Shown here in pieces: positions 1-60,861 of a stretch of DNA of 60,861 nucleotides (its first letter is position 1; the number at the start of each line of letters is the position of its first letter). The stretch comes from Lachnospiraceae bacterium. Lineage in GTDB: Bacteria > Bacillota > Clostridia > Lachnospirales > Lachnospiraceae. The notes beneath the pieces were generated by a model, which searched no databases, had not been told where the DNA came from, and saw only the letters and a program-made list of their open reading frames with translations. The position numbers and the translations under genes were made by a program. Location: the NCBI GenBank assembly GCA_910575605.1, contig CAJTEW010000020.1, positions 1-60,861 of the forward strand, written 5' to 3'.

Positions 1-38
1 ATTACCATCTGGATCTGCCCGTTTTGCCTTCCCATCAT
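1..38 (-). CDS. 5' end of a probable IS1182-like transposase (partial, runs off the window)
   Basis: Only the first 12 codons are inside the window. Read on the minus strand from the ATG at 38 they give MMGRQNGQIQMV, preceded by a good ribosome site (GGAGG near 49-53). From memory, IS1182-family transposases often begin with MMG followed by a Gln-rich stretch and a hydrophobic residue, so this looks like the start of such a transposase. The assignment rests on very few residues. The sequence left of the window would settle it. Confidence 0.4.
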   Translation of the reverse strand, partial: MMGRQNGQIQMV

Positions 39-236
39 AAAAAGTGACCTCCTGTAATTGGATACAATAAGTATACCATACAACAGGTCATTTTTCTTTA
101 GTTTGTCAACAGGTCCTAATCTAATCTGTAAATTTTTATTTAATGTTCATACAGGACTTTACATTTGCTGAAAACTCTTCTGGAAAATGCTTCCAAAGTA
201 TGCAGCAGCACAATTTATTAAAGAAGGGGAATTGCC
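39..236. other. Intergenic region upstream of the TetR gene, possibly the end of an insertion sequence
   Basis: A-T rich, with no ORF. It carries a short direct repeat CAACAGGTC near 81-90 and 106-115 and a TTGTCAACAGG block that could belong to the terminal repeat of the element whose transposase starts at 38. The exact end of the element cannot be placed without its other end. The last part carries the ribosome site AAGGGGAA of the TetR gene. Confidence 0.3.
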
Positions 237-815
237 ATGAAACGGGAAATTTCATTAATGAAGCATATACTGGGAAAAAATTTTACAAAAAGAAACCGCT
301 TCACCAGACAGTGTATCGGTGAAGCGATGATTGCTTTAATGCAGGATAAAGATTACGAAGAAATTACAGTTTCTGATATCGTAAAGCGGGCCGGTGTGTC
401 ACGCATGACATTTTACCATTACTTCCAGTCCAAAACCGATGCCCTTAATAACTATCTCCATGAGATAATCGAATGCTATTTAGAGGAATGCAGCCGCTCT
501 CTCGGCGTTAATAATTTCTATGATGCTGCCCATGTGCGCCATGCTTTTTTATTCTTTGACCAGTATTCTGAATTTTTCCTTACACTGGCAGGGGCAAACC
601 TCCATTCACTAATGATACAGGCTATCAATGACTATATGATACGATTCGTGGATCCGGTCTATCCCCGCTCCCTTTACGAACTCTACTATTATGGTGGAGC
701 ACTGCTTAATATCTTTCTGAAATGGGAGGAAGATGGAAAGGTTGAATCCGTAGACGCAATTGTAGGGGTTATCTGCCACTGCTGCCACATTCCAGCCTCT
801 TTGGGGACGGGGTAA
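237..815 (+). CDS. TetR/AcrR family transcriptional regulator, C-terminus formed by a repeat
   Basis: A 192-residue TetR-type repressor. The DNA-binding helix-turn-helix is at about residues 27-66 (ITVSDIVKRAGVSRMTFYHY is a typical recognition region). The rest is an all-helical ligand-binding and dimerisation domain with no recognisable ligand signature. AAGGGGAA lies 5-6 bases before the ATG. The final residues (SLGTG and the TAA stop) are read from the left arm of the hairpin repeat at 803-879, so the original C-terminus may have been replaced or shortened by insertion. It converges on the GH13 gene. Its target is unknown; TetR proteins usually control themselves and an adjacent transporter, but none is next to it here. 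Confidence 0.85.
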   Translation: MKREISLMKHILGKNFTKRNRFTRQCIGEAMIALMQDKDYEEITVSDIVKRAGVSRMTFYHYFQSKTDALNNYLHEIIECYLEECSRSLGVNNFYDAAHVRHAFLFFDQYSEFFLTLAGANLHSLMIQAINDYMIRFVDPVYPRSLYELYYYGGALLNIFLKWEEDGKVESVDAIVGVICHCCHIPASLGTG

Positions 816-879
816 AATTCAAAAGTGCCTGTCCCCAAAGAGGCTGGGGACAGGCACTTTTGAATTTTACCCCGTCCCC
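803..879. repeat. Hairpin repeat copy 1 (subfamily A), 34-bp perfect arms
   Basis: Arms 803-836 and 846-879 are perfect reverse complements, separated by the 9-base loop AAAGAGGCT. Each arm begins GGGGACGGGGTAAAAT and ends CCTGTCCCC. The loop is also the reverse complement of the flanking AGCCTCTTT at 794-802, so 794-807 can instead pair with 832-845, a competing 14-bp hairpin. It separates the convergent TetR and GH13 genes and contains the TetR stop codon. There is no U-run, so it is not a standard intrinsic terminator, although the RNA hairpin would be very stable. Confidence 0.95.
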
Positions 880-887
880 GACTCATC

Positions 888-2555
888 TTAATATAACACC
901 GCCGCGCATTCATACGCCGCAAGCGTTACTGATTCCTCAAGCGTGTCCCTTCCATAATTGGAAATCAGCACTCTTCCCACACACCCTTTTAAGTCTTGCG
1001 GAATTTCCCAGACAATTTCCTTTTCTGTAAAATTACATACGACTAAAAGCTTCTGTCCTTCATAAGAACGCGTGTATACATATAATTCCCTGCTGTCCGG
1101 CAGAAGGAGCTCATAATCTCCATACACAATAATCTCATACTCCTTGCGAAGCCTTATAAGCTTCTGGTAATAATGGAAAACAGAATCTTCTCTCTCCATC
1201 TGTTCCTTTGCATTAATTTCTTTATAATTGGGATTCACGGCTATCCACGGCGTACCCGACGTAAAGCCTGCATAGGAACTGTCATCCCACTGCATGGGTG
1301 TCCTTGCGTTGTCTCTCCCTTTATAGCTGATATAGTCAAACATCTCCTCCGGCGCTATGATTCCCTTTTCTGTTAGTTCATAATACGCATTGATACTCTC
1401 AATATCACGGAACTCCTCCATGGACGTAAATGGGTAATTTGTCATGCCAAGCTCCTCCCCCTGGTAGATGTAAGGGGTTCCCTGCATCATATGAAGACAG
1501 GTGCCAAGGAGCTTTGCCGAACGTTCGCGGTACTTCGGGCTGTCATTTCCGATGCGGGACAGCATCCTAGGCTGATCATGGTTACACCAGTAAAGACTGT
1601 TCCAAGCTTTGCCGGCAAGCTCTGTCTGCCATTTACTCATGACAGCTTTAAGCTCTGGCAGACGGATTTTATTATGATTCCACTTAAAGCTCTCACCCCC
1701 GTCCAGATCCACATGTTCGAACTGAAATACCATATTCAGCTCTGTCCCTTCAGAGGATGCATATTTTTTCGCCTCCTCTACCGTAACGCCGGAACATTCC
1801 CCTACTGTAATAAGATCGTATTTTGAGAGGACCTTACGATTCATCTCCTGCAGGTATTCGTGTACATGAGGCCCATTGGCACAGCCCGGGTCGCCATAAC
1901 CGCTTTGTCCCACCTCTCCGTCCTGAAAATCCGGCTTCTTAGAGATAAGGCTTATCACATCCATACGGAAACCGTCAATTCCTTTCTCACACCACCAGTT
2001 CATCATGTCGAATACTTCTTTTCTCACTTTCTGATTATCCCAGTTAAGGTCCGGCTGTTTTGGAGAAAACAGATGCAGGAAATACTGTCCGCTTCCTTCA
2101 TCATATTTCCATGCAGAACCCCCGAAGCAGGAACCCCAGTTGTTAGGTTCTTTCCCATTTTTTCCATCTCTCCATATGTAGTAATCCCGGTAAGGATTAT
2201 CTTTTGACTTCCTGCTTTCCACAAACCATGCATGCTCATCAGAGGTATGGTTCACAACCAAGTCCATCATAATCTTAATCCCCAGACTATGTGCCCTAAA
2301 AAGCATACGGTCATAGTCCTCCATTGTCCCGAATTCCTCCATAATTGCTTTATAATCGCTGATATCGTATCCGTTATCATCATTGGGGGACTGATATACC
2401 GGCGACAGCCAGATTACGTCAATTCCCAATTCCTTTAAATATTCTAATTTACCTGTGATTCCGTTCAAATCTCCAATTCCGTCCCCATTACTGTCACAGA
2501 AGCTCCTTGGATATATCTGATATACTACGCTTTCTTTCCACCATGTCTTTTCCAT
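888..2555 (-). CDS. GH13 alpha-glucosidase, probable oligo-1,6-glucosidase
   Basis: A 555-residue cytoplasmic (no signal peptide) alpha-amylase-family glucosidase cutting glucose from short alpha-glucosides. The GH13 conserved regions are present in order: DLVVNHTS (98-105), GFRMDV with nucleophile Asp199, VGECSG with acid/base Glu253, and NHDQPR with Asp327. The residue after the nucleophile is Val200; in Bacillus enzymes Val there is linked to alpha-1,6 activity and Thr to alpha-1,4 activity, so isomaltose-type substrates are favoured. Length matches the family (about 555-560). AGGAGG stands before the ATG. It is the last gene of the minus-strand regulatory half of the sugar locus and stops 8 bp from repeat copy 1. 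Trehalose-6-phosphate hydrolase is a close relative, but no PTS transporter is nearby. Confidence 0.9.
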   Translation of the reverse strand: MEKTWWKESVVYQIYPRSFCDSNGDGIGDLNGITGKLEYLKELGIDVIWLSPVYQSPNDDNGYDISDYKAIMEEFGTMEDYDRMLFRAHSLGIKIMMDLVVNHTSDEHAWFVESRKSKDNPYRDYYIWRDGKNGKEPNNWGSCFGGSAWKYDEGSGQYFLHLFSPKQPDLNWDNQKVRKEVFDMMNWWCEKGIDGFRMDVISLISKKPDFQDGEVGQSGYGDPGCANGPHVHEYLQEMNRKVLSKYDLITVGECSGVTVEEAKKYASSEGTELNMVFQFEHVDLDGGESFKWNHNKIRLPELKAVMSKWQTELAGKAWNSLYWCNHDQPRMLSRIGNDSPKYRERSAKLLGTCLHMMQGTPYIYQGEELGMTNYPFTSMEEFRDIESINAYYELTEKGIIAPEEMFDYISYKGRDNARTPMQWDDSSYAGFTSGTPWIAVNPNYKEINAKEQMEREDSVFHYYQKLIRLRKEYEIIVYGDYELLLPDSRELYVYTRSYEGQKLLVVCNFTEKEIVWEIPQDLKGCVGRVLISNYGRDTLEESVTLAAYECAAVLY

Positions 2556-2585
2556 ACTTTTCCTCCTAAATCTATAAAAATCAGA

Positions 2586-3416
2586 TTATTGAAACAATTC
2601 CTGCATAACTCTCTCCCGGCATCTCTGCCGATATTCACTAGGGGATATGCCATAAACACCTTTAAATGCACGGGAAAAATGCAGAAGGTTGGGATAGCCT
2701 ACTAAAGCTCCTACATCACCCACCGGCATATTGCCTGTCCGAAGCTCTGCCGCAGCCTTTTCCATCCGAAACCTGATTAAAAACTGCTGCGGGGACTGTC
2801 CGGTAACAGATTTAAAAACTTTTCCGAAATAGCTTCTGTCCAGCCAGCACCGTCTTGCCAGCTCCTCAACTGATATATGTCTGGAATAATTCTGCTCAAT
2901 ATACCGGACTGCCCCCTCTACATAGGTTTCACTGTTTTTTCCTCCCGTCGTCTGTCCCTTAAATCGGCATGTCCTTACAAGGCAATCCATAAATAGATAC
3001 AGATGCCCTGTCATTTTAAGAGGACATTCCTCCCCGCTTTTTATGAGCTCCAGCATACACTGAAAAAGCATGTCTCCCTGCTCAGGCTCCTCTGGCATAT
3101 ATACCGGCTGGTTTTCCGTCAAACCGGAAAGCTTTGTATACTCTCCTGCTCTTAAACCTCCAAATTCGATCCATACGAAATCCCAGCTTCCCTCCGGGAA
3201 AACCTTCATGTCTTTTCCCTTTCCCGGTTCTACTAAAAATCCCATCCTTTCGGACAATGTGTAGACAAGAGTTTCTTTTTTCTCTTTTTCTACCCGCAAA
3301 ACTCCTTTTCCTGAAACAATGTAACAAAAAAGATAATGACCGCCAGATTCATACTGCTTTATCTCCCACGGACATTGCTTTTTTTCATACCCGCATCGAT
3401 AGATCAATAAATCCAT
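2586..3416 (-). CDS. AraC family transcriptional regulator (first paralogue)
   Basis: About 276 residues: an N-terminal cupin-like sugar-sensing domain and a C-terminal double helix-turn-helix of about 100 residues (ISVEELARRCWLDRSYFGKV, then GALVGYPNLLHFSRAFKG and GISPSEYRQR). The start at 3416 is chosen because its AAGGAG is 11 bases upstream and the protein then aligns with the second AraC gene at 4654-5508 (MDLxIYxxGYEK); the longer ORF would begin with a GTG overlapping the ribosome site. It is transcribed toward the glucosidase gene 30 bp away, probably in one unit. Two LacI-type palindromes stand upstream. Likely an activator for this sugar locus. Confidence 0.9.
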   Translation of the reverse strand: MDLLIYRCGYEKKQCPWEIKQYESGGHYLFCYIVSGKGVLRVEKEKKETLVYTLSERMGFLVEPGKGKDMKVFPEGSWDFVWIEFGGLRAGEYTKLSGLTENQPVYMPEEPEQGDMLFQCMLELIKSGEECPLKMTGHLYLFMDCLVRTCRFKGQTTGGKNSETYVEGAVRYIEQNYSRHISVEELARRCWLDRSYFGKVFKSVTGQSPQQFLIRFRMEKAAAELRTGNMPVGDVGALVGYPNLLHFSRAFKGVYGISPSEYRQRCRERVMQELFQ

Positions 3417-3495
3417 AAAGCTTACCACTCCTTAATTTGTATTTAATTGTGCAGTCCTTTGAACATAAGAAGTTCAATACGCATACGTCAATCAG

Positions 3496-3570
3496 GTTTT
3501 GCGCATAACTATTTTCTAGCTAGGATTATAGCTAAAATAAATACATCTTTCAAGAGGTTTTGCGCAAAAC
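3496..3570. promoter_or_regulatory. Pair of LacI-type operator palindromes
   Basis: GTTTTGCGCAAAAC (3557-3570) is a perfect 14-bp palindrome with the central CG typical of LacI-family operators. GTTTTGCGCATAAC (3496-3509) matches it at 13 of 14 positions. Their centres are 61 bp apart, near six DNA turns, which would allow a tetrameric repressor to loop the DNA. They lie between the LacI gene and the AraC/glucosidase pair. A third TGCGCA core (5556-5561) precedes the divergent transport operon. Confidence 0.7.
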
Positions 3571-3609
3571 GTCACATTACACAATACCGGAAACAGAGTT
3601 TTATTCAAT

Positions 3610-4620
3610 TTACCTGTTTTTTACAGAATCACGAAGAACGAGAGTTACCGGAAGACGTTCTGTCATAGATATTTTCCGTTCCCCTTGTATAAATGCAAGG
3701 AGCTTCCTCACCGCATGCTCCGCCTTCCTCTCTACATCCTGGTGCACCGTAGTAAGCAGCGGCCTGCACATTACGGCGCTTTCTGTATCGTCAAACCCTG
3801 CCACTGACAAATCCTCCGGGACAGAGATTCCCATGTCTCTTAAAACTGCCATTGCTTCCACCGCATAATAATCAGAGGCAAAAAACAAGGCATCATATTC
3901 AGACGCAAGCTGTGCAAGATATTTCCTGTAATACTCCCTTCTTGTCCTTCTCTCCTCTGGAATTATTATATGCCGCACACATGCATCTTTAACACCATAA
4001 TCTTCATGTGCCTTACATACGCCCTTCCAGCGCTCATGATCCACACCCACGTCATTGTCTGCCACAAATCCAATCTTTCTGTGGCCTGTATCCAGCAGAT
4101 ATTTTGTCATAAGGGCGCCGCCGCCTTTATCGTCAAGCCCTACATTTGCCATTCTTTCGTCGTCATAATATACGTCAATAGACACTATAGGCACCTTACA
4201 GCTCCCCTGGAGCCTTAGGTTATCTCCTGTGCCAAAACCAATTGTAATCAGTCCTTCCACATTCCAGGTAGCTGCAAACTGAATACCTTCCTCAGGTGTT
4301 GCTGTAAAATGCAAAAGCATATAGTAATTCCTTTCGTAAATTTCCCGCTCCAGTGAGCGCAGCAGTATATTGGCAAAAGGGTGGCCTTCTACACAGCGTT
4401 TTTCTCCTCCTGGCTCCGCCACAAGAATACCGATAACCCGGGTACTTCCTCCAGCCAGCATTCTCGCTCCCATGCTGGGGATATATTCCCTGTCCTTTAA
4501 AAGCTTTTCAATTCTTTTTACTGTTTCCCCAGACACTTTTTTACGGTTGCCGTGAATCACATTTGACACAGTCGTAGGGCTTACCCCGGCTTCCCTTGCA
4601 ATATCCTTTATACGTATCAT
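3610..4620 (-). CDS. LacI family transcriptional regulator
   Basis: About 336 residues. An N-terminal LacI helix-turn-helix (IKDIAREAGVSPTTVSNVIH) with hinge helix is followed by a periplasmic-binding-protein-like sugar-sensing domain ending in the usual LPVTLVLRDS strand. The start at 4620 (MIRIKDIA) is preferred: it is an ATG with GGAAGG just upstream, whereas the longer ORF starts with GTG inside that ribosome site. The gene lies between the two AraC paralogues, all on the minus strand. It is the natural candidate to bind the TGCGCA-centred palindromes at 3496-3570, probably repressing the locus until an alpha-galactoside or alpha-glucoside is bound. Confidence 0.92.
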   Translation of the reverse strand: MIRIKDIAREAGVSPTTVSNVIHGNRKKVSGETVKRIEKLLKDREYIPSMGARMLAGGSTRVIGILVAEPGGEKRCVEGHPFANILLRSLEREIYERNYYMLLHFTATPEEGIQFAATWNVEGLITIGFGTGDNLRLQGSCKVPIVSIDVYYDDERMANVGLDDKGGGALMTKYLLDTGHRKIGFVADNDVGVDHERWKGVCKAHEDYGVKDACVRHIIIPEERRTRREYYRKYLAQLASEYDALFFASDYYAVEAMAVLRDMGISVPEDLSVAGFDDTESAVMCRPLLTTVHQDVERKAEHAVRKLLAFIQGERKISMTERLPVTLVLRDSVKNR

Positions 4621-4653
4621 CTGTCCTTCCACCTTTTTATTTTTTCATTCTTA

Positions 4654-5508
4654 TTATCTGTCTATTATTTTATTCTTCTGCCTGTACTCTCTGGGAGACA
4701 TACCATATACCCCTTTAAAGGCCCGGGAAAAATGCAGAAGATTCGGATAACCTACAGAATTACCTATATCACTGACTGAATCGTTGCCGACAATCAAAGC
4801 GTCCGCCGCTTTTGTCATACGGTACCGGATAAGAAAATCCTGGGGAGACTGGCCAACTACCTTTTTAAATACCTTCCCAAAATAGCTTCTGTCCAGCTGA
4901 CATTTTTTTGCAACATCTTCTATTGTGATATTTTTATCATAGTTATGCTCGATATATACAACCGCTTCTCTTGCATAGAACTCGCTTAGCTTCCCGCCCT
5001 GAAGCTGTTTTTTCGAGGACGAGTACTTAATGAGGGCATCTACGAAAAGATACAGGTTTCCAATGAGTTCTATAGAGGACGCATTCTGACTCTTTACAAT
5101 GGTCATCATCCGATCCTGTATGATTTTTCCATATTCCAAATCGGAAGGAGAATATACCGGATTCTTATAGGAAATGCCTGCAAGCTCCACATACTCCTTT
5201 GCCCGCAGGCCTCCGAATTCTATCCAGACATATTCCCAGGGCTGCGCCTTATCTGCATAATAGGTATTCACATATCCTGGCTCAATAAGAAAGCCGTTTC
5301 CTGCGCCAATATGATAGTAGCTGGTATTATCTTTTTCATCATTAGCGTGAAGGCTTCCTTTCCCTGAAATTACATAATGGAACAGATAGTTATTCCTTAC
5401 GTAAGGCCCAAAAGAATGGAGCGGTTCACACTTTTCATACCCATATTGGTATATTGTAAGGTCCATAAACCGCTCGTCCTGAAATACCGAAAATAAATGA
5501 TTGATCAT
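4654..5508 (-). CDS. AraC family transcriptional regulator (second paralogue)
   Basis: A 284-residue AraC protein with the same architecture as the product of 2586-3416: sensing domain, then the double helix-turn-helix (ITIEDVAKKCQLDRSYFGKV; GNSVGYPNLLHFSRAFKG). Long identical stretches between the two, especially in the DNA-binding half, point to a duplication. The start at 5508 has AAAGGAG at ideal distance and gives 14 extra N-terminal residues relative to the first paralogue. It is divergent from the transport operon starting at 5778, so it is the likelier direct activator of that operon across the 269-bp intergenic region. Confidence 0.92.
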   Translation of the reverse strand: MINHLFSVFQDERFMDLTIYQYGYEKCEPLHSFGPYVRNNYLFHYVISGKGSLHANDEKDNTSYYHIGAGNGFLIEPGYVNTYYADKAQPWEYVWIEFGGLRAKEYVELAGISYKNPVYSPSDLEYGKIIQDRMMTIVKSQNASSIELIGNLYLFVDALIKYSSSKKQLQGGKLSEFYAREAVVYIEHNYDKNITIEDVAKKCQLDRSYFGKVFKKVVGQSPQDFLIRYRMTKAADALIVGNDSVSDIGNSVGYPNLLHFSRAFKGVYGMSPREYRQKNKIIDR

Positions 5509-5683
5509 AATGCGTCTCCTTTCCTTTCGCCTTCTATTGTCATTTTATCTAAAAATGCGCATCACTTTTTGTAAATTTTAACGAAAATTTATGTTTTCTT
5601 TATATTATATACCATAATACGTCTATACTTCAACATTTGCAACACAATCTAGCATTTTGATATATTTCAGACACATCTTCACA

Positions 5684-5712
5684 TTTACCTTCCTTCGTCA
5701 AACTGCTATTAT
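5684..5712 (+). promoter_or_regulatory. Predicted promoter of the sugar transport operon
   Basis: TTTACC (5684-5689), a 17-bp spacer, and TATTAT (5707-5712) preceded by TGC, an extended -10 box. It sits 66 bp before the first gene of the operon. The weak -35 and strong extended -10 fit a promoter needing an AraC activator. The upstream region contains a TGCGCA core (5556-5561) similar to the LacI-type operators. Confidence 0.5.
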
Positions 5713-5777
5713 TCTATGCAGAAATACACAATAATTCATGCAACTTACCAAAGCATGTAAAAAAGGAGAGGTGTGGA

Positions 5778-7061
5778 ATGAAAAAGAGATTTTTTGCCAC
5801 AGCGCTTGTGGCAGCAATGCTGATTGGGACCGTTCTTTCAGCCAGCGGATGCTCATCCGAAAGCTCAGACGGAAAAACCCATATCACCATGCTTCAGTAC
5901 AAGCCGGAAGCAGTAAAGGCTTTCGAGAAGATGGAAGCGGAATTCAATGCGACACATGATGATATCGTGCTTAAGATTGAATCTCCCAACGATGCCATGA
6001 CCGTACTGAAGACGCGTTTTATTAAGGAGGATGCACCGGATATTATCGGTATCGGCGGTGACGTAAACTTCTCAAACTTCCTTGACGCAGATATGCTTAT
6101 GGATATCTCGGACTTTGAAGGACTTTCACTGATTAAGCAGGCTTATCTGGACATCGACAAGAACCTTGAGTTTGTTCCGATGGATGGTGTGTATGCTGTT
6201 CCTTATGTAGCGAATGCTGCAGGCGTACTGTATAACCGAGAGATGTTTCAAGATAATGGCTGGGAAATTCCCACAACCTGGCAGGAATTTATGGACTTGT
6301 GTGAAGAGATCAAAGCATCCGGCCAGCAGCCGCTGTACTTTGGTTTTAAGGATGTGTGGACCTGTCTGGCACCATGGAATGCACTGGCCTGTGACCTTGC
6401 ACCTGCAGATGTCTGCCGTCAGGTAAACAAAGGCGAAACCAAATTTATCGACGAGTACCCGGAAGTAGCTGAAAAGATGCTTGAGCTTCTTGACCATGCA
6501 CAGAATGACCCCTTTGCTTACAACTACAATGACGCATGTACTGCTTTTGCAAACGGCGAATCCGCCATGTACTGTATTGGAAGCTACGCTGTTCCCCAGA
6601 TTCAGTCTGTAAACCCGGACATGGACATTGATTCCTTCGTTATGCCGGGATGTGACAATGAAAAAGACAATATCTTAAATTCAGGCGTTGACCTTCAGTT
6701 CTGCGTTACAAATGAATGTAAGAACAAAGAAGCGGCTTATGAAGTATTAAGTTTCCTGTTAGAGGATTCCACCATCCAGACTTATCTGGATGACCAGAAC
6801 GCTGTTCCGTGTAAGGACACAGAATTTAAGCTTTCACCAGCCCTTGACGGTATGCTTGATTATATCAACGAAGGCAGAGTGGTGGATTATCAGGATCACT
6901 ACTATCCGGCTGAAATGAGTGTTGATGCTCAGATTCAGACCTTCCTGTTAGACGGAAACGTAGAAAAGTTCCTCAACAAATTTGATACCGACTGGGTAAG
7001 ATACAACCGCGATATTATCCGTAAAGTACAGGAGTACGAAGAAAAGGGAGGTAATGAATAA
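5778..7061 (+). CDS. ABC transporter solute-binding lipoprotein for sugars (CUT1 type)
   Basis: A 427-residue extracellular sugar-binding protein anchored by lipid. It has a basic N-terminus, a hydrophobic stretch and a lipobox-like SASGC with Cys25 as the modified residue, followed by a Ser-rich linker. The remainder is the family-1 solute-binding fold with aromatic-rich sugar contacts. AAAGGAGAGG precedes the ATG at 5778; the ORF starting at 5738 in another frame is spurious. It is the first gene of an operon with two permeases and an alpha-galactosidase, so raffinose/melibiose-type oligosaccharides are the likely cargo. No ATPase gene is present, as is common for this family, which uses a shared MsmK-like ATPase encoded elsewhere. 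Confidence 0.92.
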   Translation: MKKRFFATALVAAMLIGTVLSASGCSSESSDGKTHITMLQYKPEAVKAFEKMEAEFNATHDDIVLKIESPNDAMTVLKTRFIKEDAPDIIGIGGDVNFSNFLDADMLMDISDFEGLSLIKQAYLDIDKNLEFVPMDGVYAVPYVANAAGVLYNREMFQDNGWEIPTTWQEFMDLCEEIKASGQQPLYFGFKDVWTCLAPWNALACDLAPADVCRQVNKGETKFIDEYPEVAEKMLELLDHAQNDPFAYNYNDACTAFANGESAMYCIGSYAVPQIQSVNPDMDIDSFVMPGCDNEKDNILNSGVDLQFCVTNECKNKEAAYEVLSFLLEDSTIQTYLDDQNAVPCKDTEFKLSPALDGMLDYINEGRVVDYQDHYYPAEMSVDAQIQTFLLDGNVEKFLNKFDTDWVRYNRDIIRKVQEYEEKGGNE

Positions 7062-7912
7062 TGAATAAAAAACTCAGCAGAAACCAGACCTTTTTATTAA
7101 TCACCGTTCCCGTGCTGGCACTGTTCTTCTGTTTTAATACTCTGCCGCTGATTAAGGGTCTTATGTACAGTTTTACGAACTTTAAAGGCTTCGGAAGCTA
7201 TGACTGGGTAGGCATGCGTAACTATGCCGACTTATTCACTGACGCACGTGTAGGAAAATCCTATCTGTTCACCTTTAAGTTTGCACTTGTTGCCACAATC
7301 CTTACAAATGTAATTGCCCTTCTTCTTGCACTGGGCTTAAACGGAAAGATTCGGGCAAAAAGCGCTTTAAGAGGCGTATACTTTGTACCGAGAATCTTGG
7401 GCGGACTGGTTGTTGGTTATATCTTCGGATATATTTTTACATACATCCTTCCTGCAATCACAGGCGGCTCCAGTATGCTTTCCAATACTGGCACAGCATG
7501 GATTGCCATCGTAATTGTTGCCGCTTGGCAGTCAATTGCACAGACAACTCTGATTTATATTTCCGGTCTGCAGACTGTACCGGAGGACGTATATGAGGCA
7601 GGCGCTATTGACGGCGCTACAGGATGGAAGAGCTTCAAGGAACTTACCTTCCCGCTCATCATCCCATTCTTCAGCATTAACATGGTACTCAGCATGAAAG
7701 ACTTCCTGATGGTATTCGACCAGATCATGGCTCTTACGAAGGGTGGTCCTGCACAGAGTACAGAGTCCATCTCCTACCTCATTTATAACAATGGTATGGG
7801 CGGAGGACAGTTTGGTTTCCAGAGTGCCAATGCGGTTATCTTCTTTATCGTCATTGTAGCGATCTCTGTATTCCAGCTTAATTTCACAGGAAAGAAGGAG
7901 GAACAGTTATAA
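7061..7912 (+). CDS. Sugar ABC transporter permease (MalF/MsmF type)
   Basis: A 283-residue membrane protein with about six helices. The cytoplasmic EAA loop that docks the ATPase is at about residues 179-200 (EAGAIDGATGWKSFKELTFP). The start codon overlaps the stop of the binding-protein gene (shared A at 7061), showing tight translational coupling, and GGAGG lies just upstream. With the product of 7912-8760 it forms the transmembrane channel of a CUT1 oligosaccharide importer. Confidence 0.93.
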   Translation: MNKKLSRNQTFLLITVPVLALFFCFNTLPLIKGLMYSFTNFKGFGSYDWVGMRNYADLFTDARVGKSYLFTFKFALVATILTNVIALLLALGLNGKIRAKSALRGVYFVPRILGGLVVGYIFGYIFTYILPAITGGSSMLSNTGTAWIAIVIVAAWQSIAQTTLIYISGLQTVPEDVYEAGAIDGATGWKSFKELTFPLIIPFFSINMVLSMKDFLMVFDQIMALTKGGPAQSTESISYLIYNNGMGGGQFGFQSANAVIFFIVIVAISVFQLNFTGKKEEQL

Positions 7913-8760
7913 TGAAACAGAAAAATAAAGTTGCTGCTACCACAAATTGGCCGCTTACAATATTATTAATTCTTGGCTGTGTGACCGTTATCTTTCCGCT
8001 TTATATGGCGATTGTAATCGCATTTAAGAAGCCGTCGGAAATGACTAATGACATTGGCGGAGCATTAAGTCTTCCAAAAAGCTTCAGCCTTGAGAACTTT
8101 GCAGAGGCTATGCGTGTGACAGACTTCTGGCATTCACTTGGCTACAGTGTTTTGATTACTGTTGCGACTGTTGTTCTTGCAATCCTGCTCCATTCCCTTG
8201 CCGGATATGCAATTGGAAGAAGCATGGCTAAGAGCAAATTTTATAAAGTCTCCTACCTTTACATTGTAAGTGGTATGTTCGTACCTTTCGCAATCCTTAT
8301 GATGCCTCTGGTAAAACAGACTGCACAAATGGGGGTTGACAACTGGTTCGGTGTTATATTATGCTATCTAGTGTTCTACATGCCGATGAACGTAATGCTT
8401 TACACCGGTTACTTAAAGAACATCCCTATCGCACTGGAGGAAGCTGCTTTTGTAGACGGCGCCACCACTTGGCAGACTTACTGGAAAGTTATCTTCCCGA
8501 TTATGGGACCTATGCACGCGACGGTTGCTGTACTTACTGCTCTTGGAACCTGGAACGATGTTATGACGCCACTCGTCATCATGTCCGGTACAGGCGCTAA
8601 CACACTTCCCCTTGCGCAGCTTACATTCCAGACACAGTTTGGTACGAACTACAATCTGGCGTTTGCATCCTACTTATTAGCTTTACTTCCTATTTTAATC
8701 TTCTATCTGGTATGCCAGAAGCAGATTATCAACGGTGTTGTAAACGGTGCGGTAAAGTAA
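7912..8760 (+). CDS. Sugar ABC transporter permease (MalG/MsmG type)
   Basis: A 282-residue membrane protein with about six helices and the EAA loop at about 176-198 (EEAAFVDGATTWQTYWKVIF). The ATG overlaps the previous gene's stop by one base and follows a GAAGGAGGAA ribosome site. It is the second permease of the heterodimeric importer, and the N-terminal sequence of about 20 residues before the first helix is typical of the MalG side. The next gene, alpha-galactosidase, begins 34 bp downstream in the same operon. Confidence 0.93.
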   Translation: MKQKNKVAATTNWPLTILLILGCVTVIFPLYMAIVIAFKKPSEMTNDIGGALSLPKSFSLENFAEAMRVTDFWHSLGYSVLITVATVVLAILLHSLAGYAIGRSMAKSKFYKVSYLYIVSGMFVPFAILMMPLVKQTAQMGVDNWFGVILCYLVFYMPMNVMLYTGYLKNIPIALEEAAFVDGATTWQTYWKVIFPIMGPMHATVAVLTALGTWNDVMTPLVIMSGTGANTLPLAQLTFQTQFGTNYNLAFASYLLALLPILIFYLVCQKQIINGVVNGAVK

Positions 8761-8794
8761 AAATACTAAGAAAAATGAATATGAGGACAGACTT

Positions 8795-10993
8795 ATGGCG
8801 ATTATACTTGACAAGACAAATACTTTATTTACCTTGCAGACAGACCATAGTATGTACCAGATGAAAGCAGACAGGTATGGAGTTTTACTCCATACCTACT
8901 TTGGTAACAGGGGTTCTGTTTTTGACTATTCTTATCTGGTTACTTACGCGGATCGCGGCTTTTCCGGCAATCCCTATGACGCCGGAGACGACCGCACATA
9001 CTCACTGGATGCGCTTCCCCAGGAATATCCTTCCTATGGAAGCGGAGATTATCGGACAGGCGCGCTGAAGGTACGATATCCTGACGGAAGCTTTTCTACT
9101 GAACTTAAATACAAAAGTTTCGAGGTGAAGAAGGGAAAATATTCTCTTCCAGGCCTTCCGTCTGTATACGAAACCAAACATGCACAAGCCGACACTCTTA
9201 TCATTACCCTTGAAGATACGAGGCGCCTCTTCTACGTGCATCTGTATTACGGTGTTTTTGAAAAGCTGGATATTATTACAAGGGCTGTGCGTATCGAAAA
9301 TCACAGTGATGCTCCTTTTTATCTGGAAAATGTACAGAGCACTTCTGTCGATTTCCTTCATGGCAGCTTTGACCTTCATACCTTCTACGGAAGGCATGTG
9401 AAGGAGCGCACGCATCAGCGTGCACCGGTTTTCCACGGTATACAGTCCGTCGGAAGTACCCGGGGTGCATCCAGTCATCAGTATAATCCATTCCTGATTC
9501 TCTCTGACAGGGATACTTCGGAGGATACTGGACGCTGTTTCGGACTTTCTCTCTTATACAGCGGAGATTTTCTTGGAATGGCGGAGCATGACCAATTTGA
9601 CCAGACAAGAGTGCTCCTTGGCATCCACCCGGAAAACTTTTCCTGGCGGCTAGAGCCCGGTGAATCTTTCCAGGCTCCTGAGGCTGTCCTGGCATACTCA
9701 GAAAGAGGACTTACAAATCTTTCACAGATTCTTCACAGGGCTTTTCGGAACAATTTGTGCCGCGGGATCTGGAAGAAAAAACGCCGTCCAGTCCTCTTAA
9801 ACAGCTGGGAGGGAGTCTATTTTGATTTCAACGGCGATAAACTGGTATCAATGGCAAAAGATGTTGCAGAGCTTGGCGTGGAGTTATTCGTCATGGATGA
9901 CGGATGGTTTGGAAAACGAGAGCGCGACGTATCTGGCCTTGGCGACTGGATTGTAAATGAAGATAAGCTTGGCTGTTCCCTCCGTGATGTATCCGAACGC
10001 ATTCACGCACTGGGAATGAATTTCGGCATCTGGTTTGAGCCGGAGGGCCTAAGCGAGGACAGTGAGCTTTACCGCACACATCCAGACTGGGCTCTTAAGA
10101 TTCCAGGAAAACCACCGGTACGGGCACGTTACCAGCTCCTTCTTGATTTTTCCAGAGAGGATGTACGGGAATATATTCTACATCATGTATGCCAGGTATT
10201 CGACAGCGCCAGAATTGAGTATCTGAAATGGGATTTAAACCGGAGCCTCTCGGACCTTTACAGCGCCGCCCTTCCCCCTGAAAGGCAGGGAGAAACCGCT
10301 CACCGCTATGTTCTCGGTGTATATGATATGCTTGAAAAATTGCATAAACGCTATCCTGATATGCTGATTGAAGGCTGCAGCGGCGGCGGCGGACGCTTTG
10401 ATGCTGGTATGCTCTATTATACTCCACAGATTTGGTGCAGCGATGATACAGACGCTATCGAACGTTTAAGCATTCAATATGGTACCTCCTTTGCATATCC
10501 TGTCAGTACCGTAGGCTCTCATGTATCCAAATGCCCTAATGAGCAGACAGGACGTATAACGCCTCTTAACACCCGAGCCACAGCCGCCATGTCCGGTACC
10601 TTCGGCTATGAACTTGACCCGGACGAGATGACAGAAGAAGAAAAGAGCGCTGTAAGGCGGCAAATTCAGGAATTTAAGGATTATTATGATTTAATTCAGT
10701 ATGGGAACTATTACCGCCTGACATCTCCTGATACAGCCGAAAGCTGGCATTGTTGGCAGTTTTCGTCAGAGGATGGAAGCGAAGCGCTGCTCTTTGCAGT
10801 ATCTCTTCAGATTCATCCAAATGGGCCTGGATGCTGGTGCAGGCTAAAAGGACTTAAGGCCGATACTATTTACGAAGTAAACGGGGCACGCTATCCCGGA
10901 GATGTGCTTATGAATGCAGGACTTCCATTGCCGACAGCGAAAACAGAATACGAAAGTTTACGGCTTCACATAGTTGGGGACGGGGTAAAATGA
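8795..10993 (+). CDS. GH36 alpha-galactosidase, C-terminal residues from a repeat
   Basis: A 732-residue cytoplasmic alpha-galactosidase releasing galactose from melibiose, raffinose and stachyose. It has an N-terminal beta-sandwich (to about 330), then the catalytic barrel: LFVMDDGWFG (364-373), WFEPEG (413-418), KWDLNR with nucleophile Asp480, GCSGGGGRFD (527-536), and CSDDTDAIER with acid/base Asp550 by analogy with characterised GH36 enzymes. Length matches the tetrameric bacterial group (about 730). A GAGGA ribosome site precedes the ATG. The last residues (GDGVK and the TGA stop) are read from repeat copy 2, suggesting a changed C-terminal tail. It is the last gene of the transport operon and breaks down the imported oligosaccharide. 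Confidence 0.95.
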   Translation: MAIILDKTNTLFTLQTDHSMYQMKADRYGVLLHTYFGNRGSVFDYSYLVTYADRGFSGNPYDAGDDRTYSLDALPQEYPSYGSGDYRTGALKVRYPDGSFSTELKYKSFEVKKGKYSLPGLPSVYETKHAQADTLIITLEDTRRLFYVHLYYGVFEKLDIITRAVRIENHSDAPFYLENVQSTSVDFLHGSFDLHTFYGRHVKERTHQRAPVFHGIQSVGSTRGASSHQYNPFLILSDRDTSEDTGRCFGLSLLYSGDFLGMAEHDQFDQTRVLLGIHPENFSWRLEPGESFQAPEAVLAYSERGLTNLSQILHRAFRNNLCRGIWKKKRRPVLLNSWEGVYFDFNGDKLVSMAKDVAELGVELFVMDDGWFGKRERDVSGLGDWIVNEDKLGCSLRDVSERIHALGMNFGIWFEPEGLSEDSELYRTHPDWALKIPGKPPVRARYQLLLDFSREDVREYILHHVCQVFDSARIEYLKWDLNRSLSDLYSAALPPERQGETAHRYVLGVYDMLEKLHKRYPDMLIEGCSGGGGRFDAGMLYYTPQIWCSDDTDAIERLSIQYGTSFAYPVSTVGSHVSKCPNEQTGRITPLNTRATAAMSGTFGYELDPDEMTEEEKSAVRRQIQEFKDYYDLIQYGNYYRLTSPDTAESWHCWQFSSEDGSEALLFAVSLQIHPNGPGCWCRLKGLKADTIYEVNGARYPGDVLMNAGLPLPTAKTEYESLRLHIVGDGVK

Positions 10994-11052
10994 AAAATAC
11001 CCCGTCCCTGACGGACCTGGGGACGGGGTATTTTTCATTTTACCCCGTCCCC
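10976..11052. repeat. Hairpin repeat copy 2 (subfamily A), 33-bp perfect arms
   Basis: Arms 10976-11008 and 11020-11052 are reverse complements, loop TGACGGACCTG; TT/AA flanks extend the pairing outward by two bases. Each arm starts GGGGACGGGGTAAAATG and ends CCCCGTCCC. Read in either direction the arm encodes Gly-Asp-Gly-Val-Lys-stop, and both convergent genes (alpha-galactosidase and the CarD-like gene) use it as their C-terminus. The same boxes as copy 1, but the A/T-rich middle differs. Confidence 0.95.
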
Positions 11053-11544
11053 AAACTTTGTTTTAATATACATCTTTACTTCTTCCTTCGTCATGTCAAG
11101 TGCCATAGCAAATTCCCCGATAAGAAAATTCTCTGCAATGCCAAGATACTTATCATCAATATTTATTGATTTCTTCCCCAGCGAAAGCCGTTTCATCTTT
11201 CTGGCATGGGAAGCCTTAATAATGGAAATCCAAGATTTACATTCATTTTTAAGTAATGCTTCCTTATAAAGAGCTTCCCGTTTCTTTTCTTCTGTCACCC
11301 ACAATGCCTCAATCTTCGGAAAATCATCAATCAATGCCCTTGCCTCATCAGCAGAAATAACCTCTCGTATCTGTCCTCTTTCATTCGATACCGGCGTATA
11401 AAGTGTCCCTTTCGCATTATACAGCGGTTTTAAGGTATAATATTCCTTCTTCTTGTCAGAACAGCTTATATCAAGCTTTCCTATCGCCGTTATCTCACAG
11501 ATACCCTCCTTGTAATGTGCTACATAATTTCCTATTTTATACAT
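11035..11544 (-). CDS. CarD/CdnL-like transcriptional regulator
   Basis: About 169 residues from the preferred ATG at 11544 (MYKIGNYVAHYKEGICEI), which has GCAGGTG upstream; the longer ORF lacks a site. The N-terminal 60 residues form the Tudor-like RNA-polymerase-interacting domain of the CarD_CdnL_TRCF family (GNYVAHYKEGICEI, then YYTLKPLY), and the helical C-terminal part would contact promoter DNA. In Clostridia such small proteins are usually called CarD family regulators; their targets are generally unknown. The last residues, GDGVK-stop, come from the right arm of repeat copy 2. A typical member ends near the helix before this tail, so folding is probably unaffected. Confidence 0.8.
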   Translation of the reverse strand: MYKIGNYVAHYKEGICEITAIGKLDISCSDKKKEYYTLKPLYNAKGTLYTPVSNERGQIREVISADEARALIDDFPKIEALWVTEEKKREALYKEALLKNECKSWISIIKASHARKMKRLSLGKKSINIDDKYLGIAENFLIGEFAMALDMTKEEVKMYIKTKFGDGVK

Positions 11545-11606
11545 ATTTATCACCTGCTCTAATTGTAGCACGTAAAATCTAAAAATGTAAGTGTTTTTTC
11601 TGAAAA

Positions 11607-12323
11607 TTATCTTATATAGCCTTCGTTATATGCTTTTATCTTATTATAAGTATATAATTCTGTATATGTGGCCTCCATATACGGCTTCAGGAAAAATAAT
11701 CCCAGAATGCCGCAGGTGCACGCAGCTAAAAGAGCCCAGCCTACAAAGGAAAGTCCAAGTACAAATGCATTCCACTTCTCTCCGTCCATCATACGTTTAC
11801 TGATAGCAAATGCTTCTCTTCTGTCCATTCCTGGATTGTCAGCAAGAATATATGGTACCATGAGGTATTCATAGGATTTTATAATTCCCGGAACAATAAG
11901 CAAAAGCATCCACAGACCTATATATAAATCCCTTAAGAACATAGTCAGTACAACATTGCCATAATGTCCGGAACCAAACGGTAAAAGAATCGTACTTATC
12001 TTTGTCTTAGATGTTCTGTTCTGAATAAAAAACTGCCTTCCTCCCACTGCAAATACATTTCCCACGAAAATTTTTAAAAATATGCCAAGAACAGTAAGCA
12101 TAAGGTTAAAGGCTGCTAATGTTGTCAGAAATGTTGTCATTAAATACCACATGTCCGACGGATAAACAGCACGGAACGTATCCATATTATTATGGTAAAC
12201 TTCCAGATTCACATTTGCATTAAATTCTAAAATGCCCATGATAAATGCAACTGCAACACATTCCCAATAGTTCCTATAAAATGCCTGCTTTGCATTTTCT
12301 TTCAACTGCACTCTCGTCCACAT
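11607..12323 (-). CDS. DUF975 family integral membrane protein
   Basis: A 238-residue protein starting MWTRVQLKENAKQAFYRNYW, the characteristic opening of DUF975 proteins, with about five to six hydrophobic helices after it and a GxxxS-type conserved middle (AFAISKRMMDGEKW). Function is not established for the family. The ribosome site (GGGGGCGTAGG) stands before the ATG. The gene follows enzyme I by 13 bp on the same strand and may be cotranscribed with it, but no functional link is evident. Confidence 0.8.
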   Translation of the reverse strand: MWTRVQLKENAKQAFYRNYWECVAVAFIMGILEFNANVNLEVYHNNMDTFRAVYPSDMWYLMTTFLTTLAAFNLMLTVLGIFLKIFVGNVFAVGGRQFFIQNRTSKTKISTILLPFGSGHYGNVVLTMFLRDLYIGLWMLLLIVPGIIKSYEYLMVPYILADNPGMDRREAFAISKRMMDGEKWNAFVLGLSFVGWALLAACTCGILGLFFLKPYMEATYTELYTYNKIKAYNEGYIR

Positions 12324-12336
12324 GTCCTACGCCCCC

Positions 12337-13962
12337 TTACTGTATATCCCTTATTTTCTTTCTGAGTGACAATACCTGATTTGGTGCTACCGAAAGCTCA
12401 TCAATACCAATCTGTATAAAAAATTCTGTCATTGACAAATCTGCTGCCAAATCTCCGCATATGCTGATAGTCTTTCCTTCAAGGTGTACATTGTTCGTTA
12501 CAATCCGTATCATTTTAAGCACAGCCGGATGATGAGGATCATAGTATTTTTCAAGTTTGTGGTTTCCACGATCAAGGCCAAGTGTAAGCTGAGTCAGATC
12601 ATTGGTCCCTATACTGAAAAAGTCTACTTCCCTTGCCAGCTCCCCGCTTATCATTACGGCTGCCGGTGTCTCTATCATAACACCAACAGGTATATTTGCA
12701 TTAAATGGCATCTTATCCTCCTTAAGTCCCCGTTTCACTCTCTCCAGTGTATCCTTCGCCCTTTTAACCTCTTCTAAAGAAGTTATCATCGGAAACATAA
12801 TCTGAACATTTCCATAAGCAGAGGCCCTCAAAATAGCCCTGAGCTGCTCGAGAAATAAATCTTCCTTTTCAAACATGACACGAAGACCGCGAAGGCCGAT
12901 GGCCGGATTATTCTGATGGCCCATCGTAATACACTGCGCCATCTTATCCCCGCCAAGGTCCGCCACACGAATAACAACACGGTTATTGCCCATAGATTCG
13001 GCAGCTAGTCTGTACACCTGGAAAATCTGATCCTCCGTTGGAATCCGGTTTCCAGTCTCCATATACAAAAACTCGCTTCTGAAAAGCCCGATACCGCCTG
13101 CATCACTCCTTAGAACACTTTCAATATCTTCCCTTGTACCTACATTTGCACAGATGTCAATCTTCTGACCACTCTGTGTAACATTCTCCTTACCTTTAAG
13201 ACGCTCCAAGTTCTTTGTCTGATGTACACCGGCATCCCGTCTTTCCTTCATCTTTGTCAGGGTCGTATAATCTGGCTCTATATATACCTTTCCCTCATAT
13301 CCGTCAACAATTATTGTCTTTCCTTCGTATTCTTCCTTAAGAACCTCGCCCAGTCCGATGACTGACGGAATTCCCTTTGTTCTTGCAAGAACCGCCGTAT
13401 GGGAATTAATCGCACCATACATTGTCACAAAGCCCAGCACCTTTGTCTTATCAAGTTGTACTGTATCACTGGGATACAACTCCCTTGCCGCCATCACAAA
13501 GGGTTCATCCATAAACATCCTGTCCTTAAAGCTCCTGGAAAGTATTCTGATAAGCCTTAATGCAACATCTCTGATATCCCCTTCATGCCCCTTGTTGAAT
13601 CCCTTCTTCTGGAAATCTGCGTCACTTAAAAGCCGCTCTGCCGCCCTCTGCACAACATATTCTGCATTCAGCTTTTCTTCAAGAATCATGGACGTTATCT
13701 TATCTGTAAATTCCTGCACCTCAAGTATCTCCTGCTGCATCTCAAAGATGGCAGCATTAGCCTCTCCCACCTCTCGCACCGACAAATCGTATAATACCTT
13801 AAGTTCTGATATCGCCTTTTCTCTTGCACGTTTAAAACGCTGAATCTCTTTTTCTACATCTTTTACATAAATTTTCTTTATTTCCTTCAGATCTCTTTTA
13901 TAAAAAGCAAGCTTTCCGATAGCAATTCCTTCTGATATTTTCTTCCCTGTTAACGTTATCAT
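12337..13962 (-). CDS. ptsP: Phosphoenolpyruvate-protein phosphotransferase (PTS enzyme I)
   Basis: A 541-residue enzyme that takes phosphate from phosphoenolpyruvate and passes it to HPr, energising all PTS sugar uptake. The swivelling domain carries the phosphorylated His188 in GAINSHTAVLARTKGIPS. The PEP-binding barrel shows GGIGLFRSEFLYM, FFSIGTNDLTQLTLG, and the catalytic Cys502 in ISICGDLAAD. It is somewhat shorter than the 570-575 residues of the E. coli and Bacillus proteins; the difference is spread out, and no catalytic block is missing. No HPr gene adjoins it. GAGG lies upstream of the ATG. Confidence 0.93.
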   Translation of the reverse strand: MITLTGKKISEGIAIGKLAFYKRDLKEIKKIYVKDVEKEIQRFKRAREKAISELKVLYDLSVREVGEANAAIFEMQQEILEVQEFTDKITSMILEEKLNAEYVVQRAAERLLSDADFQKKGFNKGHEGDIRDVALRLIRILSRSFKDRMFMDEPFVMAARELYPSDTVQLDKTKVLGFVTMYGAINSHTAVLARTKGIPSVIGLGEVLKEEYEGKTIIVDGYEGKVYIEPDYTTLTKMKERRDAGVHQTKNLERLKGKENVTQSGQKIDICANVGTREDIESVLRSDAGGIGLFRSEFLYMETGNRIPTEDQIFQVYRLAAESMGNNRVVIRVADLGGDKMAQCITMGHQNNPAIGLRGLRVMFEKEDLFLEQLRAILRASAYGNVQIMFPMITSLEEVKRAKDTLERVKRGLKEDKMPFNANIPVGVMIETPAAVMISGELAREVDFFSIGTNDLTQLTLGLDRGNHKLEKYYDPHHPAVLKMIRIVTNNVHLEGKTISICGDLAADLSMTEFFIQIGIDELSVAPNQVLSLRKKIRDIQ

Positions 13963-14057
13963 ATCCTCAACCTCTTTTTAACATAGTCTATATCTTAACT
14001 TTACACGCCCTGACAGACTTCGTCAAGAAAATATCTTAAAAAACCTTAAGGAATCCA

Positions 14058-14086
14058 TTGACTTTTTCCCCAATACACGATACAAT
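14058..14086 (+). promoter_or_regulatory. Promoter of the cold-shock gene
   Basis: TTGACT (14058-14063), 17-bp spacer, TACAAT (14081-14086): a near-consensus vegetative promoter 66 bp before the cold-shock ORF. Transcription would begin just before the hairpin at 14098-14121. Confidence 0.8.
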
Positions 14087-14097
14087 GGCAAAGTATC

Positions 14098-14121
14098 ATA
14101 ATTCGAAGTTTTTCGAATTAT
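14098..14121 (+). promoter_or_regulatory. 5'-UTR hairpin of the cold-shock mRNA
   Basis: Perfect 10-bp stem (ATAATTCGAA / TTCGAATTAT) with loop GTTT, beginning about five bases after the expected transcription start and 32 bases before the start codon. It is A/U rich, so its stability would change strongly with temperature. It could stabilise the 5' end or act as part of a cold-responsive leader. It is followed by TAACTTTTTC, so weak terminator activity is also possible. Confidence 0.6.
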
Positions 14122-14152
14122 AACTTTTTCATTTTTATATGGAGGTATCACT

Positions 14153-14350
14153 ATGAAGGGTACAGTGAAGTGGTTTAACAATCAGAAAGGTTACGGTTTC
14201 ATTTCTGATGAAGCTGGAAACGATGTATTCGTACACTACTCAGGCCTCAACATGGAAGGATTCAAATCCTTAGAGGAAGGTCAGGCAGTAGAATACGATG
14301 TAACCGAAGGCGCTAAAGGACCTCAGGCAGTAAATGTAACGAAGCTCTAA
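14153..14350 (+). CDS. Cold-shock protein (CspA family)
   Basis: A 65-residue single cold-shock domain. It has RNP-1-like KGYGFISDE (18-26) and RNP-2-like DVFVHYS (34-40), plus the opening [15 protein letters not shown] typical of the family. It binds single-stranded RNA and DNA and melts mRNA secondary structure. Very strong ribosome site (ATGGAGG). It has its own promoter and leader, and is followed by a bidirectional terminator at 14471-14508, so it is monocistronic. Confidence 0.96.
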
Positions 14351-14470
14351 GCCCTATTAATCATATTTTTGAAGAACTTTTTATTATTAAGAATAATATT
14401 GATTGCAATATCCAGGATTAATATATAAAAGTAATATATAAGTATTATATAAAATACGATTAATAAAAAC

Positions 14471-14508
14471 ACCCCGGCCGGTATGAACAACTGGCCGGGG
14501 TTGTTTTT
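14471..14508. terminator. Bidirectional intrinsic terminator between csp and the AEC transporter gene
   Basis: G+C-rich stem CCCCGGCC (14472-14479) / GGCCGGGG (14493-14500). It is followed on the plus strand by TTGTTTTT and preceded by AAAAAC, which gives a U-run on the minus strand. It lies between the convergent cold-shock gene and transporter gene and can stop both transcripts. The A/T-rich stretch 14351-14460 before it holds no credible gene. Confidence 0.85.
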
Positions 14509-14545
14509 CTGCTGTTTACTCCACTCACAGTAATGTTGTTTTGCC

Positions 14546-15460
14546 TTAAAAGACAACTGCCGATACGATTGGAATCGTTATAACAGACAGAAGCGTTGTC
14601 AGTGCCACACCTCTAGCTGCAAGCTCTGCCCCCCTACTGTCTCCGTACTGCTGCATCAGCATTGCGTCCATGCTTGCTGCAGGCGTAGATATCATAATCA
14701 TGCAGACCCCGCACAGCATATCATTGTCTATCACATGGTTAATTACAGGCATAAAAAGAATCGGAAGCACTAAAAGCTTTGTAATAGAATAGGAAAGCAT
14801 CCTTATATCCATAAAAAGCTCCCTAAGCGGCATGCCTGCCAGTGAAATTCCTATTACCATCATACTAAGGGGTGCTGTAAGTCCGCTCAGTCCTCCCATT
14901 GTCGTGTTAAAAAATGTCGGTGTCGGAATCTTAAGCAGATAGATAACAATGGCAAATATGCTGCTTATAACGCCTATATTCAATATTTTTATCCACTCAA
15001 TCTTCCCCATTTTCTGGCCTCTTGCAGTCTGTATTCCATACGTATACATCAGCACATTAAACAGCATGGAAAAGATGGCAGCATATAGGAGGGCAGCCTG
15101 GCCATATACAGCCGCTATAACTGGAAATCCCATAAACCCGATATTATTAAAGGCTGACATAAGCCTGTAAACATTTTTCTCCTTTGCTCCTGCGCGGAAA
15201 ATTACTGGAAGAAAAAGGGACAGCACTACCATTCCGCCTAAAATGACAACAGCGGTTAAAGCAGTCACAAGAAGGTCTCTTCCTTCAATCATTCCGTCCC
15301 CGTTCACGACTGCAGATAGCGTAAGTGCCGGATTCGCCACATTAACCACTATCCATGATATCTTTTTACTAAATTCTTCATCCATAATCCCCCGCTTCGC
15401 AGCGGCATATCCTATAACAATGTAAATAAACAATACGATCATCTGTTGTAAAAGCAGCAT
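14546..15460 (-). CDS. AEC family transporter (auxin efflux carrier type)
   Basis: About 304 residues from the ATG at 15460, preferred because GGGAG is six bases upstream while the first ATG of the ORF (15499) lacks a site. Roughly ten hydrophobic helices in two halves, with conserved NVANPALTLSAV and FNNIGFMGFPV in the first half and the AAASMDAMLMQQYGD-like motif near the end. AEC proteins move organic acids or malate in bacteria; the substrate here cannot be read. It is alone on its strand, bounded by the terminator at 14471-14508. Confidence 0.88.
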   Translation of the reverse strand: MLLLQQMIVLFIYIVIGYAAAKRGIMDEEFSKKISWIVVNVANPALTLSAVVNGDGMIEGRDLLVTALTAVVILGGMVVLSLFLPVIFRAGAKEKNVYRLMSAFNNIGFMGFPVIAAVYGQAALLYAAIFSMLFNVLMYTYGIQTARGQKMGKIEWIKILNIGVISSIFAIVIYLLKIPTPTFFNTTMGGLSGLTAPLSMMVIGISLAGMPLRELFMDIRMLSYSITKLLVLPILFMPVINHVIDNDMLCGVCMIMISTPAASMDAMLMQQYGDSRGAELAARGVALTTLLSVITIPIVSAVVF

Positions 15461-15589
15461 ACTCTTCTCCCATCCCGTCCATATATTCAAAAAATTCATT
15501 ACTATACATTCTATAACCAGTAATAAAAATTTTCAACACATATAGCATATCACATTTTTAAAGATGTTCAAGAGTTCGTTTTTGTTATA

Positions 15590-16948
15590 CTACTTTTCAT
15601 CTAGTGACTGCACAGCCGGACCGTCAAGGAGCTTTCCATCCCTGTCAAATCGTGAACCGTGGCATGGACAGTCCCAGGTTCCCTCCTCTTTATTCCAGGT
15701 CAGCTTACAGCCCATATGTGCACACCGCTTTGTATGTCTCATACTTGCCAGATTCTTCACTGCCTCCTTCTGATTTATGGAAAACTCTTTGATTCCTGTC
15801 ATTGGTATGGGGCGCTTTGGAGAAAATACATCTGCCTCTGGCACCTTCATGCCATCTATCATACAGGAAATAATCCTCGCACTAACCATAGACTGAGTCA
15901 TCCCCCATTTTCCAAATCCTGTGGCCACATACCATCCCTTTCTTCTTCCCGGACTGAACTCCCCAATATACGGGATGCCATCCAATGTCATGCAGTCCTG
16001 TGCTGACCAGCGCGATACCTCCTGTGCCTCTGGCCACAATTCCTCCGCTTTATTAACAAGTCCCTCATATCCTGCACTAAGGCTGTTTTTATCCTCTTTA
16101 AAGTCCCCTGTCCTGTGTCCGCCACCTCCAAGCAGCAAAATATCTCCCTCACTGCGGAAGGAATTCCCATCACTGTCTATCCCCAGATAATATCCGTCAA
16201 GGTTCTGTGCCCCTTTAAGCGCCAATACATAGCTTCTAGACTGGTACATCCTTGCAAAATAATATCCTGGCATATTAACAAATGGAAAATGGCATGCTAA
16301 AACAACATTCCCTGCCGTCACTGTCCCCCTGTCCGTAATCACCCTGCTTCTGCCCTGCCCGTCACATAAAATCTTTTTAACCCTCGTCTCCTCAAAAATC
16401 CGAAGCCCTTCTGAAATTCCTTTAATAAACTTAAGAGGATGAAACCTTGCCTGGTTTTCATATGTCAGTACACTCTTCACCGGAAAGGGAAGCTCGCATT
16501 CCTCCCTGTATACTGTCTGAATCCCAAGTCCTACCGCAGCTTCCGCCTCCCTCTTAAGCGTCTCCGCCTCTTTGCAGGAATAAAGGTTCCCATTACACCG
16601 CATAAAATCACAGTCTATCTTACTCCCTTCTATCACCCTTTCATACTCCCCTACCGCCCATTCTTGGAAACCGGCATAATGCTTCGCCCTCTCCCTCCCA
16701 TACATCTGAATCAGCCCTTCATAAATCACTCCGTGCTGCGAAGTAATCTTTGCTGTCGTCCCGCCAGTCTGGCCGCTCCCAATCCTTCCCGCTTCAAGAA
16801 TAACCGCATCGATCCCTTTTTTCCCAAGCATAAACCCCGTAAGGATCCCTGCAAGCCCTGCTCCAATAATCACAACCTCTGCATCCAAATCACCCTTGAG
16901 CGGATTCCTCTTCTGTAACATCACCGTATCCGTCCATATACTATTCAT
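15590..16948 (-). CDS. FAD-dependent oxidoreductase with C-terminal Rieske domain
   Basis: A 452-residue two-domain enzyme. Residues 1-365 form a DAO-type flavoprotein: VIIGAGLAGILTGFML binds the ADP part of FAD, followed by GQTGGTTAKITSQHG, and a late ATGFGKWGMTQS. Residues about 390-452 form a Rieske [2Fe-2S] domain with ligands Cys409, His411, Cys427 and His430 (CAHMGC ... CPCH). Cys414 and Cys429 are placed for the disulfide of bc1-type Rieske proteins. This fusion is known in Bacillus YhfW-like proteins; the substrate is unknown, although an amine or amino acid would fit. It is monocistronic. Confidence 0.9.
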   Translation of the reverse strand: MNSIWTDTVMLQKRNPLKGDLDAEVVIIGAGLAGILTGFMLGKKGIDAVILEAGRIGSGQTGGTTAKITSQHGVIYEGLIQMYGRERAKHYAGFQEWAVGEYERVIEGSKIDCDFMRCNGNLYSCKEAETLKREAEAAVGLGIQTVYREECELPFPVKSVLTYENQARFHPLKFIKGISEGLRIFEETRVKKILCDGQGRSRVITDRGTVTAGNVVLACHFPFVNMPGYYFARMYQSRSYVLALKGAQNLDGYYLGIDSDGNSFRSEGDILLLGGGGHRTGDFKEDKNSLSAGYEGLVNKAEELWPEAQEVSRWSAQDCMTLDGIPYIGEFSPGRRKGWYVATGFGKWGMTQSMVSARIISCMIDGMKVPEADVFSPKRPIPMTGIKEFSINQKEAVKNLASMRHTKRCAHMGCKLTWNKEEGTWDCPCHGSRFDRDGKLLDGPAVQSLDEK

Positions 16949-17029
16949 GCCATCACCTCAAAGATAGTATGTACAATTTACATGGTTTTAATATACAGTA
17001 ACATTAATTTCCTACTATTTATTAATGAA

Positions 17030-17143
17030 AAGAAACCGTCATACAGAACCGCGCCATGTACCACAAGTACATGACATAAATACAGCTAAGACAAGAATTC
17101 TCATCTTAGCTGTCTGATGTCCTGTATGACGGCTTTTTTAAGT
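17030..17143 (-). ncRNA. Branched structured RNA element / terminator downstream of the paaK-ACT genes
   Basis: An outer 11-bp stem (17036-17046 with 17122-17132) encloses two perfect hairpins: CATGTAC/GTACATG (17055-17061, 17067-17073) and ACAGCTAAGA/TCTTAGCTGT (17082-17091, 17104-17113). A further GACAT/ATGTC pair (17073-17077, 17117-17121) can stack below the second one. Read on the minus strand the outer stem is followed by TTTCTTTT, and on the plus strand by CTTTTTTA. It therefore works best as a multi-branched terminator for the ACT gene ending at 17187, or as a small RNA. It is not a simple hairpin terminator. Confidence 0.6.
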
Positions 17144-17186
17144 TTACAGATTATCCGTATCCAAACCGGTGTAAAACATGTTATCC

Positions 17187-17630
17187 CTACTGATTTGCCC
17201 TATACGCCTCATCAGCCCCATACACATCGAACCCGCTCTTCTTCAATACCTCCACAACCTTCTCCGGGTCATCGCTCTTAAGCACTGCCGCCGCATCGCT
17301 TCCGTTTGCAAATGCATACATATACTCCACATTCACCTTTTCTTCTACAATCTGGTGCATTGCTTTGCTTAAAGAGCCTGCTGCGTGGGGCACTCTAAGC
17401 GCCACAACTTCTGTAAGCATAGATGTAATACCTTCCTCCTTAAGCGCGGCCTTCCCTTTCTCTGGCTCTGACACAATCATGCGGAGCATACCGTACTCCG
17501 ATGTATCTGCAAGGCTGAGTGCAACAATATTTACATCATTTTTAGCAAGGACCTTTAAAACCTCATCCAGTCGTCCTTCCCTGTTCTCCAAAAATACAGA
17601 TAACTGCTGAATTGTAATACTAAAACCCAT
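17187..17630 (-). CDS. ACT domain protein (tandem ACT)
   Basis: A 147-residue protein made of two ACT domains: the first begins IQQLSVFLENREGRLDEVLKVL, and the second begins about residue 70 (VVALRVPHAAGSLSKAMHQI). ACT domains bind amino acids. This type of small protein is commonly encoded next to phenylacetate-CoA ligase in Clostridia and archaea and is presumed to sense aromatic amino acids. It starts 15 bp after the paaK stop behind a good AAAGGAGG site and is the last gene of the iorA-iorB-paaK unit. Confidence 0.88.
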   Translation of the reverse strand: MGFSITIQQLSVFLENREGRLDEVLKVLAKNDVNIVALSLADTSEYGMLRMIVSEPEKGKAALKEEGITSMLTEVVALRVPHAAGSLSKAMHQIVEEKVNVEYMYAFANGSDAAAVLKSDDPEKVVEVLKKSGFDVYGADEAYRANQ

Positions 17631-17645
17631 GACATTTCCTCCTTT

Positions 17646-18977
17646 TTAAAGCTCCCTGTTGTCAATGACACGCTTTGCTTTTCCTTCACTTCTCTGAATC
17701 GTCTTCGGCTCTACAAGCTTCACTCTTACAGATACCCCTAGTGCCTGCTTAAGTACTGCTCCTACCTTTATTTTTAACTGGTCAAGCTTTCGAATTTCAT
17801 CTGAGAAATACTTCTCATCCACCTCTACCATTACAGTAAGGACATCCAGATTATTTTCACGGTCAACAATGAGCATATAATGAGGTGCAACGCCGCCTCC
17901 CATAGAGAGAAGTGCTGTCTCAACCTGGGTTGGAAATACATTGACGCCGCGGATTACCTTCATATCGTCTGTACGTCCGGTAAACTTCTGTATCCTCGGA
18001 AGGGTTCTTCCACATTCACAGGTACTCCTCTCCATGCTTGTAAGGTCCTTTGTACGATAACGAATAAGCGGCATTCCTTCCTTTGCCAGGGTCGTAAATA
18101 CCAGCTCGCCGGACTCACCATCTCTGCAGGCTGAATGGTCTGAAGGACTTAGAATCTCGGGATAGAAATAATCCTCATAAACATGAAGGCCTTTATGATG
18201 GATACAGTCCATCGCAACTCCCGGCCCGGTTATCTCACACAGGCCATAGATGTCAAAGCTGTTAATCCCTAAAATGCTCTCTATCTTCTTACGCATCTCA
18301 TCTGTCCACGGCTCTGCTCCGTTAATGCTTGCTTTTATCTGAAGACGCTCCACAACCCCTGCCTCCTGGGCCGCCTCCGCAAGATACAGCGCATAGGACG
18401 GTGTACAGGCAAATGCTGTAGCTCCAAAATCCTCCATGCACATGAGCTGACGCTTCGTATTTCCAGAGGACATGGGTATTGCCATCGCTCCAAGCGCCTG
18501 GGCCCCCAGGTCTAGGCCCATTCCTCCTGTAAACAGCCCATAACCGTAGCAGATATGGATGCGGTCTAAAGAGGTAAGCCCTGCCATTGTAAGCCCTCTT
18601 GCTACACATTCTCCCCACACATCAACATCCCTTTGGGTATAGGAAGCAAGAGTGAGCTTTCCTGTAGTACCTGATGTTCCCTGTACTCTTGCAATCTTTT
18701 CCTTCGGCACAGCCAGAAGTCCGAAAGGATAGTTATCCCTTAAATCCTCCTTTGTCGTAAAAGGCAGCTTTTCAATGTCCTCAATACCTTTAATATCACC
18801 CGGTTCTACTCCAAGGTCATCCATTTTTTTACGGTAAAATGTCACATTCTCATACACATTCTTTACCTGTTTTACAAGACGCTCACTCTGCAGTGCACTC
18901 ATCTCGTCTCTGCTCATACATTCAATTTTCGGATCACGTATCGCTTCTTTCCAGTTTTCCAATGCTATTTTTGCCAT
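17646..18977 (-). CDS. paaK: Phenylacetate-CoA ligase
   Basis: About 443 residues from the ATG at 18977 (MAKIALENWKE, AGGAG upstream); a GTG start at 19022 with AAAGGT upstream is also possible. It activates phenylacetate or a related aryl acid with ATP and CoA. The nucleotide loop GTSGTTGKLT and the SYTQRD stretch, YGYGLFTGGMGLDLG, DIYGLCEITGPG, and YRTKDL with a Cys pair nearby (CECGR) are typical of PaaK. Working with iorAB it would interconvert aryl-acetyl-CoA and the free acid, yielding ATP in the fermentative direction. A 22-codon ORF with a hairpin lies directly upstream. Confidence 0.92.
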   Translation of the reverse strand: MAKIALENWKEAIRDPKIECMSRDEMSALQSERLVKQVKNVYENVTFYRKKMDDLGVEPGDIKGIEDIEKLPFTTKEDLRDNYPFGLLAVPKEKIARVQGTSGTTGKLTLASYTQRDVDVWGECVARGLTMAGLTSLDRIHICYGYGLFTGGMGLDLGAQALGAMAIPMSSGNTKRQLMCMEDFGATAFACTPSYALYLAEAAQEAGVVERLQIKASINGAEPWTDEMRKKIESILGINSFDIYGLCEITGPGVAMDCIHHKGLHVYEDYFYPEILSPSDHSACRDGESGELVFTTLAKEGMPLIRYRTKDLTSMERSTCECGRTLPRIQKFTGRTDDMKVIRGVNVFPTQVETALLSMGGGVAPHYMLIVDRENNLDVLTVMVEVDEKYFSDEIRKLDQLKIKVGAVLKQALGVSVRVKLVEPKTIQRSEGKAKRVIDNREL

Positions 18978-19069
18978 CTCTTCTCTACTCCTATTCTTTT
19001 GTAACTGCTCAGATGCCTTCACAGTTACCTTTTCGCATTTTTAACTGCCAGCACTTCATCCTTTTCTGC

Positions 19070-19108
19070 CCTTCGCCTCTGGCTGGCTAACCCATAACGA
19101 GACGAAGG
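19070..19108 (-). promoter_or_regulatory. Hairpin overlapping the end of the small ORF upstream of paaK
   Basis: CCTTCGCCTC (19070-19079) pairs with GAGACGAAGG (19099-19108); as RNA on the minus strand this is a 10-bp stem with one G-U pair and a 19-base loop. The 5' arm lies inside codons 16-20 of the small ORF at 19087-19155 and the stop codon is in the loop. A translating ribosome would therefore prevent the stem from forming. There is no U-run, so it is not a terminator as drawn. Confidence 0.5.
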
Positions 19109-19155
19109 TTCATAAACGTAAACCTCAAATCAAATGCTTTCTGTTGTCTGTGCAT
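19087..19155 (-). CDS. Small ORF (22 aa), possible leader peptide of paaK
   Basis: A perfect AAGGAGG (19165-19171) stands nine bases before an ATG that opens MHRQQKAFDLRFTFMNLRLV-MG, then TAG. There are three Phe among 22 residues. The site starts only a few bases from the iorB stop, so ribosomes ending iorB could restart here. The strength and position of the ribosome site are the main evidence that it is translated; no homologue is recognised. Its 3' end is part of the stem at 19070-19108. It may be a leader peptide coupling translation to paaK expression, or simply a small protein. Confidence 0.45.
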   Translation of the reverse strand: MHRQQKAFDLRFTFMNLRLVMG

Positions 19156-19175
19156 TGTGAGCCACCTCCTTACAG

Positions 19176-19745
19176 TTACAATTCGTATCCCACGTCAAAC
19201 GCCTTCTTATTTATTGTGATCGTCTTTTGTGGCACTGTATGCTCAATCACGCTATACCACTGCTCTTTGGAAAAATCCATATGCTGTGCGGCAATTCCAA
19301 GTACAATCAAATTAAACACTCTGGAATTGCCCAGCTTTTTCGCCTCCTCCGTTGCATTTACAGTATAGACCTTATACATTTCTTTTAAATTCTCTATAAT
19401 GTTCTTTGGATACTCTGCCGCACCGATTACAACCGGCATAGGATCAATTCTCCAGTCATTGATAATAAGAACCCCGTCCTTTTTGAGGAAATGTGCATAT
19501 CTGAGCGCCTCTAAACGTTCAAATGCGATAATCACGTCTGCCTGTCCTTCCTCTACAATAGGCTCTGCTACTGCTTCACCGTAACGCACAAAGGTAACGA
19601 CACTTCCCCCTCTTTGAGCCATGCCATGCACCTCTGAAAGCTTCACGTCATATCCGCCTGAAATCGCAAGTCCTCCTAAGATTCTGCTGGTAAGGAGCGT
19701 TCCCTGTCCGCCTACGCCGACAATCATAATATTCTTTACAGCCAT
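19176..19745 (-). CDS. iorB: Indolepyruvate ferredoxin oxidoreductase, beta subunit
   Basis: About 189 residues from the ATG at 19745, with AGGAGG upstream; the start overlaps the end of iorA closely (iorA stop 19747-19749). It carries the gamma-type domain of 2-oxoacid:ferredoxin oxidoreductases (MIVGVGGQGTLLTSRILGG at the N-terminus, then VHGMAQRGGSVVTFVR). With IorA it oxidatively decarboxylates aryl pyruvates made from Trp, Phe or Tyr to aryl-acetyl-CoA, reducing ferredoxin. Confidence 0.94.
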   Translation of the reverse strand: MAVKNIMIVGVGGQGTLLTSRILGGLAISGGYDVKLSEVHGMAQRGGSVVTFVRYGEAVAEPIVEEGQADVIIAFERLEALRYAHFLKKDGVLIINDWRIDPMPVVIGAAEYPKNIIENLKEMYKVYTVNATEEAKKLGNSRVFNLIVLGIAAQHMDFSKEQWYSVIEHTVPQKTITINKKAFDVGYEL

Positions 19746-19746
19746 A

Positions 19747-21498
19747 TTATCTGTCCTCCTTCGCCAGTTCAATTACACCGAATTTACACAAATCTGCACA
19801 GAGACCACAGCCGGTACACATCGTATCGTCAATATGTACTGTGCCGTCCCCGTTTTTTGTCATGGCAGGGCAGCCCGGCTTCATGCACATACCGCACGCT
19901 TTACATCTATCCCTATGGACAGTATATAATGGTTTTTTCCCCTTGCTTAAAAGCACACAGGGAGTCTTAGTGATAATAACAGAAACCTCTTCTCTTGCTG
20001 TCTCTACCTTTACCACCTTCTCCAGTGCCTCTATATCAAAAGCATTTACCTCTATCACATACTTCACCCCTACGGCACGGCAGAGTGCTGGAATATCAAC
20101 CGCGCAGGTAGGTTCTCCCTGTAGCGTCTTTCCTGTAGCCGCATGGTCCTGATGTCCCGTCATACCGGTTGTGGAATTATCAAGAATAATAACTGTCCCT
20201 GATGCCCTATTGTATATCATATTCATTAGGGAATTTATCCCTGTATGTAAAAATGTTGAATCCCCGATAACTGCCACCCAGTTTCTTACATAATCCTTGC
20301 CTTTTGCCTTTTCCATCCCGTGAAGGCTTGAGATACTTGCACCCATACAGATTGTAGTATCTACAACACTTAAAGGCGCAACAGCTCCCAGTGTATAGCA
20401 TCCGATATCTCCTGCTGCATGAAGCTTCAGCTTATTAAGAACATAGTAAACGCTTCTATGAGGACAGCCTGGGCATAAAACTGGAGGTCTCACAGGCACC
20501 TGCGCAGGCTCTTTTAAGGAAAGATTCTCCCCAAGAATCTTCTCCCTCAGCATATTAGCACTGTATTCGCCCTGAATCGTGAATATCTCCTTGCCTGTCA
20601 CCAGAATTCCCCAGGACTTCACCTGCTCCTCGATAACCGGCTCCAGCTCTTCCACAACATATATCTTCTGAACCTTTGATGCAAATTCTTCGATTAATTT
20701 CTTAGGCAGCGGGTTCACCATACCTAGCTTAAGTACAGATGCATCTGGCAGGGCCTCCTTTACATACTGATAGGGTATTCCGCTTGTAATAACGCCAATC
20801 TCTGTACCTTTCATCTCGACACGGTTTACTGCAAGTGTGTTTGCCGCCTCAGCAAGCTCAAGGTTCCTCTTTTCAATCTCCACATGCCGGGGCTTTGCAT
20901 TTCCCGGCATCATAACAGTCTTTCTTATATCCTTCACATAAGGCTTATCCTTTGGCTCTGTACGCTCACTAAGCTCTACAAGTCCCTGGGAATGTGCAAG
21001 CCTTGTTGTTGTACGTAAAATAAAAGGACGGTCAAAGCGCTCACTGAGCTCAAAGGCTGCCTTCATATATTCCTTTGCCTCCGAGCTGTCAGAAGGCTCC
21101 AGCACCGGCAAAGCTGCCGCACGAGCTACCATTCTTGTATCCTGCTCATTCTGAGAGCTGTATAGCCCCGGATCATCTGCCACTACAATCACAAGCCCAC
21201 CGTTTACTCCCATATAGGATACAGTATAGGCCGGATCTGCCGCCACGTTAAAGCCTACATGCTTCATGCAGGACATAGCACGCACACCTGCTACTGACGC
21301 CCCAATTGCCACCTCTGTAGCTACCTTCTCGTTGGGAGACCACTCACAGTAAAGGTCATCCTTATACTGTACCAGATATTCGCTGATTTCTGTACTCGGC
21401 GTACCTGGATATGCTGCTGATACCTTCACCCCAGCCTCATACGCACCTCTGGCAATTGCCTCATTCCCAAGCATTATTACTTTTTTCAGTTCTGACAT
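19747..21498 (-). CDS. iorA: Indolepyruvate ferredoxin oxidoreductase, alpha subunit
   Basis: A 583-residue subunit with the pyrimidine-binding domain at the N-terminus (VSAAYPGTPSTEI), and a thiamine diphosphate domain (CPGCPHRSVYYVL at about 340; GDSTFLHTGINSLMN; LDNSTTGMTGHQDH). Two [4Fe-4S] motifs lie at the C-terminus (CKACGMCMKPGC and CTGCGLCADLC). Length matches the family (about 580-600). It is the first gene of the aryl-pyruvate unit and starts 25 bp after the stop of the signalling gene at 21524, so readthrough from that gene is possible. Confidence 0.95.
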   Translation of the reverse strand: MSELKKVIMLGNEAIARGAYEAGVKVSAAYPGTPSTEISEYLVQYKDDLYCEWSPNEKVATEVAIGASVAGVRAMSCMKHVGFNVAADPAYTVSYMGVNGGLVIVVADDPGLYSSQNEQDTRMVARAAALPVLEPSDSSEAKEYMKAAFELSERFDRPFILRTTTRLAHSQGLVELSERTEPKDKPYVKDIRKTVMMPGNAKPRHVEIEKRNLELAEAANTLAVNRVEMKGTEIGVITSGIPYQYVKEALPDASVLKLGMVNPLPKKLIEEFASKVQKIYVVEELEPVIEEQVKSWGILVTGKEIFTIQGEYSANMLREKILGENLSLKEPAQVPVRPPVLCPGCPHRSVYYVLNKLKLHAAGDIGCYTLGAVAPLSVVDTTICMGASISSLHGMEKAKGKDYVRNWVAVIGDSTFLHTGINSLMNMIYNRASGTVIILDNSTTGMTGHQDHAATGKTLQGEPTCAVDIPALCRAVGVKYVIEVNAFDIEALEKVVKVETAREEVSVIITKTPCVLLSKGKKPLYTVHRDRCKACGMCMKPGCPAMTKNGDGTVHIDDTMCTGCGLCADLCKFGVIELAKEDR

Positions 21499-21523
21499 CT
21501 CGCTTTTTCATCCTTTCGTATGC

Positions 21524-23602
21524 CTATTCTTCTCCGTCCATTGGTGAAAGAACAGATAATGTTCCTTCCATTGTGCTATCATAAAGCTTATACTGATTCC
21601 TTCCGCCTCTTTTTGACGCATAGAGCGCCTGGTCAGCAGCATGGAAAAGGCTTTCATAATCCTCTCCATCTTTTGGTACAAGTGCCACACCCATGCTGAC
21701 ATCTATTTTAAAATTCTCATATTGTCCCGTAACAATCTGGAAAACTCTTTCTATCTGTCCCTCATAGTTACCGCCATGCTCTAAAAAGACCATGAATTCA
21801 TCTCCACCGACTCTGGCCATTGTATCATCTTTTCTTAAATTATCCTTCAGCTTCTGTGCCACATTCTTTAAAACTTCATCTCCAAATAAATGGCCGTACT
21901 GATCATTTGCTTCTTTAAAATGGTCCAAATCAAACAGAATCAGACTGTATGTATTGTCTCTTCTTTCAGATAATATCATCTCAATCCTCTTCCGCGCATT
22001 TTTATGATTAAAAAGACCTGTCAAAGTATCATGGGCCGCCTCTTTTTCCAGGCTGTCCATCCGCTTATAGTCCTCATCTGCATTAACAAACTTTCCGATT
22101 GCACCTGTATAATGTATGTCCTCATCACTGCCTTCCCACATGGCACGCACTACCAGCTTGTGCCATCTTAACTCACCGCCGATGCGAAGGGGATAGGCGC
22201 CTGTAACAATGGGATTAGAGGCATCTGCTTTTCTGACCTTTTTCCGGATTTCCATCATCTTTTCTTTATCCAGAATCTGCCTCATTCTCTCGTCATCACA
22301 GGGATTCATGATAGTCTCCTCCACTCCGAGATATCTGGCTCCCCATTCGGTCAGTTCAACCATATCTGCATCTACATTATACTCAAATTGGATTTCCTTT
22401 GACATGGATGCAAAAAATTGATATTTAATCCTTTCCTTCTCTAACAGCCTGAGTGTCCTGTCTGAAGCACCCATATCGCCCTTTTCGAACAGCTCTGCTG
22501 TTATACTCTGTGCCTCATTCTGTGTTGACTGTCTGGAGGAATGAGTTTCAAGCTCCTTCTGAAGCTCTTCCTTTATATCCTGAAGACATTCTAAAAGAAG
22601 CGGATTAAAAGTACCGCATTCTCCATTCATAATCATCTCTACGGCCTTCTCATGTGGAAATGCCGGCTTATATACACGTTTACTCGTCAATGCGTCATAT
22701 ACGTCTGCCATGGCAACTACCTGTGCAGAAATCGGAATTTCTTCCCCTGTGAGCCTGTCCGGATATCCTCTTCCATCATACCGTTCATGATGCCACCGAC
22801 AGATTTCATAGGCAACCTTAATCATCTCCTCTTCGCTTCCGTCAGATACATTCATAAGCATATCCCCGCCGATTGCCGCATGGGTCTTCATAATCGCAAA
22901 TTCTTCATCAGTAAGCCTTCCTGGCTTATTTAGTATCTTCTCATCAATCGATATCTTTCCGATGTCATGAAGAGCCGAAGCAAGAGCAATCATAGCAATT
23001 CTCGTATGATTCAGTTCATATTTGTCTGTCTTTTCTGCCAGCATCTTAAGTAGCATCTCTGTAATCGTACGTACATGGAGCACATGAAGACCGCTCTCAC
23101 CATTACGGAACTCTACGATATTGCTTAAAATCTCCACCATAAGGGAGCTGCTCTTTTCTTTTTCCAGAATCTGCTCTGTAACCATGCCTTGAAGCATCTT
23201 CTGCTTTGTATAAAGCATAATAGTATTATTTACCCTTCGTCTTACGACTTTGCCGTCAAACGGGCGGCTGATATAATCTGTAACTCCCATATCATAGGCC
23301 TGATTCACATGGGTTGAGGATGTCTCTGCAGATATCATGATTACCGGAATACTGCCTATCCACCCCCCTTTGTTCATAACTGCCAGCACTTCAAATCCAT
23401 CCATCTCCGGCATAACAACATCAAGAAGCATCAGCGCAATCTCTTCCTCATGCTTCTTAATCTCCGCAATTCCTTCCAGCCCGTTACACGCCTCCAAAAT
23501 CTCATAGTCGTCCCCAAGCATATCTGCCAGAATGGAACGATTCATCTCTGAATCATCTACTACTAATATTTTTTTCTTCTTTACTGTCTTCGCACTGCTC
23601 AT
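21524..23602 (-). CDS. Response regulator with HD-GYP and GGDEF domains
   Basis: A 692-residue signalling protein. Receiver domain 10-130 (VVDDSEMNRS, phosphoacceptor Asp61 in LLDVVMPEMDG, Thr/Ser and Lys region after it). HD-GYP c-di-GMP phosphodiesterase domain at about 160-345 with HDIG (212-215) and HHERYDGRGYP (271-281). A PAS-like segment at about 390-510, and a GGDEF cyclase domain at about 525-680 with intact GGDEF (599-603) and an inhibitory site RKDD (590-593) five residues before it. Both opposing activities look catalytically intact. It is preceded by a HPt gene 18 bp upstream on the same strand, a likely phosphate donor. Confidence 0.92.
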   Translation of the reverse strand: MSSAKTVKKKKILVVDDSEMNRSILADMLGDDYEILEACNGLEGIAEIKKHEEEIALMLLDVVMPEMDGFEVLAVMNKGGWIGSIPVIMISAETSSTHVNQAYDMGVTDYISRPFDGKVVRRRVNNTIMLYTKQKMLQGMVTEQILEKEKSSSLMVEILSNIVEFRNGESGLHVLHVRTITEMLLKMLAEKTDKYELNHTRIAMIALASALHDIGKISIDEKILNKPGRLTDEEFAIMKTHAAIGGDMLMNVSDGSEEEMIKVAYEICRWHHERYDGRGYPDRLTGEEIPISAQVVAMADVYDALTSKRVYKPAFPHEKAVEMIMNGECGTFNPLLLECLQDIKEELQKELETHSSRQSTQNEAQSITAELFEKGDMGASDRTLRLLEKERIKYQFFASMSKEIQFEYNVDADMVELTEWGARYLGVEETIMNPCDDERMRQILDKEKMMEIRKKVRKADASNPIVTGAYPLRIGGELRWHKLVVRAMWEGSDEDIHYTGAIGKFVNADEDYKRMDSLEKEAAHDTLTGLFNHKNARKRIEMILSERRDNTYSLILFDLDHFKEANDQYGHLFGDEVLKNVAQKLKDNLRKDDTMARVGGDEFMVFLEHGGNYEGQIERVFQIVTGQYENFKIDVSMGVALVPKDGEDYESLFHAADQALYASKRGGRNQYKLYDSTMEGTLSVLSPMDGEE

Positions 23603-23620
23603 AAACCAAATCTCTCATTC

Positions 23621-23980
23621 CTATTCAATACTTCTTATGCCATCTGTAACAACCTTGTAGTCCTCTTCTACCTGCTTAAAAAGTGCCAAAACCTGCGCCG
23701 TGTCCGGATTATCCCGCAGTTCTTCCGTCAGAGCACTGCTTGAATCTGCAAGAATTTTAAGGCTTAAATTCATACAGATTCCTTTTATTGTATGAGATGC
23801 CATAAAAGCATCCTTATAGTTTTGAGAAGATATCGCCTTCTTCAGATTTTCGAAGCTTTTATCATCTGCCATTTTCTTTAAATACTTATTTACCAGCCTC
23901 TCTGTCCCCAGTCTGCCCATAACCTCTGCATATTCATTCCCCGTCGGATCAATAGATGCATAAAATTCCTGTATATTCAT
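23621..23980 (-). CDS. Histidine phosphotransfer (HPt) domain protein
   Basis: About 119 residues from the second ATG of the ATGATG pair, six to seven bases after AAGGAGG. A four-helix bundle with the phosphorylated His in the motif ASHTIKGICMNL (near residue 60). It relays phosphate between a hybrid kinase and receivers; no kinase is in the window. The receiver of the adjacent gene at 21524-23602 is the obvious partner. Confidence 0.88.
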   Translation of the reverse strand: MNIQEFYASIDPTGNEYAEVMGRLGTERLVNKYLKKMADDKSFENLKKAISSQNYKDAFMASHTIKGICMNLSLKILADSSSALTEELRDNPDTAQVLALFKQVEEDYKVVTDGIRSIE

Positions 23981-24092
23981 CATTTTCCTCCTTTTTCCCA
24001 TTTAATCTGAAAACTGCCGTATACAGCTAACACTTTAATATTACGATATCCATTATAATATTGTCAATTCCATTATTATTTTTCTTCCCCCC

Positions 24093-24962
24093 CTATATTT
24101 CTTTTATTTCCTCCTTAAATCCTTCTCCTACCACCTCATTCGATTCCATAATAATGGTGAATGCCTGCGGGTCAAGCTTATGCACCATTTTCTTAATCAT
24201 ATACATCTGTTTGTTATTACATGCACACATAATGACATCTTTTTCTCTTTTGGAATAACTTCCCATTCCTTTTAGAATTGTTGAGCCTCTCCCTGCAAAT
24301 TCATCAATCTGGGCTGACAGCTTTTCTCCGTGCTCCGTCACAATAAGTGTCATCTTTCCTTCATCCATGCCGTACATAATTTTGTCCATAATAAGAGTCA
24401 TAATATAAGTAACAATAATTCCATAGATGAATCCGTCTACATCTTTAAAAATAAGCAGGCTTCCAAGCAGGATTGTAGAGACATCCTGCACTGCTGTTAT
24501 CATTCCAAGAGAGATATGTGGTTTTACTTTTTTTATTGCAACACTGATAAAATCCTGGCCTCCTGTAGATGAACCTCTCATAAATATCATGGCGTAACCA
24601 ATTCCACACAGTACTCCCATACAAAGAGCTGCAAGAAGCCTGCTCCCGTCATATACAGGCAGAAGAGGCGCCACATAGTCCATGAAAACAGAAGATATGA
24701 TCATCGTTTTAAGTGATTTTAGTAAAAATATCCTGCCTAGAAATTTGTAGCAAAAAATTGTAACTGGAATATTCAAAATAATCGTCCCCACGCCCACCGG
24801 AATTCCAAATAAATGGTACATAATAATCGCAACCCCTGAAAATCCTGCAACCGGGAAATTTGCATTCAGGGCAAAGTTATATACTCCGACTGCAATCAAA
24901 ATGCTGGCTGTAATATCTGTCAGAATGTCCAGTCCTGTTTCTTTCCACCTCGTTTTTTTCAT
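24093..24962 (-). CDS. YitT family membrane protein
   Basis: About 289 residues from the ATG at 24962 behind AAGGAGGAGAG; the longer ORF reads back into the clpB 3' region. Five to six membrane helices (YitT_membrane) are followed by a soluble DUF2179 domain at about 210-285 (VTEHGEKLSAQIDEFAGRGSTI). FSGVAIIMYHLFG and RGSSTGGQDF are conserved in the family. Function is unknown. The segment 24990-25035 between this gene and clpB can fold into an imperfect hairpin (GGCAT...ATGCC) that may end the clpB transcript. Confidence 0.88.
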   Translation of the reverse strand: MKKTRWKETGLDILTDITASILIAVGVYNFALNANFPVAGFSGVAIIMYHLFGIPVGVGTIILNIPVTIFCYKFLGRIFLLKSLKTMIISSVFMDYVAPLLPVYDGSRLLAALCMGVLCGIGYAMIFMRGSSTGGQDFISVAIKKVKPHISLGMITAVQDVSTILLGSLLIFKDVDGFIYGIIVTYIMTLIMDKIMYGMDEGKMTLIVTEHGEKLSAQIDEFAGRGSTILKGMGSYSKREKDVIMCACNNKQMYMIKKMVHKLDPQAFTIIMESNEVVGEGFKEEIKEI

Positions 24963-25040
24963 ATAGCTCTCTCCTCCTTCATTCACACGAAAGGCATCCA
25001 CAACAGGTTTCCCTGTGTGAATGCCATCCTTTAGTTGTTT

Positions 25041-27623
25041 TTACCGCTGTTTGGCAGTCAGCTTTCCATTCTCTGCATCAATGACAATTGTCTCACCTGT
25101 CCTGATATCACCCTTTAGCATCAGTCTTGCCACCAAAGTCTCCACATGCTTCTTTAGATACCGCTTCAAAGGCCTTGCTCCATACGCCGGTTCATAGCCG
25201 CCCTCCACAACCTGGATCTTTGCTGCATCTGTAAGCTTAACATCAATCTCTTTATCTGTAATACGCTTATTCATATCAGCTATTAATAAATCAATGATGT
25301 CACAAATATTAGCTTTCGTCAATGGTTTAAATAAAATTGTCTCGTCCAGCCGGTTAAGAAACTCTGGTCTGAAATGTGCCCTAAGCTCTCCCATCACCGC
25401 ACTCTGGCTCTCCCTGCTGATATTTCCATCCTCACCAATTCCCTCCAAAAGATAGGATGAACCAATGTTAGATGTCATAATTAAAATTGTATTTTTAAAA
25501 TCTACGGTACGCCCCTGCGAATCTGTAATACGCCCGTCATCCAGCACCTGCAAAAGGACATTAAATACATCTGGATGTGCCTTCTCAATCTCATCAAACA
25601 GAACAACAGAATAAGGTTTTCTCCTGACTGCCTCTGTGAGCTGACCACCCTCATCATAGCCTACATATCCCGGAGGCGCTCCAATAAGACGGGATACAGA
25701 GTATTTCTCCATATACTCACTCATATCAATCCGCACCATATTCTTCTCATCATCAAAAAGACTCTCTGCAAGGGCTTTGGCAAGCTCTGTCTTTCCCACA
25801 CCTGTAGGTCCCAGGAACAAAAAAGAACCAATCGGCTTCGTCGGATCCTTAATCCCTGCCTTTGAGCGGATAATTGCTTCTGTCACAAGCTCCACTCCCT
25901 CATCCTGTCCAACGACTCGTTTATGGAGCTCCTCCCCTAGATGCAGTGTCTTGCTTCTTTCACTTTCATTCAACTTCGCTACAGGGATTCCTGTCCAGCG
26001 GGACACAATCTTTCCAATCTCCTCGTCTGTTACACACTCATGAACAAGGGACAGTTCCTCATCCTTAACCTTATTTTCTTCCTCTGTAAGCTGCTGTTTT
26101 AACTGCGGAAGCTTTCCATACTGGAGCTCAGCCGCCTTATTCAAATCATATTCATGCTGAGCCTTTTCGATAGCTTTATTTACCTGCTCAATCTCTTCTC
26201 TTAGCTTCTGGACACGCTCAATGCCGACCTTCTCATTATCCCACTGGGCCTTCTTACCTGCAAATTCCTCCCGAAGTTCGGAAAGCTCCTTCTGAATATG
26301 GAAAAGTCTGTCCTTGCTTAACCGGTCCTCTTCCTTTTTAAGCGCCGCCTCTTCAATCTCAAGCTGCATAATCTTGCGCTGCAGCTCATCAAGCTCTGCC
26401 GGCATAGAATCAAGCTCTGTTTTAATAAGTGCACATGCCTCATCTACAAGGTCTATTGCCTTATCCGGCAGAAACCTATCAGAAATATACCGGTTAGAAA
26501 GAGCTGCTGCCGCAACTAATGCACCGTCTGTAATTTTAACCCCATGGAATACCTCATATCGTTCCTTTAAACCCCTGAGAATAGAAATAGCATCCTCTAC
26601 TGTAGGTTCATCTACAAGCACCGGCTGAAAACGGCGCTCTAATGCCGCGTCCTTCTCAATATACTGACGGTACTCATCAAGCGTTGTGGCACCGATACAG
26701 TGAAGCTCACCTCTTGCAAGCATAGGCTTTAACATATTTCCGGCATCCATTGCCCCGTCCGTCTTTCCGGCTCCCACAATTGTATGGAGCTCATCAATAA
26801 ACAAAATAATTCTTCCGTCACTGTTTTTCACATCTTCCAGCACTGCCTTTAAACGTTCCTCAAACTCACCACGGTACTTTGCCCCTGCCACAAGGGCCCC
26901 CATATCCAGAGAAAATATTGTCTTATCCTTTAATCCTTCTGGTACATCACCCCGCACGATTCTCTGTGCAAGCCCTTCTACTACTGCCGTTTTGCCAACC
27001 CCAGGCTCGCCGATTAAAACCGGATTATTCTTCGTCTTTCTGGACAGAATACGGATAGCATCACGAATTTCACTGTCCCGTCCGATTACAGGGTCAATCT
27101 TCTGCTCTCTGGCGCGCTCTACCAGATCTGAACCATATTTATTTAATGTATCATAGGTACTTTCCGGGTTATCGCTTGTCACTCTCTGATTACCGCGGAC
27201 AGTAGACAAGGCCTTAAGAAATGCGTCTCTTGTTATTCCCATCTCACGGAAAACAGACTTTAGCTCACGGTTTGCATATTTTATAAGGGATAGAAAAAGA
27301 TGCTCTACCGATACATATTCATCTCCCATCTGCTTTGCCTCGTCCTCAGCATGAATCAGGGCTTTATTTAAATCCTGCCCCACATACTGCTGCCCTCCCT
27401 GAACCTTGGTACGCTTTCTTAATGCTTCCTCCATACGGGACAATATGAAATTCTTATCAATTCCCATCTTCTCCATAAGCTTTAAAATAAGGCTGTCGTC
27501 TTGAGTAAGAAGCGCATAGAGAAGGTGCTCCTGATCGATTTCCTGATTGCCATACTCTAATGCCGTTCGTTCACAGTCCTGAACAGCCTGCATGGATTTC
27601 TGTGTAAATTTGTTTATATTCAT
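25041..27623 (-). CDS. clpB: ATP-dependent chaperone ClpB
   Basis: About 860 residues from the ATG at 27623 ([11 protein letters not shown]), preceded by AAAGGAGG; the 26 extra codons of the open frame are not part of it. Architecture: Clp_N repeats (1-145), first AAA domain with GEPGVGKT near 200, long coiled-coil middle domain (about 400-525, Glu/Lys rich), second AAA domain with GPTGVGKT near 600, and the C-terminal small domain. The middle coiled coil and the lack of a ClpP-binding LGF loop separate it from ClpC. It unfolds aggregated proteins together with DnaK. A half CIRCE-like site and a strong promoter lie upstream. Confidence 0.96.
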
Positions 27624-27672
27624 AATAAAGCCTCCTTTGATTATCAGACATATATTTTCTTGTTCTATATGG

Positions 27673-27715
27673 ACTATAACATGTATTATCAGCCACGTCA
27701 AGTATTGAGTGCTAA
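27673..27715 (-). promoter_or_regulatory. clpB promoter with an adjacent half-CIRCE-like site
   Basis: On the minus strand TTGACG (27701-27696), 17-bp spacer, TATAGT (27678-27673). Directly upstream is TTAGCACTC (27715-27707), a perfect left half of the HrcA operator CIRCE. The right half, nine bases further, is only about 4/9 conserved. HrcA control is possible but weakly supported. Confidence 0.55.
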
Positions 27716-27773
27716 TTTTGTAAAATTATTTTTTTATGCACTATATACTCCAAAATATCTTTGTAAACAAAAA

Positions 27774-27808
27774 TATCATAGCCTCACTATGCACCTGAGA
27801 CTATGATA
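27774..27808 (-). terminator. Terminator of the C39-like peptidase gene
   Basis: TATCATAGCCTCA (27774-27786) pairs with TGAGACTATGATA (27796-27808), 12 of 13 positions. On the minus strand it is followed by TTTTTGTTT. It lies 30 bp after the stop of the peptidase gene and separates it from clpB. Confidence 0.75.
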
Positions 27809-27838
27809 CCTGCCGTCTATCATATATTCATTTCCAAA

Positions 27839-28735
27839 TTATCCATAATAATACGCCCACATTGCCTGAAACTGGTCCACAATCTCTTCATAGCTCCACA
27901 TCTTCTCACTGTTCTCTCTGCTAAAAGGATCAAGAACTCTTACATTTCCGTCATCATAATCTGTCAGTACAATAAAATGCCCATTACTTGTAAAATCTCC
28001 AGGCCCCATACTACAGATAACCGGATGCCCGCTTGCTAACTCCGCTGCAACAACTGTCTCCGCATTACTTATCTCAAAACAGGAAACACCCCAGTTCTGC
28101 GATGCCTGTTCCATAAAAAGCCATACTGTATCATTAGTATCATCAATATAGTTGTTCTCCATTCCATACGCTGCCACCTTTGCAGGTGTTATAGATGCAT
28201 CTCCGGTAAGTCCTGTAAGAACCATTGACATACAAGTCGGGCCGCAGCCGCTTACTGCAACAGTACTTGTCCCGTAAACCGCATATCCCCAGCGTTCATC
28301 CCACTGCAAAAGATGCGGAATAACTCCCTGAGTTACTTCGCCGACTGTATCTGCAGAGGGAAGATCCTTCTTTGCGCTATAATGCTCTACAAATTCTATT
28401 GTCTCCTCATTTTTGCTGAGCAAATCCACAATCTCCTCCGGGCATCCTGCTGCCCTTGCCTCCTGCTCTACACGTATAATCCGCTCGCCAGGAGTCTCTT
28501 CCTTTTCTTTCTCTTTTTCCTTCTTTTTTTGTTCTTTCCCCGCCTCTTTCTCGATATTGGCTGCTTCCTGTGCTTTCTTTTTATGGATATGATTCGCTGT
28601 ACAGGAAATAATTGACATTATAACCAAAAGAAGAACAGCTCCTATAAGCATAAGCTGTCTTCTTACCCGCTGCCTGCGCCGGCTGTGTATACGTCTCCGC
28701 CTTTGTCTGTTTCTATCTATCGTATCATTCAACAT
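27839..28735 (-). CDS. Membrane-anchored C39-like cysteine peptidase
   Basis: 298 residues. An Arg-rich cytoplasmic N-terminus (about 10-27), one membrane helix (about 28-44) with a Cys at 45, a charged Lys/Glu linker (52-81), and an extracellular C39_2-type domain from about 135. The likely catalytic residues are Gln144 (oxyanion), Cys164 in CGPTC, His253 in GHFIVL and Asp269 in LDP. No ABC transporter domain is attached, so it is not a bacteriocin exporter. Its substrate is unknown, but a role in cell-wall or surface protein processing is reasonable. Promoter at 28762-28790. Confidence 0.85.
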   Translation of the reverse strand: MLNDTIDRNRQRRRRIHSRRRQRVRRQLMLIGAVLLLVIMSIISCTANHIHKKKAQEAANIEKEAGKEQKKKEKEKEKEETPGERIIRVEQEARAAGCPEEIVDLLSKNEETIEFVEHYSAKKDLPSADTVGEVTQGVIPHLLQWDERWGYAVYGTSTVAVSGCGPTCMSMVLTGLTGDASITPAKVAAYGMENNYIDDTNDTVWLFMEQASQNWGVSCFEISNAETVVAAELASGHPVICSMGPGDFTSNGHFIVLTDYDDGNVRVLDPFSRENSEKMWSYEEIVDQFQAMWAYYYG

Positions 28736-28761
28736 GTTTTATCCGCTCCTTGTAGACATTT

Positions 28762-28790
28762 ATTATACTATAATATTTTCTTTCCTTCAA
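28762..28790 (-). promoter_or_regulatory. Promoter of the C39-like peptidase gene
   Basis: Minus strand TTGAAG (28790-28785), 17-bp spacer, TATAAT (28767-28762), 27 bp before the start codon. AAGGAGCG supplies the ribosome site. Confidence 0.65.
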
Positions 28791-28857
28791 CTTAATAAAT
28801 CTTAAAATTGTATATAATTGCCGGGATACGGATAGAATATCGGTATAATATACAAGA

Positions 28858-29168
28858 CAAACTGTAAAGACGGATACCAACTTTTTCATTGATACCCGCC
28901 TTTACTTTGATACTTCAATCATTCTTTTTTTACCTCTTTCGCTTTCGGTTCAAGTCTCTTGATGTTCCTTCAATTCCCTGTCCGATTGATTATGGTGTTT
29001 TAAGTTTAAGCTTTTGGTGGTCTGTACCTTCCTTTCATAAACTTTTCTGATCCCTGATACTTTAGCGCTCTTTCTCATGAATCACATCCAACACTTGTGT
29101 TGATTTGAAATAACTACCAATCACTTACAGCTCGCGTCTGTCTTGCAACTAGCTTTGTTATTTGTTAA
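28858..29168 (-). ncRNA. Putative independent RNA (about 300 nt) in the 28,736-29,376 gap
   Basis: This is the only gap over 300 bp. A strong minus-strand promoter (29173-29202) points into it, and about 280 nt later a 15-bp stem with three G-U pairs (28864-28878 with 28887-28901 or so, loop of about ten bases) precedes a U-rich CAGUUUGUCUUGU. Between them are small hairpins, including CAACAC/GTGTTG (29089-29102) and ACAG/CTGT (29127-29141), and a 42-codon ORF. No known RNA class is recognised. It could be a regulatory RNA or a small mRNA. The stretch 29203-29347 is featureless A/T-rich sequence. Confidence 0.45.
28950..29078 (-). CDS. Possible small basic protein (42 aa) inside the putative RNA
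   Basis: An ATG at 29078 opens 42 codons starting MRKSAKVSGIRKVYERKV, rich in Lys and Arg, ending with TGA at 28950. The ribosome site is weak (GGATG about ten bases upstream). It lies about 90 nt into the transcript predicted from the promoter at 29173-29202. No family is recognised. It may be an accidental frame in a noncoding RNA. Confidence 0.2.
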   Translation of the reverse strand: MRKSAKVSGIRKVYERKVQTTKSLNLKHHNQSDRELKEHQET

Positions 29169-29172
29169 GTAT

Positions 29173-29202
29173 ATAATAGCATATCAATTCCATATTTGTC
29201 AA
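29173..29202 (-). promoter_or_regulatory. Strong promoter of the putative RNA
   Basis: Minus strand TTGACA (29202-29197), 18-bp spacer, TATTAT (29178-29173) preceded by TGC, an extended -10. No conventional ORF follows within 430 bp before the peptidase gene's own promoter. Confidence 0.65.
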
Positions 29203-29376
29203 TATGTTTTTTGTAATTTATTTTATTTTCCATCTCTTATCACATCAAAATAAATTATATCAGAATATTCTGTCTTTTTCTTTTTCTAAGGTTCTGTCTT
29301 TTTTTGTATTTCCATATCTAATTTACCCTATTTCTTCTGATTTATGTTATAATTTTTTATTATGGAGGATTTAAAA

Positions 29377-30222
29377 ATGGGAAGAAATGAAAACATAACT
29401 ATTTTTCAGGATACCGAAAAGCTCTGTAAAACAAATGATATATTAATACATGCTGTCAAGTATTCTTCAAAAAATCAAAGGCTTATATTTGAATCAAAAG
29501 AGGTCACAGCGTCTGCCAACGCCCCCAAAAAATACGAAGCTCCTGCATTACTGCCTGTGTCAAAAAGGCGCACCCTTGAGGCTGCATCCCAGTACAAGGG
29601 GCAGAAAACAGCTGTTTTAAATTTTGCATCTGCCACAAATCCAGGCGGCGGAGTTATCAAGGGATCCGATGCGCAGGAGGAAGCTATCTGCCGGTGCTCA
29701 AGCCTCTATTTTAGCCTGAATGAAAGGGCCATGTGGGACGGCTTCTATTCCCCTCATAGAGCAGCCAAAAACCCTCTGCATAATGATGACTGTATCTATA
29801 CCCCGGATGTCATAGTCTTTAAATCAGATACAGCAAATCCGGAACTCCTTCCTTTGAAAGACTGGTATAAGGTAAATGTAATCACCTGTGCCGCCCCGAA
29901 CCTGCGGGAACGCCCCGGAAATTCCATGAACCCCGGTAAGGGAAATACTCCGGCGAGACTTACGGACAGAGATCTTCTGGCAATCCACGAAAAACGGCTG
30001 CGCAGAATCCTTGATATTGCGGCTGCAGAAGAAAATGAGGTAGTAATTCTCGGTGCATTCGGATGCGGTGCATTTTTGAACCCGCCGCGGATTGTGGCAC
30101 GAGCCATGAAAAATGTTGTAAAAGAACGCAGGCATGATTTCAAAGTTATTGAATTTGCCGTTTACTGTCCGCCAAGAGATGACAGCAACTATAAAATGTT
30201 TGAGCGGATTATGAATTTCTAA
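29377..30222 (+). CDS. Microbial PARG-like ADP-ribosyl hydrolase (TIGR02452 family)
   Basis: About 281 residues from the ATG at 29377, which has GGAGG eight bases upstream; the ATG at 29362 overlaps that site and is rejected. The family signature GGG-x7-QEE (PGGGVIKGSDAQEEAICR) of poly(ADP-ribose) glycohydrolases is intact, with the second Glu of QEE as catalytic residue. The N-terminal helical region and the C-terminal VILGAFGCGAFLNPP macrodomain loop are also present. It would remove ADP-ribose from proteins or other molecules. No ADP-ribosyltransferase is nearby. It is cotranscribed with a dehydrogenase gene 26 bp downstream. Confidence 0.88.
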   Translation: MGRNENITIFQDTEKLCKTNDILIHAVKYSSKNQRLIFESKEVTASANAPKKYEAPALLPVSKRRTLEAASQYKGQKTAVLNFASATNPGGGVIKGSDAQEEAICRCSSLYFSLNERAMWDGFYSPHRAAKNPLHNDDCIYTPDVIVFKSDTANPELLPLKDWYKVNVITCAAPNLRERPGNSMNPGKGNTPARLTDRDLLAIHEKRLRRILDIAAAEENEVVILGAFGCGAFLNPPRIVARAMKNVVKERRHDFKVIEFAVYCPPRDDSNYKMFERIMNF

Positions 30223-30248
30223 TAATTTTACATTAGGAGGACATCCCC

Positions 30249-31184
30249 ATGAAGCTCATATTCCTAGATACTAAAACCATCGGCGAAGACTTAAGTCTTT
30301 CCTCTTTTAAAAGCTTTGGCGAAGTCATAACCTATCCCTTTTCTACCCATGAGGAAGCACTAAACCGGACTTCTGATGCCGATGTCGTCATTACCAATAA
30401 AGTACCAATTAACGAAGAGACTATCGGAAATGCATCACATCTGAAGCTTGTCTGCGTCACCGGAACCGGAACAAATCACCTGGATATGGATTATCTTAGG
30501 GAGAGGGACATAACATGGCGAAATGTAGCCGGATATTCTACAGATTCTGTAGCCCAGCATACATTTGCCATGCTTTTCTACCTTTTGGAAAAGCTCCGGT
30601 TTTATGATGATTATGTAAAGGAGGAACGGTATGTTGACGACCTGGAATTTACACATTTTGCGCAAAATTACCATGAAATTTCGGGTATGACCTGGGGAAT
30701 CATAGGACTTGGGAATATCGGACGAAAGGTTGCCGCCATTGCAGAAGCCTTTGGTGCGAAAGTTATCTATACATCTCCTTCCGGGAATCCGCCCCAGAAG
30801 GGCTATACACAAGTAAGCCTTAATACTCTTTTACATGCCTCAGATATTATCTCTGTTCATGCGCCTCTTAATGAGCATACTGAGAATCTAATCAACGCTG
30901 GGACACTTCACAAGATGAAAAAAAGCTGCATCCTTCTGAATCTTGGAAGGGGTTCTATTATAAATGAACGGGATCTTTATGACGCACTAAATGGACATAT
31001 AATTGCTGCTGCAGGACTTGATGTTCTCTGTACAGAACCAATGAGTAAGGACAACCCGCTTCGAGAAATCAAGGACAGTCAAAGGCTCTTTATAACACCT
31101 CATATCGGATGGGCAGGCGTAGAGACAAGAACCCGTCTTATGGAAATTATAAAGACACAGATTGAAGATTTTTTTAGCATTTAA
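30249..31184 (+). CDS. D-2-hydroxyacid dehydrogenase (NAD type)
   Basis: A 311-residue enzyme of the D-isomer 2-hydroxyacid dehydrogenase family. It has the NAD loop GLGNIG (153-158), LNLGRGSIINE with the substrate-binding Arg, DVLCTEP with the Glu that polarises the catalytic His, and TPHIGW with that His. It reduces a 2-oxoacid such as glycerate or a branched/aromatic acid; the exact substrate is not readable. AGGAGG stands before the ATG. It follows the PARG-like gene by 26 bp, so both are probably one operon, ended at 31195-31222. Confidence 0.92.
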   Translation: MKLIFLDTKTIGEDLSLSSFKSFGEVITYPFSTHEEALNRTSDADVVITNKVPINEETIGNASHLKLVCVTGTGTNHLDMDYLRERDITWRNVAGYSTDSVAQHTFAMLFYLLEKLRFYDDYVKEERYVDDLEFTHFAQNYHEISGMTWGIIGLGNIGRKVAAIAEAFGAKVIYTSPSGNPPQKGYTQVSLNTLLHASDIISVHAPLNEHTENLINAGTLHKMKKSCILLNLGRGSIINERDLYDALNGHIIAAAGLDVLCTEPMSKDNPLREIKDSQRLFITPHIGWAGVETRTRLMEIIKTQIEDFFSI

Positions 31185-31194
31185 AATTAAACTC

Positions 31195-31222
31195 AAGGCA
31201 CCCGGAAGATTCCTGGTGCCTT
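31195..31222. terminator. Terminator between the dehydrogenase and dipeptidase genes
   Basis: AAGGCACC (31195-31202) pairs with GGTGCCTT (31215-31222), 12-base loop, followed by TTGCATT. It lies between convergent genes. Confidence 0.6.
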
Positions 31223-31240
31223 TTGCATTAACCTCAAAAA

Positions 31241-32230
31241 CTATCTAAGTGTCTTCAAAACCCGCAATGCGTTTCCTCCCCATATTAAATCAAGCTGGTC
31301 TTCTGAGACCCCTTTTTCCTTAAGCTTCTCCCAAAGCCTTCTCATCTGTGATATATTGGGAATATCCATATGCTCCATCCCGCCAAAGCCGTCGAAATCT
31401 GTACCTACTGCCGGAAACTCACGTCCCCCGATTTTTATCATATGTAGAATATGTGCCGCCATCTCTTCAATCCTTGATTCTCTCTCCGTTCCCAAAAAAA
31501 CGCCGTAAAAATTAAGTCCGGCAATCCCGCCTTTATCCGCGAGTGCGTGAATCATATCATCGGACAGATTTCTGGGATGGCTGCACAGAGCGCGGCAGTT
31601 AGAATGAGAGGCTGCCACCGGGCCTTCGGCATATTTTATTATATCCCTAAATGTTCCGTCTGACGCGTGGGATACATCTGCGATCATTCCAAGCTTTCCC
31701 ATCTGTCTTACTGTCTCAATTCCGAAATCCTTAAGTCCCTGCTCCATTACCCGGACGTCCCTGCTGTTAGGGTATCCGAGACAGTTTTCATAATTCCACA
31801 TTAGCGTCATGAGGCGCACGCCCTTTTCATAAAGAATTTTAATACGATCCGGATTTTCGTTTAGAATCCCGCCCTCTTCTACTGTAAGTACCGCGGAAAT
31901 TTTCCCTTCCTTTTTATTTTTCATTATCTCCTCATAAGACTGTGCCAGGGCAATCTCTTCTGGAAACATTGTGCACTGCTTTTCCATAAGTCCAATCATG
32001 TCAAGCACCTGATAGAAGCACTGCTCAAAGCCTTCCTCTTTGCCTCTATCCCCTTGCTGCTCCTTAAGGCAGGTAAAGCAGGCAAAAAACTGAGCCATTG
32101 TCCCCGTCTCCCTCATCCCAGAAAGATTCACGTTACAGTCTGTATTTTTTAAATCCTGCCCTGCCTTTTCGCCTGACAGCCGGAATAAAGTGTCGCAGTG
32201 CAGATCAATCAAATTCATACTCTGGTTCAT
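31241..32230 (-). CDS. Membrane dipeptidase family (M19) enzyme
   Basis: A 329-residue zinc dipeptidase of the renal-dipeptidase type, cleaving dipeptides including D-residue ones. Metal ligands are visible: His11 and Asp13 (DLHCDT), bridging Glu118/119 (TVEEGG), His in VSHASDGTF and SHSNCRALCSHPRNL, and Asp in GTDFDG. No signal peptide, so it is cytoplasmic. AGGAAG lies before the ATG. It is divergent from the amidotransferase-like gene at 32344, 113 bp away; both could act on peptides or gamma-glutamyl compounds. Confidence 0.93.
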   Translation of the reverse strand: MNQSMNLIDLHCDTLFRLSGEKAGQDLKNTDCNVNLSGMRETGTMAQFFACFTCLKEQQGDRGKEEGFEQCFYQVLDMIGLMEKQCTMFPEEIALAQSYEEIMKNKKEGKISAVLTVEEGGILNENPDRIKILYEKGVRLMTLMWNYENCLGYPNSRDVRVMEQGLKDFGIETVRQMGKLGMIADVSHASDGTFRDIIKYAEGPVAASHSNCRALCSHPRNLSDDMIHALADKGGIAGLNFYGVFLGTERESRIEEMAAHILHMIKIGGREFPAVGTDFDGFGGMEHMDIPNISQMRRLWEKLKEKGVSEDQLDLIWGGNALRVLKTLR

Positions 32231-32343
32231 ATTTAAATTCTTCCTTTCATAGCATTTACTAATACTGCATATTTATTAACGCTTATATTAACAGTATACT
32301 TATTTCTTTTATATTTCAACTATAAATTTTTAAGGAGGACGAC

Positions 32344-33078
32344 ATGAATCCTGTTATCGGTATAGTTGTCTGCGGATGTGATGCCGGCAGGCAGTTTGTA
32401 TCTCATTCTTACATACAGGCAGTGGAGGATGCCGGCGCCGTGTGTATTATTATTCCCTGTACGGAGGATGTCTCTCGTTTTCCATGCTACTATGGGTTAT
32501 GCGACGGCTTTTTATTCTGCGGCGGGGATGACATTTCGCCACGGCTCTTCGGGGAAGATCTCCTTACGGACCGGGGACAAACAGATATGCATATGGACTG
32601 CTTTCACCTTAATTTTATGAAATATGCCCTCTCAACCTCACTCCCTATTCTTGCTGTCTGCCGGGGTATGCAAGTGTTAAATATTGCTCTTGGAGGCACA
32701 ATTTACCAGGATATTTCCCTTAGAAACGGTATATCACAGAATCATATGCAAAGATCAGAAAGCCGCAGCGACGTCTGCCATCGTGTCGCCTGTGCAAAAA
32801 ACAGCATGCTGTACAATATCTGCGGAAGCTTTCTAGAGACTAACAGCTTCCACCATCAATGCATAAAAACCGTAGGAAAGGGACTATCTGTCAGCGCAGT
32901 GGCAGCGGATGGAATTGTAGAGGCTATAGAGGATTCCTCCCGCTCATTCCTTGCTGGGCTCCAGTGGCATCCAGAATGTATGTATGAATCCTGTCCGCCC
33001 ATGCGTGAATTATTTGCAAAATTTACCAGCCGGGCAAAGCACGCCAAGAATATTTCTGTGCCAATCCAATTTCCGTAA
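32344..33078 (+). CDS. Gamma-glutamyl-gamma-aminobutyrate hydrolase family protein (peptidase C26)
   Basis: A 244-residue class I glutamine amidotransferase-like hydrolase. Nucleophile Cys106 in LAVCRGMQVLN, and His209 and Glu211 in LQWHPE complete the triad. GGDDISPRLFGE is typical of PuuD-like enzymes, which hydrolyse gamma-glutamyl amides. AAGGAGG before the ATG. The rest of the putrescine pathway is absent here, so the physiological substrate is open. Confidence 0.9.
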   Translation: MNPVIGIVVCGCDAGRQFVSHSYIQAVEDAGAVCIIIPCTEDVSRFPCYYGLCDGFLFCGGDDISPRLFGEDLLTDRGQTDMHMDCFHLNFMKYALSTSLPILAVCRGMQVLNIALGGTIYQDISLRNGISQNHMQRSESRSDVCHRVACAKNSMLYNICGSFLETNSFHHQCIKTVGKGLSVSAVAADGIVEAIEDSSRSFLAGLQWHPECMYESCPPMRELFAKFTSRAKHAKNISVPIQFP

Positions 33079-33166
33079 ATATTTTAACTATTTTTCTCTT
33101 ACATATTTTCTCCTTCATATGTACATACTAACCGTGTAAAAGATGGAAATAAAGGAGGAAAACCAC

Positions 33167-33349
33167 ATGTCAGAATTATCAGTCTTAGACCTTCAGAACC
33201 TGCGTCATCTCATCGGCGGCTACGATACATGCCACTGCAAAATGACCGATTATGCTTCCCAGTCCAAGGACCCGGAGATTAAGAAGCTTTTTCAGGATGC
33301 CGCTAACTCTGCAATGAAGAACAAGCAGGATTTAATGAAATTCTTATAG
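33167..33349 (+). CDS. Short Coat_F-like spore protein (first half)
   Basis: About 60 residues from the ATG at 33167 (MSELSVLDLQNLRHLIG), preceded by AAAGGAGG at 33152-33158. The 68-residue frame starting at 33143 reads through that site and is rejected. Two helices with HCKMTDYASQSKDPEIKKLF resemble the CotF helical hairpin. It pairs with the next gene, 11 bp downstream. Together the two resemble the two halves of a spore coat protein F. It is probably made in sporulating cells. Confidence 0.75.
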   Translation: MSELSVLDLQNLRHLIGGYDTCHCKMTDYASQSKDPEIKKLFQDAANSAMKNKQDLMKFL

Positions 33350-33360
33350 GAGGGGAAATT

Positions 33361-33621
33361 ATGTTAGACGAAAAAACAATGGTATCTGACGCCTTAACAG
33401 GCGTTAACGGCGAACTTACAAGATTTGGGGAAATGATTCCTCAGACCGAAAACAAAGAGCTTAAGCAGTGCTTAAAGCAGATTCGCAATGAATGTGAAAT
33501 GTCTCAGGAAAAACTTTACCAGGTAGCAAGGGAAAAGAGCTACTATGTACCGGCAGCAAAGGCTTCCCAGCAGGAAATCGACCATGTAAAATCTGTGCTC
33601 ACAAGCTCATCCATGCGATAA
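33361..33621 (+). CDS. Coat_F family spore coat protein
   Basis: An 86-residue protein beginning MLDEKTMVSDALTGVNGELT, the usual opening of Coat_F domains, with long helices and the terminal YYVPAAKASQQEI. It belongs to the ferritin-like Coat_F superfamily of outer spore coat proteins. AGGAGGGG ribosome site. It is the second gene of a two-gene operon, ended by a terminator at 33634-33672. Confidence 0.85.
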   Translation: MLDEKTMVSDALTGVNGELTRFGEMIPQTENKELKQCLKQIRNECEMSQEKLYQVAREKSYYVPAAKASQQEIDHVKSVLTSSSMR

Positions 33622-33633
33622 TTGTCAAAGAGG

Positions 33634-33677
33634 ACCGTCAGACTGCAAAAAACGCAGACTGACGGTTCTTTTTAATT
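33634..33677. terminator. Bidirectional terminator after the spore coat genes
   Basis: ACCGTCAGACTGC (33634-33646) pairs with GCAGACTGACGGT (33654-33666) with one mismatch and the loop AAAAAAC. It is followed by TCTTTTTAATTTT on the plus strand. It lies between convergent coat and ABC exporter genes. Confidence 0.85.
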
Positions 33678-33682
33678 TTACA

Positions 33683-35506
33683 CTATGCGCCTGCCCTTTC
33701 AAACTGAGAATTGTAAAGCTCTGCATAGAACCCATCTCTTTCAAGTAGTTCACTGTGATTACCCATTTCCACAATGTCCCCGTCCTTCATAACCAAAATA
33801 AGGTCCGCGTCGCGAATAGTTGACAATCTGTGGGCAATTACAAAGCTGGTCCGGCCCTTCATCAGATTATCCATTGCTTTCTGAATCCGCACCTCAGTAC
33901 GGGTATCAACGGAGCTTGTAGCCTCATCAAGAATCAATATCCTGGGGTCGGCCAGTATCGCTCTTGCAATTGTCAGAAGCTGCTTCTGCCCTTGGGAGAC
34001 ATTACTTGCCTCTTCATTTAACTCCATCTGATAGCCGCCTGGAAGCGTCTGGACAAAGCGGTGCACGTATGCCGCATCCGCGGCAGCTACAACTTCTTCA
34101 TGGGTGGCGTTAAGCTTTCCATATCGGATATTATCTTCAATACTTCCTTTAAAAAGCCAAGTATCCTGCAGTACCATTCCAAACATCTGCCTAAGCTCAC
34201 TTCGGTTAAAATCACGTATATCCTGCCCGCCTACACGGATTACACCGCTATTTACGTCATAAAAACGCATAAGCAGCTTTACCATTGTTGTCTTTCCGGC
34301 CCCAGTCGGACCTACAATGGCAATTTTCTGCCCCGGCTCCACCTTTGCGCTGAAATCGTGAATAATTGTGTGATCCGGATTATAACCAAACTGTACATGT
34401 TCAAATTCCACGCTTCCCTCAAGTCCTTCCACCGATACGGCGTTTTCCACTGTCTGCTCTTCCTCCGGTTCCTCTAAAAACTCAAATACACGTTCTGAGG
34501 CTGCTGCTGTGGACTGCAGCATATTTGCCACCTGCGCCACCTGCATAATCGGCTGGGTAAAGTTGCGCACATATTGGATAAAGGACTGAATATCCCCTAC
34601 CTCAATGGTTTGCTTCACTGCCAGATAACCGCCCAGAATAACCACAGCTACATAGCCCAGGTTTCCCACAAACTGCATGATTGGCATCATCATTCCTGAT
34701 AAGAACTGGGATTTCCATGCAGAATTGTAAAGAGTGTCATTGTCCCTGTCAAATGCCGCAATCACATCCTCTTCCTTATTAAATGCCTTCACAATATTAT
34801 GTCCGCCGTAAACCTCTTCCACCTGCCCGTTTACATGTCCAAGATATTCCTGCTGATCCTTAAAATATTTCTGTGAGTGCTTTACAATCACCGAAATAAA
34901 CCCGCCTGCAAGAGGCAGAATCAAAAGCGCGATTACTGTCATAAGCGGACTGATGCTTAACATCATAATGAATACACCCACAATAGTTGCCACAGAAGTA
35001 ATGACCTGCGTCGCGCTCTGGTTTAGGCTCTGACTTAATGTGTCAACGTCATTTGTAATGCGGGACAATATCTCCCCATGAGTCATTTTATCATAATAAT
35101 CCATGGGCAGGCGCTGTATTTTTTCAGAAATTTCTCTGCGCATCCGGTAGGTCATTTTCTGAGAAATTCCTGTCATAATATAACCTTGAATGAAGGAAAA
35201 CAGCGCACTTAGCAGATACAGGCACAAAAGGCCCAGCAAAATCCGTCCAATTTTTTCAAAATCAATACCATCCCCGCCGCTTATTTTTCCTATCAGTCCG
35301 TTAAATATCTCTGTCGTTGCCTTTCCTAATATCTTTGGCCCTGCGATATTAAAGACAGTGCTTCCTATTGCAAAGACAACGACAAATAAAATGGGGAGCC
35401 GGTAACTTCCCAGATAACCCATGAGTTTTTTCATGGTTCCCTTAAAATCCTTTGCCTTCTCACCGCCAGCTATAGGGCCTGGTCCTCCATGTCTATGTCC
35501 CGGCAT
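33683..35506 (-). CDS. ABC exporter half-transporter, catalytic-Glu partner
   Basis: 607 residues: six membrane helices (about 30-320) and a nucleotide-binding domain with Walker A GPTGAGKTT, Walker B ILILDEATSS carrying the catalytic Glu, and switch His in IAHRLSTI. Its signature motif is VSQGQ rather than LSGGQ. This complements the partner at 35508-37748, whose Walker B has Asp and whose switch residue is Gln: one ATP site of the heterodimer is intact and the other is degenerate, as in TM287/288-type exporters. The ATG overlaps the partner's stop region and follows AGGAGG. Substrate unknown; MarR control suggests drugs or toxic metabolites. Confidence 0.92.
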   Translation of the reverse strand: MPGHRHGGPGPIAGGEKAKDFKGTMKKLMGYLGSYRLPILFVVVFAIGSTVFNIAGPKILGKATTEIFNGLIGKISGGDGIDFEKIGRILLGLLCLYLLSALFSFIQGYIMTGISQKMTYRMRREISEKIQRLPMDYYDKMTHGEILSRITNDVDTLSQSLNQSATQVITSVATIVGVFIMMLSISPLMTVIALLILPLAGGFISVIVKHSQKYFKDQQEYLGHVNGQVEEVYGGHNIVKAFNKEEDVIAAFDRDNDTLYNSAWKSQFLSGMMMPIMQFVGNLGYVAVVILGGYLAVKQTIEVGDIQSFIQYVRNFTQPIMQVAQVANMLQSTAAASERVFEFLEEPEEEQTVENAVSVEGLEGSVEFEHVQFGYNPDHTIIHDFSAKVEPGQKIAIVGPTGAGKTTMVKLLMRFYDVNSGVIRVGGQDIRDFNRSELRQMFGMVLQDTWLFKGSIEDNIRYGKLNATHEEVVAAADAAYVHRFVQTLPGGYQMELNEEASNVSQGQKQLLTIARAILADPRILILDEATSSVDTRTEVRIQKAMDNLMKGRTSFVIAHRLSTIRDADLILVMKDGDIVEMGNHSELLERDGFYAELYNSQFERAGA

Positions 35507-35507
35507 A

Positions 35508-37748
35508 TTACACCACCTCCTTCATATCTTCTGCAAGTTCCTTTTCTGATAATTGAGACGCTGCAATCTGATAGTAGGCGTCACAAGTTTTTAAAAGCTC
35601 CTTATGGGTGCCCTTTCCTGCAATTTTGCCATCATCCAGCACAATAATCTGATCTGCATGAAGAATCGTGCTGATACGCTGCGCCACGATAAGAACCGTA
35701 CTTTCCGCCGTTTTTTTCTTTAATGCATTTCGAAGGGTTACGTCTGTCTTATAATCAAGGGCAGAAAAGCTGTCGTCAAAAATATATACTTCGGGATGCT
35801 TTGCAATAGCCCTCGCAATGGAAAGCCGCTGTTTCTGTCCGCCAGATACATTAGAGCCTCCTTGGGAAATGGTGCTGTCATATCCTTTTCGCTTCTCTTT
35901 GATAAAATCTGCTGCCTGCGAAATCTCTGCCGCCTCTTTCATATCTTCTTCTCTTCCCCCGGAATTTCCATAGAGAATATTTGTGGCAATAGTTCCGGAA
36001 AACAGAACTCCCTTCTGAGGCACATAACCAAGCATTTCCCTAAGGTCATGCTGCTTCATATTCCTGATATCCGTTCCGTCTATAGAAATACATCCTTCTG
36101 TCACGTCATAAAATCTCGGAATCAAGTTTACCAAAGTAGATTTCCCGCTTCCAGTGCTTCCAATAAATGCAGTGGTCTGCCCCGGCTTCGCAGTAAAAGA
36201 AATATCGCTTAATACATTTTCCTCTGCTCCTGGATAGCGGAAGGATACATGGTTAAATACAACCTCTCCCCTGGGCCTTTCTGGCTTCACCGGGTGTTTT
36301 GGATCATTTATTAGTGCTTTACTTCTTAGAACCTCATCCACACGTTCAGCAGATACAGCCGCTCTTGGAAGCATAACGGATATCATGCAAATCATCAAGA
36401 AGGACATAATAATCTGCATTGTATACTGGATAAATGCCATCATATCGCCTACCTGCATACTTCCGTCATTTACTCCATGACCTCCAACCCATATAATGAG
36501 CACAGATATTCCATTCATAATCAACATCATTACCGGCATCATAAATGTCATAGCACGGTTTACAAAAAGATTTATCTTCGTAAGGTCTCTGTTTGCCACA
36601 TCAAAGCGCTGCTCCTCGTATTTCTCCGTACTGAATGCGCGAATGACTGAAATACCTGTAAGAATCTCACGGCTGACCAGATTCAGTCTGTCCACTTGAT
36701 TCTGTACAATTTTAAACTTGGGCATGACTACTATAAACAAGGTTCCTACTACCAACAGGATCAGTACAACGCCCAGAGCAATAATCCAGGACATATCTAC
36801 ATTTGTATGGAATACCCTCCACACGCCGCCTGCTGCCAGAATCGGCGAGTAAAGCACCATGCGCAGTACCATAACTGAAAGAAGCTGTACCTGCTGAATA
36901 TCATTCGTGCTTCTTGTAATTAAAGATGCTGTGGAAAATTTATCAAACTCTGCGTTGGAAAAGCTTACTACCTTGCGGAATACGTCTCTCCTTAACCCTC
37001 GGCCGATTCCCGCGCCGACTCTTGACGCCATAAGGCCTGCCATAATGCTTGCAGACATTCCCAGGGCTGCAAGCGCCAGCATTTTAGCTCCAGTACTCCA
37101 GATGTAGGCGGAGCTTATTTTATCAGTATCGATACCAAGATGATCGTACGCCTGCCTGACATATGCAGTACCTGCCTGCTCCAAAATGGAATCCGGCATA
37201 TCGTCAAGCTTTTCTATGATTTCCTGCACGGTCTGTTCGCGCTGCTCCTTTGGCATCATAGAGAAGAAGTCATAAATGGACATTTCGCCCATCTTGGACA
37301 TCCCCTCTTGTGCCTTCATCTGTTCTTCCATCTGTTTTGTCATATCACTTTCAGAGTCAAAGCCAGATACAAGCATCATAGGTTTTGTCAGAATATCAGT
37401 AAGCTTCTCCAATTTTTCTTCCTTACTCAGTATATCCTCCCTAAGTCTTAAAATTGTGCCTTTTACATCGCCAGTGTAATGGTATTCGTCAAATTCCCCT
37501 TCTTCATAGGCCCCCTGTACTGTTTTATGTTCATCCGATGGAACAAAAAGCAGAAGCTTTTCCAGATCTTCCTCCATAATCGTATTCGGTATGTTTTCAT
37601 CAATTCCGCTTTGCTGGATTCCGATATTTACAATATTGGAAGTATAGGTCGGAAGCGACAGCTCGCAGTATGCCTGTATCATAAGCACACATAATATTGT
37701 AAGTACTGAACCGGCATAGGGCTTCATAAACTTAAATAGTTTGCTCAT
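35508..37748 (-). CDS. ABC exporter half-transporter, degenerate ATP site
   Basis: About 746 residues from the ATG at 37748 (AAAGGAG upstream). The membrane domain has an unusually long extracytoplasmic insertion between the first two helices (about residues 30-205), rich in Glu, Met and Gln. The nucleotide domain has Walker A GSTGSGKST, signature VSGGQ, but Walker B is VYIFDDSFSA with Asp in place of the catalytic Glu, and the switch is VAQRISTI with Gln in place of His. It forms the exporter with the 607-residue partner; the MarR gene is immediately upstream. Confidence 0.92.
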   Translation of the reverse strand: MSKLFKFMKPYAGSVLTILCVLMIQAYCELSLPTYTSNIVNIGIQQSGIDENIPNTIMEEDLEKLLLFVPSDEHKTVQGAYEEGEFDEYHYTGDVKGTILRLREDILSKEEKLEKLTDILTKPMMLVSGFDSESDMTKQMEEQMKAQEGMSKMGEMSIYDFFSMMPKEQREQTVQEIIEKLDDMPDSILEQAGTAYVRQAYDHLGIDTDKISSAYIWSTGAKMLALAALGMSASIMAGLMASRVGAGIGRGLRRDVFRKVVSFSNAEFDKFSTASLITRSTNDIQQVQLLSVMVLRMVLYSPILAAGGVWRVFHTNVDMSWIIALGVVLILLVVGTLFIVVMPKFKIVQNQVDRLNLVSREILTGISVIRAFSTEKYEEQRFDVANRDLTKINLFVNRAMTFMMPVMMLIMNGISVLIIWVGGHGVNDGSMQVGDMMAFIQYTMQIIMSFLMICMISVMLPRAAVSAERVDEVLRSKALINDPKHPVKPERPRGEVVFNHVSFRYPGAEENVLSDISFTAKPGQTTAFIGSTGSGKSTLVNLIPRFYDVTEGCISIDGTDIRNMKQHDLREMLGYVPQKGVLFSGTIATNILYGNSGGREEDMKEAAEISQAADFIKEKRKGYDSTISQGGSNVSGGQKQRLSIARAIAKHPEVYIFDDSFSALDYKTDVTLRNALKKKTAESTVLIVAQRISTILHADQIIVLDDGKIAGKGTHKELLKTCDAYYQIAASQLSEKELAEDMKEVV

Positions 37749-37769
37749 CTGCAAGTCTCCTTTCTATTT

Positions 37770-38273
37770 TTATTTATCCTCCAGATGTATAGGCGGACGC
37801 GTTTTTTCCATAACTGAATACATGTCCAGTCCACGCAGCTCCTTATGGTCCATAAGATTTTTTCTCATTTCAAGAAGCAGTCGTCTAAGAAACAGCTTCT
37901 CGTCATGGGTAATACCTCTAAAAACATTTTCTTCGATCTCATCCATAATCCCCTTTAGACTTTTAATACATTCTCTTCCCTTGTCTGAAAGACCTATCTT
38001 AAAAACCCGCTGGTCGGAAATATCGGCATCTTTTACAATATACCCTCTGCTCTCCAGCTTTCTGACAGCCGCCGTCATAGACGGAGGGGTAATTCCCATC
38101 TTTTCAGCCAGCCTCTTCTGCGACATACTTCCTTCGCTGCTCAATGTAAAAAGGATACCCACCTGTCCCGGCTTCAAATCCAATGCTTCCATTCTTTTCA
38201 TAGCATGATAGCGGCTCAGATGACTCACCTGCTCTAAAAGCATGACTGCTGAAACGTCCTCCTTAAACAGCAT
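37770..38273 (-). CDS. MarR family transcriptional regulator
   Basis: About 167 residues from the ATG at 38273, which has GGGAGG upstream; the ORF's extra N-terminal residues are not translated. A winged helix-turn-helix (QKRLAEKMGITPPSMTAAVRKLESRGYI) with the beta wing DQRVFKIGLSDKG. It is the first gene of an operon with the two exporter halves. A perfect 9-bp inverted repeat covers the predicted transcription start, so it very probably represses its own operon until a ligand binds. Confidence 0.93.
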   Translation of the reverse strand: MLFKEDVSAVMLLEQVSHLSRYHAMKRMEALDLKPGQVGILFTLSSEGSMSQKRLAEKMGITPPSMTAAVRKLESRGYIVKDADISDQRVFKIGLSDKGRECIKSLKGIMDEIEENVFRGITHDEKLFLRRLLLEMRKNLMDHKELRGLDMYSVMEKTRPPIHLEDK

Positions 38274-38316
38274 GACAATACCTCCCTTGAAATAAAATAG
38301 CAATAATAACAAAACA

Positions 38317-38367
38317 ATTAATTAGATGACTAATTAATAGATTAGGCATATTTACAATATATGTCAA
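38317..38367 (-). promoter_or_regulatory. Promoter and MarR-type operator of the exporter operon
   Basis: Minus strand TTGACA (38367-38362), 17-bp spacer, TAATCT (38344-38339). Immediately downstream ATTAATTAG (38317-38325) and CTAATTAAT (38330-38338) form a perfect inverted repeat with spacer ATGA, over the transcription start. A partial second copy, ATTAATTAGATTAGCTAA, occurs near 38414-38431. Confidence 0.75.
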
Positions 38368-38437
38368 TGATTATTTTGATTTTTAATAATTATTTTAGGG
38401 AAATTTATTAGAAATTAATTAGATTAGCTAACAAGTT

Positions 38438-38491
38438 GGGGACGTAGTAAAATTAATTTTACTACGTCCCAGATTGAAAATACCCTGTCCC
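38438..38491. repeat. Hairpin repeat copy 3 (subfamily B), truncated
   Basis: 38439-38470 is a perfect 32-bp palindrome without loop (GGGACGTAGTAAAATT and its complement). On its right is the outer box AGATTGAAAATACCCTGTCCC (38471-38491, 21 bp including the box), but the matching left outer arm is missing; only an extra G remains at 38438. Compared with copies 4 and 5 it has lost one outer arm. It stands between dtd (ends 38495) and the MarR operon promoter. Confidence 0.9.
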
Positions 38492-38494
38492 TTT

Positions 38495-38941
38495 TTATAA
38501 TGCCTCTGAATCCAGAATTATTGTAAACGGTCCGTCATTCACCAGACTCACCTTCATATCTGTTCCAAATTGCCCCCTCTCCACTACTTTCACCTGTTCT
38601 TTGCATCTCTCAATAATATATTCGTACATGTCTGAAGCCATATCTGGCGCCCCGGCCTCTATAAAGCTTGGTCGGTTTCCCTTTTTACAGTTTGCATACA
38701 AGGTAAATTGAGATATAAGAAGAAGCTCCCCGTTCACTGCGTCTAATGACAGATTTGTTTTTCCCTGTTCATCTTCGAAAATACGAAGCCCCAAAAGCTT
38801 TTTTACCATTTTGTCTGCGATCTCTTTTGTGTCGGAATCTGATACCCCGATTAATACCATAAATCCTTTTCCGATTTTCCCCAGTGTCCTGCCATCTACC
38901 TTCACTTCACTTTCAGAAACTCTCTGTACTACAAATTTCAT
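38495..38941 (-). CDS. dtd: D-aminoacyl-tRNA deacylase
   Basis: A 148-residue enzyme that cleaves D-amino acids (and Gly) from mischarged tRNA. The active-site motif SQFTLYA is present, and NDGPFT stands for the usual NxGPVT near the C-terminus. AAGGAG before the ATG. Its stop is 3 bp from repeat copy 3. No relA/spoT gene is nearby, although the two often adjoin in Firmicutes. Confidence 0.96.
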
Positions 38942-38999
38942 TCTTTATTTCTCCTTCTATATTTCATTTTTCTCTTACCCGGCGGCCGCGCCGGCATAA

Positions 39000-39881
39000 T
39001 TACTTTATTTTCTTCTTATCCGGAAGCTGCGCCAGTATAATTGCCACAAACATAAGCGCACACCCTGATGCTTCTCTCACTGACAGTCTTTCACCAAGAA
39101 CAAGCCATCCTGCAAGCACAGAAAAACAAGATTCCAGACTCAAAATAAGAGAAGCAACTGCCGGATTCACATTTTTCTGTCCAACAATCTGCAGTGTATA
39201 TGCCACTCCGCAGGACAATACTCCCGCGTACAAAAGCGGAATTATGCCATCCAGCATAGCTCCTATTCTGGGCGTCTCCAGCACGAGCATAAAGGGAAGC
39301 GATACAAGACCGCACACAAAAAACTGAATACAGGACATCTTCACTCCGTCTGCTCTCGGCGCAAAATAATCAATCACCAGGATATGAAGAGAAAAGACCA
39401 GCGCGCACAAAAAAATCAATATATCCCCTTTTCCCACTGCAAACTCCTCTGTTATGCACAGGAAATAAAGTCCTGCGAGCGCAAGAGCCACTGCAACCCA
39501 GACCTTCCACCCGATTTTCTTTTTAAGAAAAATTCCCAGAACCGGGACTATTACAATGTAAAATGCCGTAATAAACCCTGCTTTTCCGGCTGTTGTATAC
39601 TGGATTCCCACCTGCTGAAGACTGCTTGCCGCAAACAAAAGTATGCCACAGGCAGAACCTCCTACAATTAAATCCTTTCTACTCTCTTCTGATTTTCCGG
39701 ATGCACCATTCATTTTATTCAACAGTGCTATGCACGGCAGGAGTGCAATTCCTCCGATAATACTTCTCACTCCGTTGAAAGTAAACGGACCAAGGTAGTC
39801 CATTCCCATACTCTGAGCAACGAATGCAGTTCCCCAGATAAATGCGGTTAATATCAGCATCAATGCGTTTTTTGTTTTCAT
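39000..39881 (-). CDS. EamA/DMT family transporter
   Basis: A 293-residue membrane protein of ten helices in two EamA repeats; the first repeat opens IWGTAFVAQSMGMDYLGPFTFNGVRSIIG, and the second starts about 155. DMT proteins export or import small metabolites such as amino acids; nothing in the sequence identifies the cargo. It ends 58 bp before the dtd start on the same strand. The 117-bp gap to the next, divergent gene carries A/T-rich promoter-like sequence. Confidence 0.88.
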   Translation of the reverse strand: MKTKNALMLILTAFIWGTAFVAQSMGMDYLGPFTFNGVRSIIGGIALLPCIALLNKMNGASGKSEESRKDLIVGGSACGILLFAASSLQQVGIQYTTAGKAGFITAFYIVIVPVLGIFLKKKIGWKVWVAVALALAGLYFLCITEEFAVGKGDILIFLCALVFSLHILVIDYFAPRADGVKMSCIQFFVCGLVSLPFMLVLETPRIGAMLDGIIPLLYAGVLSCGVAYTLQIVGQKNVNPAVASLILSLESCFSVLAGWLVLGERLSVREASGCALMFVAIILAQLPDKKKIK

Positions 39882-39998
39882 GTTAAATACTCCTCATTTG
39901 TATCTTTTTTAGCAAACCAGTGCATATTATACCACATTTATCTGTACTGATGGTATAATAATTATAATCCAAGACACACTTTATAGGGGAGGTCTTGT

Positions 39999-40622
39999 AT
40001 GTATAAACATAAAAAAATATTTTTCTGCTGCGGACTCCTCATGCTCCTGACAGAAATATGGAAGCAGTGGTGTCTTACTTACTATTTAGGCGGCGGGCAG
40101 TATAACTGGTGGTATTTCCCTTTTCAGCTTTGCAGCATCCCCATGTATGCCTGTCTGCTGTTATCCTTCATATCTTCAATAAAAATCCGCAGGGCTCTTA
40201 TTACATTCCTTATGGATTATGGACTTCTTGCGGGCATTTTTACCTTTTTTGACACAAGCGGCCTGCACCATCCCTATCTCCTTCTCACTCTCCATTCCTA
40301 CGCCTGGCACATTCTTTTAATCCTCCTTGGAGTCTATACCGGATACATGAATATGAGGGAAGTATCCATTAGGGACTTTGCAGGCTCTACGGCAGTCTAC
40401 TTGTCCTGCTGCCTGATTGCGACCCTGTGCAATCTTGCCTTTTATCCTTACGGGACCATTAACATGTTTTATATCAGCCCCCACTACCAGATGACGCAAA
40501 AAGTATTCCGGCATATTGCCCTTCTTCTGGGAAATAATGCCGGAATCGCCGTCTATATATGTGCTACCGTCACAGGCGCATGTTTAATCCATCTGCTCTG
40601 GATGCGGATACGCAGAGCATAA
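39999..40622 (+). CDS. YwaF-like integral membrane protein
   Basis: A 207-residue protein of six predicted helices, with a central FPFQLCSIPMYACLLLSF motif and HSYAWHILLILLGVYTGY; this pattern fits the YwaF/TIGR02206 family of unknown function. A GGGGAGG site precedes the ATG. Its stop abuts that of the convergent niaR gene (40622/40623), with no terminator between them, so the transcripts must overlap. Confidence 0.7.
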   Translation: MYKHKKIFFCCGLLMLLTEIWKQWCLTYYLGGGQYNWWYFPFQLCSIPMYACLLLSFISSIKIRRALITFLMDYGLLAGIFTFFDTSGLHHPYLLLTLHSYAWHILLILLGVYTGYMNMREVSIRDFAGSTAVYLSCCLIATLCNLAFYPYGTINMFYISPHYQMTQKVFRHIALLLGNNAGIAVYICATVTGACLIHLLWMRIRRA

Positions 40623-41129
40623 TCATTCAATCAAAAAACCTTTCTCCCGAAGCATTTCTTCTATCATATCCAATGTCCTTTCGCTGTCTGCACTGATAGT
40701 ATGGTAGTGGTAATCGGACGTGATATTTTTAAGAGGACTAGATTTTCCGCGGCGGATATCTTCCATAAATTCCGCTGCCTCCCTCCTTGAGCTTATATAA
40801 AGTCCCGCCTCTATATGTCCGTATACTCTATGATGGACCATCACATTTTCCACACATCCCCCCAAATCCACGACTGCATATAGCTCCTCCTCCACCTGCC
40901 CGTCTGTATGCTGCACCTTTAAAACTCTTTCTGCTTTTGCAGGCATGTTTAAAATATATCCCCTGTTTGTAGAAATGATATCAAAACCGGATGCACGGAT
41001 CAGCGCAATATCCTGTACAATAACCTGGCGGCTCACCTCATAGGCTGCAGCAAGCTTTTTACCTGATACGGGCACGCTGCTTTTGCGTATTATCTGAAGG
41101 ATTCCATCTCTTCTTTCAGAACCAGTCAT
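40623..41129 (-). CDS. niaR: NiaR-type transcriptional repressor of NAD synthesis
   Basis: 168 residues: an HTH_11 domain at 1-60 (GKKLAAAYEVSRQVIVQDIALIR) and a C-terminal 3H domain. The metal-ligand set known from Thermotoga TM1602 is conserved in spacing: His74, Glu82, His141 and His143. Nicotinate is the co-repressor in characterised members. It is the last gene of nadA-nadB-nadC-niaR and probably binds the operator at 44171-44190. Good GGGAGG site. Confidence 0.92.
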   Translation of the reverse strand: MTGSERRDGILQIIRKSSVPVSGKKLAAAYEVSRQVIVQDIALIRASGFDIISTNRGYILNMPAKAERVLKVQHTDGQVEEELYAVVDLGGCVENVMVHHRVYGHIEAGLYISSRREAAEFMEDIRRGKSSPLKNITSDYHYHTISADSERTLDMIEEMLREKGFLIE

Positions 41130-41156
41130 ATGAACCTCCCTTGTGATAAATAATTT

Positions 41157-42008
41157 TTAAATTTCATGAAGATTTTTTAATGAAATATCCAGTATAGGAG
41201 CAGAATGAGTAAGTGCCCCGCTGGAAATGTAATCTACCCCGATAGATACAAGCTGCCTTATATTTTCTTTTGTCACATTTCCAGAACACTCTGTCTGTGC
41301 CCGGCCGTCAATATAGGAAACAGCTTCCTTCATATCCTCAGGAGACATATTGTCCAGCATAATAATATCTGCTCCGGCCTCCACTGCTTCCTTTACCATA
41401 TCCAGATTTTCCACTTCCACTTCAATCTTGCGTACAAATGGTGCGTACTCCTTTGCCATACGAACTGCTTTCGACACACTCCCTGCCGCGCCGATGTGGT
41501 TGTCTTTTAAAAGCACACCGTCTGAAAGATTATACCGATGATTATATCCACCGCCTGTCCGCACCGCATATTTTTCAAAAATCCGCATATTAGGAGTAGT
41601 TTTTCGGGTATCCAAAAGCTTTGTTTTTGTTCCCTTAAGCATCGAGACAACACTGTGCGTATATGTGGCAATTCCACTCATGCGCTGGAGATAATTCAGT
41701 GCAACCCTCTCGCCAGAAAGCAGCACTCTAATATCTCCTGTTACCCGTCCCATAACCTGCCCCTTTTTTACCTTATCTCCGTCATTACAGTAAAACTCTA
41801 TTTCCGTATTCTCATCTAACAGCTTAAAAACCCTTTCAAATACATTTAGCCCTGCAACAATACCGTCCTGCTTGCATAAAAGTGTGACTTTGCCTTTTAC
41901 TGCCTCCTTGATCACTGCATTTGTTGTCACATCCTCACTAGAAATATCTTCTTTTAGTGCTTCAAGAATCAAATGGTCTGCCTGAAGCGTCTGTGTAATC
42001 TTATTCAT
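41157..42008 (-). CDS. nadC: Nicotinate-nucleotide pyrophosphorylase (carboxylating)
   Basis: About 283 residues from the ATG at 42008 (MNKITQTL), with AGGAG eight bases upstream; the frame's earlier ATG lies inside nadB. It converts quinolinate and PRPP to nicotinate mononucleotide. Visible family motifs include RTGGGYNHRYNLSDGVLLKDNH (as RTGGGYNHR plus NLSDGVLLKDNH), IEVEVENL, DIIMLDNM and EVSGN-like ECSGNVT, and VDYISSGALTHS at the end. Length fits. Confidence 0.96.
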   Translation of the reverse strand: MNKITQTLQADHLILEALKEDISSEDVTTNAVIKEAVKGKVTLLCKQDGIVAGLNVFERVFKLLDENTEIEFYCNDGDKVKKGQVMGRVTGDIRVLLSGERVALNYLQRMSGIATYTHSVVSMLKGTKTKLLDTRKTTPNMRIFEKYAVRTGGGYNHRYNLSDGVLLKDNHIGAAGSVSKAVRMAKEYAPFVRKIEVEVENLDMVKEAVEAGADIIMLDNMSPEDMKEAVSYIDGRAQTECSGNVTKENIRQLVSIGVDYISSGALTHSAPILDISLKNLHEI

Positions 42009-42024
42009 TTGTCTGTCTCCTGTT

Positions 42025-43191
42025 CTATTCATTTTTTATAATATCTTCTGCTGCACATCTGGCAAATACCAGGCTTTCAAGAAGCGAATTACTCGCCAGC
42101 CTGTTTGCACCGTGCACGCCGTTGCAGCTTGTCTCTCCCACCGCATAGAGGTGGGGCATTGAAGTGCGGCTGTCACTATCTACCCAGATGCCGCCCATAA
42201 AATAATGTTGTGCCGGCACTACAGGAATACATTCTTTCAGCATATCATAGCCTTCCTCAAGGCAGCGCCGGTAAATATTAGGAAAGTGTTTTAAAATTGT
42301 TTCCTTTGGTATTCTCTCCAAAGAAAGCCATACATAGTCTGTACCGTCTTTCTCCATCTGCCTGAAAATAGCCTCAGCCACCACATCCCGGGGCTTAAGC
42401 TCATCTACAAACCGCTCCTTATGCTTATTGTAAAGCAGCGCACCCTCTCCCCGCACAGATTCTGATATAAGAAACCGCCGGCCTGGCCTGGCAGAATAGA
42501 GAGTTGTAGGGTGTATCTGTATGTAATCAAGATTTTGAAGTCTCACACTATATTTTTTTGCAAGACTTATGGAGTCTCCCGTCAGGTGGGGATAATTAGT
42601 AGAATGTTTATATTTCCCGCCGATTCCTCCTGTAGCAAGCACTGTATTCTTAGCATAAATATAATGTGTACCTTTTTCATTTTCCGCAATAATTCCTTCG
42701 CATACACCGCCATTGACAAGCCAGTCTGTCATAGTAGTATATTCATACATCTCTACGTTTGGAAGCCTCGTCACCTGCCAGAGCAGCTTTTCCGTAATCT
42801 CCTTCCCTGTGACATCCTCGTGGTACAGGATGCGGGGTCTTGAATGTGCTCCCTCTTTTGTATAAATAAGTTCTTCGCTCTCCTTTTCCCTTTGAAACTC
42901 CACTCCATAGTCTACCAGATCATCAATAATGTTTCTGGAGCTTCGAATCATAATTTCTACAGATTCCTTTCTATTTTCATAATGTCCTGCCTTCATTGTA
43001 TCTTCGAAAAAGCTTTCGTAATCATTTTCATCTCTCTGCACACAGATACCGCCCTGGGCAAGAAAAGAATCACTGCTCTTAGCATCCGATTTTGTAATCA
43101 TGACAATCTTTTTATCTGCCGGAAGCTTAAGGGCACAAAACAGCCCGCTGACACCAGTGCCTGCAATCACTACGTCTGTATCTATCCTCAT
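42025..43191 (-). CDS. nadB: L-aspartate oxidase, short form
   Basis: A 388-residue flavoenzyme oxidising L-aspartate to iminoaspartate. FAD motif VIAGTGVSGLFCALKL; SDSFLAQGGICVQ, GVEFQREKE, TYSARPGRR-like TTLYSARPGRRF, and VGETSCNGVHGANRLASNSL are all present. The typical enzyme is about 510-540 residues; this one ends soon after the FAD-binding C-terminal motif and lacks the helical C-terminal domain, without any frameshift. Similar short forms occur in Clostridia. It starts 10 bp after nadA with AAAGGAG. Confidence 0.93.
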   Translation of the reverse strand: MRIDTDVVIAGTGVSGLFCALKLPADKKIVMITKSDAKSSDSFLAQGGICVQRDENDYESFFEDTMKAGHYENRKESVEIMIRSSRNIIDDLVDYGVEFQREKESEELIYTKEGAHSRPRILYHEDVTGKEITEKLLWQVTRLPNVEMYEYTTMTDWLVNGGVCEGIIAENEKGTHYIYAKNTVLATGGIGGKYKHSTNYPHLTGDSISLAKKYSVRLQNLDYIQIHPTTLYSARPGRRFLISESVRGEGALLYNKHKERFVDELKPRDVVAEAIFRQMEKDGTDYVWLSLERIPKETILKHFPNIYRRCLEEGYDMLKECIPVVPAQHYFMGGIWVDSDSRTSMPHLYAVGETSCNGVHGANRLASNSLLESLVFARCAAEDIIKNE

Positions 43192-43201
43192 GGCCTCTCC
43201 T

Positions 43202-44119
43202 TTACTGTTCCCTCTGCTTCGCCATATCCAGCATATTTTGAAGCGGTTTTACTGATTCTCTGATAAGCTCCTCTGAAACCTGTACCTCGTTTTCTCCGGT
43301 TTCCAATACATGGGCAGCCTTATCAAGGGTAATAAGCTTCATACCCTTGCAAACAGGCTCTGTCTCTGTAAAATAAAAGATCTTTCCCGGGTTTTTCTTC
43401 TCAAGCTCATACCGGACTCCATTTTCTGTACAGATAATAAATTCTTTCCTCTCACTTTTTGCAGCATAGTTCAGGATGCCAGAAGTACTTCCGATATAAT
43501 CGGAAATATTTCTAATTCCTTCCGGACATTCCGGATGGGTAAGTATCTCTGCATCTGGGTGCGCCTCTTTTGCCTGTTTAATCTCGAGAAGCTTCATCCT
43601 TTCATGTACCGGGCAGAAGCCTTCATTAAAGATAAAATTCTTCTCCGGAACCTGCTCAGCCACAAAATGGGCCAGATTCCTGTCTGGAATAAAATAAATA
43701 TTTTTATTTGGCAGAGCTTTTACAATCTTAACCGCGTTTGCAGATGTCACACACACATCTGAATGACACTTAAGCTCCGCTGTGGAATTGATATAGCATA
43801 CCACCGCCACGTCCTCATATGTATCCTTAATCCTTTGTATTTCCTCCACCGTCGCCATATGTGCCATCTCACAGTCTGCCTCCATATCCGGCATAAGCAC
43901 TGTTTTATCTGGGTTTAAAATCTTCGCGCTCTCTCCCATGAAGGAAACACCGCAGAAAACTATGGTTTTCTCCTTTAACCCAACAGCAATCCTGCTCAGA
44001 TAAAATGAATCGCCGATATAATCCGCAATATCCTGTATTTCAGGCCTGACATAATAATGCGCAAGAATTACCGCGTCCTTCTCCTTTTTCAGTCTTTGAA
44101 TCTTTTCTGTCATATTCAT
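43202..44119 (-). CDS. nadA: Quinolinate synthase A
   Basis: A 305-residue [4Fe-4S] enzyme condensing iminoaspartate with dihydroxyacetone phosphate to quinolinate. Likely cluster ligands are Cys83, Cys169 and Cys257, matching the three Cys of the Thermotoga-type short enzyme. AHYYVRPEIQDIADYIGDS is the usual N-terminal active-site segment. First gene of the NAD operon, with its promoter overlapped by the NiaR-type operator. GAGGG before the ATG. Confidence 0.96.
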   Translation of the reverse strand: MNMTEKIQRLKKEKDAVILAHYYVRPEIQDIADYIGDSFYLSRIAVGLKEKTIVFCGVSFMGESAKILNPDKTVLMPDMEADCEMAHMATVEEIQRIKDTYEDVAVVCYINSTAELKCHSDVCVTSANAVKIVKALPNKNIYFIPDRNLAHFVAEQVPEKNFIFNEGFCPVHERMKLLEIKQAKEAHPDAEILTHPECPEGIRNISDYIGSTSGILNYAAKSERKEFIICTENGVRYELEKKNPGKIFYFTETEPVCKGMKLITLDKAAHVLETGENEVQVSEELIRESVKPLQNMLDMAKQREQ

Positions 44120-44152
44120 GGTAATATACCCTCTCTCGTTAGAATCCTAGTT

Positions 44153-44190
44153 ATTATATCATTAAACATTACATATGACAAGACATATGT
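44153..44190 (-). promoter_or_regulatory. nad operon promoter with NiaR-type operator
   Basis: Minus strand TTGTCA (44181-44176), 17-bp spacer, TATAAT (44158-44153). The palindrome ACATATG-ACAAGA-CATATGT (44171-44190) covers the -35 box; its core TGTCTTGTCA resembles the TGTCTTGACA core described for NiaR sites in Firmicutes. Repeat copy 4 begins two bases beyond it. Confidence 0.8.
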
Positions 44191-44192
44191 TA

Positions 44193-44268
44193 GGGACAGG
44201 GTAAAGTGCAATCTGGGACGGAGTTTTTCTAGAAAAACTCCGTCCCAGATTGCACTTTACCCTGTCCC
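44193..44268. repeat. Hairpin repeat copy 4 (subfamily B), perfect 76-bp palindrome
   Basis: Arms 44193-44230 and 44231-44268 are exact reverse complements with no loop; the centre is TCTAGA. Order in each arm: GGGACAGGGT, AAAGTGCA, ATCTGGGACGG, AGTTTTTCT. The right arm contains the stop codon and last residues (GTG) of the MATE gene. The left arm begins 2 bp from the NiaR-type operator. Confidence 0.97.
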
Positions 44269-45570
44269 CTCCCGTTTTAAAAGCAGTACAGACACTACAA
44301 GACACAGCGCCTCCGAAAGCGCCGCAGCCCACCAGATACCCTTTCCTCCAAATAGAGCTGTCAAAATCACCATACTGATTATAAGCATCACAAGCCCGCG
44401 TCCCAGGGATATCACAACTGCTGTCCCTGGTTTCTCTATCGCGGTAAAATATCCTGCTGCCGCCACATTATAGCCTGCCAAAAGAAAGGAAAGAATGAAT
44501 ACACGAAATACTTGAGCCGAATATTTTCGAAGCTCTATAAGATTTGCTGATATGAAAATACCTACAATCTTATCTGCAAGAAAGCAGCAGACACCCACTG
44601 CAAGTACTGAAGCAGCTGCAACCGTACATAGTTCGTATTTAAGAAGCCGCCGGCATTTTTCTTTTTCTCCCTTCCCATAATAATAGCTGACCAATGGCTG
44701 GCACCCCTGCGCCACCCCTACCATAGACATTATAACGATAGCATTTATATAGGAAATAATGGAATAACTGACTATGGCGTCCTCATTTAAATACCGGATA
44801 ATCGCCTGATTAAACACAAAGGTAATAATTCCCGCCGACAGCTCCGTGATTCCGGACGGAAATCCATTCCTCATCTCCCGCAAAATAAGTACTGGACGGA
44901 AAGGATACCTGCAGAATTTGATAGTTCCCTTTTTCCCTAAAAAGTGTTTCAGATAAAAGACAATTACCACTGTCTGAGAAATCCCTGTCGCAAATGCAGC
45001 TCCGGACACGCCTTTATGCAATACAAATACGAACAGATAATCCAGTATACAATTTAGAATAACTCCAAGGCTTACAATCACCGTAGCCAGCGCCGGATAA
45101 CCGTCCGTACTGATTAATATTTCAAAGGAATAGGATAAAATAAAGCAGACTGCAAAAGGTGCAATGGTAGAAATATATTCTTTTACATAGGGCAGCGTCG
45201 TCTCTGTTGCTCCAAGAAATTTTCCAAAACCAGTAATCCCTCCAAGCACTCCGACGGTAATAAGCAGAGATACTGCCGTCAGCACCGTCATATTCTGCGA
45301 AAATACTTCCCTCGCCTCCTTTATCTTCTTCTGGCCGAATAAAAGAGCCACAATCGTTGACGTTCCCACCGCAAAGGTAAGAGAAAGTGCAAACATCCCT
45401 GTCACAAAAGGAGAGGCTATATTGACTGCCGCCAGCGCCGTCTCCGATACCCCTCTTGCCACAAACATGCCATCTACCATTGTATACAGGGCAAATACCC
45501 ACTGAGATGCCACTGCTGGCAGAATAAACTTAAAAAAATCATGCTTTAAAGACTTCCCCTCTAATTTCAT
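44257..45570 (-). CDS. MATE family efflux transporter
   Basis: About 437 residues from the ATG at 45570 (GGAGAGTAGG before it); the ATG at 45582 is also possible. Twelve helices in two six-helix bundles, with PAVASQWVFALYTMVDGMFVAR in the first and AQGCQPLVSYYYG in the second. MATE proteins use Na+ or H+ to export drugs or metabolites. The last residues (EGTG-stop) come from repeat copy 4. Divergent from the MerR gene at 45672; its promoter has a 19-bp spacer holding the MerR operator, so it is probably induced by the MerR ligand. Confidence 0.9.
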   Translation of the reverse strand: MKLEGKSLKHDFFKFILPAVASQWVFALYTMVDGMFVARGVSETALAAVNIASPFVTGMFALSLTFAVGTSTIVALLFGQKKIKEAREVFSQNMTVLTAVSLLITVGVLGGITGFGKFLGATETTLPYVKEYISTIAPFAVCFILSYSFEILISTDGYPALATVIVSLGVILNCILDYLFVFVLHKGVSGAAFATGISQTVVIVFYLKHFLGKKGTIKFCRYPFRPVLILREMRNGFPSGITELSAGIITFVFNQAIIRYLNEDAIVSYSIISYINAIVIMSMVGVAQGCQPLVSYYYGKGEKEKCRRLLKYELCTVAAASVLAVGVCCFLADKIVGIFISANLIELRKYSAQVFRVFILSFLLAGYNVAAAGYFTAIEKPGTAVVISLGRGLVMLIISMVILTALFGGKGIWWAAALSEALCLVVSVLLLKREGTG

Positions 45571-45617
45571 CCTACTCTCCATCTCCCATCAATACTTCTG
45601 ACAAATACTTCTTTTTT

Positions 45618-45648
45618 ATCCTAAACCCTGGTATAATACTAAGGTCAA
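45618..45648 (-). promoter_or_regulatory. MerR-controlled promoter of the MATE gene
   Basis: Minus strand TTGACC (45648-45643), 19-bp spacer, TAGGAT (45623-45618). Within the spacer ACCCTGGTA-TAA-TACTAAGGT (45625-45645) is an inverted repeat with 7 of 9 matches. The over-long 19-bp spacer and central operator are the hallmark of MerR-activated promoters. Confidence 0.8.
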
Positions 45649-45671
45649 GTATTATTTTTTTAAGGAGCATT

Positions 45672-46478
45672 ATGAAAAATTATTATAAAATAAGTGAAAT
45701 ATCAAAGCTTTACAACATTGGTCCGGATTCACTCCGATATTATGAACAGCTGGGGATTCTAAAGCCAAAACGAGATACGAACGGCTATCGCCTCTACGGC
45801 CTTCATGAGCTGTATAAGCTGAACATGATACGAGACTTACGGTCCCTTGATTTTTCCATGGATCAAATTAAAGAATATCTGGAAAAGCAAAGTGTCGCAA
45901 ATACGCTGACACTGCTTCATGCAGAGCATTCCCTTCTTCATACCCGCATAAAGGAGCTAAAAAGAAGGGAAAAAATCATCAAAAACCGGATTGCCGACCT
46001 GACAGCCCTGCTTGCGGTTCCTTCAGGAGTATTTACGGTCCGGAACTATCCCAAGCGGCCTTGCGTACAGTTAAGTGAACGTATTACAAGGGATGAGGAA
46101 ATGGATTTTCTCATCAAAAAGCTTCATAAAAAACATGAGAATAAAGTGTATGATTTTGGAACGCAGACGATAGGCGCTTTTTTTTCTATGGAAGAATTGA
46201 ATCAGGGAATACCAAATGTATATACCTCTGTCTTTTTTGTATTGGAACAAATATCCGCGGATTACGATTTTACACTTCCTGCCGGGAAATATCTCTCTTG
46301 CTGTTACAGGGGCAATTATGAACAGAATGCTGCGCGTGTCCGTGAGCTGCTTACTTATGCAGAACAAAAAGACCTCCCGTTAGCCGGAAAGCCTTTTGAA
46401 ATTTATAAAATCGACAACAGGGACACCATGTGTCCCGAAGAATTTCTGACGGAAATACAGGTTCGTATTGACAATTGA
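45672..46478 (+). CDS. MerR family regulator with GyrI-like ligand domain
   Basis: 268 residues: MerR winged helix-turn-helix at 4-72 (YYKISEISKLYNIGPDSLRY, then YRLYGLHELYKLNMIRDL), a dimerising coiled coil at about 80-115 (Arg/Lys/Glu rich), and a C-terminal GyrI-like domain of about 150 residues such as that of BmrR that binds lipophilic or drug-like molecules. AAGGAG before the ATG. It is divergent from the MATE gene, and its own start may overlap the same operator (TATAAT at 45632-45637). Confidence 0.92.
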   Translation: MKNYYKISEISKLYNIGPDSLRYYEQLGILKPKRDTNGYRLYGLHELYKLNMIRDLRSLDFSMDQIKEYLEKQSVANTLTLLHAEHSLLHTRIKELKRREKIIKNRIADLTALLAVPSGVFTVRNYPKRPCVQLSERITRDEEMDFLIKKLHKKHENKVYDFGTQTIGAFFSMEELNQGIPNVYTSVFFVLEQISADYDFTLPAGKYLSCCYRGNYEQNAARVRELLTYAEQKDLPLAGKPFEIYKIDNRDTMCPEEFLTEIQVRIDN

Positions 46479-46490
46479 TTCTGGGCCCTC

Positions 46491-46595
46491 TTATTTCCTC
46501 ACAAACAAAAACTGCAAAAAACGAATCCATGTGTAAACAACAAGCACAGCCGCAGCAACTGTCTCCACCAGCACAACATATAATACTTTCGGCAT
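46491..46595 (-). CDS. Possible small membrane protein (34 aa)
   Basis: An ATG at 46595 opens MPKVLYVVLVETVAAAVLVV then YTWIRFLQFLFVRK and a stop. A single long hydrophobic segment of about 20 residues with positively charged C-terminus is typical of small membrane proteins. The ribosome site is weak (GAGAAG about eight bases upstream). It lies just downstream of the DUF4397 gene on the same strand. No family is recognised; it could be chance. Confidence 0.4.
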   Translation of the reverse strand: MPKVLYVVLVETVAAAVLVVYTWIRFLQFLFVRK

Positions 46596-46634
46596 CTAAA
46601 GCTTCTCTATAAACACCAAAAAATTATATTTCTT

Positions 46635-47561
46635 TCAGTCCAGCAAAAGAGAATAGTCTTCTGTGACTATCCCTGTCATATCCGGCGCCCCATAGGCGTC
46701 TCCAGTAATATATACCGTGTACATCTTTCCTTCCTCAATTTCATGTATAATCTGAAAAACGAAGGCTCCGCTTAGCGTTTCTGTTACATAAAATTCCTGT
46801 GTTCCCGGCTGAATCTGCTTGTATGCAGATACAGTCTTAAACCTCAGGTCTTCAAATCGTATGGAACCGTTTTGTACCGTCATATCGAGAGCCGGAGAAT
46901 TATAGGACAAATTTACAGCCCTCACACAGGAACGCCCTGCCCGCTTTAACATGCATGGCATATCCGGCACCAGATACATGCACAGCCCATTTAGTCCGTT
47001 TACAAACGCTATCGTATACACATCCTCTTCCCCAAAGAAAAATGTTTCACTTGCAATCAGTGTTCTGCGGCCTCTTGCACTTACTACATTTATAGTTTTA
47101 AACTCATCTGTCTCAATGAAATAAGAGGAAACTTCTCCATAAGACAAATGATTTACAACTGGTTTGTTTCCTATAAATACATTCAGCGCCTCATATCCGA
47201 CAGCAGCGTGAAGAAAACGTATAGTACAATACCCCTGCTCGGGTGTATCCGGTTCGGGCCTTGGTATAATAGGAATTGGATAAATCGCAATCGGCGGCCT
47301 CTGTCCATTTCCCGGTGTAATCGGACCAATCGGCAGTATCGGACGAACAGGCGCTCCTGGAAATTCTGGAGGCCCAGGAACTGACGGGGTAGGAAGTGGA
47401 ATACCCGGTACCTCTCCTGGCACTGCCGGTTCATTCAATTCTGGTGGAGTCTCTGCCCCGGCTGGCGGTCTAAATGATGGTGTATCTGGCGATTCTGGAA
47501 GAAATATCATATCCTCCTGTTTATTGCTTCTGTTTTGATTCTGGCTATTATTATCTGGCAT
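46635..47561 (-). CDS. DUF4397 protein with long proline-rich N-terminus
   Basis: 308 residues. Residues about 20-110 are Pro/Gly/Glu-rich and disordered (many PxP and PGPP units), then two DUF4397-type beta-sandwich repeats start at about 113 (CTIRFLHAAVGYEALNVFIG) and 210 (SCVRAVNLSYNSPALDMTV). No signal peptide, so it is made inside the cell; such proteins in Clostridia are often found in spore coats or surface layers, but that is inference. GGGAGAG site. Confidence 0.75.
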   Translation of the reverse strand: MPDNNSQNQNRSNKQEDMIFLPESPDTPSFRPPAGAETPPELNEPAVPGEVPGIPLPTPSVPGPPEFPGAPVRPILPIGPITPGNGQRPPIAIYPIPIIPRPEPDTPEQGYCTIRFLHAAVGYEALNVFIGNKPVVNHLSYGEVSSYFIETDEFKTINVVSARGRRTLIASETFFFGEEDVYTIAFVNGLNGLCMYLVPDMPCMLKRAGRSCVRAVNLSYNSPALDMTVQNGSIRFEDLRFKTVSAYKQIQPGTQEFYVTETLSGAFVFQIIHEIEEGKMYTVYITGDAYGAPDMTGIVTEDYSLLLD

Positions 47562-47691
47562 TACAGTCTCTCCCTTCTATAACTTGATATATTATATGTG
47601 TCATCTTGTCTTTTGTGATTTTCTCTGTTATTGTTATATCTAAGAAGAAAGACTGTTATAAGGCATTGCAATTTAGAAAGGAGCTGTTACT

Positions 47692-48033
47692 ATGCTGCAA
47701 GAAAAGCTTTTGAATTTACCAGGCTTTTTATATGAAATTAATGGCATGTATTATTATCTTGGAAAATGGATTTGTAAAGAATGTACAGACACAGACGTAT
47801 CTGACTGTGCTGTAATGTATAAGATGTGCCGAAGTGGCCGGGAAGAACCGGACACAAATCTATACTTTCAAAAAATACGTGCCTATAGCGACTTTGCCCT
47901 AGAGGTACCTTATAATTCTGTAAAGGTAAAGGAAGATATCGCACTCTTAATAGACGGAATATCTAAAGATGCCCTTGAATTCCTTAAGACACAGATACTG
48001 CAGTTTGAAGAGGACCTTATAAAATATTCTTAA
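47692..48033 (+). CDS. Protein of unknown function (113 aa)
   Basis: A 113-residue protein with a good AAAGGAG site. The first half has five Cys, including CKEC and the spaced C near 39 and 46 (WICKECTDTDVSDCAVMYKMC). The second half is helical (SVKVKEDIALLIDGIS, LKTQILQFEEDLIKYS). The Cys could bind metal or be incidental. No family recognised. It is convergent with the small ORF at 48072. Confidence 0.6.
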   Translation: MLQEKLLNLPGFLYEINGMYYYLGKWICKECTDTDVSDCAVMYKMCRSGREEPDTNLYFQKIRAYSDFALEVPYNSVKVKEDIALLIDGISKDALEFLKTQILQFEEDLIKYS

Positions 48034-48040
48034 CCCAGAC

Positions 48041-48063
48041 AGGGACAGGCAGCCCCTGCCCCC
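48041..48063. repeat. Possible decayed remnant of the hairpin repeat
   Basis: AGGGACAGGCAGCCCCTGCC followed by CCC: the left part equals the GGGACAGGCA of copy 1's inner arm and the right part is an imperfect complement. It lies between convergent genes, as do the other copies. Weak evidence. Confidence 0.3.
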
Positions 48064-48071
48064 GGCCATCC

Positions 48072-48269
48072 TTATTTCAAATATCCCATTGCTCTTTGCT
48101 CATCGTCTCTGTAAGCTTCTCTAAGCTCCCGGATCTCGTACTCTAATAAAGGATTGTCTTCCTTATCTCCTCTTCTACTGTCAGTCTGTAGTTCTGCCGT
48201 ATGTGCAGACAAATAACTGCTGTTCATAATTAAGCTGCTCTTTTTGCTTCTTTTATTTAAAATATGCAC
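48072..48269 (-). CDS. Possible small hypothetical protein
   Basis: An ORF of 65 codons (or 51 from the internal ATG at 48227, MNSSYLSAHTAELQ) lying 18 bp after the P-type ATPase stop on the same strand. The C-terminal half is charged and helical (LEYEIRELREAYRDDEQRAM). The ribosome sites are weak. Not recognised; kept because it fills a gap and follows in-frame spacing for an operon. Confidence 0.35.
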   Translation of the reverse strand: MHILNKRSKKSSLIMNSSYLSAHTAELQTDSRRGDKEDNPLLEYEIRELREAYRDDEQRAMGYLK

Positions 48270-48287
48270 TAGACAGACCTTCTGACA

Positions 48288-50825
48288 TCAACGGCTGCCA
48301 ATCCATTTCATCGCCTGGACCACAGGCATATTCAAAAATGCCAGTCCATATACCGTAAAAAGTTGTCTCATATTAAGTGCTTCTACCTTAAATACACCCT
48401 CTGCTGCAGGGACAGTGAGCACGCAGGTAATGAGCACAAGCCCTATAACAAAGGCCCCGATTAAATACATATTATTAAATATTTTTCTGGTAAATACTTC
48501 TGGTTTACATGTTTTGCAGTTAAAGCCGTGCATAAGCCTGGAAATGCACAAGGTTCCGAAAGCCATCGTACTTGCGAGTGCTCCACTGCCATTTCCATAT
48601 CCAATTAAAAATGCCGTCATTGTCACTGCTGCAATGCTTAAGCCCTCTATCCCAATACTAAGCAGAAAGTTTTTAGTCAATATAGATTCCGTTACTGGTC
48701 TTGGCTTTCGTTCCATCACTTCTTTTCTATGTGGCTCTAATCCCAGTGCAATTGCCGGAAGGCTGTCTGTCAACAGATTGATAAACAGCAGGTGTACCGG
48801 TGCAAAAGGCACCGGAAGTCCTGTAACAGATGCGTATAGTACTGCAAGGATTGCTCCAAAATTCCCAGACAGAAGAAACTGTATAGAATTTTTTATATTC
48901 TCATATATATTTCTCCCGTTTTCCACCGCCTTTATAATCGTAGCAAAATTATCATCTGTCAGCACCATTGCCGCTGCGTCCTTAGACACCTCCGAACCAG
49001 TAATTCCCATAGCCGCCCCGATATCTGCCTGTTTTAGTGCCGGTGCATCGTTTACACCGTCCCCTGTCATGGCAACAATATTTCCTCTGTCCTGCCACGC
49101 CCGCACAATTCGAATCTTATGCTCCGGCGAAACTCTTGCGTAGACAGATATTTTCGGAACAAATTCCTTAAGCTCTTCCTCCGTCATATTCTCAATTACT
49201 GCTCCCTCGCATGCCTCATGAGATTCCTTAAGAATTCCTATTCTCTTTGCAATGGCTGCCGCAGTCACCTTATGGTCGCCTGTAATCATAATCGGCCTGA
49301 TTCCTGCCCGGATACAGTCCCTGACTGCTGTCGCCGCTTCCTCCCTGGGCGGGTCCATCATAGAAATGAGTCCAAGAAATACAAGTCCCTCCTCATCAGA
49401 AAGCTCCAGCTCCTTTTCTGCCTTAAACTCCTTATATGCAAAAGCAAGCACACGGAGGCCTCCCTCTGAAAACTCCATATTCTGCCTCTCGATTTTCTTT
49501 GTGTCCTCCCTGCCGATTTCCCGGACGCTGTCTCCGATTCTGATATAGCTGACACGTCTCAAGAGTACATCAACTGCCCCTTTTACCACCATCACATAAT
49601 TTCCTTCAAATATGTGCTCCGTGGACATAAGCTTTCTTTCACTGTCAAACGGAATCTCCCATATCCGTGGATATTTCACCCGGACATCTGCCGCCTCTTC
49701 ACCAAGACTTCTTCCAAGATTAATAAGTGCCGCCTCTGTTGGATCCCCAATCTCCTTGCCATCTGTGTTAGCTGCATCGTTACAAAGCATACTGTAATAC
49801 AAAAGCTGCTTCTGGTTTCCTTCCCCAAGACAGATATCCGAAGCACATATCCGTTTTTCATCTATATAGTAGTCCTCCACTGTCATCCGGTTCTGGGTAA
49901 GAGTCCCTGTTTTATCAGAACAGATAACCGATACACTTCCAAGCCCTTCAACCGCCTGAAGCTTTCTAATGATTGCATGCTCTTCGGCCATTTTCTGTGT
50001 TCCAAATGAAAGCACAATTGTAACAATCGAGCTTAAAGCCTCCGGTATTGCTGCTACCGCCAGAGCCACTGCAAAAAGAAATGCATCCGCTATCCCATTG
50101 CCCCTAAAAACATTTATTCCAAATAAAATACCGCAGAATATTAATATAATAATAGACAGCCTTCTGCCAAATTCATCTAAGCTTATCTGAAGAGGTGTTT
50201 TCTTTTCAGATGTATTTTTAAGAAGACCGGCAATCTTACCTACCTCTGTATTCATCCCGATTTCCGTTACTTCAAAGGTCCCCCGCCCATAGGTGGCAAA
50301 GCTTCCTGAAAACACCCTGTTCCACTGGTCTCCTAATGCCGCTTCCTTCGGTACTTCCTTCATAGATTTCTCCACCGGCAGACTTTCGCCTGTAAGTGCA
50401 CTTTCATCCACTTTAAGACTGGCAAGGCTAAGAAGTTTTCCGTCTGCCGGAATGTAGTCTCCCGCCTCTATGACCACCTCATCGCCAATCGTCACTTCTC
50501 TTGCAGGTATTTTTATCAGCTGCCCGTCACGGACTACCTTTGCCTCAGGGGCGGAAAGCTTTTTCAAACTGCTTAGCGACTGTTCCGCCTTTACGGTCTG
50601 AACCGTTCCCAGAGCTGCATTAATTATAATAACAATCAGAATAACTGCTGCACTCTCCCAGTCTCCTAAAAATCCTGACACAGCCGCCGCAGTTATAAGG
50701 ATGATTACAAGAAAATCTCTAAACTGCTCCAAAAAAATCTGGGGAATACCCTTTTTCTTTCCCTCTGCCAGCTCGTTAAAGCCATATTTCTCCTGGTTCT
50801 GCCTCACCTGTTCCTTTGTCAGCAT
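48288..50825 (-). CDS. P-type cation ATPase (Ca2+/Mn2+ type)
   Basis: About 845 residues from the ATG at 50825 (AGAGGA upstream). P2-type ATPase: TGES actuator motif, IPEAL in TM4 (260-264), phosphorylated Asp304 in SDKTGTLT, TGDGVNDAPALKQAD, and NLLTDSLPAIALG in TM6 with the Asn and Asp that bind the single ion in SERCA/PMCA-like pumps. By sequence it would be called a calcium pump. However, it is preceded by a yybP-ykoY manganese riboswitch, as is the Lactococcus YoaB pump, so Mn2+ export is likely. Expression should rise when Mn2+ is high. Confidence 0.93.
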   Translation of the reverse strand: MLTKEQVRQNQEKYGFNELAEGKKKGIPQIFLEQFRDFLVIILITAAAVSGFLGDWESAAVILIVIIINAALGTVQTVKAEQSLSSLKKLSAPEAKVVRDGQLIKIPAREVTIGDEVVIEAGDYIPADGKLLSLASLKVDESALTGESLPVEKSMKEVPKEAALGDQWNRVFSGSFATYGRGTFEVTEIGMNTEVGKIAGLLKNTSEKKTPLQISLDEFGRRLSIIILIFCGILFGINVFRGNGIADAFLFAVALAVAAIPEALSSIVTIVLSFGTQKMAEEHAIIRKLQAVEGLGSVSVICSDKTGTLTQNRMTVEDYYIDEKRICASDICLGEGNQKQLLYYSMLCNDAANTDGKEIGDPTEAALINLGRSLGEEAADVRVKYPRIWEIPFDSERKLMSTEHIFEGNYVMVVKGAVDVLLRRVSYIRIGDSVREIGREDTKKIERQNMEFSEGGLRVLAFAYKEFKAEKELELSDEEGLVFLGLISMMDPPREEAATAVRDCIRAGIRPIMITGDHKVTAAAIAKRIGILKESHEACEGAVIENMTEEELKEFVPKISVYARVSPEHKIRIVRAWQDRGNIVAMTGDGVNDAPALKQADIGAAMGITGSEVSKDAAAMVLTDDNFATIIKAVENGRNIYENIKNSIQFLLSGNFGAILAVLYASVTGLPVPFAPVHLLFINLLTDSLPAIALGLEPHRKEVMERKPRPVTESILTKNFLLSIGIEGLSIAAVTMTAFLIGYGNGSGALASTMAFGTLCISRLMHGFNCKTCKPEVFTRKIFNNMYLIGAFVIGLVLITCVLTVPAAEGVFKVEALNMRQLFTVYGLAFLNMPVVQAMKWIGSR

Positions 50826-50913
50826 CACATATCCTCTCTTTCCTGCAGTAAAAAATCTCTCTTTTTATCATTTCCACTTACTTGCGAAAAAATAACCAAA
50901 GGTTTATACAATA

Positions 50914-51047
50914 TAAAAAGAGACCCTTACTGCATAACATTGTTATGCAATAAAAGTCTCATCATTTCATTACGATACGGATGACTGCTCATCGTACTGA
51001 CGACATCGTAAACGCAGCTAGAGATACTGCGCTGATTACTCCCTTTT
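50914..51047 (-). promoter_or_regulatory. yybP-ykoY manganese riboswitch with terminator
   Basis: On the minus strand: AAAAGGGAGUA at the 5' end, a first hairpin (AGCGCAG...CUGCGUU), the conserved GUCGUCAGUACGAUGAG, a variable arm with CAUCCG, and GAGACUUUU whose CUUUU pairs back with the 5' AAAAG. These match the L1/L3 and P1 elements of known yybP-ykoY aptamers. GAGAC then also pairs with GUCUC in a 19-bp hairpin (50920-50960) followed by UUUUUAU, a terminator that competes with the aptamer. Distance to the ATPase start is about 90 bp. Confidence 0.8.
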
Positions 51048-51057
51048 ATTAATATTT

Positions 51058-51086
51058 AATATAGACAAAAACCAGCATGATGTCAA
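51058..51086 (-). promoter_or_regulatory. Promoter of the riboswitch/ATPase transcript
   Basis: TTGACA (51086-51081), 17-bp spacer, TATATT (51063-51058), about ten bases before the 5' end of the aptamer. Confidence 0.75.
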
Positions 51087-51105
51087 TATTCTTTTCTAAA
51101 TTATA

Positions 51106-52449
51106 TTAAGTAGTTCTGTTATCAAAGAAAATATCAATTTTTTTCTTTATGTCCTCCGGCTTTAATAATTTTGACAGATATCCGTCAGGCTTTAAGGATA
51201 TTACATTTCTGACACTTTCCTGATCTGTCCTTCCTGTCAGGAAAATAACCGGAAGACCTGTAAACTGTGTCTCCGAACGGATCATCTCCAGCACCTTTTT
51301 TCCATCACAAACCGGCATTTCATAGTCCAGAAGAACTAAATCCGGCTTATCCAGAATAATTGACTGCAGAGCGGACATTCCAGACTGCGCCACTGCAATC
51401 TCGTAGTCCTCACAAAGAAGATTTTTCATACCCTCTCTTATCGTCATAGAATCATCCACTACAAGTATCTTCTGCTTTTTCGGTTCTTCCCTCTTCTTAA
51501 GGTAATTCTCAATTTCGTCCATGGCATTATCCACTTCAAGAGGGGTACCCACACCCTTATCAAGAAGGTGAGGCGCAATAACGCAATATGCAAAATATCC
51601 TGCACCTGTATCAAACAGCAGACTGACCTGCATTTTATCTCTCTCAAAAATCTCCCGGAACTGCTCATATGTAAGCAGGTTCTCTTCCTTCACCTCGTAA
51701 AGCTCCGCGTCCGGCAGATGCTCCCTGACACGGTCCACAAACTGACGTGCCGTATATCTGGCAGCATTGATTAGCATACTGTCAAGCTTATTGGTCTGGA
51801 TTCCCATAGCCTTTCCGACAGTATTAATAAGCAGCTTTTCTTCAAATACTAAAATAATTTCCGACTTTTTCTCATTCTCGTCCGAGCCGTAAACCAGACG
51901 GTAATATACACCCTTTCCAAATTTTTCTCCGCCATAGGTCTCGCTGACTACCTGGGATTCTAACCGGAACATATCATACACAAGCTGAAGAATTACTTTC
52001 TTCATAGCCTCCAGCTCCTCGCTAGGCAGAAGATCCACCCACTTACTCACGCCTTCTCCTGTAATCGCACGATCCTCCGTTAGAGTATGTCCAATCAGCC
52101 ATCCAGTACAGACACCAATAAAATGGTCAACTGCATCCTGAGAATAGTCACTCCTCTCCAGCTCCTCTTCAAGCGCCGGAAGTGTATTTTTGCGGAAATT
52201 CTCGTGAAGATGCTTGTGGGTATCATACCCTGAGTAGTTAACGGACCTCATGTATTTCTCTTCGTCCTCAAAATGCTTCATGGCATGTTCCTTAAAATAT
52301 TTTATTCCTTCCTGACATGCCCACTGCCCCTTCTTCTCTTCTCCGAATGAAAGAAGCTTTGTAATGATCTTAAAAAGCCGCCTATGCTCCTTGTCAATGC
52401 TTTCTACTCCTATACTATATTCTTCTTTCCATTCAAATTGGCTCTCCAT
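51106..52449 (-). CDS. Hemerythrin / CheX-like / response-regulator fusion protein
   Basis: 447 residues in three parts. Residues 1-135 are a bacteriohemerythrin with all seven di-iron ligands in family spacing: His22, His59, Glu63, His78, His82, His121 and Asp126. The middle (about 145-320) resembles a CheX/CheC-type domain (KAMGIQTNKLDSMLINAARYT). The end is a receiver domain starting at 327 (KILVVDDSMTIREG) with phosphoacceptor Asp375 in LLDYEMP. It could couple oxygen or redox binding to phospho-signalling, perhaps with the HPt/HD-GYP proteins at 21-24 kb. AAAGGAGG site. Confidence 0.88.
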   Translation of the reverse strand: MESQFEWKEEYSIGVESIDKEHRRLFKIITKLLSFGEEKKGQWACQEGIKYFKEHAMKHFEDEEKYMRSVNYSGYDTHKHLHENFRKNTLPALEEELERSDYSQDAVDHFIGVCTGWLIGHTLTEDRAITGEGVSKWVDLLPSEELEAMKKVILQLVYDMFRLESQVVSETYGGEKFGKGVYYRLVYGSDENEKKSEIILVFEEKLLINTVGKAMGIQTNKLDSMLINAARYTARQFVDRVREHLPDAELYEVKEENLLTYEQFREIFERDKMQVSLLFDTGAGYFAYCVIAPHLLDKGVGTPLEVDNAMDEIENYLKKREEPKKQKILVVDDSMTIREGMKNLLCEDYEIAVAQSGMSALQSIILDKPDLVLLDYEMPVCDGKKVLEMIRSETQFTGLPVIFLTGRTDQESVRNVISLKPDGYLSKLLKPEDIKKKIDIFFDNRTT

Positions 52450-52520
52450 TATAAGTTCCTCCTTTGCCTGCTAATATTTAGTATATCATAGAATCATAAA
52501 AAAGCTATTTAAATTTTATC

Positions 52521-53468
52521 CTAAAGCTGTACCTCTGAGACAGCCAGCTTCATAAATTCTTCCATGCTTCTAGTAAAATATTTATTTTTGCGATAATAAA
52601 AATATACATTACGTTTCGCAGCCGAATCATCAATTTTATAATAATAAATATTTAAGTCTCTGGGGAGATATTTTATCGCTGTATCACTGATAAAGGAAAT
52701 TCCCATTCCCTGTTCTGTCAGATGATAGGTTGTAAGCATCTGATCAAGCTTCCATGCCACCTTTGGCACTACATCTGCACGTTTACAGATTTCCTCTACT
52801 CTCTCCCTTGTATCATTATGCTCCTTTAAAAATACAAATGGCTCCTCTTCAAACATTTTAAGGGGCACTCCATATGTCTCCTGCTTTTTATGTATACCAT
52901 TATGTATATCTGTGACACTAAGGCTCCAGGATTTTGCGGCTGCATTGCTTTTAAACTCAGCCGGAACAGCCAGCAATAGATTCTCTGTCTTTACATAACG
53001 TTTTTCGTACAGCTCTTCATCCATCGGATAATTATCCATGAGAAGATCAATCTCCCCGGAGAAAAGCTTTTGCTCAAGCTGCAGTGTATGTCCTTCAATC
53101 ATTTTAAGCTCTACATTCGGGTACAGATGATGGAACTTTTTCAGAATCTTGGGAAATACATATGACACAAATAAATACGTCCCTCCCACACAAAGAGAAC
53201 CTGTAGACAGCTCATTTAAGTTACTGACATATCCCGTAAATTCTTCTTCCATCTTCATGATCTGCTCTACAATTTTTATATATTTTTTTCCGCACTCTGT
53301 GAGCCGGACGGGATTTCTGCTTCTGTCAAAAAGAGGTGTTCCAATTTTCTTTTCAACCTTTTTTACAGTGGCACTAAGAGCCGGCTGTGATATAAAAAGG
53401 TTGTCTGCTGCCTTTGAAAAGCTTCCCTCCTTATATACCTCATATACATAACTCATATTTGAAAACAT
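52521..53468 (-). CDS. LysR family transcriptional regulator
   Basis: 315 residues with the N-terminal winged helix-turn-helix (GSFSKAADNLFISQPALSAT, VKKVEKKIGTPLFDRSRNPV) and the periplasmic-binding-like effector domain. Target unknown; no divergent gene adjoins it, and the 170 bp upstream lead only to tRNA-Trp. GGGGGAA before the ATG. Confidence 0.92.
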   Translation of the reverse strand: MFSNMSYVYEVYKEGSFSKAADNLFISQPALSATVKKVEKKIGTPLFDRSRNPVRLTECGKKYIKIVEQIMKMEEEFTGYVSNLNELSTGSLCVGGTYLFVSYVFPKILKKFHHLYPNVELKMIEGHTLQLEQKLFSGEIDLLMDNYPMDEELYEKRYVKTENLLLAVPAEFKSNAAAKSWSLSVTDIHNGIHKKQETYGVPLKMFEEEPFVFLKEHNDTRERVEEICKRADVVPKVAWKLDQMLTTYHLTEQGMGISFISDTAIKYLPRDLNIYYYKIDDSAAKRNVYFYYRKNKYFTRSMEEFMKLAVSEVQL

Positions 53469-53643
53469 GCTGAATTCCCCCAGATATCCATCAAATTGCT
53501 AAACAAATACCATATAAAATGTCACAAAAAAACAATGTTACAAACACAATCAGCCTTGCATGCATAACATTGTTTTTATTTACCCAAATCGTATCAGCCG
53601 TAATAAGCAGACATACAAAAGCTCCTTTTCTCACGCTTTCAAA

Positions 53644-53714
53644 CAGGGGATGAGAGAATCGAACTCCCGCCAAAGGTTTTGGAGACCCCTATCATACCAC
53701 TTGACCAATCCCCT
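53644..53714 (-). tRNA. tRNA-Trp (anticodon CCA)
   Basis: 71 nt on the minus strand. Acceptor AGGGGAT pairs with ATCCCCT, discriminator G, no encoded CCA. D arm GTCA/TGAT, T arm GGGAG-TTCGATT-CTCTC. The anticodon loop is CTCCAAA, giving CCA after U33. The anticodon stem GGGGT/ACCTT contains two G-U pairs, weaker than usual. Own promoter at 53736-53764. Confidence 0.9.
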
Positions 53715-53735
53715 ATGTATTTATCATACTAAATA

Positions 53736-53764
53736 TTTATACCATACATAAACATACTTGTCAA
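53736..53764 (-). promoter_or_regulatory. Promoter of tRNA-Trp
   Basis: TTGACA (53764-53759), 17-bp spacer, TATAAA (53741-53736) preceded by TGG (extended -10), about 20 bp before the tRNA 5' end. Confidence 0.75.
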
Positions 53765-53850
53765 GCAAATCCTATAACAATTTTTGCCAGACTTTTATCA
53801 AATTGTTACTGTCCACTTTGTTCACAGTAATATCAAATTCTCTGCAAAAA

Positions 53851-53884
53851 ACCGCCTCCTCAGACCTTCGGAGACGGTCTTAAA
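53851..53884 (-). terminator. Terminator of the ECF S-component gene
   Basis: ACCGCCTCC (53851-53859) pairs with GGAGACGGT (53870-53878) with one mismatch; on the minus strand it is followed by TTTTTTGCAG. It lies 26 bp after the gene's stop. Confidence 0.75.
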
Positions 53885-53903
53885 TATATTACATTTCTAT
53901 AAT

Positions 53904-54566
53904 TTATACTGTCTTTGCACCAGATGCGCTTACTACAGGAATATTCATCTTTTTAAATACCTGTATCAATACTTTCCCAAGAGCCAGTACAAGAATTGCA
54001 GCCGCAATTGCTTCCGGGATTCCCGACGCTGTCACGGTTCCCATAATAAGCCCCCATACTGCCGTAACTCCTACCTCTCTGGCATCAGCATACTGCTGTG
54101 CAAAGAGAAGATAAATACTTCCCATAACCGCCGCCGTATTCACCATGGAACCAATAAAGCCTACTATCGGAAGGGCAATTAACTGGCTTACTTTTAATCT
54201 GCCAAGCAGAATAAAAAGCCATCCTGACACAATGCCAATTAACATCCTGCAGCCTACTGATATCCATAGCGCCTTTACCGCCCCTAAAAGCCCTGTTGTA
54301 CTCATAAAGGGAGAAAAGGCAAAAGATAAAAGAGTCGGTGCCATTGTGTTGCTTATAAGCGAACAGATGCCGAATACCGCTCCTAATACTGCTCCTGCAG
54401 ACGGTCCAAGAAGAATCGCTCCAAGAATTACCGGAATGTGTACAGTTGTCGCCTTAATAATCGGAAGCTGAATCATACCGAGAGGCGTATTTGCCAGCAC
54501 GATAACAATCGCTGCCATAAGTGCAACACTGACCATCCACTTTGTGTCGTGTCTTACTTCTTTCAT
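53904..54566 (-). CDS. ECF transporter S component, predicted pantothenate-specific
   Basis: A 220-residue membrane protein of six helices with the S-component opening (MVSVALMAAIVIVLANTPLG, then HIPVILGAILLGPSAGA). The last pattern is typical of the PanT group of energy-coupling-factor S components. Its gene is divergent from coaBC, the pantothenate-to-CoA gene, which supports pantothenate as the vitamin. It needs the shared EcfAA'T module, not in the window. AAGGAGG site; a 16-base hairpin lies in its leader. Confidence 0.85.
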   Translation of the reverse strand: MKEVRHDTKWMVSVALMAAIVIVLANTPLGMIQLPIIKATTVHIPVILGAILLGPSAGAVLGAVFGICSLISNTMAPTLLSFAFSPFMSTTGLLGAVKALWISVGCRMLIGIVSGWLFILLGRLKVSQLIALPIVGFIGSMVNTAAVMGSIYLLFAQQYADAREVGVTAVWGLIMGTVTASGIPEAIAAAILVLALGKVLIQVFKKMNIPVVSASGAKTV

Positions 54567-54590
54567 TATTCAATTCCTCCTTGTTATCAT

Positions 54591-54655
54591 TCCCGCTTAG
54601 GCGGGATACAATACAATTACCTGGACATTATAACATCTGCTTTTCTATAGGGCAA
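54591..54655 (-). promoter_or_regulatory. Promoter and leader hairpin of the predicted pantothenate transporter gene
   Basis: TTGCCC (54655-54650), 17-bp spacer, TATAAT (54632-54627). In the leader, TCCCGC-TTAG-GCGGGA (54591-54606) forms a perfect 6-bp hairpin just upstream of the ribosome site; it could be an operator or a translation control element. Confidence 0.6.
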
Positions 54656-54682
54656 GTATTATATTTTGTACAATCTTTCTTC

Positions 54683-54711
54683 TTGCGTGTTTTCCCAAAA
54701 CACGATATAGT
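54683..54711 (+). promoter_or_regulatory. coaBC promoter with an operator-like palindrome
   Basis: TTGCGT (54683-54688), 17-bp spacer, TATAGT (54706-54711). The spacer and -35 box are overlapped by the perfect inverted repeat CGTGTTTT-CCC-AAAACACG (54686-54704), which looks like a repressor site controlling CoA synthesis. Confidence 0.6.
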
Positions 54712-54761
54712 GAAAGACAGAAACATTTTTTACCAGACAATACTTATAGGAGAAATTTTCT

Positions 54762-55958
54762 ATGCTTTTAAAAGATAAAACAGTGCTTCTCGGCGTTACC
54801 GGAGGGATTGCCGCCTATAAAAGTGCTTCTCTGGCAAGCCTTCTTGTAAAGGCCGGTGCCACAGTACGGGTCATTATGACAGAACATGCACAAAATTTTA
54901 TAAATCCAATTACCTTTGAAACTCTCACGGGACATAAATGTATCACTGACACCTTTGACCGGAATTTTGAATTTCACGTAGAGCATGTCGCCCTTGCAAA
55001 AAAAGCAGATGTGATTCTAACTGCCCCTGCGACTGCCAATATTATTGCCAAGCTGGCCCACGGAATTGCGGATGACATGCTGACTACAACGATTCTTGCC
55101 AGCCGGGCGCCAAAAATCATTGCTCCGGCTATGAACACAGGCATGTATGAAAATCCTGTGACTCAGAATAACCTGAAGCTTTTAGCTGAATATGGCATGG
55201 AAATTGTCCCTCCCTCCTCTGGAAGACTTGCCTGCGGTGATGAAGGTGCGGGAAAGATGCCTGAGCCGGATGTTCTGTTTCAGTATATCGTCCGTGAACT
55301 GGCATATGAAAAGGATATGGCCGGACTGCATGTGATGGTGACTGCAGGCCCTACCTGTGAGTCCATTGACCCAGTGCGGTACATCACGAACCATTCTACA
55401 GGAAAAATGGGTTACAGCATTGCAAAGATATGTATGCTTCGCGGAGCAGACGTAACCCTTGTAACAGGAAGGACGTCCCTTGTGCCGCCTCCGTTTGTAG
55501 ACGTGGTCTCCGTCACATCGGCAAAAGATATGTTTGATGCTGTAACTGCAAGAAGTAATGACATGGATGTTATTGTCAAGGCCGCTGCTGTCGCCGATTA
55601 TCGTCCTTTATACGTGGCAGAGGAAAAAGTCAAAAAGTCTGATTCTTCACTTTCTATCGAGCTGGAAAGGACGGACGATATTCTGAAATACCTGGGAGAA
55701 CATAAAAGGTCTCATCAGTTTCTGTGCGGCTTCTCCATGGAAACTGAACATATGCTGGAAAATTCCCGCAGAAAGCTCACAGAGAAAAATCTTGATATGA
55801 TTGTTGCAAATAATTTGAAAATACAGGGCGCCGGATTCGGGACAGATACTAATATTGTTACTATGATTACTCCAGATTCTTTAACGGAGCTTGCACTTAT
55901 GTCAAAGGACGAAGTTGCTGTAAAACTTATAGACTTTATTTTAGAACGAAGAAAATAA
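54762..55958 (+). CDS. coaBC: Bifunctional phosphopantothenoylcysteine decarboxylase/synthase
   Basis: 398 residues. CoaC half (1-180): His75 (HVEHVALA), PAMN with Asn125, and GRLACGDEGAGKM with Cys158. CoaB half: VTAGPT, Asn210 in RYITNHSTGKMG, and AAAVADY with Lys289. All four key residues fall at the same numbers as in E. coli CoaBC. It couples phosphopantothenate with Cys and decarboxylates the product to phosphopantetheine on the route to CoA. Confidence 0.97.
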   Translation: MLLKDKTVLLGVTGGIAAYKSASLASLLVKAGATVRVIMTEHAQNFINPITFETLTGHKCITDTFDRNFEFHVEHVALAKKADVILTAPATANIIAKLAHGIADDMLTTTILASRAPKIIAPAMNTGMYENPVTQNNLKLLAEYGMEIVPPSSGRLACGDEGAGKMPEPDVLFQYIVRELAYEKDMAGLHVMVTAGPTCESIDPVRYITNHSTGKMGYSIAKICMLRGADVTLVTGRTSLVPPPFVDVVSVTSAKDMFDAVTARSNDMDVIVKAAAVADYRPLYVAEEKVKKSDSSLSIELERTDDILKYLGEHKRSHQFLCGFSMETEHMLENSRRKLTEKNLDMIVANNLKIQGAGFGTDTNIVTMITPDSLTELALMSKDEVAVKLIDFILERRK

Positions 55959-55968
55959 AGTCTTTTCA

Positions 55969-56021
55969 AAAAAACTGCCTGGGATGGTGAAGTAAAGCCT
56001 CACCATCCCAGGCAGTTTTTT
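55969..56021. terminator. Bidirectional terminator between coaBC and radA
   Basis: 22-bp perfect stem: AAAAAACTGCCTGGGATGGT-GA (55969-55990) with its complement (56000-56021), loop AGTAAAGCC. A-run before and T-run after let it end both convergent transcripts. Confidence 0.95.
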
Positions 56022-56029
56022 AGCATTTT

Positions 56030-57379
56030 TTATATTAGGCCCATCGCCTGATTAACCGACTTCACGCCAATAACTTCGATTCCGACAGCCTTCCCCACTG
56101 TTTTAAGTGATACTTCCGGTATGATGCATGTCTTAAAGCCCAGCTTTTTCGCCTCCGCTACACGCTGCTCCGGCATCGTCACAGCGCGGACCTCTCCGCT
56201 TAAGCCCACCTCACCGAACACAATCGTATCCCCAGAAAATGGTCTATTTTTATAGCTTGAAACAATAGACATAACAATTCCAAGATCTGTGGCCGGCTCG
56301 TTCATGCGGATTCCACCTGCAATATTTACATAGGCATCATAATTTGAAAGAGGCAGACCCATCCTTTTTTCCAGAACTGCCATTAAAAGATTAACTCTAT
56401 TGTAGTCCACGCCTGCAGCTGTCCTTCTGGGCATGCCGAAATTCGTTTTGCACACCAGCGCCTGAATCTCCAGCAGCATGGGACGGGTTCCTTCTATGGC
56501 ACAAGCCACCACTGATCCGGAAGCACACTCTGGCCTTCCATTTAACATATATTCAGAAGGGTTTTCCACTTCTATGAGACCTTTTTCCCGCATCTCAAAC
56601 ACACCGATTTCGTTCGTGGAACCAAATCGGTTTTTTACACTGCGCAGAATCCGGTAGGACGCATGCCTGTCTCCTTCAAAATAAAGCACTGTATCTACCA
56701 TATGCTCTAAAACCCTCGGACCGGCGACTGTTCCCTCCTTCGTCACATGTCCGACAATAAAAATCGAGATGCCAAGCCCTTTGGCAAGCTGCATAAACAC
56801 GTTCGTAGACTCTCTTACCTGGGATACGCTCCCTGGTGCAGAGGCTACTGTCTCATCATACATTGTCTGAATAGAATCAATGACTGTCATATCAGGCTTC
56901 TGCTCTTCAATAATCTCCCGGATGATATCTAAGTTTGTCTCGCAAAGAAGATACAGGCTGTCTGAAAAATCTCCCATACGGTTTGCCCTCATCTTAATCT
57001 GCTTTAATGATTCCTCACCGGATATATACAAAATCTTTTTATTTTTGTCTGACAGCCTCTGGCATACCTGCAGAAGAAGGGTAGACTTCCCGATTCCGGG
57101 ATCACCACCTACTAATACAAGAGAGCCGGGCACAATTCCTCCGCCCAAAACTCTGTCAAGCTCTCCTATGCCGGTAATCTCCCTCTCGTCCTCGTCTGCC
57201 TTTACACTGGAAAGAACTACCGCTTTTGCTTCTTTTTTGATTTTTATGGCTCCTGCTTTCGCAGGAGCCGCTTTTTCCTCAACAAATGTATTCCATTCCT
57301 TGCACATAGGACACTGTCCGAGCCATTTGCTCTCTTCATGCCCACAGTTTTGACAGAAAAATATAGTCTTTTTTTTCAT
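56030..57379 (-). CDS. radA: DNA repair protein RadA
   Basis: A 449-residue RecA-like branch-migration helicase. Zinc finger Cys9, Cys12, Cys23, Cys26; Walker A GDPGIGKST (92-100); the RadA-specific KNRFG motif; and a C-terminal Lon-like domain. It processes recombination intermediates with RecA. It follows the gene at 57384 by 4 bp without a clear ribosome site, so translation is probably coupled. Confidence 0.96.
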   Translation of the reverse strand: MKKKTIFFCQNCGHEESKWLGQCPMCKEWNTFVEEKAAPAKAGAIKIKKEAKAVVLSSVKADEDEREITGIGELDRVLGGGIVPGSLVLVGGDPGIGKSTLLLQVCQRLSDKNKKILYISGEESLKQIKMRANRMGDFSDSLYLLCETNLDIIREIIEEQKPDMTVIDSIQTMYDETVASAPGSVSQVRESTNVFMQLAKGLGISIFIVGHVTKEGTVAGPRVLEHMVDTVLYFEGDRHASYRILRSVKNRFGSTNEIGVFEMREKGLIEVENPSEYMLNGRPECASGSVVACAIEGTRPMLLEIQALVCKTNFGMPRRTAAGVDYNRVNLLMAVLEKRMGLPLSNYDAYVNIAGGIRMNEPATDLGIVMSIVSSYKNRPFSGDTIVFGEVGLSGEVRAVTMPEQRVAEAKKLGFKTCIIPEVSLKTVGKAVGIEVIGVKSVNQAMGLI

Positions 57380-57383
57380 ATTT

Positions 57384-57797
57384 TTACTTTTTCACAACTT
57401 TAACAGCTACACATTTATCAGGTGAAAGTTCGGCACTGACACTTAGCTTCCCGCTTAAATTTGTCTTCATATCACCCACATTCACATCATCCATATATAC
57501 CACATATTCACTGTCAGCTTCAAGCTCAAGGGTAATCTGTGCATCCCTGTCCCCTGATACGGAAAAGCTTATCTCCTTTTCTGATGCCTTAAAATTCTCC
57601 ACTGCCGTCCCTGGTACAGATTCATACACAAACATACCATTCTTCTCAACCTTTGTAATCTCAGCAAACGTCTTTACCTTATAAATATCTCCTTGGAACT
57701 CAAATCCATCAAGCTTCGTCTTGCTTTTTAGTGTATAATCTCCAAAGCTTAAGTTTCCGTCTGCTCCTGCTCTTAAAAGTTCTTTTACTGCTGCCAC
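57384..57797 (-). CDS. Conserved protein of unknown function between clpC and radA
   Basis: 137 residues from a GTG start with AGGAGG eight bases upstream. Beta-strand rich, with no Cys except one near the end, no signal peptide and no membrane helix. Proteins of this type are often labelled endosialidase in Lachnospiraceae databases, but nothing in the sequence supports a catalytic function. Its place between clpC and radA suggests a housekeeping role. Confidence 0.75.
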   Translation of the reverse strand: MAAVKELLRAGADGNLSFGDYTLKSKTKLDGFEFQGDIYKVKTFAEITKVEKNGMFVYESVPGTAVENFKASEKEISFSVSGDRDAQITLELEADSEYVVYMDDVNVGDMKTNLSGKLSVSAELSPDKCVAVKVVKK

Positions 57798-57848
57798 CTG
57801 TGCTTCCTCCTATGGTTTTTAGTATCTCTATTATATCTCATCTCTAAA

Positions 57849-60281
57849 TCAATTTGTAGCCTTCGGTGTAAATTTTATTTCTTTTTTAGACATCCCTGCA
57901 GCAATATCCATGCCCCGCTTCACCTCTCCGGAAAGCACTGCCTCTGCAAGCTTATCTTCAAGCTGGCTCTGCACGGCACGTCTCAACGGCCTCGCCCCGT
58001 ACTTTTTATCTGTACCGGTCTCCACAATATGCTTCTTTACCGAATCACGTATGGTAAGGCTGATATCTAACTGCTCTTTTGCACGCATTACAACCTCCCT
58101 GCACATCAAGCCTACAATGCGTTTCATTTCATCCTCTCCAAGAGGATGAAATACAATGGTTTCGTCTATTCTATTTAAAAATTCTGGACGGAATATGAGC
58201 TTAATTTCATTCAAAACATTGGACTTCATACGCTTATAATCCCCCTCTTTATCCTCCTTTGCATTAAATCCAAGCTTCTTCGGGTCTATAATTGCTTGAG
58301 CTCCGGCATTAGAGGTCATAATAATAACCGTATTGCGGAAATCCACCTTCCGTCCCTGTGAGTCTGTAATATGTCCGTCATCCAACACTTGAAGGAGAAT
58401 ATTAAACACATCTGGATGTGCCTTTTCAATCTCGTCAAACAAAAGTACTGAATATGGATGACGCCGTACCTGCTCACTTAACTGTCCGCCGTCATCATGT
58501 CCTACATAGCCCGGGGGAGAACCTATCATCTTTGCCACACTGTGCTTTTCCATGTATTCTGACATATCCACACGTATCATAGACTCCTCATTACCAAACA
58601 GTGTCTCTGAAAGTGCTTTTGAAAGCTCTGTCTTTCCAACGCCGGTAGGCCCAAGAAACAAAAATGAGCCTATGGGACGCCCTGGATCCTTTAGCCCTAC
58701 CCTTCCGCGCCTTACTGCCCTGGCTACTGCGGTAACTGCCTCCTCCTGTCCGATGACACGCTTATGGAGAGTCTGCTCCAGTTTTTGAAGCCTTGCCCCT
58801 TCTGATTCCTGAAGCTTCTGCACTGGAATTTTTGTCCATTCAGACACGACATCTGCAACATCGTCCTCTGTAACCTCTACCTGTTTCCTGGCATTTCTTG
58901 CCTGAAAGGTTTTCTTTGTATGAAGAAGCTTTCCTTCCGCCTCTTCCTTCTCTTTTCTCAATACGGATGCTTCTTCCATATTACCCTCACATATTGCATC
59001 CTCTAGCTCTTGTGACAGCACAGAAATCATATTTTCCAGCTCATAGATTCTCTCTGGAACCTTAAATCCTCTAAGGGATACTTTAGAGCACGCCTCGTCC
59101 AGTACATCAATAGCCTTATCTGGAAGGAACCGGTCGCTGATATAGCGGTCTGACAGGTGTACAGCCGCCTCCAGGGCTTCCTCTTCTATCTCCACATGAT
59201 GATGGGCCTCATACCGTGTTTTTAGTCCATTTAAAATATCAAGACAGTGGGCTGCATCCGGCTCCTCCACGGTGATCGGCTGAAATCTTCTTTCCAGGGC
59301 TGCGTCTTTTTCAATGTATTTCCGGTACTCTACTATCGTTGTTGCACCAATCAGCTGGAACTCTCCCCTTGCAAGAGCCGGCTTTAAAATATTAGATGCA
59401 TCCATAGCACCTTCTGCCCCACCTGCACCGATGATGGTATGCACCTCATCCAAAAATAAAATAACATTTCCTGCGGCCTTTACCTCCTGAATCAAGCGCT
59501 TCATCCGCTCCTCAAACTCTCCGCGGTATTTGGAGCCTGCAATCATTCCTGCAAGATCCATCGTCAGAATACGTTTCCCCTTCATACCCTCCGGCACAAC
59601 TCCTGTGGCAATCTGGGCTGCAAGCCCTTCTACTACTGCCGTCTTTCCCACTCCCGGTTCTCCTACAAGGCATGGATTATTCTTTGTCCGTCTGCTTAAT
59701 ACCTGCATCAGCCTGTGAATCTCTGTATCTCTGCCTATAACCGGATCAAGCTTTCCTTCCTCCGCCTGCATAGTAAGATCTGTCCCGTACTGGGAAAGGA
59801 CACTTCCCCGGCCGTTCTCCTGAGCCATCTCGCTCTGGTATTCCTTTAAATCGACTCCAATTACATTTAAAATATCCTGGAATATCTTCTGGATATTAAT
59901 ATTCAGGGTAAGGAGAATACGTGCACCAACACAGTCTGCCTCACGAATCATAGCAAGCAGCATGTGCTCTGTCCCAATCTCCTCGGAATGAAAACGAAGG
60001 GCCTCATTCTTACTCTCCCCCAGAATATATTCAAGTCTGGGGCTCCTCTTTGGACTGCCCTCAACTGCCACATCTCCCACCGGGGAGATCAATTCCTCTA
60101 CAATTTTATATATATTTTCCTCTTCTACTCCATTAGCCGCCAGAATCTGTCCTGCAACCCCGATATAGCATCTTCTAAGGCCCAGGAGCAGATGCTCTGT
60201 TCCGATATATGGATGATGTAATTCCTTTGCAATAGCCTTTGCAGTCTTTAACACATCATTTGCCTGTTTTGTATAATTCAT
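57849..60281 (-). CDS. clpC: ATP-dependent Clp protease ATP-binding subunit ClpC
   Basis: An 810-residue AAA+ unfoldase for ClpP. Two N-terminal Clp repeats (1-145), AAA-1 with GEPGVGKT, a UVR-like segment ([21 protein letters not shown]) in the short middle domain, AAA-2 with GPTGVGKT, and KLGF at about 665, the loop that docks to ClpP. The ctsR-mcsA-mcsB genes that accompany clpC in Bacillus are absent here. AAAGGAA site. Confidence 0.95.
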
Positions 60282-60325
60282 GTTGCCTGTTCCTTTCTAC
60301 TTATATATGCTGCACATACATTCTA

Positions 60326-60700
60326 TTACCCAAATGTATATTCGTCAAACAATTCATCTACCAGCTCATGCACTTCCTCCCTGCTGATATTTTTACAGCA
60401 TCCTTTGGCAAGAGCAATCCGAAGCTCCCTCTTTAATTCCTCATGGGCATGAATTTTATTAATATCAATCGCAATCACCGCTCCTTTTCTTCTGTCAAGC
60501 TGTATAAAGCCTTGCTGCTTTAATATAGAATATGCCTTATTCACTGTATGCATATTAATACCCACCGTATCTGCAAGCTGCCGGACAGAGGGAAGCGTGT
60601 CGCCCTCATGAAGTACTTCGGTCGCAATGCCCATGATAATCTGGTGCTGCAGCTGCACATAAATGGCTTCGTCACTGTTAAAATCAATCTCTATAAGCAT
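60326..60700 (-). CDS. GntR family (YtrA type) transcriptional regulator
   Basis: 124 residues: winged helix-turn-helix (PSVRQLADTVGINMHTVNKAYSILKQQGFI) with a short C-terminal helical tail, typical of the YtrA subfamily that controls adjacent ABC transporters. The gene precedes clpC by 44 bp on the same strand. Its usual ABC partners may lie right of the window or be absent. Good AGAGGTGG site. Confidence 0.92.
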   Translation of the reverse strand: MLIEIDFNSDEAIYVQLQHQIIMGIATEVLHEGDTLPSVRQLADTVGINMHTVNKAYSILKQQGFIQLDRRKGAVIAIDINKIHAHEELKRELRIALAKGCCKNISREEVHELVDELFDEYTFG

Positions 60701-60765
60701 TCTTCCACCTCTTTTGTTATATATAGGTTAGCACACATAGAATATTTATGCAAGACTTTTGTATT

Positions 60766-60841
60766 AGGGACAGGGAAAAACGAATCTGGGACGGGGTTTT
60801 TCTAGAAAAACCCCGTCCCAGATTCGTTTTTCCCTGTCCCT
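60766..60841. repeat. Hairpin repeat copy 5 (subfamily B), perfect 76-bp palindrome
   Basis: Arms 60766-60803 and 60804-60841, exact reverse complements without loop, centre TCTAGA. Order: AGGGACAGGG, AAAAACGA, ATCTGGGACGGGG, TTTTTCT. Same boxes as copy 4 but different A/T-rich segments. It lies upstream of the GntR gene at the window edge; the neighbour on the right is unknown. Confidence 0.97.
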
Positions 60842-60861
60842 TAACTACCCTCAGGACTCAA

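What the first reader, a model, noticed from the sequence alone, without database searches (positions are those of the whole stretch)
803..60841. A family of five long perfect hairpin repeats with conserved boxes and changing middles
Copies at 803-879, 10976-11052, 38438-38491, 44193-44268 and 60766-60841 share GGGAC(A/G)GGG boxes. Within a copy the two arms are identical over 33-38 bp (copy 3 keeps a perfect 16-bp inner pair but has lost one outer arm). Between copies the A/T-rich part beside the boxes differs wholly. Only a process that copies one arm onto the other, or a single-strand hairpin that is itself the unit of copying, readily gives this pattern. REP elements mobilised by RAYT (IS200/IS605-like) transposases are the closest known analogue; no such gene is in the window.
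Basis: partly seen in the sequence, partly recalled or inferred. Interest (0 to 1): 0.85.

Follow-up and report, generated by a model that had tools for sequence, protein, structure and literature searches.

The report
RAYT-linked palindromes with mirrored arms
A Lachnospiraceae bacterium and its close relatives carry many small DNA palindromes, tied to one transposase-like gene, whose two halves change together at fixed chromosomal sites, as if one half is repeatedly copied onto the other.

Summary
The five hairpins are real and belong to a dispersed family: 88 exact box pairs in the genome, 0 for the reversed pattern. Copy 3 is not damaged; hairpin-plus-tail is an ordinary form. So this is a RAYT/TIRYT-type REP family in Lachnospiraceae.

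The unusual part is its evolution. In the nested class each copy has its own arm sequence, mirrored on the other arm in 26 of 33 copies (G003) and 8 of 9 (G000); 0 of 20,000 permutations reach either. Sites are mostly shared between species, yet five orthologous palindromes show 15 paired against 6 one-sided changes; ordinary hairpins show 5 against 26. G-U intermediates are nearly absent (1 of 648 cells). Two loci carry a reverse-complement copy of a flank. Against this, over all element classes one-sided changes are common.

Best explanation: a RAYT spread the family long ago; fold-back DNA synthesis now rewrites arms in place. REPIN compensation is known, so: new variant.

The parts
803..879 (.). 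Copy 1: hairpin-spacer-hairpin palindrome (><><), 35-bp perfect arms, 7-nt spacer; the + strand ORF 237-815 ends inside it
   Evidence: the G003 orthologous site holds a '>><' element
792..802 (+). Left flank CCAGCCTCTTT of copy 1, the apparent template of a fold-back copy; conserved as CCTGCCTCCTT in G003
   Evidence: (repeat I6)
837..847 (-). AAAGAGGCTGG: exact reverse complement of 792-802, sitting in the spacer of copy 1
10976..11052 (.). Copy 2: hairpin-spacer-hairpin palindrome (><><) between convergent ORFs; the + strand ORF 8795-10993 ends inside it
   Evidence: the same site holds a box hairpin in G004, G002 and G001, a diverged hairpin in G003, and a hairpin without the boxes in G005
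38438..38491 (+). Copy 3: ordinary hairpin-plus-tail element (><<): hairpin 38438-38470, tail 38471-38491
   Evidence: G003 has no element here (short stretch resembling a remnant), G002 has a '><' at the site
44193..44268 (.). Copy 4: nested perfect palindrome (>><<), arm code TAAAGTGC; the - strand ORF 44257-45582 ends inside it
   Evidence: the orthologous palindrome in G003 (C3:75624) has 5 paired, 3 one-sided and 1 other change
60766..60841 (.). Copy 5: nested perfect palindrome (>><<) at the contig end; the same copy as the end of contig C13
   Evidence: the orthologous palindrome in G003 (C3:96244) has 2 paired and 0 one-sided changes

Best explanation
The five copies are members of a REP-like (TIRtron-type) family that belongs to one RAYT gene, kept between proS and cca in this Lachnospiraceae genus. 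GGGAC boxes 20-22 nt apart in the stem are the fixed parts, probably the RAYT's binding or cleavage sites (inferred). Spread by the RAYT happened before the sampled species split (inferred from occupied orthologous sites and RAYT linkage). Since then the elements have stayed largely where they are, and the nested palindromes are edited in place: when a strand is single it folds into the hairpin, DNA synthesis switches template to the opposite arm, and a mutation in one arm is copied to the other. Sometimes synthesis runs past the hairpin foot, copying a flank into the spacer or across to the other side. Shown: family, RAYT linkage, within-copy arm identity, paired changes at orthologous sites, two flank copies. 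Inferred: the polymerase mechanism, and that it needs no intact RAYT.
For: Family and linkage: 88 box pairs against 0 reversed; RAYT between proS and cca with hairpins on both sides in 6 of 6 congeners; Y1_Tnp 43.9 bits against a cut-off of 23. Mirrored arms: 26 of 33 and 8 of 9, 0 of 20,000 permutations each; covariation score 0.319 against 0.080 shuffled, 0 of 500, and at most 0.085 when slid. In place: orthologous arm codes differ by a mean of 1.75 of 11 against 5.06 for all cross-species pairs; 267 of 100,000 random pairings are as close, so arms descend in place and are not swapped for unrelated ones. Paired changes: 15 paired, 6 one-sided, 2 other over 173 pairs at five loci, where independence at p=0.18 predicts 1.9 and 51; ordinary hairpins 5 paired and 26 one-sided, Fisher p=1e-4. 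DNA rather than RNA: 76 cells with both sides changed, 1 G-U cell, 16 unpaired of 648. Flank copies: copy 1 spacer and G002:C8 against G004:C41, 12 nt; complementary flanks of 6 nt or more in 6 of 41 symmetric elements, 0.64 expected; one loop inversion (G004:C35:33562 against G002). RAYT appears interrupted in G003 and split in G001, yet G003 has the most mirrored palindromes.
Against: Counted automatically over all element classes, one-sided changes are as common as independence predicts: G000/G003 10 paired and 49 one-sided at 15 sites (expected 1.35 and 61.5); G004/G002 3 and 21 at 21 sites (expected 0.15 and 26.3) (this includes sites whose architecture changed). So strict pairing holds for the nested class, not for all. 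One of the five nested loci has 0 paired and 3 one-sided changes. Some stem variants are lineage-specific and recur at many sites (GTAG stems 14 of 77 cores in G000, 0 of 31 in G003), which conversion between copies would also give. Two flank copies are few and were noticed after the fact. Direction of change was not polarised by an outgroup at most loci.
Confidence: 0.6

Rival explanations
1. Whole-element conversion or recombination between dispersed copies: one hairpin replaces another at a fixed site, so both arms change at once.
For: Common stem variants differ between lineages and appear at many old sites: GGGGCA stems 18 of 35 cores in G002, 10 of 33 in G004; GTAG stems 14 of 77 in G000 and 0 of 31 in G003. 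Architecture changes at the same site.
Against: Nested-class arm codes are mostly unique (32 distinct of 33 in G003, 9 of 9 in G000), and orthologous codes resemble each other, so they were not taken from elsewhere. The copy-4 codes were not found in any other element of the sampled parts of G000, G002, G003 or G004.
Confidence: 0.2
2. Selection on an RNA or DNA stem with compensatory point mutations, as proposed for REPs and REPINs.
For: Elements lie downstream of genes: 34 convergent, 40 unidirectional and 3 divergent of 77 placed elements against 106/585/118 background gaps, as transcribed stems would. Compensatory changes are reported for REPIN spacers (PMC3116915, passages).
Against: One G-U cell of 648, although GC-GU-AU is the easy path for RNA; one mismatch in a 36-bp stem should cost little; adjacent pairs change together (13-14, 29-31, 14-15, 15-16, 21-22).
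Confidence: 0.12
3. The RAYT keeps moving the palindromes, and each new insertion is copied from one folded strand (hairpin as the unit of copying).
For: RAYT linkage in 6 of 6 congeners; RAYTs and REPINs as mobile pairs (PMC3116915, passages).
Against: Orthologous sites are mostly occupied: 16 of 20 (G000 to G003), 16 of 17 (reverse), 21 of 24 (G004 to G002), 21 of 21 (reverse), and 8 of 8 anchored G003 nested sites. No clean empty site was seen. RAYT appears broken in two of six genomes.
Confidence: 0.06
4. Assembly artefact of metagenome bins.
For: Palindromes sit at contig ends (copy 5/C13, C3:6, G003:C15:14), where assemblers break.
Against: Independently binned species share the sites, with different arms that still pair.
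Confidence: 0.02

Closest known systems
TIRYT / TIRtron families (Di Nocera 2013, PMC3733652, section 16 and passages; Quentin 2018 subclass 2.1, PMC6006769, section 20 and passages)
   Same: RAYT-like gene flanked by inverted repeats that share a GGGG(A/T)(C/G)A(C/G)-type motif and are dispersed as singles and dimers; GGGGACAG occurs in copies 1 and 4.
   Different: Inner boxes here read GGGACGGGG; boxes beside the RAYT often have three G's; copy number is higher than the 'moderately abundant' TIRs described; this is Lachnospiraceae. Terms for Firmicutes or Clostridia do not occur in PMC3733652.
REPINs (Bertels and Rainey 2011, PMC3116915, passages)
   Same: Two inverted REPs form one long hairpin with fixed ends, a variable middle and compensatory changes.
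   Different: No GTAG/GTGG foot (6 of 173 ends, background 2.0%). Here the changes are followed at orthologous sites. An excised intermediate was not tested.
GTAG REPs with RAYT (REPtrons; Nunvar 2010, PMC2817692, passages)
   Same: Single-locus RAYT with REPs in inverted orientation on both sides.
   Different: The tetranucleotide foot is absent.
CGTC-tagged REPs (PMC3733652)
   Same: CGTC is present in CCCCGTCCC.
   Different: CGTC is paired inside the stem here, and a transposase gene is flanked by the repeats; the paper found none flanked by CGTC repeats.
Template-switch (quasipalindrome) mutation (PMC8794818, passages; PMC7202029, abstract start in a listing)
   Same: One event copies arm to arm, keeps perfect stems, or inverts loops.
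   Different: Those works concern RNA genes or reporter sites; here it would act across a mobile-element family.

Membership tests
RAYT gene (REP-associated tyrosine transposase) | Y1_Tnp domain with HUH motif | tested here: met
   PF01797 43.9 bits, cut-off 23; SNHFHLL and RYIHLNPVKAG read in the sequence (reading these as HUH and RAYT motifs is recalled)
RAYT gene (REP-associated tyrosine transposase) | NCBIfam REP_Tyr_transpos model above cut-off | tested here: inconclusive
   79.9 bits against a cut-off of 80, E 1.6e-22
RAYT gene (REP-associated tyrosine transposase) | flanked by two inverted repeats of the family | tested here: met
   6 of 6 congeners; in G001 one of the two is detected without its tail
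GTAG REP | GTAG/GTGG tetranucleotide at the hairpin foot | tested here: not met
   6 of 173 ends within 8 nt, background 2.0%
TIRYT / TIRtron | flanking repeats with the GGGGWSAS motif | tested here: inconclusive
   GGGGACAG in window copies 1 and 4; flanks of the G000 RAYT read AGGGACAGG
TIRYT / TIRtron | C-terminal helix-turn-helix extension | tested here: inconclusive
   about 130 residues beyond the Y1 domain; Pfam gives no HTH match
TIRYT / TIRtron | repeats dispersed as singles and dimers | tested here: met
REPIN | two inverted REPs forming one hairpin, variable middle with compensatory change | tested here: met
REPIN | excision or transposition as a unit | not testable with these tools
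   needs population reads
CGTC REP | unpaired CGTC tag at one end | tested here: not met
   CGTC lies in the paired stem

The most novel reading that the evidence does not exclude
A dedicated palindrome-maintenance cycle: the RAYT (or its N-terminal Y1 core, still present in G003) nicks at the GGGAC boxes and primes fold-back synthesis at resident elements, so the arms are actively rewritten and each locus carries a mirrored, slowly changing arm code.
Probability: 0.12. Interest if true: 0.85.

Novelty: new variant of a known kind. Interest (0 to 1): 0.6.

Why it matters
How long stems stay perfect while their sequence changes is an old question for REPs and RNA genes. Here nature offers dozens of short palindromes with locus-specific arm sequences at shared sites in related species, so arm-copying rates, tract lengths and flank capture could be measured by comparing strains. 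It also adds a RAYT-repeat system from Lachnospiraceae to a literature that, in the passages I saw, is built mostly on Proteobacteria, Cyanobacteria and Acidobacteria.

Tried and rejected
Truncated copy 3: rejected, it is a standard form. A search of viral contigs with one stem pattern gave 0 hits. Simple recent transposition: looked for empty sites in two species pairs and found none that was clean; G003:C1:97377, G004:C35:7564 and G004:C35:23129 have no counterpart element, but the surrounding stretch differs too. Density from the sample is biased, because 20 of the 61 stretches were chosen on known hits; the 400 kb of contig C1 held only 2 elements. The automated all-class pair count gave only a modest excess of paired changes because many sites changed architecture; it is reported as evidence against. 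A first smaller count on equal-length cores gave 3 paired and 3 one-sided (G004/G002, 19 hairpins) and 7 paired, 3 one-sided and 1 other (G000/G003, 6 hairpins). In the covariation count I used 18 of the 19 76-nt palindromes, dropping G003:C5:25374 (a longer inner part), and left out the 74- and 75-nt ones. In one search the cross-species arm codes came from 26 of 33 G003 copies (those with identical arms) and 9 G000 copies (left arms). In the other-hairpin control, G004/G002 gave 9 hairpins with no change at all, so it does not inform. Paper searches that led nowhere: 0 papers; 87 papers, 15 listed; none of these 15 titles concerns REPs.
Full report
OBSERVATION. Inverted-repeat search gives perfect arms of 38, 38, 35 and 35 bp for copies 4, 5, 2 and 1. 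Folded as single-stranded DNA they score z = -15.2, -13.8, -7.05, -17.6 and -15.1 for copies 1 to 5. The genome (3.81 Mb, 92 contigs; the window lies on contig C20) has 88 forward matches to GGGACRGGG N10-40 CCCYGTCCC and none to the reversed pattern.

ANATOMY. In 1.25 Mb of sampled sequence I found 71 elements: single hairpins '><' 21, hairpin-spacer-hairpin '><><' 17, hairpin plus tail '>><' 17 and '><<' 6, nested palindromes '>><<' 6, and 4 others. The sample is biased towards stretches with known hits. Window copies 1 and 2 are '><><', copy 3 is '><<', copies 4 and 5 are '>><<'. Fixed parts are the GGGAC boxes; in the 76-nt nested palindromes columns 1-11 and 23-27 never vary among 18 rows while columns 12-17 do. 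Of 77 elements placed between two crude gene calls, 34 lie between convergent, 40 between unidirectional and 3 between divergent genes, against 106, 585 and 118 for all gaps; 3 of 87 centres lie inside a crude ORF. ORFs end inside copies 1, 2 and 4.

THE GENE. One Y1_Tnp gene is found in the genome, on contig C21. It matches PF01797 (43.9 bits, cut-off 23) and the NCBIfam REP-associated tyrosine transposase model at 79.9 bits, just under its cut-off of 80; the only solved relative found by sequence is TnpAREP, 4er8, E = 0.016. In all six genomes of the genus the gene lies between proS and cca with family hairpins on both sides. The gene appears interrupted in G003 (matches to residues 1-126 and 196-253 directly adjacent, open frame 145 aa) and split in two overlapping frames in G001. 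Among 41 related genomes, 7 have the box pairs, the six congeners and G009, and each of these 7 has a Y1 match; 17 of the 24 genomes with a Y1 match lack the box pairs. In G009, from another genus, a Y1 gene is flanked by a related but different hairpin. In a wider draw, 27 of 299 family genomes have the box pair, 13 of them with five or more. The nearest titled record is an uncultured Lachnospiraceae MAG.

WITHIN AGAINST BETWEEN. For hairpin-spacer-hairpin elements, 17 of 20 have the same 15-nt middle on both arms; permutations reach at most 12. For nested palindromes the whole-genome census is 10 matches in G000 (9 copies), 33 in G003, 2 in G004, 1 in G002, 0 in G001 and G005. The 11-nt outer arm code is identical on both arms in 26 of 33 (G003) and 8 of 9 (G000), with 32 and 9 distinct codes; permutations reach at most 7 and 6. 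On 18 aligned 76-nt palindromes, 97.5% of 648 cells pair, 76 cells have both sides changed, 1 is a G-U one-sided change and 16 are unpaired; the covariation score is 0.319 against 0.080 for shuffles (0 of 500) and at most 0.085 when slid.

ORTHOLOGOUS SITES. G003 is the closest relative by DNA. Sites with anchors on both sides were occupied in 16 of 20 (G000 to G003) and 16 of 17 (G003 to G000) cases. For G004 and G002, about 96% identical, it was 21 of 24 by my detector (one more is present with a mutated box) and 21 of 21. All 8 anchored of 16 fetched G003 nested sites are occupied in G000, 3 as '>><<' and 5 in other forms. At five loci nested in both species, stems changed by 15 paired, 6 one-sided and 2 other changes over 173 pairs; independence at the flank divergence of about 0.18 predicts 1.9 and 51. 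Three loci have only paired changes (2, 3 and 5), copy 4 has 5 paired, 3 one-sided and 1 other (those 4 near the loop), and C3:147371 has none paired and 3 one-sided. Ordinary hairpins in the same genomes show 5 paired and 26 one-sided; Fisher p = 1e-4. Four orthologous arm codes differ by 2, 1, 2 and 2 of 11, against a mean of 5.06 for all cross pairs; 267 of 100,000 random pairings do as well. This argues for descent in place rather than replacement.

RESULTS AGAINST. Over all element classes counted automatically, paired changes are 7 to 20 times the expectation, but one-sided changes are also near expectation: 10 and 49 at 15 sites, 3 and 21 at 21 sites. Much of this comes from sites with changed architecture, but strict concert is shown only for the nested class. 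Lineage-wide stem variants leave room for conversion between copies.

FOOTPRINTS OF FOLD-BACK COPYING. In copy 1 the spacer holds AAAGAGGCTGG, the exact reverse complement of the left flank CCAGCCTCTTT; the flank is conserved in G003 (CCTGCCTCCTT), so the spacer copy is the derived one. At G002:C8, orthologous to G004:C41:28307, the right flank carries 12 nt of reverse-complemented left flank that G004 lacks (palindrome extent 14 against 8). Complementary flanks of 6 nt or more occur in 6 of 41 symmetric elements against 0.64 expected on re-pairing. G004:C35:33562 and its G002 counterpart differ by an inverted loop plus one base. At G004:C18:38497 a palindromic insert sits in the loop.

MECHANISM. 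The simplest reading that covers these facts: an old RAYT-linked REP family whose copies now sit still, with hairpin-templated synthesis copying arm to arm. RNA-level compensation is disfavoured by the near absence of G-U cells and by adjacent paired changes; wholesale replacement by the similarity of orthologous arm codes. That G003 combines an apparently interrupted RAYT with the most nested palindromes suggests the copying does not need the full enzyme, but its Y1 core is still there, so this is not settled.

PRIOR WORK. TIRYT genes with GGGGWSAS repeats (PMC3733652, outline, section 16 and passages; PMC6006769, section 20 and passages) are the closest family. Compensatory changes in REPIN middles are reported (PMC3116915, passages), as are complementary changes preserving REP palindromes (PMC2817692, passages). 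REP classes differ between orthologous RAYTs (PMC3686654, passages). Template switching as a maker of perfect stems is argued for RNA genes (PMC8794818, passages). The term TIRYT occurs in two held papers, and no held paper joins 'quasipalindrome' with 'repetitive extragenic palindrom'. I therefore call this a new variant of a known kind.

Noticed in passing
window 55969-56021: A separate 22-bp perfect hairpin without the GGGAC boxes, next to an ORF end.
   Followed up: no
G000 contig C1 (L045-L064) and syntenic G003 C2: 400 kb of C1 holds only 2 family elements, against 5 in the 61-kb window; the distribution is uneven.
   Followed up: partly
L153:14000-16000 (G002:C1) and many G004 contigs: A second dispersed repeat of up to about 185 nt (query 1746-1931) gave most of 41 matches in G004.
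   Followed up: no
G004:C18:38497-38571 against G002: A palindromic insert of about 43 nt inside the loop of a family hairpin, absent in the 96%-identical relative.
   Followed up: partly
L161 (G003) and L163 (G001): The RAYT reading frame appears interrupted in G003 and split in G001, while hairpins remain on both sides.
   Followed up: partly
G000 contigs C5, C15, C21: GTAG stem variants cluster by region in G000 (all four elements with such an ortholog in C5:36-44 kb) where G003 has GGAG or GGGG.
   Followed up: partly
G106, G176, G252, G313: Other family genomes carry 53, 56, 56 and 13 box pairs; G313's are a different, longer repeat type.
   Followed up: no
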